39,528 nucleotides of DNA, taken from Comamonadaceae bacterium. Lineage in GTDB: Bacteria; Pseudomonadota; Gammaproteobacteria; Burkholderiales; Burkholderiaceae_C. The notes under the pieces were generated by a model. The model had not been told where the DNA came from, searched no databases, and worked only from the letters and a program-made list of their open reading frames with translations. The stretch covers positions 1 through 39,528 of the forward strand of contig JAUMYU010000017.1 of assembly GCA_030528485.1 (NCBI GenBank). Reading direction: 5' to 3'. Positions 1-39,528 of the stretch are shown piece after piece. How positions within the stretch are numbered: position 1 is the first letter of the stretch; every line of letters begins with the position of its first letter. A program made the position numbers and the translations under genes.

Positions 1-1235
1 GCGACAGCCGCGCCGAATACGGCGACGCCAAGAACTGGGCGCAGCAAATCAGCGCGCGCCGCGAAGAACTCACCCTCAAAGCCCTGTTCAACGAGGAGCC
101 GGGCGTGGTGCTGCAAGTGCGCACCGCCGAGCGCGACGCCGTCATGCAGACGCTGCGCGCGCACGGCCTGTCCAGGCACAGCCACTACATCGGCAAAACC
201 CGCCCCGCGCAGGCCCCGCTGGAAGACGGCAAAGGCCAATTGCAGATCTGGCGCGACACGCAAAAAGTCTTTGCCGCCGACCTGTTCGACCTCTACCAGG
301 TCTGGGACAGCGTGAGCTGGCAAATCGCCCGCGAGCGCGACAACCCCGCCTGCGCCGATGAAGAACACGCCAACGCAGGCCAGATGGACGACCCCGGCCT
401 GCACGTGCACCTGAGCTTCGACCCGGCCGAGAACGTGGCCGCGCCCTTCATCGGCCAGGCCCGCCCGCGCGTGGCCATCCTGCGCGAGCAGGGCGTCAAC
501 TCCCACGTCGAAATGGCCTACGCCTTCAGCGAAGCGGGCTTTGACGCCATCGACGTGCACATGAGCGACTTGCAGGCCGGGCGCGAAAACCTGGCGCAAT
601 TTCAGGGCTTGGTCGCCTGCGGCGGCTTCAGCTACGGCGACACCCTGGGCGCGGGCGTGGGCTGGGCGCGCTCCATCACCTTCAACCCCGCGCTGGCCGA
701 GCAATTCCAGCAATTCTTCGCCCGTGGCGACAGCTTCGGCCTGGGCGTGTGCAACGGCTGCCAGATGTTCGCCGAGCTGGCGAGCATCATCCCCGGCGCA
801 GGGGCCTGGCCGCGCTTTACCACCAACCGCAGCGAGCGTTTCGAGGCGCGCCTCTCGCAAGTCGAGGTGCTGGACAGCCCCAGCCTGTTCCTGCAAGGCA
901 TGGCCGGCAGCCGCCTGCCCGTCGTCGTCGCCCACGGCGAAGGCTTTGCCAACTTCAGCCGCCAGGGCGACGCCAGCGCGGCCATTGCCGCCATGCGCTA
1001 CGTCGATCACCTGGGCCAGCCCACCGAACGCTACCCCGCCAACCCCAACGGCAGCCCCGGCGGCCTGACCGCCGTGACCACGGCCGATGGCCGCTTCACG
1101 GCCATGATGCCCCACCCCGAGCGCGTATTCCGCAACGCCCAGATGAGCTGGACGGATCTGGCCGCTACCGGCGGCCTGGCCGCCCACAGCCCCTGGATGC
1201 GCCTGTGGCGCAACGCCCGCAAACGGGTGGGTTAA
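1..1235 (+). CDS. purL: Phosphoribosylformylglycinamidine synthase, C-terminal part (5' end outside window)
   Basis: The reading frame is open from the left edge, so only the last ~410 residues are present. PurL converts FGAR, glutamine and ATP to FGAM in de novo purine synthesis in the cytoplasm. The visible part runs from the end of the second synthase-like half (FNEEPGVVLQV) into the class I glutamine amidotransferase domain. That domain shows GGFSYGDTLGAG, the nucleophile Cys in GVCNGCQMF, and the His/Glu of the triad in MMPHPERVFRN near the C-terminus. The large single-chain PurL with a fused glutaminase is the form usual in proteobacteria. The stop is followed five bases later by repeat copy A, then by a strong hairpin shared with the convergent HMG-CoA lyase gene. 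An internal ATG at 105 is not the true start, because conserved PurL sequence continues upstream of it. Confidence 0.97.
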   Translation, partial: DSRAEYGDAKNWAQQISARREELTLKALFNEEPGVVLQVRTAERDAVMQTLRAHGLSRHSHYIGKTRPAQAPLEDGKGQLQIWRDTQKVFAADLFDLYQVWDSVSWQIARERDNPACADEEHANAGQMDDPGLHVHLSFDPAENVAAPFIGQARPRVAILREQGVNSHVEMAYAFSEAGFDAIDVHMSDLQAGRENLAQFQGLVACGGFSYGDTLGAGVGWARSITFNPALAEQFQQFFARGDSFGLGVCNGCQMFAELASIIPGAGAWPRFTTNRSERFEARLSQVEVLDSPSLFLQGMAGSRLPVVVAHGEGFANFSRQGDASAAIAAMRYVDHLGQPTERYPANPNGSPGGLTAVTTADGRFTAMMPHPERVFRNAQMSWTDLAATGGLAAHSPWMRLWRNARKRVG

Positions 1236-1240
1236 CCACC

Positions 1241-1323
1241 AAAATTACAAATCAAAAGGAAATTAAATAACCCTTTTTTGGCATGATGGTATTACAATTG
1301 CATTTACTTTGATTTATAAAAAA
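1241..1323 (+). repeat. Intergenic AT-rich palindromic repeat, copy A
   Basis: Left arm ATTACAAATCAAAAGGAAAT, core TTTTGGCATGATGGTATT, right arm TTTACTTTGATTTATAA. It belongs to an eleven-copy family in this window. I call the orientation with the core GCCTTGTTTYGGC-ATGATGGTAT 'plus'; this copy is plus. It begins five bases after the purL stop and lies directly before the hairpin at 1323-1367. No ORF of its own is visible. Confidence 0.8.
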
Positions 1324-1367
1324 TACCAATGCAAACGGCCGCTTGATGCGGCCGTTTGTATTGGTAT
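1323..1367. terminator. Bidirectional hairpin terminator between purL and HMG-CoA lyase
   Basis: A 20-bp stem (1323-1342 with 1348-1367, a single G-T pair) encloses a 5-nt TTGAT loop. The inner stem is CAAACGGCCGC / GCGGCCGTTTG. On the minus strand the stem is followed by a run of six Ts, as expected for termination of the lyase gene that ends at 1461. It can also end purL transcripts arriving from the left. Confidence 0.85.
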
Positions 1368-1460
1368 TGGCATTCGCTCTGGTGGCGAGGGAGGGGCCAG
1401 CGGGGGATTGCCCGAGCGCCAGACAAGCTCGCTGGCCCTCAGGCTCCAACCATCACCCCT

Positions 1461-2369
1461 TCAACCCGCGCGTTTATTGAGCAGCGCCACCGCCACGCGG
1501 GACTGGTTTTTGCGGCCCAGGTGCTCGCTGATGAATTGGCCTGCATCCACGAGCTTGTCCAGATCAATGCCCGTTTCGATATCCATGCCGTGCAGCATAT
1601 ACACCACATCTTCCGTGGCCACGTTGCCCGTGGCGCCCTTGGCGTAGGGACAGCCGCCCAGGCCAGCAACGGAGGATTGGAAGTTGCTCACCCCCACCTC
1701 CATCGCCGCCAAAGTGTTGGCCAGGGCCTGGCCGTAGGTGTCGTGGAAGTGGCCGCTGATGTGCGCAATGTCGTAATAGCCCAGCGTCGCCTCGATGGCG
1801 GCCTGCACCTTGCGCGGCGTGCCCACGCCGATGGTGTCGGCCACGTCCACGCGCTGCACGCCTATCTCTTTCATCAGGCTGGCCAGGTAGGCCACTTTCT
1901 CGGGGGCGATATCGCCTTCGTAGGGGCAGCCGACGGTGCAGCTCATGGCGCCGCGCACGGCAATGCCCTGGGCCAGGGCGGCCTGAACCACCGGGGCGAA
2001 ACGCTCGATGCTCTCGGCAATGGAGCAGTTGATGTTCTTCTGGCTGAAAGCCTCGCTGGCCGCGCCAAAGACGACGATTTCGTCAGGCCGCGTGGGCAGC
2101 GCCGCTTCAAAGCCTTTCATGTTGGGGGTGAGCACGCTGTAGCGCACGCCGGCCTTGCGGGCGATGCCTGCCATGACTTGGGCGTTGTCGCCCATTTGCG
2201 GCACCCATTTGGGGCTGACGAAGCTGGTGACCTCGATTTCCTGCAAGCCCGCCTCTTGCAGCTTGTGCACCAGCTCGACCTTGATGGCGGCGGGCACGGG
2301 TTGTTTTTCGTTTTGCAAACCATCGCGCGGGCCAACGTCGATGATCTGGACTTTGCTGGGCAATGTCAT
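1461..2369 (-). CDS. mvaB: Hydroxymethylglutaryl-CoA lyase
   Basis: This 302-residue protein is a full-length HMG-CoA lyase. It cleaves HMG-CoA to acetyl-CoA and acetoacetate, the last step of leucine breakdown. The TIM-barrel HMGL-like domain begins with DVGPRDGLQNE (residues ~11-21), which carries the metal/substrate Arg-Asp pair. Near the C-terminus is the family signature GLGGCPYAKGATGNVATED with the catalytic Cys. A Shine-Dalgarno AGGAGA lies just upstream of the ATG at 2369. No other leucine-catabolism genes (isovaleryl-CoA dehydrogenase, methylcrotonyl-CoA carboxylase) are adjacent, unlike the liu clusters of many Burkholderiales. It appears to be transcribed alone, ending at the hairpin near 1345. 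Confidence 0.95.
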   Translation of the reverse strand: MTLPSKVQIIDVGPRDGLQNEKQPVPAAIKVELVHKLQEAGLQEIEVTSFVSPKWVPQMGDNAQVMAGIARKAGVRYSVLTPNMKGFEAALPTRPDEIVVFGAASEAFSQKNINCSIAESIERFAPVVQAALAQGIAVRGAMSCTVGCPYEGDIAPEKVAYLASLMKEIGVQRVDVADTIGVGTPRKVQAAIEATLGYYDIAHISGHFHDTYGQALANTLAAMEVGVSNFQSSVAGLGGCPYAKGATGNVATEDVVYMLHGMDIETGIDLDKLVDAGQFISEHLGRKNQSRVAVALLNKRAG

Positions 2370-2410
2370 GGCGGGGGGTCTCCTGGTGAAAGCGCAAAGG
2401 GAGAGCGCAA

Positions 2411-2492
2411 CATTTACATTTCAAAAAGCAAAGAAATCGCCTTGTTTTGGCAATATTATCAATGATCGCCTTTTCTTATGATCTGCAATATT
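2411..2492 (+). repeat. Intergenic AT-rich palindromic repeat, copy B (diverged)
   Basis: A core GCCTTGTTTTGGCAATATT is flanked by AT-rich arms (CATTTACATTTCAAAAAGC on the left, CTTTTCTTATGATCTGCAA on the right). It is the most diverged full-length copy, in plus orientation. It lies between the start of HMG-CoA lyase and the glnB terminator, so it may overlap the lyase promoter region. Confidence 0.65.
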
Positions 2493-2540
2493 AGCATGGA
2501 TGGCTGTAGGCGATGTTTGTTGCGTGGGGAGGCAGCGGCG

Positions 2541-2579
2541 GCAAAAACATCGGGCCTGTCAAAGGCCCGATGTTTTTGC
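2541..2579 (-). terminator. Rho-independent terminator of glnB
   Basis: A perfect 17-bp stem (2541-2557 with 2563-2579) with a 5-nt loop lies 12 bases past the glnB stop. Read on the minus strand, the stem closes with ATGTTTTTG, which supplies the T run. The stem contains CATCGGGCCT / AGGCCCGATG. Confidence 0.88.
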
Positions 2580-2590
2580 TCCAGATGCCA

Positions 2591-4010
<1,420 letters not shown>

Positions 4011-4057
4011 GGCGGTGGTCTCCTACAAGGGGCAGAGAGCAGGGCGAGGCGGCGGCA

Positions 4058-5170
4058 TCACATGCGGCCAAAGGAGAATGCCTCGCTCTGGGGTGTTTGC
4101 TCCACTTCGTCGATCAGGCGCAGCAGCGGGCGCAGCTCGCGGTAGCGGCTGGCGGTGCTGCGGATGTAGTGGATAAAGCGCGGTGCATCGGCCAGATATT
4201 GGGGCTTGCCGTCGCGCAGCGTCAGGCGCGCAAAAATGCCCGCCACTTTCAGGTGGCGTTGCAGGCCCATCCATTCCACCGCGCGGTAGAACTCGCCGAA
4301 ATCGCGCTCCAGCTCGGGCGCGCTGGCCAACAACCCGGCTTTGCGGGCGCGCTCCCAGTAACGCACGGCGATGTCGAGCACGAAATCCTCCTCCCAACTG
4401 TGGAAGGCGTCGCGCAGCAAGCTGGCCAGGTCGTAGGTGATGGGGCCGTGCAGCGCGTCCTGGAAATCCAGCAGGCCGCTCAGGCGCGCGCCCTGCCCCG
4501 CCGCATCGGGCTGCACCATCAGGTTGCGCAGCATGTAATCGCGGTGGACAAAGACCTGCGGCACGGCCAGGTTGCGCGCCACGATGAGCTCAAAGCTCTG
4601 GTGCAGGCATTGGGTTTGGCTGGCGCTGAGCTCGGCCTGGCGGTGCCGGCCCAGGTACCACTGCTCGAAAAGCCGCAGCTCCTGGCGCAGCTTGTCGGCG
4701 TCGTAGGCGGGAGCCGACTGTGCGGGAACGCGGGTCTGCATGGCGATGAGCCAATCCAGCGCCTGCACCATCAGCGGCTGGGCGCGCCGGGCGGTATCTT
4801 CGCCGCCGTTGGGGGCGTCTTGCGCAGCGGCCAGCAGGTATTGCAACGCGGTTTGGCGGCCCAGGTCGTTCATGAGGACGAAGCCGTTTTGCACATCTGC
4901 CGCCAACACCTCCGGCACGGGCAGGCCCGCTTGCTGCAAAAGCTGGTCGATGTGCAAAAAGGCCGCCAGCGGCTCTTTGTCCGGCGGGGCGTCCATGATG
5001 ATGCGGCTTTGGCCCTGCCGGTCGTGCACGCGCAGGTAACGCCTGAAGCTGGCATCGGCGCTGGCCAGCTTCAAGGTGCCGGCATCCAGGCCGTGGGCAA
5101 GCGCCTGGGCGGCGAACCAGGCGTCAAAACAAATGCGGCGTTCAGGGTCTTCCCACGGGATGCTGTTCAT
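4058..5170 (-). CDS. amgK: AmgK-like aminoglycoside-phosphotransferase-fold sugar kinase
   Basis: This 370-residue kinase has the APH fold. An N-terminal nucleotide-binding lobe begins with ADASFRRYLRV and IIMDAPPDKEP (residues ~38-66). The catalytic loop is VFVHRDYMLRNLM (Asp211, Asn216), and the metal-binding motif is LLDFQDALHGPITYD (Asp235). These motifs match AmgK, the anomeric N-acetylmuramate/N-acetylglucosamine kinase of the peptidoglycan recycling bypass in pseudomonads and betaproteobacteria. The usual partner MurU is not adjacent; an oxygenase gene follows instead. NagZ, which acts upstream in recycling, is encoded 25 kb away in this window. The ATG at 5170 is preferred; the in-frame TTG at 5182 would add four residues. 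The Shine-Dalgarno is weak (GAGAAAA). The function is inferred from family resemblance. Confidence 0.8.
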   Translation of the reverse strand: MNSIPWEDPERRICFDAWFAAQALAHGLDAGTLKLASADASFRRYLRVHDRQGQSRIIMDAPPDKEPLAAFLHIDQLLQQAGLPVPEVLAADVQNGFVLMNDLGRQTALQYLLAAAQDAPNGGEDTARRAQPLMVQALDWLIAMQTRVPAQSAPAYDADKLRQELRLFEQWYLGRHRQAELSASQTQCLHQSFELIVARNLAVPQVFVHRDYMLRNLMVQPDAAGQGARLSGLLDFQDALHGPITYDLASLLRDAFHSWEEDFVLDIAVRYWERARKAGLLASAPELERDFGEFYRAVEWMGLQRHLKVAGIFARLTLRDGKPQYLADAPRFIHYIRSTASRYRELRPLLRLIDEVEQTPQSEAFSFGRM

Positions 5171-5250
5171 GGCTTTTCTCAAACTGTGCTGCCCGCCATT
5201 GTATGAATAGGCAGCCTGGGATTTGGGCTGAAAGCGACACTTTGACGAAA

Positions 5251-5334
5251 TACAAATTTTTTAAATCAAAATAAAATTCAATTAAATACCATCATGCCAA
5301 AATAACATGTTTTTATTTCTTTTTGAATTGTAAT
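5251..5334 (-). repeat. Intergenic AT-rich palindromic repeat, copy C
   Basis: On the minus strand it reads ATTACAATTCAAAAAGAAAT, then a core TTATTTTGGCATGATGGTAT, then TTTTATTTTGATTT. It is very close to copy A. It starts one base after the stop codon of the exonuclease gene (TGA at 5338-5336). Minus orientation. The AT-rich DNA continues to the start of the kinase gene at 5170. Confidence 0.82.
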
Positions 5335-5335
5335 C

Positions 5336-6127
5336 TCAAAGACCCGCATGCTGTTGTGCGCGCCGCTGTTGCTCTGCGCGGGCCATGGCGGCGATGAGTT
5401 CGCCCCAGGTTGCCATGCCCAGCGCCTGCGCCCTGGCCAGCGCAACCAATGCCAATTCGGCGGTGGCCATCGCATCGGCCACGGCGTGGTGGCGCTCGCT
5501 ATTGCCCAGGCGCAAGGCGCGCAGCCACGCATCCAGATCGGCGCCCAGCGCGGCATGCTCGGGGAACAGCAGCGGCATGGCGTGCGCCAGGTCGTACACC
5601 TTGGGCAAGCGCCCGCCCTGCGCCGTCAGCCCCAGCCACTGCTGCGCGGCGCGGTGCAGCATCGTTTCGTCAAACCAGGCGTGCCAAGCCAGCCAGATCG
5701 CATCTCGCCCCCAATCGAGCAATTCCAGCAACGCCTGGCGCGGGTCTTGCCCCCGGGCCAGATCGGCTTGCGTCATGCCGTGGAATAACTGGCTATCGGG
5801 CTTGAGCTGCACTTGCACCGCCAGCACGCGCTCCCACGTTTGCCCCAGCGCAATGCCCAGGCCCTGGCCGCCTGCATCTGGCTCCAGGCGCACGCCACCG
5901 ATGGACAAGATGGTGTCGCGCTTGAGATCCAGCCCCGTTGTCTCCAGGTCGAACACCACCACCGCCTGCTGCCGCAAGCCTTGCGCGCCCGCTTGCATCA
6001 TGGCGGGCCACTGCGCCAGTTGTGCGGCCAGTGCCTGCTGCTCGCTGCTTGACAGCGCCTTCTGCGCCTGCACGGCTGGCGCGCCCGCGCTTGCGCCACC
6101 CAGCCATTGCCTGATCCGATCCCACAT
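5336..6127 (-). CDS. 3'-5' exonuclease of the DnaQ/epsilon (DEDDh) family
   Basis: This 263-residue protein is a DEDDh exonuclease. ExoI is VVFDLETTGLD (Asp60, Glu62), ExoII is AWHAWFDETML (Asp153), and ExoIII is ERHHAVADAM (His213, Asp218). All four metal-binding acids and the general-base His are present. The N-terminal ~50 residues form an Ala/Gln-rich helix before the catalytic domain. Such standalone proteins resemble the proofreading subunit but lack its C-terminal polymerase-binding segment, so a role in DNA or RNA 3'-end trimming is likely but unspecified. The ATG at 6127 has AAAGG upstream; an in-frame TTG at 6148 would extend it by seven residues. The stop touches repeat copy C. Confidence 0.88.
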   Translation of the reverse strand: MWDRIRQWLGGASAGAPAVQAQKALSSSEQQALAAQLAQWPAMMQAGAQGLRQQAVVVFDLETTGLDLKRDTILSIGGVRLEPDAGGQGLGIALGQTWERVLAVQVQLKPDSQLFHGMTQADLARGQDPRQALLELLDWGRDAIWLAWHAWFDETMLHRAAQQWLGLTAQGGRLPKVYDLAHAMPLLFPEHAALGADLDAWLRALRLGNSERHHAVADAMATAELALVALARAQALGMATWGELIAAMARAEQQRRAQQHAGL

Positions 6128-6230
6128 CTCGCCCCGCCTTTCGTGCAAGCCCCCGTTGCCGCACTGGCTAGCGGCATTGCGCCGGTTTCGTCGCCATCCA
6201 CACGCTCAACGCCATCCCAGCGCGCATAAA

Positions 6231-6265
6231 AAAAGGAACGCCACCCGTTCCGATGCGTTCCTTTT
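6231..6265 (-). terminator. Rho-independent terminator downstream of the DUF465 gene
   Basis: An 11-bp perfect stem (AAAAGGAACGC / GCGTTCCTTTT, 6231-6241 with 6255-6265) with a 13-nt loop. On the minus strand it runs directly into seven Ts and ATG. It lies 29 bases past the end of the small gene at 6295-6531. Confidence 0.85.
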
Positions 6266-6294
6266 CATGGTCTCAGTGGGCTTCAAGCCATTGT

Positions 6295-6531
6295 TCACTG
6301 CGCACCGCTGGCTTCCGCCTCACGGCGCAAGATCGCGTACAACTCATCTTTGATGAGCAGCTTTTCTTTCTTCAGCGTTTCGATTTCGGTATGGATGCCG
6401 CCTGCATCCATATCTTCAAGCCTCTTGATCTGGTGATCCAGATCATTGTGCTTTTCAAACAAATTCAAAAAGCGGGCGTTGGTGCCTTCCGTTTTCAGGC
6501 GGGTGATGAGGTCACGGTATTCAGGAAACAT
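6295..6531 (-). CDS. YdcH-like DUF465 small coiled-coil protein
   Basis: This 78-residue protein begins MFPEYRDLITRLK and contains FEKHNDLDHQIKRLE and LKKEKLLIKDELYAIL, the pattern of the DUF465/YdcH family. It is a charged helical hairpin or coiled coil with no enzymatic residues. Its function is unknown. AAGGAGAG lies at good spacing before the ATG at 6531, which settles the start; the longer frame to 6654 has no such signal. It has its own terminator and is probably monocistronic. Confidence 0.88.
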   Translation of the reverse strand: MFPEYRDLITRLKTEGTNARFLNLFEKHNDLDHQIKRLEDMDAGGIHTEIETLKKEKLLIKDELYAILRREAEASGAQ

Positions 6532-6753
6532 GCGCGTTTCTCTCCTTTCTTGCCGCCGATGATAGCCCAGCGCACAGGCCATTGAACGCAAAAGCCCCCC
6601 CGATTCACACCGACCTGCCGCAAATAGGTTTTGCCGCTGATGCAGCCGTCTCAATTGTTAAAAATGCGTGTAATATCAATTCATCCTGCGTCAAGTTGTG
6701 TCTGCCAGTGTGCGCACAAGCGCGGCAGGATTTGCCCATGTATTCAAGCTGCC

Positions 6754-7185
6754 ATGCTCCGTTTTGATCTTCCGCCCGTCTGGTCCCACGTCACCCGCTG
6801 GGAGTCTTTCATCAGCTTTCTCGTCAGCGCCGCCGCCTTGGTGTGGACGCCGTGGCTGCTGCTCATCCCCCTGGTGCAAGGCTTTGTGCGCGGCTTCTTT
6901 GGCCATTACAAATGCCCAAGCCATGTCGTCTGGGCCAAACTTTTCGAGGCGCGCGGCTGGGGCGGCAAAAAAGAAAATGCAGGCGCCAAGATGTTCGCCA
7001 ACAAAATGCTGTTTCTGGCCAGCGCCGTGGCGCTGGTGCTGGCCTTCGCGGTCCAAAGCCCTTTGTGGCAAGCGCCCTGCATCGCCATTGTGGTCTTGAC
7101 AGCGCTGGATTGGAGCATGGGCTTTTGCGCTGCATGCTCTGTGTACGGACTGTGGTATCGCCAATTTCCGCCTAAAAACGGGTGA
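6754..7185 (+). CDS. DUF4395-like integral membrane protein with CxxC motif
   Basis: This 143-residue hydrophobic protein has about four membrane segments (residues ~18-48, 84-100, 106-120 and around 125-135). It matches the DUF4395 pattern: an Arg in the first loop, a KCPSHVVW segment with Cys54, a KMFANKM motif, and a closing GFCAACSVYGLWY with Cys125 and Cys128. The CxxC near the membrane face suggests a thiol-redox or sulfur-handling role, but none is proven for the family. The ATG at 6754 lacks a good Shine-Dalgarno. It precedes the sulfide:quinone-reductase-like gene by 107 bases in the same direction, so a shared sulfur-related role is an inference from context. Confidence 0.75.
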   Translation: MLRFDLPPVWSHVTRWESFISFLVSAAALVWTPWLLLIPLVQGFVRGFFGHYKCPSHVVWAKLFEARGWGGKKENAGAKMFANKMLFLASAVALVLAFAVQSPLWQAPCIAIVVLTALDWSMGFCAACSVYGLWYRQFPPKNG

Positions 7186-7292
7186 CTTGAGCCAATGCTT
7201 TTTCTTTCGCCCGGGCTGTGCTTGCATGCCTCGCAAGACGCCACCGGGAACGCATTTCCATCCAACACACAGCAACCAAGGAGACTTGATTC

Positions 7293-8621
7293 ATGAGCAT
7301 CAAAACCCCTCCCGCCTTCAGCCGCCGCGAGCTACTGTCGCTTGGCGTGGCTGGCGCTGGTTTGGCCATGCTGCCAGCCAGCAATGCCCAAGCCGCGCCG
7401 GCCAAGGTCAAGACCAGCGCGCGCATCGTCATCGCGGGCGCGGGCGCGGCCGGCCTGGCCAGCGCCTCGCGCCTGGCCGCAGCGCTCGATGGCGCCAAGA
7501 TCACCATCATCGATCCGCGCAAGCAGCACCTGTACCAACCCGGCTACACGCTGGTGGCCGCCGGCATCAAGCCGGAGAACTACCCTGTCTCGACCACGGC
7601 CGAATACATCCCCAAGGGCGTGCAATGGGTGGCCGAGCGCGTGGCCGAGATCGACCCCGAGGGCAATCGCGTGGTGACCGACTCGGGCAAGAGCTTTGCC
7701 TATGACTTCCTGTTCGTCACCACCGGCCTGGTGCTGGACTACGCCGCCATCGAGGGCATGGACGAGGGCCTGATCGGTCGCGAGGGCATCGGCAGCATCT
7801 ACCACAGCCCGCAAGGCGCATTTGCCACCTGGCGCGAGATGGACCGCTTCACGCAAAAAGGCGGCGTGGGCGTGTTCCTGCGCCCGGCCTCCGAGATGAA
7901 GTGCGCGGGCGCGCCGCTGAAATACACCTTCCTGGTGGAGGACTACCTCAGCCGCCGCGGCGTGCGCGGGCGCTCGCAACTGATCTACAACGCCCACAGC
8001 AAGGCTTTGTTCAGCGTGCCCGTGGTGGCCGAAAAAGTGCGCATGCTGTTCCAAGAGCGCGGCGTGCAGGTGAACTACGAGCGCTCGCTCAAGTCCATCG
8101 ACCCAGGCCGCCGCATCGCCACCTTCAACACCACCGAGGGCACGACCGAGCTGCAATACGACTTCATCAACGTCATCCCGCCGATGAAAGCGCCCGATGC
8201 CGTGCGCAACAGCCCCCTGCCCTGGCAAGAAGGCAAGTGGGCCAAGGATGGCTGGATGGAAGTGGACAAGGGCACGCTGCGCCACGTGCGCTACCCCAAC
8301 GTCTTCGGCGTGGGCGACATTGCCGGCGTGCCCAAGGGCAAGACGGCCGCCAGCGTCAAATGGCAAGTGCCCGTGGCCGTTGACCACGCCGTGGCCGAAA
8401 TGGCCGGCGCCACCAGCAAAGCCCTCTACACCGGCTACACCTCCTGTCCGCTGATCACCCGCCTGGGCCGCGCCATGCTGATTGAGTTCGACTACCAGAA
8501 CAATCTGCTGCCCTCCTTCCCCGGCGTCATCGCCCCGCTGGAAGAGCTCTGGGCTAGCTGGGCGCTCAAGACCTCCGCCCTCAAACCCACCTATATCAGC
8601 ATGCTGCGCGGCCAGGTCTAA
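7293..8621 (+). CDS. Sulfide:quinone oxidoreductase-like flavoprotein with Tat signal
   Basis: This 442-residue protein is a FAD/NAD(P)-fold oxidoreductase of the SQR family, which oxidises sulfide to polysulfide and passes electrons to quinone. The N-terminus has a twin-arginine motif (FSRRELLSLG, Arg11-Arg12), a hydrophobic core and ASNAQAAPA, so folded export to the periplasmic face is predicted. The first dinucleotide motif is IVIAGAGAAGLASA (~45-58), and a second FAD contact is VFGVGDIAG (~337-345). Two SQR-type redox cysteines are present, Cys204 (EMKCAGAPLK) and Cys385 (GYTSCPL). The third, N-terminal Cys of some SQR types is absent. The C-terminal region is amphipathic, as in monotopic SQRs. 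AAGGAG precedes the ATG. A related flavocytochrome-type dehydrogenase is less likely. Confidence 0.87.
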   Translation: MSIKTPPAFSRRELLSLGVAGAGLAMLPASNAQAAPAKVKTSARIVIAGAGAAGLASASRLAAALDGAKITIIDPRKQHLYQPGYTLVAAGIKPENYPVSTTAEYIPKGVQWVAERVAEIDPEGNRVVTDSGKSFAYDFLFVTTGLVLDYAAIEGMDEGLIGREGIGSIYHSPQGAFATWREMDRFTQKGGVGVFLRPASEMKCAGAPLKYTFLVEDYLSRRGVRGRSQLIYNAHSKALFSVPVVAEKVRMLFQERGVQVNYERSLKSIDPGRRIATFNTTEGTTELQYDFINVIPPMKAPDAVRNSPLPWQEGKWAKDGWMEVDKGTLRHVRYPNVFGVGDIAGVPKGKTAASVKWQVPVAVDHAVAEMAGATSKALYTGYTSCPLITRLGRAMLIEFDYQNNLLPSFPGVIAPLEELWASWALKTSALKPTYISMLRGQV

Positions 8622-8648
8622 GCGCGCCAACGACAAGGAGAACGACAC

Positions 8649-9002
8649 ATGAAAGAACTGGATTTTTCCTCCGTGCTGGCCGTGCTGCAGGAAATGCTGG
8701 GCGCGCCCCTGCTGATTGCCCTGCCCCTCATCAGCATCCTGGGCACACTGGCCTTCTTGCTGCTGTTGCTGCGCGAGCGCCGCCTGGCGCCTGCGCGCCT
8801 GGTGGCCTGCCAATTCCTGGGCATCATCGGTGGCGCATTGGCTCTGGCTTTGATGTTCCAGGTGGCATCTTCGGGCAGCACCAACCCCGGCGGCGCCATC
8901 GACTGGCTGGTTATCGGGCTGGTGTACGTACTGGGCTGGATCGGTACAACCATCGTGTGCTACAGCATCGCTGGCTGGCTTGGCGGCGCACGCAACCGAT
9001 AA
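8649..9002 (+). CDS. Small membrane protein, DUF5368-like
   Basis: This 117-residue protein has about three to four membrane segments (~18-40, 50-70 and 85-110) separated by a basic loop (LLRERRLAPARLV). It starts 27 bases after the stop of the SQR-like gene, with an AAGGAG-type site (GACAAGGAGAACGACAC) before the ATG, so the two are almost certainly one transcript. It resembles the uncharacterised DUF5368 group (MKEL...QEMLG start, IDWLVIGLVYVLG middle), but I cannot confirm this without a profile search. It has no cysteine pair or heme motif, so it is more likely a membrane partner or anchor than an electron carrier. Confidence 0.7.
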   Translation: MKELDFSSVLAVLQEMLGAPLLIALPLISILGTLAFLLLLLRERRLAPARLVACQFLGIIGGALALALMFQVASSGSTNPGGAIDWLVIGLVYVLGWIGTTIVCYSIAGWLGGARNR

Positions 9003-9005
9003 GCC

Positions 9006-9085
9006 AATTCCAAATCAAAAGAAAAACCCCATTATGTCCAATATGCCATAATGGGGTTATTTTTTATCCTTTGATTTATAAAAAT
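9006..9085 (-). repeat. Intergenic AT-rich palindromic repeat, copy D (core replaced by a hairpin)
   Basis: Outer arms AAATCAAAAGAAAAA and TTATCCTTTGATTTATAAA are typical of the family. The centre is a GC-containing palindrome instead of the usual core. The copy lies between two convergent stop codons (9002 on plus, 9087 on minus) and fills nearly the whole 84-bp gap. Minus orientation is assigned from the arms. Confidence 0.75.
9025..9065. terminator. Bidirectional terminator inside repeat copy D
   Basis: A perfect 12-bp stem (AACCCCATTATG at 9025-9036 with CATAATGGGGTT at 9047-9058) and a 10-nt loop. It is followed on the plus strand by ATTTTTT and on the minus strand by TTTTTC. It can end both the SQR-like operon and the methyltransferase gene. 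Confidence 0.88.
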
Positions 9086-9086
9086 A

Positions 9087-9671
9087 TCAACGCAACACCA
9101 CCAAGCCGGGCTTGCGGGAAATCCGATACACCGATGCAGGCGGGATATTGCGCCACGTCTTGCCTTTGAGTTCCGCACGCAAATGCAGCGCATCCAATAT
9201 GCCCGGTGGCACAGGGCAGCGCGATCCGTAGGTGAAAAGAAAAAAACTGCCGCCATCGCCCAGGTGATGAAACGCACCTTGCAAAATGCGCCGCACCACA
9301 TCCTCAGGCATATTGAGCAGCCCCAGGCCACACACAACCGCCCCGGCGGGCCTGCCATCAAACAGGCGCTGGCTGTCTAAAGTTGCCGCGTCCACTTGCA
9401 AAACGTTCAGGCCGGGATGGCGCATTTGCAGCAGCTTGGCAAACGTCGCATCCAGCTCCACCACCGTAATGGCCTGTTGCGGCACGCCGCGATTGAGCAT
9501 TGCCCGCGTAAACACCCCCGTGCCTGGCCCCAGCTCCAGAATCGGGCCGTTCTCTGGGCCAATTTCACTGGTAATGAGTTCGGCCAGCGCTTTGCCAGAA
9601 GGCGCTACGGCTGCAATTTTGCGAGGCTGGCGAAGCCATCTCTTGATGAAAAGCGCTGCATCCTGGGGCAT
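9087..9671 (-). CDS. Class I SAM-dependent methyltransferase, PmtA-like
   Basis: This 194-residue protein has a Rossmann methyltransferase core. Motif I is ILELGPGTGVFTRAML (~44-59), followed by VVELDATFAKLL (motif II acid) and LQVDAATL. The N-terminus FIKRWLRQPRKIAAVAPSG resembles the N-terminal region of small bacterial phospholipid N-methyltransferases and related rRNA-dimethylase-like proteins. Phospholipid methylation is therefore plausible but unproven; other small-molecule substrates are possible. No clear Shine-Dalgarno precedes the ATG at 9671. Its stop is one base from repeat copy D. It follows the DUF1178 gene with a 154-base gap and may have its own promoter. Confidence 0.78.
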   Translation of the reverse strand: MPQDAALFIKRWLRQPRKIAAVAPSGKALAELITSEIGPENGPILELGPGTGVFTRAMLNRGVPQQAITVVELDATFAKLLQMRHPGLNVLQVDAATLDSQRLFDGRPAGAVVCGLGLLNMPEDVVRRILQGAFHHLGDGGSFFLFTYGSRCPVPPGILDALHLRAELKGKTWRNIPPASVYRISRKPGLVVLR

Positions 9672-9825
9672 GATGATTGGTATGGGTTAGGGGGCTTGAT
9701 CCCATTTATGCACGTCATACGCGCGCAAAGCGCCAGCGCCACAGTGGGAAACCAGTGCAAATGCGTGCAATGCGGTGGGGCTTTTGTTGTGAAATGGGAT
9801 GACGCGCCAGAGCCTAAGCGACACT

Positions 9826-10260
9826 TTATTGCAAAGGCTCCGTGATGGCGGGAGGCAAGGGTAACACTGGAATACCCTCTTGCAGCAACTCCACCACTTC
9901 CTGTCCACTCGCTTTGCCGTGGATGAGGCGCTCAGGCGCGTTCCCTTCATGGATACGCCGCGCTTCCTGAGCGAAACGCTCACCAACGCTTTCACCTTCA
10001 CGCACCATTTGCCGCATGTGCGCCAACCAACGCGCCTGCCGCCCCTTACCAGCATCACTCGCATCCGCCTCCTTGCTCCCAGCGCTACGGTTGCTTTTGG
10101 CCTTGACATGCGGTGCGCTCAGCGCCTTTTGCACTTGCGAGCTGCCACATATCGGGCATTGCAGCACACCACGCTGCGCCTGCCCCTGGTAATCCTCCAT
10201 GGAGGCGAACCAGCCCTCAAAGACATGGTCATTGTCACAATGCAAATCCAATACTTTCAT
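9826..10260 (-). CDS. DUF1178 family protein
   Basis: This 144-residue protein begins MKVLDLHCDNDHVFEGWF and continues to LQCPICGSSQVQKALSAPHV, the DUF1178 signature of a split zinc-ribbon-like N-terminus (Cys8, then CPIC). The middle is Lys/Ser-rich and low complexity. The C-terminus contains RLIHGKASGQEVVELLQEGIPVLPLP, also conserved in the family. Function is unknown. In Burkholderiales this gene commonly lies downstream of the nuo operon, and here it is the next gene after nuoN on the same strand. The DUF2818 and Nudix genes often found between them are missing. The ATG at 10260 starts the conserved sequence; the upstream ATG at 10278 is not needed. Confidence 0.88.
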   Translation of the reverse strand: MKVLDLHCDNDHVFEGWFASMEDYQGQAQRGVLQCPICGSSQVQKALSAPHVKAKSNRSAGSKEADASDAGKGRQARWLAHMRQMVREGESVGERFAQEARRIHEGNAPERLIHGKASGQEVVELLQEGIPVLPLPPAITEPLQ

Positions 10261-10465
10261 CGTGCATCCGTGCGTCATTCAGAGAAACGTAGGGGGCACA
10301 AAGCCACCAGCAAAGCGGGCATTGTCGCTATAGATAGAGCACAAGACGCAAAACGTAGCTAGCAACCCGCGCTATTGGCAAATTTTTCATCTTGCAAACC
10401 GCCCTGCCCCCGGGGATAAGCCCGGCGCGTGGATTTTGAGAGCAGGCGCTCAGGCTCAACGCCAT

Positions 10466-10491
10466 GAAAAAGGCGGCCGCATGGGCCGCCT
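10466..10491 (-). terminator. Terminator of the nuo operon
   Basis: An 8-bp GC-rich stem AGGCGGCC / GGCCGCCT (10471-10478 with 10484-10491) with a 5-nt loop. It is followed on the minus strand by TTTTC (10470-10466). It lies 28 bases past the nuoN stop. The remaining gap to DUF1178 (10261-10465) shows no other gene. Confidence 0.8.
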
Positions 10492-10519
10492 GCAACGATC
10501 AGCACAAGTAAATGCAATC

Positions 10520-12019
10520 TCAGGTACTCAGCGCATTGAGGATTGCTTCTGCGCACAAGGCCATGAGGCCACCTGGCAGCAAGCCCAAGACCAACAGCAA
10601 GGCGCTATTGAGGCCCAGCACCGCCTTCACATCCCAAGGGCCTTGCACCGGCTGCGCATCGGCTGGAGCCGCATCAAAGTACATGACCTTCACAACGCGC
10701 AGGTAATAGAAAGCGCCGATCAGCGACATGATCACCGCGAACACGGCCAGCATGACGTGCAGATTGGAGCCGGAATCCAGCAACGCCTGCAACACGGCGA
10801 ACTTGGCATAAAAACCCACAAGCGGAGGAATGCCGGCAAAAGAGAACATGCACATCGCCATGATCCCGGCATAAAGCGGACTGCGTTGATTCAACCCTGC
10901 CAAGTCACGGATTTCGTCAGACTCGAACCCTTCCCGCGCAAGCAACATAATCAGCCCAAAGGTCGCCAATGTCGTCAGCACATAAGTGATGACATAGAAC
11001 ATGGCCGAGCTGTAAGCCGCCTGACCGCTCTCGGCACTGAACTCCGAGCCGTGAACGCCCGCCATCAGTCCCAGCAAAATGAAGCCCACGTGAGAAATGG
11101 TCGAATACGCCAGCATGCGCTTCAAATTGGTTTGCGCAATCGCAACCACGTTGCCGATGAACAGCGAACAGATGGCCAACACCCCGAGCATTTGCTGCCA
11201 GTCAGCCGCCAATGGCAGCAAGCCATCAACCAACATTCGCATGATGATGCCAAAAGCCGCCAATTTGGGCGCAGATGCAATCAGCAGGGTCACAGATGTT
11301 GGCGCGCCGTGGTAAACGTCCGGAATCCACATGTGGAAAGGGACAGCCCCCAGCTTGAAGGCCAGTCCGGCGACGATAAAGACCAAGCCGAATACCAGCA
11401 CGTGTTGGCTATCAAACAAGCCGCTGTCGATCACGCGGAAGATTTCTCCAATATCCAGCGACCCCGTTGCCCCATACAGCATAGACATGCCATAGAGCAA
11501 GAAACCGCTTGCCATCGCGCCCAGAACAAAATACTTCATCGCGGCTTCCGTCGCCGCCACATCGTCGCGCCGCAAGGCCACCAAAGCGTAGCTGGACAGC
11601 GTCAAAAGCTCCAGGCCAAGATAGAGCAGCAGCATATTGTTGCCAGAAATCATGAAATCGATCCCCAACAACGCCAACAGAGCCAATACGAACAGTTCGC
11701 CGCCACGCAGCATGTCACGACTAGCAGCGTAGGAGCGGGAATACACCAGCGTCACCATCACGCTGACGGCAGCAAAACCCTTGAGCCAACTGGCCATCGA
11801 ATCCACCACCATCATGTTGCCGAAACCATAGAAGGTATTACCCTTCAGGGCGTAGGCAAAATGCATCCCCGCCACCACGGCCAAAGTCAGCATGGTCATA
11901 CCATGGGTCAGGGTGCGCAGGCGACTTTTATCCGTGAGGTCCAGCAGTGTGATGATGCTGGCCATGATGAGCAGCACCAGCTCTGGATATACGGCTACCC
12001 AGCCATAACTATCAATCAT
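10520..12019 (-). CDS. nuoN: NADH-quinone oxidoreductase subunit N
   Basis: This 499-residue antiporter-like membrane subunit of complex I has about 14 hydrophobic segments. It helps translocate protons in the distal part of the membrane arm. It shows the conserved [15 protein letters not shown] segment and the [19 protein letters not shown] motif of the antiporter family, with the conserved Lys before GAVPFH. It is the last gene of the operon, 24 bases after nuoM. AGAGAG lies upstream of the ATG at 12019. Its length is normal for the family. Confidence 0.97.
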
Positions 12020-12043
12020 CGTCGTCTCTCTTCGCGGGATGGG

Positions 12044-13519
12044 TTACTGTAGCTTCGCCTGCGCCACGTGGGCCAGCAGGTGGGTGACGGAGACATCCAT
12101 GATGTCGGTAAATGGCTTGGGATGGATACCCATATACAAGACGCACACAGCCAGCGTAACCATCACCAGCATTTCTCGCCCATTGATATCCTTCAACGCC
12201 CGCACCTGCTCATTCTTCACATCGCCCAAATAAACCTTCTTGAACATCAACAGCGAATACGCCGCGCCCAAAATCAAGGCCGTAGCCGCCAGCAACCCAA
12301 TCATGAAGTTGTATTGCACGCTACCCAAAATGACCATCCACTCGCCAATGAAACCGGCCGTTGCAGGCAAGCCCGAATTGGCCATTGCAAACAGCAAAGC
12401 AAACGCTGCAAACTTGGGCATGGTGTTTATCACGCCACCATAAGCCGAAATTTCACGCGTGTGCATGCGATCGTAGAGAACCCCGATAGCCAGGAACATG
12501 GCCGCAGAAACAAAGCCGTGTGAAACCATCTGAACAATGGCACCGGTCATGCCCAGCTTGTTAAAGAGGAAAAAGCCCAAACTCACAAAACCCATGTGGG
12601 CCACGGACGAATAAGCCACCAGCTTTTTCATATCCTCCTGCACGATTGCCACCAACCCCACATAAATAACAGCAATCAGGGACAAGGTAATCATCAGCCA
12701 AGCGTATTCCTGTGCCGCATCTGGCGCAATGGGCAGCGAAAAGCGCAGAAAACCATAAGCCCCCAGCTTCAGCATGATTGCAGCCAATACAGCCGAGCCT
12801 CCCGTAGGCGCTTCTACGTGCACATCAGGCAGCCAAGTGTGCACCGGCCACATGGGAATCTTCACCGCAAACGCGGCAAAGAAAGCAAAGAATATCCACG
12901 TTTGCTCCAGCAGCGACAAGGGTTGTTTATGCCAGGCGAGGATGCTGAAACTCCCCCCCGAAGTGTTGTATAGGTAGATAACCGCCACCAGAGTCAACAA
13001 CGAACCCAACAAGGTGTAGAGGAAAAACTTAAAGGCCGCATAAATCTTCCGAGGCCCGCCCCACACACCGATAATGAGATACATGGGGATCAAAGTGGCC
13101 TCAAAAAATACATAAAACAGCATGCCGTCCAGGGCGCTAAATACCCCCACCATCAATCCGGAAAGGATGAGGAACGCCGCCATGTACTGATTCACGCGGG
13201 TGGTAATACTTTCCCACGAAGCAACCACCACAATCACCGTAATAAATGCTGTTAGAGGCACAAACCAAAAAGACAGCCCGTCAATACCCAAGTGGTATTG
13301 AATATTGAATGCAGGAATCCAGCTTGCCTTTTCAACAAACTGCATTTGGGCTGTGCTGGTATCAAAGCCAGTGTAGAGCGGCAATGTCACCAACAGCCCC
13401 AATAAGGCGCCAACCAACGCCAACCAACGCACCAGGGGCGCCTGTGAGGATTTATTCAGTGGCAGGAGCAAGATGCCCGCCACAATGGGCACCCAGATCG
13501 CAAGACTCAACCAAGCCAT
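12044..13519 (-). CDS. nuoM: NADH-quinone oxidoreductase subunit M
   Basis: This 491-residue antiporter-like subunit of the complex I membrane arm carries the proton-channel motifs KIPMWPVHTWLPDVHVEAP and MLKLGAYGFLRF, together with the Lys-Val-AYSSVAHMGF segment. The ATG at 13519 has AGGAAA immediately upstream and begins MAWLSLAIWVP, typical of NuoM. A longer frame to 13576 starts inside nuoL and is rejected. It lies 13 bases after the nuoL stop, consistent with one polycistronic transcript. Confidence 0.97.
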   Translation of the reverse strand: MAWLSLAIWVPIVAGILLLPLNKSSQAPLVRWLALVGALLGLLVTLPLYTGFDTSTAQMQFVEKASWIPAFNIQYHLGIDGLSFWFVPLTAFITVIVVVASWESITTRVNQYMAAFLILSGLMVGVFSALDGMLFYVFFEATLIPMYLIIGVWGGPRKIYAAFKFFLYTLLGSLLTLVAVIYLYNTSGGSFSILAWHKQPLSLLEQTWIFFAFFAAFAVKIPMWPVHTWLPDVHVEAPTGGSAVLAAIMLKLGAYGFLRFSLPIAPDAAQEYAWLMITLSLIAVIYVGLVAIVQEDMKKLVAYSSVAHMGFVSLGFFLFNKLGMTGAIVQMVSHGFVSAAMFLAIGVLYDRMHTREISAYGGVINTMPKFAAFALLFAMANSGLPATAGFIGEWMVILGSVQYNFMIGLLAATALILGAAYSLLMFKKVYLGDVKNEQVRALKDINGREMLVMVTLAVCVLYMGIHPKPFTDIMDVSVTHLLAHVAQAKLQ

Positions 13520-13532
13520 TTTTCCTGTTCTC

Positions 13533-15542
13533 CTAGTAGCTCCGCCACACGAAATACGACATGAGCGCGAACACACCCAGAATCATGACCAGCGCGTAGT
13601 AGTAGATATAACCCGACTGGAACCAGCGCACGATGCCTGCAATCCAGCCAACCGTTTTCCAGGAGCCATTCACCACGGCCCCATCAATCAATGTTTGATC
13701 GCCAGCTTTCCAGAAAACACGGCCCAAGCGCATGAAATTACCGCCAATGATGTCGATCCAGAGTTTATCCATGCCGTACTTGGCCTCAAAGATGCGGTAA
13801 AGGCAATCGAATTTTTCCCTGAAAAACGCTGGAACTCGAGGATTGACCATATAGCAATACCACGCCGCCAACACTCCAGCCGCAGCCAAATACAATGGAG
13901 GTGTGACAAAAGCATGCAACGCCATGCTGAAGGGACCGTGGATGACCTCACGCAACTTCTCCATAGCCGGATGAGCAGCATCCACGGTAATGACTCCAGA
14001 GAAGAAATCACCGAACAGGAAAGGCACAACCACCCATCCCGCAAAAATTGACGGAATAGCCAGCAACATTAATGGCACGGTGACGACCCAAGGCGACTCA
14101 TGCGGCTTATGGTCATGGCAATGGTCATCGTGATGGTGCTCGTGCGCATGAGGATCTTGATCGTAACGTTCCTCACCATGGAAAACCATAAAGTACATCC
14201 GGAAGGAATAAAAGGCCGTGATGAATACACCCGAAAGCACAGCCCAATAGGCAATATCAGCCGCCCATAAATTACTGAAATGGGCCGCCTCAATGATGGC
14301 ATCCTTAGAATAAAAGCCTGCAAACAATGGCGTGCCAATCAAAGCCAGCGATCCGAGTAATGAGGTGAACCACGTAATAGGCATGCGCTTCCACAGCCCG
14401 CCCATATAACGCATATCCTGGTTATGGTGGCAACCCATGATGACAGAGCCCGCTCCCAAAAACAGCAATGCCTTAAAAAAAGCATGCGTCATCAAGTGAA
14501 ACACAGCCACATGGTATGCAGACGCACCTAGCGCCACAGTCATATAGCCCAGTTGGGACAGGGTAGAGTAAGCAACCACCCGCTTGATATCGTTTTGAAT
14601 CAAGCCCAACAAACCCATGAAAAATGCGGTAATAGCGCCAATGATGAGAATAAAGCTCAGCGCCGTATCCGACAGTTCATACAAGGGAGAAAAACGGGCC
14701 ACCATGAAAATCCCGGCCGTGACCATTGTGGCTGCGTGAATCAAGGCCGAAATAGGCGTCGGCCCCTCCATCGAGTCCGGCAGCCAGACATGCAGCGGGA
14801 ATTGTGCTGATTTACCCATAGCCCCAATAAACAAACAAATTAAGGCAACAGTCAACAAGCTGTACTGGGTACCTGGCAAGGTCAGCGTCGCCAAATAATC
14901 CGAGCGCGCAAAAACCTCACCGTAATTAAAAGAACCCACATTGGCTGCCAATAGACCAATACCCAGAATAAAGCCAAAATCACCAACGCGGTTAATCAAA
15001 AAAGCTTTCAAGTTGGCAAACACCGCCGTTGATCGCGTGTACCAAAAACCAATCAACAAATAAGACACCAAGCCTACCGCTTCCCAACCGAAAAACAGTT
15101 GCAGCATGTTGTTGCTCATCACCAGCATCAGCATGGAAAAGGTGAACAGCGAGATATAGGAAAAAAATCGGTTATATCCCGGATCTTCATGCATATAGCC
15201 AATGGTGTAGAGGTGCACCATGAGGGATACAAAGGTCACCACCACCATCATCATGGCTGTCAGGCTGTCGACCTGGAATCCCACTTCCATCACCAAATTA
15301 CCAAGCACAGCCCATTGGTAAAGTGTCTGATTGAAAACCGGCGCACCATCCATGACGCGCCAAAGAGTCATGGCCGACAACAAAAACGCAATAGTCACGC
15401 CAGCAATGGTGATGGAATGACCGGCTTTGCGCCCCAGTACATTCCCCCCCATGGCGGTACCAAAAATACCGACGATAAGCGCCCCCACCAAGGGGGCCAC
15501 AGGCACCCAAATCAAGGTTGACGCAGTGAGTGTCGATGTCAT
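13533..15542 (-). CDS. nuoL: NADH-quinone oxidoreductase subunit L, with a His-rich loop
   Basis: This 669-residue distal antiporter subunit of complex I carries the long lateral helix. The antiporter signature is FPLHVWLPDSMEGPTPISALIHAATM, including the conserved Trp and Lys/His residues. An unusual loop at about residues 461-482 is rich in His and Asp (HAHEHHHDDHCHDH) and is encoded near 14097-14160. It lies between membrane segments and could bind metal or be a flexible spacer. GGGGAG precedes the ATG at 15542. Base composition is low in GC here (26 of 60 bases at 14581-14640). Confidence 0.97.
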   Translation of the reverse strand: MTSTLTASTLIWVPVAPLVGALIVGIFGTAMGGNVLGRKAGHSITIAGVTIAFLLSAMTLWRVMDGAPVFNQTLYQWAVLGNLVMEVGFQVDSLTAMMMVVVTFVSLMVHLYTIGYMHEDPGYNRFFSYISLFTFSMLMLVMSNNMLQLFFGWEAVGLVSYLLIGFWYTRSTAVFANLKAFLINRVGDFGFILGIGLLAANVGSFNYGEVFARSDYLATLTLPGTQYSLLTVALICLFIGAMGKSAQFPLHVWLPDSMEGPTPISALIHAATMVTAGIFMVARFSPLYELSDTALSFILIIGAITAFFMGLLGLIQNDIKRVVAYSTLSQLGYMTVALGASAYHVAVFHLMTHAFFKALLFLGAGSVIMGCHHNQDMRYMGGLWKRMPITWFTSLLGSLALIGTPLFAGFYSKDAIIEAAHFSNLWAADIAYWAVLSGVFITAFYSFRMYFMVFHGEERYDQDPHAHEHHHDDHCHDHKPHESPWVVTVPLMLLAIPSIFAGWVVVPFLFGDFFSGVITVDAAHPAMEKLREVIHGPFSMALHAFVTPPLYLAAAGVLAAWYCYMVNPRVPAFFREKFDCLYRIFEAKYGMDKLWIDIIGGNFMRLGRVFWKAGDQTLIDGAVVNGSWKTVGWIAGIVRWFQSGYIYYYALVMILGVFALMSYFVWRSY

Positions 15543-15560
15543 GTGATTCAGCTCCCCTGC

Positions 15561-15941
15561 TTAACCCTTGAGTGTGGACAACTCATCGGCATTGATGCTG
15601 GTGCGCGTACGGAATAACTGCACCAAAATCGCCAAACCAATAGCCGCCTCAGCTGCCGCAACAGTCATGATGAAAAACACAAATACCTGCCCATGCAAAT
15701 CGCCCAAAAAATATGAAAAAGCGACAAAGTTCATATTGACAGCCAGCAACATCAACTCAATAGCCATGAGCAGCACAATGAGATTTTTTCGATTGAGAAA
15801 TATCCCTACCACCGAAAGCGCAAACAGAATTGCACCCAAAGTCAAAAAATGCGGCAACCCTAACGTTAATGCCCTATCGGCACCGACGCCCAGGTAGTAG
15901 CCAAGCTGGCTCCAATCCATCCCTGTGTGCTGTGCACTCAT
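15561..15941 (-). CDS. nuoK: NADH-quinone oxidoreductase subunit K, with N-terminal extension
   Basis: This 126-residue protein contains the whole NuoK core from [16 protein letters not shown] onward, including the conserved Glu62 ([14 protein letters not shown]) and a second acidic site in [11 protein letters not shown]. Canonical NuoK is about 101-102 residues, so this one carries about 24 extra residues ([20 protein letters not shown]). The start at 15941 overlaps the nuoJ stop as ATGA and has AGGGGA seven bases upstream, so it seems genuine. A GTG within the extension is an alternative start. The subunit lies in the membrane arm next to NuoJ and NuoN. Confidence 0.95.
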
Positions 15942-16618
15942 GATTTATCCCCTTTAGCTTGCGCAGCATTGTTTTCTGCCGCGGCAGTTGGCTCATCGTG
16001 CACTTTACGTACAGCAGGCATCTGGACGACTCGCATACGATCAGCCGCCTTCACATGCACTTGTCTAGATGCATCCAAAGCCTTGGTGTCACGACGCTTC
16101 TCCCGCAGTGTCAGAGCAATCGCAGCAATCATGCCCACCAGCAAAATGACACCGGCAACCTGTACAGGCAAGATGTATTCGCTGTACATGAGCTTGCCCA
16201 GTTCACGCGTGTTGTTGTAATCCGGATGCGCAGCGATGACTTCCCCTGCCGAATCAGCCACGGGGAAGCCCAACCACAATGCCACTACCATTTGCCCCAC
16301 GACCACAACAAAAATCGTCAAGGCCAATGGCAGCGTTTGCAGCAAAGTCCTCATCAACGAGCGAGACAGACGCTCAATGCGAATATCCAGCATCATCACA
16401 ACAAAAAGGAACAGCACCATCACCGCTCCCAAATAAACCATCACCAACAAAATGGCGAGGAATTCCGCTCGAATCAGCAACCACAACCCCGCAGCTTGCG
16501 AGAATGCGAGTATCAAATACAGCACGGCATGCACGGGGTTACGTGCCGTAATCACACGCACTGCTGCAAACAGCAGCACGGCAGAAAAAAGGTAGAAAAA
16601 CGCAATTCGGACGTCCAT
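15938..16618 (-). CDS. nuoJ: NADH-quinone oxidoreductase subunit J
   Basis: This 226-residue membrane subunit of complex I has five hydrophobic segments, with the pi-bulge-type helix and the [21 protein letters not shown] motif. The last ~45 residues are hydrophilic, Ala- and charge-rich, and beyond the usual membrane core. The ATG at 16618 ([11 protein letters not shown]) is chosen; the Shine-Dalgarno is weak (AAGA). An upstream TTG at 16657 would add 13 unlikely residues. Its stop overlaps the nuoK start (ATGA), so the two are translationally coupled. Confidence 0.95.
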
Positions 16619-16660
16619 GACGGTCTTCTTATCAGCCTGGCAAATGCATTTGAGCAAGGT

Positions 16661-17200
16661 TTAACGATAAGGTGCATCGGCCGCTTTGGCCTCTGCGATT
16701 TCCTTCTCGTAGCGATCCCCAACCGCCAATAGCATTTCCTTAGTGAAATACAGGTCGCCACGCTTTTCACCGTGGTACTCGAATATCGATGTTTCCACAA
16801 TGGAGTCAACTGGGCAGCTTTCTTCACAAAAGCCGCAGAAGATGCATTTGGTCAAATCGATGTCATAACGCGTCGTACGACGCGAACCGTCATCCCGCTC
16901 TGCCGATTCAATCGTGATCGCCATAGCGGGGCAAACAGCTTCACACAACTTGCAAGCGATGCAGCGCTCCTCGCCATTTTCATAACGGCGCAAGGCATGT
17001 AACCCCCGAAAACGCGGAGACAACGGCGTTTTTTCCTCTGGATATTGCAATGTCACATGCGGGCTCAGAGCGTAACGGCCTGTTAACGCCATCCCCTTGA
17101 GCAGCTCCCAAAGAGTGAAGCTTTTAATAAAGTCCTTGAGCGAAAAAACACTTTCCGAAGCAGGAGAGGATTTGCTCTTTTCCATCGTGGCTTGTGTCAT
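16661..17200 (-). CDS. nuoI: NADH-quinone oxidoreductase subunit I
   Basis: This 179-residue ferredoxin-like subunit holds the two 4Fe-4S clusters N6a and N6b, which connect the hydrophilic arm to the N2 cluster. The ligands are visible as [12 protein letters not shown] (Cys80, 83, 86, 90) and [12 protein letters not shown] (Cys119, 122, 125, 129). An extra ~30-residue Ser/Lys-rich N-terminus precedes the amphipathic helix that touches the membrane. AAAGGAG precedes the ATG at 17200. It follows nuoH by 15 bases. Confidence 0.97.
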
Positions 17201-17215
17201 GGGCGCGAGTCTCCT

Positions 17216-18307
17216 TTATCCCCAAATATTCAGTGGCGAGAACAGCCAAAGCCCGACCACTACCACCCAAATCAGAGTGACAGGAATGAAAATCTTCCAG
17301 CCCAAGCGCATCACCTGGTCATAACGGAAGCGCGGGAACGTAGCGCGGATCCAGATAAACCATGTGATCACGGCCGAAGCCTTGAGGCCTAGCCAAATCC
17401 AGCCTGGAATGAAGTCCAAAAAGGCCAATGGCGCATCCCATCCACCCATGAACAAAATAGCCGCCAGGAAAGAAACCAGCCACATGCTGGCGTACTCACC
17501 CAGGAAGAATATGGCAAACCCCATGCCGGAGTACTCCACCATATGTCCGGCAACAATCTCGGCTTCACTTTCCACCATGTCAAATGGGTGACGGTTGGTT
17601 TCCGCAACGATGGAAATCATGTAGACCACAAACAAAGGCAGCAGAGGCACCCAGTTCCAAGCCAGGAAATTCAGCCCCAGGTCTGGAATACCCCATGCGC
17701 CCCAATTCCAGTTCTGCTGCAAAGCCACGATGTCACTGAAATTCATGCTGCCAGTGATCATCACCACGCCCAAGAAGCAAAAACCCAAGGCGATTTCATA
17801 GCTGATCATTTGCGCTGAGGCGCGGATAGCACCCAAAAACGGATACTTGGAGTTGGAGGCCCATCCAGCGATGATCACACCATAGACCTCAATGGACGTA
17901 ATAGCCATGACCAACAACACGCCTGCATGCACATTGGCAAGCGCCACATCGGGTCCAAATGGAATCACCACCCAAGCCGCCAATGCCGGCATGATGGCCA
18001 TCACAGGACCTAAGTAATACAGCACTGGGCTGGCAGCGGTGGGGAGAATCAACTCCTTGGTCAACAACTTAAGACCATCGGCCATGGGCTGCAAAAGACC
18101 CCAAGGGCCTGTACGGTTTGGCCCATAACGCACCTGCATCCACCCCAGTAACTTACGCTCCCACAGCGTGGTGTAAGCCACAGCAATCATCAGCGGCGCA
18201 ATGATGGCAATGATCTTGATCAGGTTCCAAATAACCGGCCAAACCAGCCCGCTCCACCAGGACGCATCAATCAAATGGTCAAACCAGTTGTAAATCGCAT
18301 CAATCAT
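17216..18307 (-). CDS. nuoH: NADH-quinone oxidoreductase subunit H
   Basis: This 363-residue membrane subunit forms much of the quinone-binding cavity. It contains [20 protein letters not shown] near the N-terminus and [20 protein letters not shown], the Glu-rich loop near the quinone site. About eight membrane segments are visible. The start ATG at 18307 overlaps the nuoG stop (ATGA), and AGAGGTGA lies upstream. The longer frame to 18487 is an artefact inside nuoG. Confidence 0.97.
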
Positions 18308-20499
18308 GCACTCACCTCTGGCATCATGGTTTTCATAGTGAGTTCCGAGGAGGCAACGTCCTCCAAAGCCCAACCGGCTCGCTCTCCCAAGCGGGCATCT
18401 CGCGTCGCTTGCAGGGCGGGAGCACGGCGCACAATGCCATCTAATTGGTACATCGCAGCAACTGTTGGTGAAGCACTGGCTGCGCACACTTGGACTTCCT
18501 GCCGCGCTGCCGTGTTATTCAACAATTCCAACGGAACAAACTCAGGCCGCTGACCACCCCAGAAACGCGCAAGAATCTGCGGCGTTTCGTCGTAATCAAA
18601 GTCTGGGAGCCCCATCAAGTTCCCCAACACACGCAGCACTTTCCAAGCGGGACGTGTTTCATCCAAAGGCTTGACGACCGCATGGAAGCTTTGCACACGC
18701 CCTTCGGCATTCACAAACGTTCCCGAAGTCTCTGTAAACGGAGAAATAGGCAACAAAACGTCGGAACACTCCAAATTCGTCTTAAACGGACTCAGGGTGA
18801 CGACCATGTCCGATCGTTTTAGACTTTCCACGGCATTAGCACCAGCGGCACTATCCCACTGAGGCTCGACATTCAACAAAAATGCCGCTTTGAGTCCGCC
18901 GGCAAGCATTTGTGCAGCATTCAAACCGTTAGCTTGGGGCTGCACGCCCACCCATTGAGCCCCCACAGTATTTGCTGCTTCTGTGAGATAGCCAACGCTG
19001 GCACCGATTTGCGCGCCCAGCCATTGCGCCACAGCCAACAAAGCCTCAGCCTGCTCATGATGCGCTACGGCATTGCCCAACAAAATCGCTTTGACTCCCG
19101 AGCCTGCGAGCCACTGTTGCGCTGCAGCGCGATCCGCATCGCTTACCGGCATCCCTGCGTCAAAGGGACTAGAAATGCCTTTTTCAGCCGCCACTGCCGC
19201 TGCCAATCCAGTCAGCGCAGGCAACCATTGAGCCGCAGGCACTTTCCAAGCATAAGCCACAGGCATAGCCCAGTCATAAGCGTGTTCAGCGAAGGCGTAC
19301 ACCTGTGCGCCCGCTCGTGTCGCGTGACGCACTCTGGCCGCGAACAGCGGATGCTCCTTGCGCAAATTCGAGCCGATCACCACTGCTTGCTCCAAGGTAG
19401 AAAGCGATGCAATGGATGTACCCAGCCAGCGCACGCCGGGAGCTTTAGAAAACTCTGCATGACGCAAACGATGATCGATGTTGTCGCTACCCAACCCGTT
19501 CATCAACTGCCTGATAAGCAGCATTTCTTCCAAGGTGCTATGTGGACTGACCAAGGCACCAATGCTTTGTGCACCATGCTGGTCCCGAATACAGCCTAAG
19601 CCTTGCGCTATGTATTCCAGTGCCTGCTGCCAGCCGACTTCCAGCCATTGCCCACCCTGCTTAATCATCGGAGCGCTCAAACGCTCGGGACCATTGAGCG
19701 CCTCGTAAGAAAAACGATCACGGTCGGCAATCCAGCATTCATTTACCGCCTCGTTCTCCAGAGGCAACACACGCATGACACGGTGATTTTTCACCTGCAC
19801 AACCAAATTGGCACCTGAGGAATCGTGGGGCGCCACAGACTTGCGACGCGATAACTCCCAAGTGCGAGCGTTGTAACGGAAAGGCTTGCTAGTGAGCGCG
19901 CCAACCGGGCAAATGTCGATCATGTTGCCCGACAACTCCGAATCCACCGTGTCGCCCTTGACGGTCGTGATTTCCGAGAACTCGCCACGATTGATCATCC
20001 CCAGCTCCATCACCCCGGCGACCTCCTGGCCAAAGCGCACACAGCGGGTGCAGTGGATGCAGCGCGACATTTCCTCCATGGAGATCAAAGGCCCCACATC
20101 TTTATGGCGAACGGCACGCTTTTCTTCTTGGTAACGGGACGCGCCAGCGCCATAGCCAACGGCCAAATCTTGCAGTTGGCATTCACCACCCTGATCGCAA
20201 ATAGGGCAGTCCAGCGGATGGTTAATCAGCAAAAACTCCATTACCGATTGCTGTGCTTGCACGGCTTTATCGCTGTGGGTGTGCACCACCATACCCTGCG
20301 TCACTGGAGTTGCACACGCAGGCAGCGGCTTAGGCGCTTTCTCCACTTCCACAAGGCACATGCGGCAACTGGCAGCGATAGAAAGTTTTTTGTGATAGCA
20401 GAAGTGCGGGATGTAAGTGCCGGATTTCTCGGCTGCATGCATAACCATGCTGCCTTCCTGCACCTCTACCTTTTTGCCATCAAGTTCGATTTCAATCAT
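18304..20499 (-). CDS. nuoG: NADH-quinone oxidoreductase subunit G
   Basis: This 731-residue peripheral-arm subunit has a 2Fe-2S ferredoxin domain (Cys34, 45, 48, 62; cluster N1b), then the His-Cys3 cluster N5 region (His94, Cys98, 101, 107). It continues with a 4Fe-4S set starting at Cys147, 150 and 153 and completed by CP near residue 197. The long molybdopterin-oxidoreductase-like remainder has lost catalytic function in this family. It passes electrons from NuoF toward NuoI. The Shine-Dalgarno before the ATG at 20499 is weak, and a 20-base gap separates it from nuoF. Its end couples to nuoH. Confidence 0.96.
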
Positions 20500-20519
20500 A
20501 AGGCGCTCACTTCATCACT

Positions 20520-21950
20520 TCAGGCCGCACGGCGCTGTACGGCATTGGCGGCAGCGGCTGCCATGACGGCGCCCGCCATGCCAGGAATTAGCGGCTCAGG
20601 CGGTTGCACTTGAGGTTGGGCCGTCTGGATCTTGGCCTCGAATTCCTGTCGAAAGTGCTTGAGCATGGCGCGCACAGGCATAGCCGCCGCATCACCCAAC
20701 GCACAAATGGTGCGCCCCATGATGTTGCCGGCCACGTTATCAAGCAATTCCAGATCGCCAGGGCGACCATGACCAGCCAAAATTCGATCCACCACTCTTG
20801 AAAGCCAGCCCGTTCCCTCGCGGCAAGGCGTGCATTGCCCACAAGACTCATGCATATAAAAATAGGACAGACGCGCCAGCGACTCGACCATGCAACGTGT
20901 GTCATCCATCACAATGACAGCCCCCGAACCCAGCATAGATCCAGCCTTGGCAATGCTGTCGTAGTCCATCGTGCACTCCATCATCATGTCAGCGGGGATG
21001 ACAGGAGAGGAGGAGCCGCCAGGAATAACCGCCTTCAGCTTGCGCCCCGGACGCATACCGCCAGCAAGCTCAAGCAGCTTCGAAAAAGGCGTGCCAAGCG
21101 GAATTTCATAATTGCCAGGCAATTGCACATCACCACTGACAGAGAAAATCTTGGTACCGCCATTGTTCGGCTTACCGCAAGCCAGATAGGCCGCACCCCC
21201 ATTGCGCACAATCCAGGGAACTGCCGCAAAAGTCTCGGTATTGTTGATCGTTGTGGGTTTGCCAAATAAACCAAAACTGGCGGGGAAAGGGGGCTTAAAG
21301 CGCGGCTGTCCCTTTTTACCTTCGATGGATTCAAGCAACGCCGTCTCTTCACCACAAATGTAGGCGCCAAAGCCATGATGGGCGTACAGCTCAAAGCCGA
21401 ATCCGCTGCCCAAAATGTTCTGCCCCAAGAAGCCCGCCTCACGCGCTTCTTGCAAGGCAGCCTCGAAGCGCTCATAAGCCTCGAAAATTTCCCCGTGGAT
21501 ATAGTTGTAGCCAACGCTGGCTCCCATGGTATAGCCACCCAATATCATGCCTTCGATCACGATATGGGGGTTGTGCATGAGGATTTCCCGATCCTTGCAC
21601 GTGCCCGGCTCCCCCTCATCGGAATTGCACACCACGTATTTCTGACCAGGAAAATTGCGCGGCATGAAGCTCCACTTCAAACCCGTAGGAAAGCCCGCAC
21701 CTCCACGGCCACGCAAGCCAGACTCCTTCAGGGTTGCGATCATGTCGTCTTGTGACATGCCCGCCCCGCCATCCTTGCCCAGGACTTTTTTCAGTGCCTC
21801 ATAACCGCCACGGCTGATGTAATCCTTGATAGACCAGTTGCGACCATCAAGCCCCGCATAAATTTGAGGATTGATATGCCGACCGTGGAAGCAGGTCTGC
21901 TCACCCGAAGCCTTGAAGGGCAGCAAAACATCTTTCATTCGTTGATTCAT
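20520..21950 (-). CDS. nuoF: NADH-quinone oxidoreductase subunit F (NADH dehydrogenase subunit)
   Basis: This 476-residue subunit binds FMN and NADH and holds cluster N3. The nucleotide site appears as [15 protein letters not shown] and [14 protein letters not shown], and the 4Fe-4S ligands as [12 protein letters not shown]. After the conserved domain (ending near [11 protein letters not shown]) there is a 35-residue Pro/Ala-rich tail ([13 protein letters not shown] then an Ala-rich run) that is likely disordered. The ATG at 21950 overlaps the nuoE stop (ATGA) and has GGAGG upstream. It is the electron entry point of complex I. Confidence 0.97.
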
Positions 21951-22435
21951 TTACTGGCCTCCGCACTTAATGCATCAACCAATTGATCCAGCCGCTGCTT
22001 GTCCATGAAGCTGCACATGTCACGATCATTGACAAGCATGACTGGCGCATCGGCGCAAGCCCCCAGGCACTCGCACTGCTGCAAAGTGAACATGCCATCC
22101 ACGGTGGTATCGCCCATATGCACTTTCAGGCGCTGCTCCAAATATTCCAGCGCCTCGCGCCCACCCCGCAACTGACAAGGCAAATTCGTACACACAGCAA
22201 GCTTGTACTTACCCACCGGGTGCTGGTTGTACATGTTGTAAAAGGTTGTCACCTCATGCACAGCGATTTCGGGCATTTCCAGGTAAGCAGCAATTTGCGC
22301 TTCGCTCTCTTGGCTGATATAGCCCTGCTCTTGCTGCACGATGGATAGGCAGGCCATGACAGCCGACTGTTTGCGATCAGCCGGATATTTGGCTACCTCA
22401 CGCGCAAAACGCGCTTTGGTGGCTTCGCTAATCAT
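21947..22435 (-). CDS. nuoE: NADH-quinone oxidoreductase subunit E
   Basis: This 162-residue thioredoxin-fold subunit carries the 2Fe-2S cluster N1a beside the NuoF flavin. The ligands are Cys82 and Cys87 ([10 protein letters not shown]) and Cys123 and Cys127 (CECLGAC). An additional Cys121 sits just before the second pair. Its start overlaps the nuoD stop as ATGA, and its stop overlaps the nuoF start, so three consecutive genes are coupled. Length and order are standard. Confidence 0.97.
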
Positions 22436-23685
22436 CGATCAACCTCCCCAAACACAATATCCAGCGAACCCAGCACCATCACAGCATCCGAGAGCATATA
22501 GCCTCGGGTCACAGCATCCATGGCGGAGAGATGGGCAAAACCTGGCGCGCGGATCTTCATGCGATAAGGCTTGTTGGCGCCATCACTGACCATGTAAATG
22601 CCAAACTCCCCTTTGGGGTGTTCCACCGCAGCGTAGGTTTCACCTTCAGGCACGCGCATGCCTTCGGAAAAAAGCTTGAAGTGGTGAATCAAATCCTCCA
22701 TGCCCGCTTTCATGCGCGCACGAGGCGGCGGCGCCACTTTACGGTTCTCCGTAATCACTGGCCCCGGGTTGGCCCGCAGCCAATCAACACACTGCTTCAT
22801 GATGCGGTTGGCCTCGCGCATTTCATGCATGCGCACCAGATAGCGGTCATAACAATCGCCAGCCACACCAACGGCCACATCAAAATCCACGCGGTCGTAC
22901 ACATCGTAGGGCTGTGTTTTACGAAGATCCCAAGGCACACCCGAGCCACGCAACATAGGCCCTGTCATGCCCAGATTCATCGCATCTTGCGCCGACACCA
23001 CGCCAATGCCAACGGTACGCTGCTTCCAGATGCGGTTATCCGTCAGCAAAGTTTCGTATTCATCCACACACTTGGGGAAGCGGCGCGTGAAGTCCTCAAT
23101 GAAGTCGAGCAAACTCCCCTGACGCGCCTCATTAATCTTGTCCAAACTACGCTGGCTGCGCACTTTGGACGGCTTTTGCTTAGGCATGGAGTCGGGCAGG
23201 TCACGATACACCCCCCCTGGACGGAAATAGGCCGCATGCATGCGCGCACCCGAAACCGCCTCATACATGTCAAACAAATCTTCCCGCTCGCGAAATGCGT
23301 AAATCAGCACCGTAGAGCTGCCCGCATCGTTGGCATTGCCCCCCAGCCACATCAGGTGATTGAGAATGCGGGTAATTTCCGAAAAAAGCACGCGGATGTA
23401 CTGCGCCCGCAGAGGAGCTTCAATACCCAGCAACTTCTCGACCGCCAGGCAGTAAGCGTGCTCATTGCACATCATGGAGACGTAATCCAGCCTATCCATA
23501 TAAGGCAAGGCCTGGAGAAAGGTCTTGTGCTCAGCCAGCTTTTCCGTGCCACGATGCAGCAAACCGATATGCGGATCGGCGCGCTGCACCACTTCCCCAT
23601 CAAGCTCGAGCACCAGGCGCAACACCCCGTGCGCCGCCGGATGCTGCGGCCCGAAGTTGAGCGAATAGTTCTTGATTTCAGCCAT
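22432..23685 (-). CDS. nuoD: NADH-quinone oxidoreductase subunit D
   Basis: This 417-residue subunit forms the quinone site with NuoB and NuoH and is related to NiFe hydrogenase large subunits. [21 protein letters not shown], containing the quinone-site His, opens the protein, and GRGYMLSD-type and FGEVDR ends are present. The nickel-binding cysteines of hydrogenases are absent, as expected. No strong Shine-Dalgarno precedes the ATG at 23685. It lies 29 bases after nuoC, as separate genes rather than the nuoCD fusion of enterobacteria. Confidence 0.97.
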
Positions 23686-23714
23686 AGTCGATTACCAAAC
23701 GGATCAAGACCCGG

Positions 23715-24335
23715 TCAGCGCACACCTCCATAGTGATCTTCGCGGATGATGCGTGGCGTGATCTCGCGCGGCTCAATGGTCACAGGCTGGTACACAACGC
23801 GCTTTTGCACCTCGTCGTAACGCATCTCCACATGCCCAGACAGCGGGAAATCCTTGCGGAAGGGATGACCGATAAAACCGTAGTCAGTCAAAATGCGACG
23901 CAAATCGTCGTGCCCTTCAAAAACAATCCCAAACAGATCGAAGGCTTCCCGCTCAAACCAGTTGGCGGAGCGCCAAATGCCAATCAGCGAGGGCAGCACG
24001 GGATAGCTGTCATCTTCCGCAAAAACACGCACGCGCACGCGCTGATTCAAGCTGACAGAAAGCAGTTGAACAACCACAGCAAAGCGAGGCCCCTCCCAGA
24101 CATGGTTCCCATATTCGGAAAAATCCATGCCACATAAATCGATCAAGACTTCGAACTGGCAAGACTTCGCATCGCGCAGGCGCTTCATGGCTTCCAGGTA
24201 ATGGGTAGCAGCCAGATCCACCACCACCTGATCGATGGACACATCGACACGCTTAGCCAGCTCGCCCAGTTCTGCTCGCACGTTATCGCACAGTGTTTGA
24301 GGGCGAATCGCCTCGGCAGCAAAAGACATATTCAT
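23715..24335 (-). CDS. nuoC: NADH-quinone oxidoreductase subunit C
   Basis: This 206-residue hydrophilic-arm subunit has no cofactor. The conserved block [24 protein letters not shown]-type sequence and GHPFRKDFP identify it. The start is the ATG at 24335 (MNMSF), with GAGGGG seven bases upstream; the ATG at 24329 is an alternative. The long frame extending to 24767 runs through nuoB in another frame and is not real. It helps bind NuoB and NuoD in the connecting module. Confidence 0.95.
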
Positions 24336-24346
24336 AGCCTCACCCC

Positions 24347-24826
24347 TCAAACACGCGCAATCGTGTTGGTGCGACGCACCTTTTGCTGCAATTGAATGAT
24401 GCCGTACAGCAACGCCTCCGCTGTAGGAGGGCAGCCCGGCACATAAACATCCACGGGCACAACCCGGTCGCAACCGCGCACCACCGAATAGCTGTAGTGG
24501 TAATACCCACCACCATTCGCGCAAGAACCCATGGAAATCACCCACCGCGGTTCGGCCATTTGGTCGTAAACCTTGCGCAAGGCGGGCGCCATCTTGTTGC
24601 ACAAAGTGCCCGCCACAATCATCAAGTCGGCCTGACGCGGGCTGGCACGAAACACCTCGGCGCCAAAACGCGACACGTCGTAGCGGGATGCCGCCATGTG
24701 CATCATTTCCACCGCACAGCAAGCCAACCCAAACGTCATGGGCCACAAAGAGCCGGTCTTCGCCCAATTCGCCGCAGCGTCATAGGTGGTCGTCACCACC
24801 CCTTGCTTCAGGACACCTTCAATCAT
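24347..24826 (-). CDS. nuoB: NADH-quinone oxidoreductase subunit B
   Basis: This 159-residue subunit carries cluster N2, the last iron-sulfur centre before quinone. The ligands are the adjacent Cys36 and Cys37 ([10 protein letters not shown]), Cys102 (GSCANGGG) and Cys132 (VPGCPP). The length is normal for Burkholderiales. GAGGAG lies well placed upstream of the ATG at 24826. It lies 60 bases after nuoA and 11 bases before nuoC. Confidence 0.97.
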
Positions 24827-24886
24827 TGTTTGTACTCCTCAGGCGGACGCCAGGCCCGACCGAATGCAGCCGCAACAGCGCCGGGA

Positions 24887-25246
24887 TCATTCCCAGGTCA
24901 GCGCGCCCTTGGCCCACTCATAGGCAAAGCCGATCACCAGAATCGTCAGGAACACCAGCACCGCCACAAAGCCCGTCAATCCGACATCGCGCAAAGCCAC
25001 CGCCCAGGGAAAAAGAAAGGCGATTTCCAAGTCGAACAGGATAAAAAGAATGGCCACTAGGTAATAACGCACATCGAACTTCATGCGCGCATCCCCAAAA
25101 GCTTCAAAGCCGCATTCGTAAGGGGAGTTTTTGGCTGCATCAGGCCGGGTAGGCCCCAGAATCCAACCGAGCACCATCGGGACGACCCCAATAGCGGCGC
25201 CAACCAGGATGAACAGTAGAACCGGGAGATACTGATCGAGATTCAT
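24887..25246 (-). CDS. nuoA: NADH-quinone oxidoreductase subunit A
   Basis: This 119-residue subunit has three membrane segments. The signature loop [20 protein letters not shown] carries the conserved Cys that sits near the quinone cavity. It is the first gene of the operon. There is no clear Shine-Dalgarno upstream of the ATG at 25246 (CATCTACCC). A predicted promoter and a leader of about 190 nt lie upstream. Confidence 0.96.
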
Positions 25247-25492
25247 GGGTAGATGCCATCGTGCGACCCTCGCCGCTGCACCAGCGCAACCACGGGGCTT
25301 TTTATTGATGTTGCTGGTGTGCCAACAACGCTTATATCGAATATTGGCGCCCCCACAACAGCGTCTTGCACCGAAGACTCCGTTGCGCGATGCGCCAATC
25401 CAGTTGGCGACTCAATTCTTTGACTGGCCCCAACTGCGGCGGCGATTCTAGCCCATGGTTGACACACTTTGAAAGAATTGCGCCGTCCCAAC
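25247..25492 (-). other. Non-coding leader/intergenic region between glmU and nuoA
   Basis: This 246-bp stretch holds no gene I can support. It contains the predicted nuo promoter and small hairpins such as CGCCAACTGGATTGGCG (stem CGCCAA/TTGGCG) and GTTGTTGGCACACCAGCAAC. No terminator with a T run is visible after glmU. The tRNA-Leu and secG genes that often precede nuoA in related genomes are not present. An 82-codon frame covering it is compositionally unconvincing. Confidence 0.55.
25445..25473 (-). promoter_or_regulatory. Predicted sigma-70 promoter of the nuo operon
   Basis: On the minus strand TTCAAA (4/6 match to the -35 consensus) is separated by 17 bases from TAGAAT (5/6 match to -10). 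Transcription would start near 25438, giving a leader of about 190 nt before nuoA. This is based on hexamer matching only. Confidence 0.5.
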
Positions 25493-26962
25493 TTAGCGCT
25501 TGGTTTTCGCCGGGCGTTGCCAATTGGCCACCGTCAGGGTTTTCGCCCGCGTGACCGTCAAGCTCCCGGCAGGCGTATCCCGCGTGATGGTTGAACCGGC
25601 CCCGATGGTGCCGCCCTCGCCCAGCGCCACCGGCGCAACCAGCACGCTGTTGCTGCCCACATGCACATCGGCGCCGATGGTGGTGCGGTGTTTGTTGGCG
25701 CCATCGTAGTTGGCCGTGATGGCGCCCGCGCCGTAATTGACGCGCTCGCCCACGCTGGCGTCGCCCAGATAGGCCAGATGGTTGGCTTTGGCCCCGCGCG
25801 CCAGCGTGCTGTTTTTCACCTCAACGAAGTTGCCGATATGCACCTCGTCTGCCAATTCAGCCCCGGGGCGCAAGCGGGCGAACGGGCCGATGCGCGCCTC
25901 ATCGCCCACGCGCACGCCTTGGGCCTCGCCATCCACATGAGAGTACGGGTGGATCACCCCCCGCTGCCCTATCTGGGCCTGGGCGATGTGGCAGTAAGCG
26001 CCCACCTGCGTTTGAGCGCCCAAATGGACCTCACCGGCAAACACACACCCCACGTCAATATGCACATCCGGCCCGCAATGCAACGCCCCCGGCAAAGCAC
26101 TGCCTGGGCGCGCGCGCAAATCAAAACGCGCCGGATCCGCCAGACGAACGCCCTGGGCCATCAATTGCTCCGCTTGCATGCGCTGATAGCGCCGCTCCAG
26201 CGCCGCCAATTGCGCCGGGCTGTTGACGCCCTCCGCCTGCCAGGCCAGGGCCTGCGGCAAACAATGCGCCTGCACCTCCACACCTTCGCCAACGGCCATG
26301 GCGATGACGTCCGTCAAGTAATACTCACCTTGGGCGTTGTCGTTGCGCAGCCTCTCCAGCCACGGCTTCAACAGGCGGGCAGGAAAGGCCATGATGCCGC
26401 TGTTGATCTCGCGGATGCGGCGCTGCGCTTCACTGGCATCTTTTTGTTCAACAATACCCTGCACCTGCCCAGCGGCATCACGCACGATGCGGCCATACCC
26501 ACTTGGGTCGTCCAGCTCCACGCTCAGCAAGGCCACGCGCTGGTTGGCGCACAAATCCAAAACCGCCCGCAAAGTCGGCACTGTCACCAGCGGCACGTCC
26601 CCCAGCAGCACCAGCACCATGTGTTCATCGGCCAAGGCGGGCGCGGCCTGCTGCATGGCATGGCCTGTGCCGCACTGGGGCGACTGGAGCACGCACGTCA
26701 GCGCCGTCTGCGGCAGCAGCGCAGCGGCGTGCTGGCGGGCGTAATCCTCCACCTGCTGCGCTTCATGGCCCGTCACCAGCGCCAATTGCGCGGGCTGCAA
26801 CTGCCCGGCGGTATGCAGCACATGCGCCAGCATGGCGCGCCCGCCCAGGGTTTGCAGCACTTTGGGATAACGGCTTTGCATGCGCGTGCCCTTGCCTGCG
26901 GCCAGCACAACGACGCTCAAAGCGCCTGAATGGAATGGGGATGCACTCATGGATGCGCTCAT
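25493..26962 (-). CDS. glmU: Bifunctional UDP-N-acetylglucosamine pyrophosphorylase / glucosamine-1-phosphate acetyltransferase
   Basis: This ~489-residue enzyme makes UDP-GlcNAc for peptidoglycan and LPS. The N-terminal uridylyltransferase domain opens VVVLAAGKGTRMQSRYPKVL and contains QCGTGHAMQQA and LLGDVPLV. The C-terminal acetyltransferase is a left-handed beta-helix of hexapeptide repeats with HIGNFVEVKNS, NHLAYLGDASVGE, and NYDGANKHRTTIG, the last covering the acetyl-CoA site. The start is uncertain: ATGs at 26962 (MSASMSASPF), 26950 and 27007 are in frame, and none has a clear Shine-Dalgarno. Only the sequence from about 26930 onward is conserved. It is divergent from plsY. Confidence 0.96.
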   Translation of the reverse strand: MSASMSASPFHSGALSVVVLAAGKGTRMQSRYPKVLQTLGGRAMLAHVLHTAGQLQPAQLALVTGHEAQQVEDYARQHAAALLPQTALTCVLQSPQCGTGHAMQQAAPALADEHMVLVLLGDVPLVTVPTLRAVLDLCANQRVALLSVELDDPSGYGRIVRDAAGQVQGIVEQKDASEAQRRIREINSGIMAFPARLLKPWLERLRNDNAQGEYYLTDVIAMAVGEGVEVQAHCLPQALAWQAEGVNSPAQLAALERRYQRMQAEQLMAQGVRLADPARFDLRARPGSALPGALHCGPDVHIDVGCVFAGEVHLGAQTQVGAYCHIAQAQIGQRGVIHPYSHVDGEAQGVRVGDEARIGPFARLRPGAELADEVHIGNFVEVKNSTLARGAKANHLAYLGDASVGERVNYGAGAITANYDGANKHRTTIGADVHVGSNSVLVAPVALGEGGTIGAGSTITRDTPAGSLTVTRAKTLTVANWQRPAKTKR

Positions 26963-27127
26963 CACAATGAAAAGAAAAGCATGAAGGGAGAAAAATCGGC
27001 TGCGCATTATCCCTGCCCTGCCTGCCCCCCTTTCGCCCCAAACGGCTGCTGAATCAGCGCCCCGGCCGCCCCCGATGCCGCATGGATAATGCGCCCTTTG
27101 TTTTTTTCGATACCGGAGTCAACCGCC

Positions 27128-27841
27128 ATGCAAGGGATGGATTGGGCCGCGCTCGCCGCAGCGTGTCTGGGCGCATACCTCTTGGGCTCTGTGCCCTTTG
27201 CCGTCATCGTCAGCCGCCTCATGGGCCTGGCCGATCCGCGCTCGTTTGGCAGCGGCAATCCGGGCGCGACCAACGTGCTGCGCTCGGGCAGCAAATCCGC
27301 CGCCGCCCTGACCTTGCTGCTCGATGCCGCCAAAGGCTGGCTGCCCGTGGCCCTGGTGGGCTGGTGGGGCCTGCGCTACGGCCTGGGCGCAGGCGCGCAA
27401 ACGCTGGTGGGGCTGTGCGCCTTTGCCGGGCACGTCTGGCCCGTCTTTTTGCGCTTCAAGGGCGGCAAAGGCGTGGCCACCGCCCTGGGCGTACTGCTGG
27501 GCATCAGCCCCTGGCTGGGGCTGCTGGTGGCCGGCGTTTGGCTGCTGGCGCTGGCAGGCTCGCGCATGTCCTCGCTCTCGTCGCTGCTGGCGGCGGCGGC
27601 GGCCCCCATCATTTACTGGCTGGGCTCCGGCCTGGCCTGGGGCAGCACGCCGCAAGTGCCCTTCATGCTGGGCGTGATGGCGGTGATTTTGTTTTACCGC
27701 CACAGCAGCAACATCGCCCGCCTGCTGGCCGGCACCGAACCGAAAGTGGGCCAAAAAAGCGCCGCGCCCCACACCACCGCAACCGCCCACGCTCCCGCGC
27801 CCCGGCTGACCAAGGCGCAGCGCAAAAAGCGCAACCGCTAA
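27128..27841 (+). CDS. plsY: Glycerol-3-phosphate acyltransferase PlsY
   Basis: This 237-residue membrane enzyme transfers the acyl group from acyl-phosphate to glycerol-3-phosphate, the first step of phospholipid synthesis. It has about five membrane segments and the family motifs GSVPFAVIVSR, GSGNPGATNVLR, HVWPVFLRFKGGKGVAT and a closing YRHSSNIARLLAGTE. The C-terminus is a basic tail (LTKAQRKKRNR) beyond the usual end. The ATG at 27128 has GGAG nine bases upstream; the ATG at 27089 is rejected. It is divergent from glmU, and its stop is 8 bases before repeat copy E. Confidence 0.95.
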   Translation: MQGMDWAALAAACLGAYLLGSVPFAVIVSRLMGLADPRSFGSGNPGATNVLRSGSKSAAALTLLLDAAKGWLPVALVGWWGLRYGLGAGAQTLVGLCAFAGHVWPVFLRFKGGKGVATALGVLLGISPWLGLLVAGVWLLALAGSRMSSLSSLLAAAAAPIIYWLGSGLAWGSTPQVPFMLGVMAVILFYRHSSNIARLLAGTEPKVGQKSAAPHTTATAHAPAPRLTKAQRKKRNR

Positions 27842-27849
27842 GCCCTCAG

Positions 27850-27928
27850 AAAATTCCATTCAAAAGAAAACACAATAACCACCCATATCGCCAAAGAACG
27901 CAATTTTTATTTCTTTTGAATTGAAAAA
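27850..27928 (-). repeat. Intergenic AT-rich palindromic repeat, copy E
   Basis: Arms CCATTCAAAAGAAAAC and TTTTATTTCTTTTGAATTG enclose a diverged core (CATATCGCCAAAGAACGCAA). Minus orientation. It fills the 89-bp junction between the plsY stop and the acpS ATG, ending two bases before the ATG. So acpS has no ordinary Shine-Dalgarno. Confidence 0.8.
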
Positions 27929-27930
27929 CC

Positions 27931-28359
27931 ATGATTTACGGCATCGGCACCGACATCTGCGACATCAGCCGCATCGCCCAGGCGCTGGAGCGCCACGGCG
28001 AACGCTTCGCGCAAAAAATCCTCAGCGACGCCGAACTGGCCACCTGGCAGCGCCGCGCGGCGCGCAATGCTGCACGCGGGCACAGCTTCATCGCCACCCG
28101 CTTTGCCGCCAAGGAAGCCTTTAGCAAAGCCATCGGCCTGGGCCTACATGCCCCCATGAACTGGCGCGACTGCGAAGTGGCCCACCACCCCAGCGGCCAG
28201 CCGCGCATCCACACCCATGGCGCCCTGCACGATTGGTGCCAGGCGCGCCGGCTGCGCTTTCACCTCACCCTCACCGATGAAAACGACTACGCCGTGGCCT
28301 TTTGCATCGCGGAAACCGACGCCGCCCCCGCGCCCGGTCAGCAAAATTACCAATCATAG
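27931..28359 (+). CDS. acpS: Holo-[acyl-carrier-protein] synthase
   Basis: This 142-residue enzyme transfers the 4'-phosphopantetheine group from CoA to ACP. The metal-binding residues are visible as Asp8 in [12 protein letters not shown] and Glu62 in [13 protein letters not shown]. The fold is the short trimeric AcpS type. The last residues (NYQS) and the stop codon are encoded within repeat copy F, so the C-terminus was set by the repeat. In most betaproteobacteria acpS follows pdxJ and precedes nagZ. Here plsY is upstream and a dehydratase-like gene separates it from nagZ. The ATG lies directly after repeat copy E with no Shine-Dalgarno. Confidence 0.95.
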
Positions 28360-28423
28360 GAAAATTAACAATATTACCAAATTGCCGAAACAAGGCAATT
28401 TTATTTCCTATTGATCGATAAAA
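28343..28423 (-). repeat. Intergenic AT-rich palindromic repeat, copy F
   Basis: It reads AAAATTACCAATCATAGGAAA ... TTTCCTATTGATCGAT on the plus strand, with the core ACCAAATTGCCGAAACAAGG. Minus orientation. It overlaps the last 17 bases of acpS including its stop codon. Both arms carry a TA/AT change relative to the family's AAAAGG, preserving pairing. Confidence 0.83.
28379..28405 (+). terminator. Core hairpin of copy F, possible weak terminator after acpS
   Basis: A perfect 8-bp stem AAATTGCC / GGCAATTT (28379-28386 with 28394-28401) with a 7-nt GAAACAA loop. It is followed by TATTTCC, which gives a short T-rich tail. Its GC content is low, so it may be leaky. Confidence 0.5.
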
Positions 28424-28446
28424 CAAATCAATAAAAAGACCACTTC

Positions 28447-29424
28447 ATGCCACACATGCCCTTGCCCACCCTGGCCGAGATCGAGGCCGCCGCCCGCATC
28501 ATTTACCGCGAATTCCCGCCCACGCCCCAATACCGCTGGGCCTTGCTGTGCGAGCGCCTGGGCGCCGAATGCTGGCTCAAGCACGAAAACCACACCCCCG
28601 TAGGCGCGTTCAAGATTCGCGGCGGGCTGACCTACTTTGCCGCCCTGCATGCGCGCGGCGCGCTGCCGCGCGAAGTCATCAGCGCCACGCGCGGCAACCA
28701 CGGCCAAAGCATCGGCTGGGCCGCCCGCGCCCACGGCGTGCCCTGCACCATCGTCGTGCCCCACGGCAACTCGGCCGAGAAAAACGCCGCCATGCGCGCA
28801 CTGGGCGTCAACCTTGTTGAATACGGCGAGGACTTCATCGCCAGCGTCGATCACGCCCAGCGCCTGGCGGCCGAGCGCGGCGCGCACATGGTGCCCAGCT
28901 TCGCGCCCGAGCTGCTCACCGGCGTGGCCACTTACTGGTGGGAATTTTTCAAAGCCGCGCCCGCGCTGGACGTGGTTTACGTCCCCATCGGCCTGGGCAG
29001 CGGCGCGTGCGCGGCCATCGCCGCCAAGCAGGCGCTGGGCCTGCCCACGCGCATCGTCGGCGTCGTCAGCCGCCACGCCACCACCTATGCCGATTCGCTG
29101 GCCGCAGGCCGCGTTGTCGAAGCAGCCGCCAGCACCCGCCTGGCCGATGGCATGGCCGTGCGCCGCGCCCACCCCGAAGGGCTGGCCATCATGCAAGCGG
29201 GGCTCGATCGCATCGTGCAAGTGAGCGACGAAGAAATCGCCGCCGCCATGCGCGCCATTTACAGCGACACCCACAACCTGGCCGAAGGCTCGGGCGCGGC
29301 CTCCTTCGCCGCCGCCATGCAAGAGCGCGACAGCCTGCGCGGCCAGCGCGTGGGCATCACCCTCACCGGGGCCAATATCGACGCAGGCGCTTTCGCCCAA
29401 GTCCTGCACGGCAGCGCCCCATGA
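28447..29424 (+). CDS. Threonine/serine dehydratase-like PLP enzyme
   Basis: This 325-residue protein belongs to the fold-type II PLP family. The Schiff-base Lys is Lys56 in HTPVGAFKIRGG, the substrate loop is SATRGNHGQS (~79-88), and the phosphate-binding Gly loop is PIGLGSGACAA. There is no ACT regulatory domain, so it resembles catabolic threonine dehydratases or hydroxyaspartate dehydratases rather than biosynthetic IlvA. The exact substrate is not readable. Repeat copies F and G flank it on both sides in the same orientation, and it separates acpS from nagZ, an unusual position. No Shine-Dalgarno precedes the ATG. Confidence 0.85.
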   Translation: MPHMPLPTLAEIEAAARIIYREFPPTPQYRWALLCERLGAECWLKHENHTPVGAFKIRGGLTYFAALHARGALPREVISATRGNHGQSIGWAARAHGVPCTIVVPHGNSAEKNAAMRALGVNLVEYGEDFIASVDHAQRLAAERGAHMVPSFAPELLTGVATYWWEFFKAAPALDVVYVPIGLGSGACAAIAAKQALGLPTRIVGVVSRHATTYADSLAAGRVVEAAASTRLADGMAVRRAHPEGLAIMQAGLDRIVQVSDEEIAAAMRAIYSDTHNLAEGSGAASFAAAMQERDSLRGQRVGITLTGANIDAGAFAQVLHGSAP

Positions 29425-29430
29425 TGCACT

Positions 29431-29510
29431 TGATTTACAAATCAAAATAAAATCTACTTTATATCCATCAAGCCAAAAACAGGCGATTTCATTTCCCTTG
29501 ATCGATAAAT
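29431..29510 (-). repeat. Intergenic AT-rich palindromic repeat, copy G
   Basis: Left TGATTTACAAATCAAAATAA, core ATCCATCAAGCCAAAAACAG, right CATTTCCCTTGATCGATAAA. Minus orientation. It fills the 88-bp junction between the dehydratase stop and the nagZ ATG and ends two bases before that ATG. Confidence 0.82.
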
Positions 29511-29512
29511 CC

Positions 29513-30646
29513 ATGCCCGCCACGCACGCCCCGCTATTCATCGACATCGCCGGCACAGAGCTGCAAGCCATCGACCGCGAGCGCCTCGCGCACCCGCTGG
29601 TGGGCGGCCTCACCCTGTTCGCGCGCAACTGGCAAGACCGCCGCCAGCTCACCAGGCTGTGCGCCGACATCAAAGCCGTACGCCGCGACCTGCTCATCTG
29701 CGTCGATCAGGAAGGCGGGCGCGTGCAACGCTTTCGCGGCGACGGCTTCACCGCCCTGCCGCCCATGCGCACGCTCGGCCAGCTCTGGCTGGAAGGCAGC
29801 CCGAGTGCGCCACGGCCTGACCCAAGCAAGCGCCCCAACGTCCCTGCTAATGAAGCCCTCCCCCCCAGCGCGCAACGTGCCATCGCCGCCGCCACCGCCT
29901 GCGGCTACGTGCTCGCCAGCGAACTGCGCGCCTGCGGCGTGGATTTGAGCTTTACCCCCGTCGTCGATCTCGACTGGGGCGGCAGCACCGTCATCGGCGA
30001 CCGCGCCTTCGCCCCCGATGCCGCCACCACCGCCCGCCTGGCCCAGGCCCTCATCCACGGCCTGCGGCAAGCGGGCATGCAGCACTGCGCCAAGCACTTC
30101 CCCGGCCACGGCTACGTGCAAGCCGATTCGCACACCGACATCCCCTACGACCAGCGTCCCCTGCCAGCCATCTTGCAAGACGACGCCGCCCCCTACGCCT
30201 GGCTACAACCGGGGCTGGCCGCCGTCATGGCCGCGCACGTCGTCTATCCCCAAGTCGATGAGCGTCCCGCCGGTTTTTCCGCCCGCTGGCTCACCGACAT
30301 CCTGCGCGGCCAGCTCGGCTTTGACGGCGCCATCTTCAGCGACGACCTCAGCATGGCCGGCGCAGGGGCGATGGCCGGGCGCAGCCTCAGCGCCACCGAA
30401 GCCGCCATCGCCGCCCTGCACGCGGGCTGCGACCTGCTGCTGCTGTGCAACCAAAGCCTGCACGGCGGCGCGGCGCTGGACGCCTGGCTCGGCGGCATGC
30501 ACACCGCCCTGCAAACCGGCCAATGGCAACCCAACCCCCAATCCGAACGCCGCCGCCAAGCCCTGCTGCCCACCCTCCCCGCTCCGGGCTGGGACGCCCT
30601 CATGCAAACGCCCGCCTACCAGCAGGCGCTGGCGCAGTTGCCATAG
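29513..30646 (+). CDS. nagZ: Beta-N-acetylhexosaminidase
   Basis: This 377-residue glycoside hydrolase family 3 enzyme removes GlcNAc from muropeptides in cytoplasmic peptidoglycan recycling. The motifs are ICVDQEGGRVQRF, KHFPGHG (residues 194-200), DSH (205-207, the mobile-loop catalytic His) and FSDDLSM with the nucleophile Asp. About 25 Pro/Ser-rich residues (roughly 93-118) are inserted after the GGRV segment relative to typical NagZ; this is a surface-loop region. The ATG at 29513 is preferred. A TTG at 29498 lies within repeat copy G and would add five residues. Confidence 0.95.
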   Translation: MPATHAPLFIDIAGTELQAIDRERLAHPLVGGLTLFARNWQDRRQLTRLCADIKAVRRDLLICVDQEGGRVQRFRGDGFTALPPMRTLGQLWLEGSPSAPRPDPSKRPNVPANEALPPSAQRAIAAATACGYVLASELRACGVDLSFTPVVDLDWGGSTVIGDRAFAPDAATTARLAQALIHGLRQAGMQHCAKHFPGHGYVQADSHTDIPYDQRPLPAILQDDAAPYAWLQPGLAAVMAAHVVYPQVDERPAGFSARWLTDILRGQLGFDGAIFSDDLSMAGAGAMAGRSLSATEAAIAALHAGCDLLLLCNQSLHGGAALDAWLGGMHTALQTGQWQPNPQSERRRQALLPTLPAPGWDALMQTPAYQQALAQLP

Positions 30647-30675
30647 CCCATCCAGCGCAGCGAACGCCGTGCACC

Positions 30676-31380
30676 TCAAAACCTCGCAGGCGACTCAAAC
30701 GCCAGCTCTTTGCCGCTGACGGGGTGGGTAAACGCCAGCTCGCGCGCGTGCAGCAGCAGGCGCGGCGCGGCGCCAAGCGATTCGCCCTGGGCGTAGAGCG
30801 GATCGCCCAGGATGACATGACCCTCGCTCTGCAAATGCACGCGCAATTGGTGGGTGCGGCCCGTTACCGGCTCCAAATCCAGCCGCGTGTGGGCGATGGG
30901 GTAGTCCGGATCGCCCGGGCGGGCGGGCAGGATGCGCCAGCGCGTCTGGCTGGGCTTGCCGTTGACGGGATCGACCACATGCAGCGGGCGGCGCTCCCAA
31001 TCGAGCGCCAGGGGCTTGTCGATCACGCCCCAGCCCTGGGCGTCGGGCTGCGCAGGCGCTGCCATCACACCCGCCACCACCGCCGTGTAGCGCTTGTGCA
31101 CGCGCCGCTGGGCAAAAGCCATCGAGAGCTGGCGATGCACTTCGGGATTGCGCGCCAGCACCAGCAGGCCAGAGGTGGACATATCCAGCCGGTGCACGAT
31201 CAGCGCATTGCGCCAGTACTGCTGCGCCCGCCAGGCCAGCGAATCGCGCTTGTGCTCGCCGCGCCCGGGCACGCTGAGCATTTCATGCGGCTTGAAAAGC
31301 ACCAGCAGGTGCTTGTCCTCATACAGCGCCTGGGGGCGGGGCAAGGCGGCGGGGAGATCGGCCAGATTCGGTTCTTCCAT
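30676..31380 (-). CDS. rluA: Dual-specificity RNA pseudouridine synthase RluA
   Basis: This 234-residue pseudouridine synthase closely follows E. coli RluA, which modifies 23S rRNA U746 and tRNA U32. It shows KPHEMLSVPGRGEHKRDSL, the catalytic Asp in VHRLDMSTSGLLVLA, the tRNA/rRNA recognition segment IDKPLALDWERRP, and GRTHQLRVHLQ. There is no S4 domain, as expected for RluA rather than RluC/D. The ATG at 31380 lacks a Shine-Dalgarno; a TTG at 31416 is an alternative. It converges with nagZ, their ends 29 bases apart. Confidence 0.9.
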   Translation of the reverse strand: MEEPNLADLPAALPRPQALYEDKHLLVLFKPHEMLSVPGRGEHKRDSLAWRAQQYWRNALIVHRLDMSTSGLLVLARNPEVHRQLSMAFAQRRVHKRYTAVVAGVMAAPAQPDAQGWGVIDKPLALDWERRPLHVVDPVNGKPSQTRWRILPARPGDPDYPIAHTRLDLEPVTGRTHQLRVHLQSEGHVILGDPLYAQGESLGAAPRLLLHARELAFTHPVSGKELAFESPARF

Positions 31381-31683
31381 CGTGTGGCAAAAGCGGGAGC
31401 AGGGGCGCGCAATCAAGCTAAATTACAATTCAATAGGAAAATAAATTGCCTTGTTTCGGCAATTCTGTATTGAAATCAAATATTCTTTGATTTGTAATTC
31501 AAGCAACACGCATCAAACAGCCCGCTATTGTGCCGCCGCTGGGCGCTCGTGCAGCGCAACGGGCTGCGGGCGGCAGGCCGCGCCCTGCGCAACGCGCGCC
31601 GATAATGGCGGGCCTTTGTCTGGCCCCCATGCGGCCGCTTTTTTTGCTCCCCCTTTTTTGTCCCCTTTTTGCCCGATCGCACC
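31381..31683. other. Divergent intergenic region rluA/recQ
   Basis: This 303-bp region contains repeat copy H (31419-31498) and a strongly pyrimidine-rich plus-strand tract at about 31638-31675 (runs of T6-T7 and C4-C5) just before recQ. Promoters for both genes should lie here, but I find no convincing -35/-10 pair. No additional gene is supported. Confidence 0.5.
31419..31498 (+). repeat. Intergenic AT-rich palindromic repeat, copy H
   Basis: Left TAAATTACAATTCAATAGG, core AAATTGCCTTGTTTCGGCAA, right TTCTTTGATTTGTAAT. Plus orientation. The core hairpin has the same sequence as the reverse complement of copy F. The six-base word TCAAGC occurs directly on both sides (31413-31418 and 31499-31504), which could be a target-site duplication. 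Confidence 0.85.
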
Positions 31684-33588
<1,905 letters not shown>

Positions 33589-33602
33589 AACACGCTGGCC
33601 CC

Positions 33603-34277
33603 ATGCAAAACACGAAAACGGAAATCCGCGACGCCTTTTGGGACACCGCCCCGTTTCTGTTTTCGGTCTTTTTCACGTTTCTGGTCATCGGCGCGCTGGC
33701 CCGGCAAAAAAACCTTGGCGGGCTGGAGGCGATTTTCTTCACAGCCTCCATGATGTCGGAGCCGTTGCAACTCACATTATTGAACGCACCGCTTGATGGC
33801 TTGACCTGGCTTGGCATTATTGCGTCTGCTTTAAGCGCCAATCTCAGATTCGTCGTCTTTACCCTGGCCATCAAGGAAAATCTCCAAGGCCCGATCCGCC
33901 GGTTTATTCCCGCCCTGATGGTAATGGCCAATGCTGCTTATATGCGCATGAGCATGCGCCAAAGCACGCAGAAAGTCACCGCCCCCTATGCCAATGCGGT
34001 TTGCTTTTCACTTTACGCAGCAGCCTTGTTGGGCACCTTCCTGGGCTATATCTCTGGCAGTTTATTGGGTGACGCTCTGAACCAGCACGCCTCGGCCGCA
34101 CTGGCCATTTTTCTTTGCGCGCAGATTGGGAAAATGTGCCGCGACAAAAAAATGCTTTATACGGCAGCCGCCGTTCTGCTACTTTGCATGGGGCAGATAT
34201 TTTTATTCAGCGCCAACCATTTGCTGATCACACTGGTTTGCGCCATAGCCATCACGCATTTATATGACCGGCGCTAA
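33603..34277 (+). CDS. AzlC-like branched-chain amino acid permease subunit
   Basis: This 224-residue membrane protein has about five to six hydrophobic segments and the AzlC pattern RDAFWDTAPFLFSVFFTFLVIG, EAIFFTASMMSEPLQ and SALSANLRFVVFTLAI. AzlC works with the small AzlD to export branched-chain or other amino acids. It starts 14 bases after recQ, and its stop overlaps the next gene, so all three may be cotranscribed. Base composition is lower in GC than recQ, hinting at a different history. The substrate is not known. Confidence 0.75.
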   Translation: MQNTKTEIRDAFWDTAPFLFSVFFTFLVIGALARQKNLGGLEAIFFTASMMSEPLQLTLLNAPLDGLTWLGIIASALSANLRFVVFTLAIKENLQGPIRRFIPALMVMANAAYMRMSMRQSTQKVTAPYANAVCFSLYAAALLGTFLGYISGSLLGDALNQHASAALAIFLCAQIGKMCRDKKMLYTAAAVLLLCMGQIFLFSANHLLITLVCAIAITHLYDRR

Positions 34278-34590
34278 CTCATTCTGGGTATATGTTGCGG
34301 CCTGCGCGGCAGTCTCCCTGTTATGCCGCCTTCTGCCACTATTGATCGACACCCATCAACTTCCGGCAGCGTGGCGGCGTTTTATCATGCGCACCGGCCA
34401 GTATGCCTCCATTATTTTGCTGACCGTCATCTTGTTCAATATCTTGAAAGATATGGACGCCCTCGAAAATCACCATGAATTATGGCTGGGCGCAGCAGTT
34501 GCGGGATTATTAACTGCATCCGGCCTCAAAACGCATTGGGCCTTTATGGCAGGCATTGGCGTTTATATGGTTTTCGGCATCATCTTTTGA
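34264..34590 (+). CDS. AzlD-like small membrane partner of AzlC
   Basis: This 108-residue protein has four hydrophobic segments (~8-25, 47-61, 70-86 and 90-107) and the AzlD-like RLLPLLI ... LPAAWRRFIMRTG pattern. Its ATG lies 14 bases inside the end of the AzlC-like gene in another frame, the usual arrangement for this transporter pair. A strong terminator follows 14 bases after the stop. Confidence 0.78.
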   Translation: MTGANSFWVYVAACAAVSLLCRLLPLLIDTHQLPAAWRRFIMRTGQYASIILLTVILFNILKDMDALENHHELWLGAAVAGLLTASGLKTHWAFMAGIGVYMVFGIIF

Positions 34591-34603
34591 AAGCCACGCA
34601 CAG

Positions 34604-34642
34604 AAAAACGGCTTGCCGATTTTCATCGGCAAGCCGTTTTTT
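34604..34642. terminator. Bidirectional terminator between azlD-like gene and tRNA-Pro
   Basis: A perfect 17-bp stem (34604-34620 with 34625-34641) containing ACGGCTTGCCGAT and a 4-nt TTTC loop. There is a T6 run on the plus strand and A5/T5 on the opposite strand. It lies between convergent units and ends the tRNA transcript just past its 3' CCA. Confidence 0.93.
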
Positions 34643-34645
34643 GAT

Positions 34646-34722
34646 TGGTCGGCGTGGCGGGATTCGAACTCGCGACCCCTTGCACCCCATGCAAGTGCGC
34701 TACCTGGCTGCGCTACACGCCG
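34646..34722 (-). tRNA. tRNA-Pro (anticodon GGG)
   Basis: The cloverleaf reads with a perfect 7-bp acceptor stem (CGGCGTG / CACGCCG), then A and an encoded CCA (34648-34646). The anticodon stem CTTGC/GCAAG encloses the loop ATGGGGT, giving GGG at 34688-34686 with G37. The T-arm contains GAGTTCGAATCCC. It reads proline CCC/CCU codons. Confidence 0.97.
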
Positions 34723-34733
34723 GAAAGCTGCGC

Positions 34734-34761
34734 ATTGTAGCCTACAAAATGGCCTCCCCAA
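34734..34761 (-). promoter_or_regulatory. Predicted promoter of tRNA-Pro
   Basis: On the minus strand TTGGGG is separated by 16 bases from TACAAT (5/6 match to -10). The -10 is 11 bases before the mature 5' end. The GC-rich stretch after it (GCGCAGC) resembles stringently controlled stable-RNA promoters. It overlaps the last codons of the merR-like gene. Confidence 0.55.
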
Positions 34762-35191
34762 CCAAAATGGCGCGAATTTTGAACAATTCGCTGCGCAAGG
34801 CGGCAAAGTCGATGGACGGCGGCTCGGTGCGGCCTTGCGGCGAAGCCTCATCGGCCAGCTCTGCGACGGGTTGCGCTGCAACCTCCTCGGGCTGCGCAAG
34901 GGGCGTGGCTTCGGCGCTGGCGGGCTGCGGCTCGGCGTGCCAGTCTTGCAGGCGCGAGCGCGCGCCGCTGATGGTGAAGCCCTGGCCGTAGAGCAGCTCG
35001 CGGATGCGGCGGATCATCAGCACTTCGTGGTGCTGGTAGTAGCGGCGGTTGCCACGTCGCTTCATGGGGCGTAGCTGGGTGAATTCTTGTTCCCAATAGC
35101 GCAGGACGTGGGGCTTGACGTCGCACAGCTCGGCGACTTCGCCAATGGTGAAGTAGCGTTTGGCGGGGATGGGGGGCAGGACGTTGTTCAT
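34742..35191 (-). CDS. MerR-family transcriptional regulator
   Basis: This 149-residue regulator has an N-terminal MerR winged-helix domain: YFTIGEVAELCDVKPHVLRYW, then RRGNRRYYQHHEVLMIRRIRELLYGQGFTI. The C-terminal half is Ala/Glu/Pro-rich, without metal-binding cysteines, so it is not a metal sensor. In many betaproteobacteria this MerR protein lies between ihfA and tRNA-Pro; the tRNA neighbour is kept here but ihfA is not upstream. The ATG at 35191 begins the conserved part and has no clear Shine-Dalgarno. A TTG at 35215 is an alternative. The target genes are unknown. Confidence 0.87.
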   Translation of the reverse strand: MNNVLPPIPAKRYFTIGEVAELCDVKPHVLRYWEQEFTQLRPMKRRGNRRYYQHHEVLMIRRIRELLYGQGFTISGARSRLQDWHAEPQPASAEATPLAQPEEVAAQPVAELADEASPQGRTEPPSIDFAALRSELFKIRAILVGEAIL

Positions 35192-35494
35192 GAACCGCAA
35201 TGACGAGGGGGTCAATGGAGAAAGAAAAACCGGCGGGCCTGCGCGCCATCGTCAGCGCCGCATGCGTGTTCGAAGGCGGCGCTTGGGGTGCCGGCGCAAA
35301 GGCGCTCCCGGGCAGGCTGGGCGCAAGGCGCGGGCATGATAGCGTCAGTCGCGGCGCTGGCCGGGCGGCCCCCGGTGTTTATGCGTGCCAATGCCACCCC
35401 TGCGCGGCTTTCTGTTGCAAGGTTGCCGTTTGAAAGCAACGGCTTGCTGTCCCGCCTGGGCCTGAGTTTTTTGTCTCCCCTTTTCTTTTCTCGC
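35192..35494. other. Divergent intergenic region merR/trmJ
   Basis: This 303-bp region has no supported gene. It contains a small inverted repeat GCCGTT/AACGGC near 35427-35445. A pyrimidine-rich plus-strand tract (TTTTTTGTCTCCCCTTTTC, 35468-35486) lies just before the trmJ start. No copy of the AT-rich repeat is present. Promoters for both genes presumably lie here. Confidence 0.5.
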
Positions 35495-36292
35495 ATGAAA
35501 ACCCGTTTCATCCTGATTCAAACCAGCCATGCCGGCAATGTGGGCGCAGTAGCGCGCGCGATGCGCACGATGGGTTTTGACGATTTGGTGCTGGTAGCGC
35601 CGCGCTGGCCCGATGTGTTGCGCATGCCCGAGGCGATCGAGCGCGCCAGCGGGGCCACGGATGTACTGGCGGCGGCGCGCGTGGTGCCGCGGCTGGAGGA
35701 TGCGCTCGATGGCGTGCAGCACCTGTGCGCCACGGCGATGGTGGCGCGCGATTTTGGCCCGCCCACTTGCACGCCGCGCACGCATTTCACGCAGTTGATG
35801 GCGCAGGCCAGGGCGGACGAGGCGGGCCTGCCTTCGGTGGCGTTTTTGTTTGGCAGCGAACGCTACGGCATGCGCAATGAGGATGTGTACCGCTGCCATG
35901 TGGCGTTGCAAATCCCCAGCGATCCGGCGTTTGGCTCGCTGAACCTGGCAGCGGCCGTGCAAGTCATTGCCTACGAATGGCGGCTGTGCCTGGATGCGCT
36001 GGGCCTGGCGCCGTATGCGCCCCAGGGCGATGCGGGCGGGGTTGCAAACGCGCTGACTGGCGCGGACACGCCCGCCGATGCGGCCACGGTGGCAGCGATG
36101 CTGGCGCATTGGCGCCAGGGCCTGGAGGCCATTGGCTATCTGGACCCGCAAGCGCCCAAAAAGCTGATGCCGCGTTTGCAGCAGTTGTTCAACCGCGCCC
36201 GGCCCACGCCGCAGGAGATTCACATCCTGCGCGGCATTGCCAAGTCCATGCTGTACACGGCGCAGCAGGCGCACAAGGGGGATGGGGCGTAG
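35495..36292 (+). CDS. trmJ: tRNA (cytidine/uridine-32-2'-O)-methyltransferase TrmJ
   Basis: This 265-residue SPOUT methyltransferase methylates the ribose of residue 32 in tRNA. TRFILIQTSHAGNVGAVARA opens the fold. The SAM-binding knot appears in AFLFGSERYGMRNEDVYRCH and IPSDPAFGSLNLAAAVQVIAYE. The C-terminal region (LFNRARPTPQEIHILRGIAK) is the TrmJ-type dimerisation tail. The ATG at 35495 fits the family start; a longer frame upstream is not conserved. No Shine-Dalgarno is visible, only a pyrimidine tract. Confidence 0.92.
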   Translation: MKTRFILIQTSHAGNVGAVARAMRTMGFDDLVLVAPRWPDVLRMPEAIERASGATDVLAAARVVPRLEDALDGVQHLCATAMVARDFGPPTCTPRTHFTQLMAQARADEAGLPSVAFLFGSERYGMRNEDVYRCHVALQIPSDPAFGSLNLAAAVQVIAYEWRLCLDALGLAPYAPQGDAGGVANALTGADTPADAATVAAMLAHWRQGLEAIGYLDPQAPKKLMPRLQQLFNRARPTPQEIHILRGIAKSMLYTAQQAHKGDGA

Positions 36293-36312
36293 GCCGACGC
36301 CTGCGCATGATG

Positions 36313-36397
36313 ATTTTTTACAGATCAAAAAGATAAAAAATCACTCCATTTCGGCATGATACTCAATGCATCGAGTTTCCATTGAAATGGAATTTCA
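36313..36397 (+). repeat. Intergenic AT-rich palindromic repeat, copy I1
   Basis: Left TTTTTTACAGATCAAAAAGAT, core CATTTCGGCATGATACTCAA, right TTTCCATTGAAATGGAATTTC. Plus orientation. It is the first of a tandem pair between trmJ and the convergent yigZ-like gene. Confidence 0.72.
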
Positions 36398-36405
36398 CAA
36401 AACAA

Positions 36406-36484
36406 CAATTAACCATTCAAAGGATAAAAAACACCCTTGTTTCGGCAAGCCCAGCCTTCAGCCGCATTGCCTTTGAACTGCAAT
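36406..36484 (+). repeat. Intergenic AT-rich palindromic repeat, copy I2
   Basis: Left CAATTAACCATTCAAAGGAT, core CCCTTGTTTCGGCAAG, right a diverged GCCTTTGAACTGCAAT. Plus orientation. It ends three bases before the yigZ-like stop codon on the minus strand. Confidence 0.7.
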
Positions 36485-36487
36485 GCG

Positions 36488-37075
36488 TCACAACTCCAAC
36501 CACTGCACGCTGCCTTGCGTGGCGTCGTTGATGGCTTGCTGCAAAGCGGCGGCTTCGCTTTCGCGCACGCTGGCCTGCATGCGCACCCGCGCGCCGTGGG
36601 CGGTTTCAAGCAGGCTGGCCTGGCGCTGCTCCAGCAGGCGGCGCACCAGCCCTTCTTGCGCGTAATCGACGGCAAAAGCCAGCGTCACCACCGCTTGCAG
36701 TTCGATTTTTTCGGCGTGCAACAGGGCCTGGGCCACGGTGTCGGTGTAGGCGCGCACCAGCCCGCCCGCGCCCAGCTTCACACCGCCGAAATAGCGCACC
36801 ACGGTGGCCAGCACGCCTTCCAGATGCTGATGGCGCAACACCTCCAGCATGGGGCGACCGGCCGTGCCCGCTGGCTCGCCATCGTCCACCGCCGCCGACT
36901 CGCCCCCGGCCATCAAGGCCCAGCACACGTGGCGCGCCTGCGGGTGCTGCTGCCACAGCTCGGCCACGATGCTTTGCGCCTGGCTGCGGCCGCTGACGGG
37001 CTGCACACAGCCAATGAAGCGGCTTTTCTTGATGACGATTTCGCTATGAACGGGGCTTTTGAGAGTCTGGCGCAT
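36488..37075 (-). CDS. yigZ: YigZ/IMPACT family protein
   Basis: This 195-residue protein belongs to the UPF0029/Impact family, shown by DDGEPAGTAGRPMLEVL and ATVVRYFGGVKLGAGGLVRAY in the N-terminal domain. A C-terminal DUF1949-like alpha/beta domain follows. Members are linked to translation or stress regulation, but the biochemical role in bacteria is not settled. The ATG at 37075 starts MRQTLKSPVHSEI; the Shine-Dalgarno is weak. It follows the GNAT gene by 65 bases in the same direction. Confidence 0.9.
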   Translation of the reverse strand: MRQTLKSPVHSEIVIKKSRFIGCVQPVSGRSQAQSIVAELWQQHPQARHVCWALMAGGESAAVDDGEPAGTAGRPMLEVLRHQHLEGVLATVVRYFGGVKLGAGGLVRAYTDTVAQALLHAEKIELQAVVTLAFAVDYAQEGLVRRLLEQRQASLLETAHGARVRMQASVRESEAAALQQAINDATQGSVQWLEL

Positions 37076-37140
37076 GGCGGTGGCAAAAGATCATCGAGCG
37101 TTCGGATACGGGCAACAGGGCGGGCAGCAAGGCGCGCCGC

Positions 37141-37701
37141 TCAATGCCCGCGCAACGGCCCCAACGCCCGCGTGAGGTAGCGCGCGCCCGCGCCATAGCC
37201 GCCGAGCTTGTGCGCCATGCCGGGCAAGCTGCGCGCGGGTTCGGCGTAGCCTTGTTTTTGCCAATACCCCACGGCGCTCTCCAGCGCCACCAAGGCGGCC
37301 TGACGCAAGCCCACGGCCTGCGCGTGCGCGGCAGCGGTGCGGTACAGCGCCTGGCCCACGCCCAAACCTTGGCAGTGGGCAGCCACGGCGCAATCGTGCA
37401 AAAACCAGGTGGTCGCGGGGCTGGGCAAGGTGTGCAAAGGGGCGTTGAGCGCGGGCGGCAGGCCATCCGCCCAGGGGTAGGCGATGAGGTAGCCCAGCAG
37501 GGACGCGCTGGCGGGTGCAAAGGCGGGCGCGCTGGCGGGCCGCGCCACCCAGCAAGTGCTGGGCGAGAGGGCCAAACGGTTGCGGAAAAACGCCGCATCT
37601 TCCAGCAAATGGGCGGGGTAGGCGCTGGCTTGCACGGCCAGCGCCTGGGCGATGTCGCTCAGGTGCATGGGGGTGATGGCGTAAGCGGGTTGGGCCTTCA
37701 T
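37141..37701 (-). CDS. GNAT family N-acetyltransferase
   Basis: This 186-residue protein has the GNAT acetyl-CoA motif A (HDCAVAAHCQGLGVGQALYRTA, with the Q-x-x-G-x-G type pyrophosphate loop) and motif B (ALVALESAVGYWQKQGY). The start ATG at 37701 overlaps the EamA stop (ATGA), so the two genes are translationally coupled. The substrate is unknown. The pairing with a metabolite exporter suggests they handle a common small molecule. Confidence 0.83.
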   Translation of the reverse strand: MKAQPAYAITPMHLSDIAQALAVQASAYPAHLLEDAAFFRNRLALSPSTCWVARPASAPAFAPASASLLGYLIAYPWADGLPPALNAPLHTLPSPATTWFLHDCAVAAHCQGLGVGQALYRTAAAHAQAVGLRQAALVALESAVGYWQKQGYAEPARSLPGMAHKLGGYGAGARYLTRALGPLRGH

Positions 37702-38660
37702 CGGCACTGCTCCTCTGTGCGATTGGCGGCGGCGCGCTGGCGCAGGCCGGGGGCCATGCGGCCGAAGTGCATGACCAGCATGCCCGCCACGGCCAGCGCC
37801 GCGCCGGCGGCCAGGGAGATATGCAGGGCCTCGCCCAGCCACAGCGCGGAAAAGCCCATGCCGAAGATGGGCACCAGCGAGATATACGCCGCCGCATTGC
37901 CCGCCCCCAGCGCCTTGACGCCAGCGAAAAACCAAGCGTAAGCCAGCACGGTGGCCAGCGCCACAATCGCCAGCAGGCTGGCCCAGCCCCGCGCCGGGGC
38001 GGCCCACATGGCCGACCACGCGCCCGGGCCTTCAATCAGCCAGGCGCACAGGAGCAGCAACACCGCCCCGATCAGCGATGTGACGGTGACGGTGGCCAGG
38101 GCCTCCATGCCTTGCAGCTTGCGGCCGATCAAGGTGTAAATGGCCCAACTGGCCACGCAGCCCAGGATCAGCCCCTCGCCCAACCCCAGCCCGCCCGCCA
38201 GCGCCTGCATGGGATGGCCCTGGGTAATGGCCCAAATGGCGCCCACCACCGTCATGCCCATGCCCAGGCCAATCCAGAGGTTGATCCGCTCCTTGAACAG
38301 CCAGGCCGCCAGCAGCAGCGTGGCCACGGGATTGAGGGTGATGAGCACGACCGCCTTGCTGGCGGGGATGCGTTGCAGCCCGAGCATGAAGAACACGGCG
38401 TACATGCACACGCCCGTGGCCCCGGCGGCCAGCAGCCACAGCCACTGGCGCGCGGGCAGGCCGCGCAAACTGTGCGCGCGCCCGCTGTGGCGCAGCCAGA
38501 GAAACAGCAGCGCGCTGGCGAGCAAAAACCGCAGCGCCGAGGACGTCAGCGGCGGCATGCTCTGCGTCACGATCTTGGCCCAGGGCCAGGACGCGCCCCA
38601 GACGGCGGCCATCGCCAGCAGCCGCGCATGAATGCCCCAGGGGGCGGGGGTGGTTTGCAT
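37698..38660 (-). CDS. EamA/DMT-family permease
   Basis: This 320-residue protein has ten hydrophobic segments in two homologous EamA halves. Typical sequence includes GASWPWAKIV near the N-terminus and LVPIFGMGFSALWLGE in the second half. Such permeases export amino acids or other metabolites; the substrate is unknown. The ATG at 38660 (MQTTPAPWGIH) is chosen without Shine-Dalgarno support; an ATG at 38708 is in frame. Its stop couples to the GNAT gene. Confidence 0.87.
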   Translation of the reverse strand: MQTTPAPWGIHARLLAMAAVWGASWPWAKIVTQSMPPLTSSALRFLLASALLFLWLRHSGRAHSLRGLPARQWLWLLAAGATGVCMYAVFFMLGLQRIPASKAVVLITLNPVATLLLAAWLFKERINLWIGLGMGMTVVGAIWAITQGHPMQALAGGLGLGEGLILGCVASWAIYTLIGRKLQGMEALATVTVTSLIGAVLLLLCAWLIEGPGAWSAMWAAPARGWASLLAIVALATVLAYAWFFAGVKALGAGNAAAYISLVPIFGMGFSALWLGEALHISLAAGAALAVAGMLVMHFGRMAPGLRQRAAANRTEEQCR

Positions 38661-38698
38661 GGGTGGGGGGTGATTCGCGCAAAGGCGAGGTATTGCTA

Positions 38699-38776
38699 AA
38701 ATTTCCAATCAAAAGAAAAACAACCTCAATACCATCAAGCCGAAACAAGGCAGTTTTTTATCCTTTTGATTTGAAA
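38699..38776 (-). repeat. Intergenic AT-rich palindromic repeat, copy J
   Basis: Left AATTTCCAATCAAAAGAAAA, core TACCATCAAGCCGAAACAAG, right TTATCCTTTTGATTTGAAA. Minus orientation. It is a near-consensus copy lying between the rpoD terminator and the EamA start. Confidence 0.85.
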
Positions 38777-38811
38777 TAAAAAGGCGGCAAGCCTTGAAGC
38801 TGCCGCCTTGT
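38777..38811 (-). terminator. Rho-independent terminator of rpoD
   Basis: Stem AAGGCGGCA / TGCCGCCTT (38781-38789 with 38801-38809), followed on the minus strand by TTTTTATTTC. It lies 16 bases past the rpoD stop and abuts repeat copy J. Confidence 0.85.
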
Positions 38812-38824
38812 TGCACCCGCGCGC

Positions 38825-39528
<704 letters not shown>

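Follow-up and report, generated by a model that had tools for sequence, protein, structure and literature searches.

What high-copy intergenic repeats do in bacteria is an old question, and it has stayed open because placement alone cannot tell function from tolerance. A 39,528-nt stretch of a Comamonadaceae genome (contig JAUMYU010000017.1, hereafter the window) raises it for a short AT-rich palindromic element. The original prediction placed eleven copies here, in both orientations, and a profile built from those eleven (R1) detected every one of them (E 1.3e-19 to 9.7e-14), five on the plus and six on the minus strand:

1244..1319, plus strand: element copy 1, 8 nt past the stop of ORF 105-1235 (+), in a convergent gap; R1 62.5 bits, E 1.5e-17
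2413..2488, plus strand: element copy 2, in a co-directional gap flanked by ORFs 1461-2369 (-) and 2591-2935 (-); R1 60.1 bits
5259..5334, minus strand: element copy 3, 1 nt from the stop of ORF 5336-6073 (-); R1 55.3 bits
9008..9081, minus strand: element copy 4, occupying the whole convergent gap between ORFs 8649-9002 (+) and 9087-9671 (-); R1 56.6 bits
27854..27927, minus strand: element copy 5, occupying the whole gap between ORFs 27128-27841 (+) and 27931-28359 (+); R1 50.3 bits
28347..28422, minus strand: element copy 6, overlapping the last 13 nt of ORF 27931-28359 (+, ACPS domain); R1 64.0 bits
29435..29509, minus strand: element copy 7, occupying the whole gap between ORFs 28456-29424 (+, PALP) and 29513-30646 (+, Glyco_hydro_3); R1 57.7 bits
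31422..31497, plus strand: element copy 8, the only copy of the window in a divergent gap, here flanked by ORFs 30676-31380 (-) and 31669-33588 (+, RecQ-like); R1 59.8 bits
36317..36392, plus strand: element copy 9, which opens a tandem pair; the pair lies in the convergent gap flanked by ORFs 35495-36292 (+, SpoU) and 36488-37075 (-, UPF0029); R1 56.0 bits
36409..36483, plus strand: element copy 10, following copy 9 as the second member of that pair; R1 51.2 bits
38702..38777, minus strand: element copy 11, the top R1 match of the window, between ORFs 37698-38660 (-, EamA) and 38825-39514 (-, sigma-70 factor); R1 69.1 bits, E 1.3e-19

Mean column identity in the alignment of these copies (A1, 11 x 77 columns) was 74%, and two direct-repeat families were seen in the window, with 6 copies in one and 5 in the other. 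The copies are 17-45% GC in a window of 60% GC, in line with the AT-rich elements in GC-rich DNA that had been described, and the genes from 10.5 to 25.2 kb are free of them, as had been noted for the 15-kb nuo operon. The claim that all are intergenic held for ten copies and failed for the one at 28347-28422, which runs into an ORF end. An Rfam search of the window returned a single match, a tRNA, and no family above the gathering threshold at the elements; no description of the family was found in the literature searched, which agrees with its having gone unrecognised.

The window's genome is ~95.5% identical to Allofranklinella schreckenbergeri (Comamonadaceae). A whole-genome search gave at least 151 element matches (scoring was limited to 150 of 1,495 candidates). 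Hundreds of copies per genome had been anticipated, and a profile search of the examined parts of the two carrier genomes, G000 (80.5% complete, 18% examined) and G009 (99% complete, 57% examined), bore this out, with 107 copies in 0.426 Mb (1 per 4.0 kb) and 369 copies in 1.589 Mb (1 per 4.3 kb), extrapolating to ~600 per genome. A Markov-resimulated version of the same 2.0 Mb (200-nt blocks) yielded 0 matches at the same threshold. Among the genomes searched, only the window's genome and A. schreckenbergeri carry hundreds of copies, and the other eight genomes of the genus have 0-4. Four genomes of a 399-genome family sample matched, all from the same genus, and a 399-genome order sample returned the own genome and one weak match (E 9.3e-5). 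In these samples the family thus seems to be absent from related Burkholderiales, where the original prediction had suggested looking for it. Plasmids and phages gave no match with one element copy as query. In a comparison with Vandammella, six element-bearing co-directional gaps were longer than their counterparts by a median of 123 nt, and 39 element-free gaps differed by 0. For the gaps around 27-30 kb of the window, relatives supplied no locus suited to such a comparison (n = 0).

The element is 76 bp long, and in 276 copies its edges are sharp, at roughly -40 and +40 relative to the central GGC. Two inverted half-sites, with a consensus of about TTACAAATCAAAAGGAAA, flank a central TTTyGGCA box, each at a distance of ~30 bp; the box sits at the dyad. 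Terminal inverted repeats are present as 17-nt arms, TTACAAATCAAA.GGAAA and its complement. Both the inverted arms and the high-copy intergenic character of the family, proposed from the window, were upheld genome-wide. A repeat of the form ATCAAAA...TTTTGAT occurs in Comamonadaceae; kinship with it was rejected, as no such pair was present in 79 loci (1.42 Mb).

Evidence on function versus tolerance comes from comparing copies at syntenic loci. Conserved columns were defined on 308 G009 copies outside the comparison, and the G009 partners were chosen by synteny and not by detection. At 58 of 61 loci (three were dropped because the partner stretch was too long), 46 of 1257 conserved-column positions were substituted (3.7%) versus 393 of 1632 variable-column positions (24.1%; Fisher 3e-59), with some ascertainment remaining because the G000-side copies were picked by match to the model. 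A first version with 54 pairs (6 of 60 pairs left out, identity <75%) gave 30/1072 and 329/1385 differences, respectively, and a divergence of 18.1% (612/3382) in the intergenic flanks; 51 of these 54 pairs had 0 or 1 conserved-column change. Nearly every copy compared is under purifying selection at its own locus, and this is the main point that the category first proposed, a MITE or REP/BIME-type family, misses. To judge from their sequences, the copies look like working binding sites and not like dead transposon debris.

A search for empty sites between close strains had been suggested; 60 of the 61 G000 loci and all 56 G009 loci mapped by both flanks were occupied in both genomes (46/107 G000 copies and 313/369 G009 copies were not mappable by both flanks into the examined part of the other genome). 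Within G009 (341 copies), the best copy-copy identity was about 90% and the median best match 80%. Because the mapped loci are shared and the G009 copies are at most ~90% identical to one another, there is no sign of recent movement of the element.

With regard to neighboring genes, copies prefer 3' ends: 134/235 convergent, 272/1204 co-directional and 35/230 divergent gaps of the stretches examined hold a copy. When element length was subtracted from gap length, convergent gaps were the fullest in 7/7 length bins, and occupancy at 100-150 nt was 31/48, 43/154 and 2/26, respectively. In co-directional gaps, the median distance from a copy to the upstream stop codon was 21 nt. REP families, too, cluster at the 3' ends of genes and in convergent gaps (PMC3733652), and an insertion that is merely tolerated would be distributed in much the same way. 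Orientation is random: 135 of 282 copies are on the strand of the upstream gene, neighboring copies agree in 235 of 459 cases, and no clear strand or replichore bias was seen (1 of 17 contigs, small, with 6 minus and 0 plus, p 0.031). Since the central box is asymmetric, random orientation argues for recognition of the element as duplex DNA.

From constraint, spacing and orientation only, we infer that the element is a ~80-bp double-stranded DNA recognition site which would be bound by a protein and act as a boundary at gene ends, and we give this reading a probability of roughly 45%. In this scheme, ~600 copies would have been acquired in the Allofranklinella lineage, then fixed mainly downstream of stop codons, and would now be held in place by purifying selection. 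A candidate protein or complex might bind the three boxes together; the boundary would most likely work by holding back RNA polymerase read-through between neighboring, above all convergent, genes, or alternatively by pinning supercoils at gene ends. No candidate binding protein was identified among the families counted in the 10 genomes of the genus: HU/IHF (3 matches in 8/10 genomes, 2 in G003 and 0 in G008) and H-NS (1 match in 9/10, 2 in G004) show no carrier-specific expansion, and their counts do not separate carriers from relatives. The Vandammella comparison speaks against a boundary, because the counterparts of 4/6 conserved element-bearing gaps are only -4, 24, 38 or 42 nt, and a strong transcription block there would be harmful. 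It is possible, but doubtful, that a lineage-specific DNA-binding system uses the ~600 tripartite 76-bp sites, about one for every few genes and mostly near gene 3' ends, as genome-wide boundaries of transcription or topology. Such a system, derived from a once-mobile repeat, would have arisen after the Vandammella split and would already have been fixed at the shared sites when the two Allofranklinella genomes diverged. If true, this would be a bacterial counterpart of boundary elements.

Supercoiling could also be the primary role, with gyrase, another topoisomerase or an architectural protein binding the element and relieving positive supercoils at gene ends; such binding has been proposed for BIMEs in enterobacteria. 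The strongest enrichment in convergent gaps, the dyad with its central box and ~80 bp footprint, and the independence of orientation are consistent with such an anchor, and so is the spacing of the boxes. A profile-based measure (89 of 476 copies dropped, without a clear box or half-site) put the box-to-3'-half spacing at 25-29 nt in 376 of 387 copies and at 37-38 nt in 11, with none between, and the +10/11 nt of the longer variants is about one helical turn. The helical-turn reading is only suggestive, as the longer class is small and perhaps one subfamily, and a half-site-only scan contains intermediate spacings (279 best pairs: 222 at 62-65 nt, 18 at 66-72, 15 at 73-75 and 11 at 37-38; in the printed 37-38 examples part of the centre was taken as a half-site, and most at 68-70 resemble shifted arm reads). 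A 20-nt class seen with a cruder measure (steps of 20, 31 and 42 nt) consisted mainly of false TTGA matches inside the element. However, predicted intrinsic curvature does not exceed that of dinucleotide shuffles (end-to-end ratio 0.958 vs 0.955 in 288 copies), the arms by eye mismatch the IHF consensus in its TTR half, and gyrase is to our knowledge universal, whereas in the genomes searched the element is limited to a single lineage. On balance, a supercoiling anchor is unlikely.

The position of many copies directly after stop codons would also suit an RNA-level element, a REP-like or terminator-like hairpin that ends transcription or stabilises mRNA 3' ends. Inner folds are slightly better than in re-paired controls (-5.9 vs -5.3 to -5.5 kcal/mol, p 0.013; 21% vs 14-19% at -8 or lower; 311 copies), single copies reach -24, and a terminator-like hairpin overlaps the element at 18/71 convergent and 8/40 co-directional gene ends having both. 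But in 186 copies no covariation was detected, whether among arm columns or across the centre, and arm pairs with a change gained or lost pairing in 104 cases, were compensatory in 3 and neither in 24, so that a hairpin was rejected as the conserved feature, be it one formed by the arms or by the GCC...GGC centre. The random orientation of an element with an asymmetric central box also argues against action as RNA. Like intrinsic terminators, the element lies downstream of stop codons and can serve convergent genes; unlike them, it has no conserved GC stem and T-run (such hairpins occur only in a minority of copies and are not conserved by compensating changes), and many of the gene ends concerned have an ordinary terminator apart from it. 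Intrinsic terminators were found in 44% of convergent gaps beside elements and in 36% of those without, and with terminators as frequent in both settings the element need not replace them. An RNA-level role is therefore rather improbable.

MITEs such as the NEMIS/Correia elements are short and non-coding and have inverted terminal arms, and in these respects the element resembles them. A transposase might have spread such a repeat in the Allofranklinella stem, with copies surviving at harmless landing sites and having no present function. Acquisition since the Vandammella split, indicated by the longer element-bearing gaps, fits this idea, as do the 24 of 459 neighboring copy pairs that are <60 nt apart (copies are otherwise mostly single) and flank repeats of 3-4 nt that are weakly in excess (4-mers 6.1% vs 2.4% in re-paired flanks of 296 copies, with AT-rich flanks and 324 frames tested). 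Functionless copies, however, should decay equally at all columns, which is not what was observed, and the constraint test already disfavours a fossil. No clear presence/absence difference was found at 60/61 mapped loci. In the 57% of G009 covered, only one near-identical family has >2 members; by eye it is transposase-like, and no element lies within 150 nt of it. The 19 solo half-sites in 2.0 Mb (57% of G009, 18% of G000) include no two that bracket a gene. The element further differs from MITEs in its conserved asymmetric centre, in selection on individual copies and in showing no clear target duplication. The MITE-type assignment stands for the inverted arms; the examined part of the genomes showed no partner transposase, and neither polymorphic nor recent copies were seen. 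MITE membership is at best historical, and a fossil without present function is improbable.

Least probable is concerted evolution, in which gene conversion would keep the copies alike and conserved columns would only look selected: it would leave shared columns little diverged and variable ones strongly so, but substitutions are spread evenly among loci (per pair, the mean is 10.0 and the variance 13.5, and replaced copies do not form a second peak), locus-specific letters are kept in variable columns of the aligned pairs inspected, the best G009 match of a copy is only 80% at the median, and the original conservation of the columns would be left unexplained.

Two ~95.5%-identical genomes with the same sites, in which selection has kept the exact letters of dozens of shared copies and no covariation is seen, offer a useful setting for the question raised at the outset. 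Selection in place without hairpin covariation or recent movement makes function directly testable; the conserved boxes can serve as bait for a binding protein, and the hundreds of natural loci as replicates. If such a protein were found, the case would illustrate how a lineage made a regulatory or architectural layer, extending over the chromosome, out of a repeat that had spread.

The REP/BIME assignment was not sustained. REPs, as described in PMC3733652, are stem-loops of 20-40 bp that carry a GTAG or CGTC tag and in whose stems alternative bases remain complementary. Like our element, the GTAG and CGTC families have a high copy number, are palindromic and intergenic, and lie near the 3' ends of genes, chiefly where gaps are convergent or unidirectional. 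The element, in contrast, is 76 bp long and AT-rich, lacks a covarying stem, and has the end consensus TTAC...G(T/A)AA in column frequencies, with no unpaired GTAG or CGTC tag at the consensus level. A RAYT-like gene, the expected partner, did not turn up in either carrier: nothing in G000 or G009 (80.5% and 99% complete, respectively) matched the Y1 tyrosine transposase (PF01797), and the 5/10 genomes of the genus with a match are all non-carriers. According to the same source, CGTC REPs seem to have no dedicated transposase and REPtrons can be lost (PMC3733652). The description of BRE in PMC3110155, as far as it bears on these features, is of a betaproteobacterial repeat of Bordetella and Comamonadaceae that is ~90 bp long, usually intergenic as our element is, 69% GC on average in Bordetella, tandem at some loci and listed from several genera. 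By that description, the element differs in being 17-47% GC, mostly single, and restricted to one lineage among the genomes searched.

The eleven repeat copies claimed for the window proved real: their alignment is nearly gap-free and spans 76 positions, and a sequence model built on all eleven recovered 11/11 in the window. Across 186 copies from the window's own genome (G000) and Allofranklinella schreckenbergeri NML 97-0147 (G009), the consensus was roughly tTTacaaaTCAAaAgGAAA.aAAAt..cCttgTTTcGGCAt.atggt.at.aa.t...tTTTcctTTGATttg.AA, with two inverted arms of 17 nt each and a strongly conserved TTTyGGCA box at their dyad. Conservation ended sharply ~40 nt from the central GGC in both directions (276 copies). 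A search of the window against Rfam at the gathering threshold detected tRNA only, and the element had no match. Box spacing was nearly fixed. The distance from the 5' half to the box was 29–32 nt in 385/387 copies (40 nt in 2), and that from the box to the 3' half was 25–29 nt in 376/387 and 37–38 nt in 11, intermediate values being absent. A cruder scan with half-sites only gave 222 pairs at 62–65 nt, 15 at 73–75 nt and 18 at 66–72 nt, most printed examples of the last class resembling shifted reads. The longer spacing, about one helical-turn step away, is only suggestive of a complex that touches one helix face and tolerates such a step; this class could be a single subfamily.

The original prediction of hundreds of copies per genome was borne out. 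G000 (132 contigs, 80.5% complete) contained at least 151 matches. Non-redundant copies in the fetched DNA numbered 107 for G000 (0.426 Mb) and 369 for G009 (1.589 Mb), extrapolating to ~590 and ~650 per genome, respectively; as a control, the same stretches resimulated with a Markov model gave zero matches. The window aligns with one G009 locus (L031, NZ_RDQM01000004.1) in two blocks, 15.2 kb at 95.6% and 4.9 kb at 95.4%. Among 40 genomes searched at E 0.01, G000 included, G009 had at least 120 copies, Vandammella animalimorsus NML 00-0135 (G005, NZ_NSJB01000001.1) had 4, two others (G007 and G008) had 1 each, and the remaining 35 had no match. At a looser limit, the G005 matches comprised two complete copies, a weak one that still spans the full length, and others that are weaker or partial; G008 had one complete copy. 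In a 399-genome family sample (E 1e-4), matches occurred in G000, G009, G005 and G007 only. Presence in related Burkholderiales at large did not emerge: a 399-genome order sample gave, besides G000, a single weak match (G789, E 9.3e-5), with 12 candidates scored per genome under strict filters in both samples, such that weak distant relatives may escape. Plasmid and phage collections queried with one element copy gave no match.

With genes called by a purpose-written script (82–89% coding), 468 of 476 copies fell between called genes and 7 within one; the last lay at an edge. Copies occupied 134/235 convergent, 272/1204 co-directional and 35/230 divergent gaps, and occupancy was highest in convergent gaps in 7/7 gap-length bins after subtraction of element length. 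In co-directional gaps, the element was a median 21 nt from the upstream stop and 79.5 nt from the downstream start. Orientation relative to the upstream gene was random (135/282), and adjacent copies were oriented alike in 235/459 cases.

To every G000 copy we compared the G009 DNA at the same place. Partners were assigned by synteny, so decayed partners would show, and conserved columns (≥90%) were set from 308 other G009 copies. Differences were found at 46/1257 conserved (3.7%), 147/973 middling (15.1%) and 393/1632 variable (24.1%) positions (58 of 61 loci used; Fisher 3e-59 for conserved vs variable; across inner columns the rank correlation was -0.87), with residual ascertainment on the G000 side, where copies were model-picked. 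With 54 detected pairs, an earlier version found differences at 30/1072 conserved vs 329/1385 variable positions. Up to 60 nt away from these 54 copies, intergenic DNA differed at 18.1% of positions (612/3382) and coding DNA at 7.8% (225/2901). Thus, variable columns behave like unconstrained DNA, and conserved columns changed some five to six times more slowly than the intergenic flanks. Because 51 of the 54 pairs had 0 or 1 conserved-column change, selection appears to act on nearly every compared copy. Substitutions were evenly distributed over loci (mean 10.0, variance 13.5 per locus), which argues against wholesale replacement or conversion. High-copy intergenic repeats are a known kind of element, and for this family the evidence of function is unusually direct.

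Our preferred reading, with a probability of about 0.45, slightly short of even odds, is that the element is a duplex DNA site for a putative protein complex. This complex would bind the element as duplex DNA, and the bound element would mark a boundary where genes end, most probably either restricting read-through from one gene into the next or retaining supercoils. Any transcription block would probably be partial, since 4 of the 6 copies in gaps conserved with Vandammella lie where the Vandammella gap is very narrow.

It is possible that the element originated as a MITE, one of the family types to which it was initially likened, but present mobility was unseen, and no autonomous partner was seen in the fetched sample. 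As for target duplications, 3–4 nt flank repeats were in small excess over re-paired flanks (4-mers 6.1% vs 2.4%, 296 copies), the flanks being AT-rich and 324 frames having been tried. Close strains had been proposed as a source of empty sites; nearly all mapped loci were occupied in both Allofranklinella genomes. Of 107 G000 copies, 61 could be placed by both flanks in the fetched part of G009; for 60 of them a G009 copy lay in the same gap or within 90 nt of it, and the sole unmatched locus (G000 C113) had an ambiguous flank at 76.7% identity. In the reverse direction, 56 of 369 G009 copies were mapped and 56/56 had a partner. Few elements have moved since the two genomes split. Best copy-to-copy identity among 341 G009 copies had a median of 80% and a maximum of 90%. 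G009 and G005 stretches shared 46 conserved neighbour pairs (reciprocal best hits). Six co-directional gaps with a G009 element, a small sample, were a median 123 nt longer than their G005 counterparts (quartiles 62–166), whereas for 39 without an element the difference was 0, which points to gain of the elements in the Allofranklinella lineage. A 2.8-kb block, 88% identical between V. animalimorsus (locus L137, G005:C18, near 81484) and G009:C1:363647-366438, holds an element in the corresponding position of both genomes, whose median protein identity is 72%. The block suggests recent exchange and, as a G005 copy sits in it, Vandammella may plausibly owe its few copies to horizontal exchange. 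Fetched G009 stretches (L148–L167, L188–L247) also contained four near-identical 156-aa ORFs that by eye resemble pieces of an IS5-type transposase; no other family in this sample reached three members at ≥70% identity, and no elements were found within 150 nt of these ORFs.

A role as substitute terminator was not supported, because hairpins are as common at element-bearing ends and most accompanying terminators stand apart. Among the convergent gene ends sampled, intrinsic-terminator-like hairpins occurred at 44% of those bearing the element (n=160) and 36% of those lacking it (n=117); the figure was 24% for Vandammella (n=72), vs 1–5% in shuffles. Where both were present, they overlapped in 18/71 convergent and 8/40 co-directional cases; otherwise the terminator preceded or followed the element. 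At window 1323-1367, directly after copy 1 (1244-1319) and between convergent genes, a long palindrome, GC-rich in its middle, is kept in G009, with differences in the outer arms; it looks like a bidirectional terminator distinct from the element. Near copy 2, a 34-nt inverted repeat (window 2524-2596) has 5 nt between arms that are 79% complementary.

Both the coupling of columns and the changes in arm pairs spoke against a conserved RNA hairpin. Of the 20 most strongly coupled column pairs across 186 copies, 19 had their columns within 3 nt of each other, and neither the arms nor the centre gave a pairing diagonal; between G000 and G009, 104 arm pairs gained or lost pairing, 3 kept it by double changes and 24 did neither. 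Re-pairing inner left and right segments of 311 copies revealed no position-specific complementarity, a slight excess of fold energy (-5.9 vs -5.3 to -5.5 kcal/mol, p 0.013) and a few copies with a strong inner hairpin. In a minority, the arms flank a strong hairpin (e.g., G009 C23 137561-137643); these hairpins are perhaps terminators born within the element. Conservation of an asymmetric central box together with random orientation fits recognition as duplex DNA.

The proposed REP/BIME-type assignment fails on transposase, stem covariation and size: the RAYT transposase (PF01797) had no match in G000 or G009, covariation was absent, and the element is outside the REP range. REPs, as described in passages of PMC3733652, are 20–40 bp, tagged and enriched at 3' ends; the element shares this enrichment, so its placement is not itself new. 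BRE, the betaproteobacterial repeat, appears set apart by its description in PMC3110155 (mean 69% GC in Bordetella; listed from several genera). No description of the family turned up in searches of open-licence PubMed Central literature on Allofranklinella and on repeats and MITEs of Comamonadaceae, nor for a 14-nt arm fragment.

V. animalimorsus (G005; L251, L253, L257 and L262) contains at least one other intergenic repeat, ~170 nt long, with copies mostly 83–98% identical; an example is:
G005:C1:277517-277824 (77517-77824 of the joined C1 stretch), ~170-nt intergenic repeat
The best-connected gap of this repeat matches other gaps 16 times (228 gaps).
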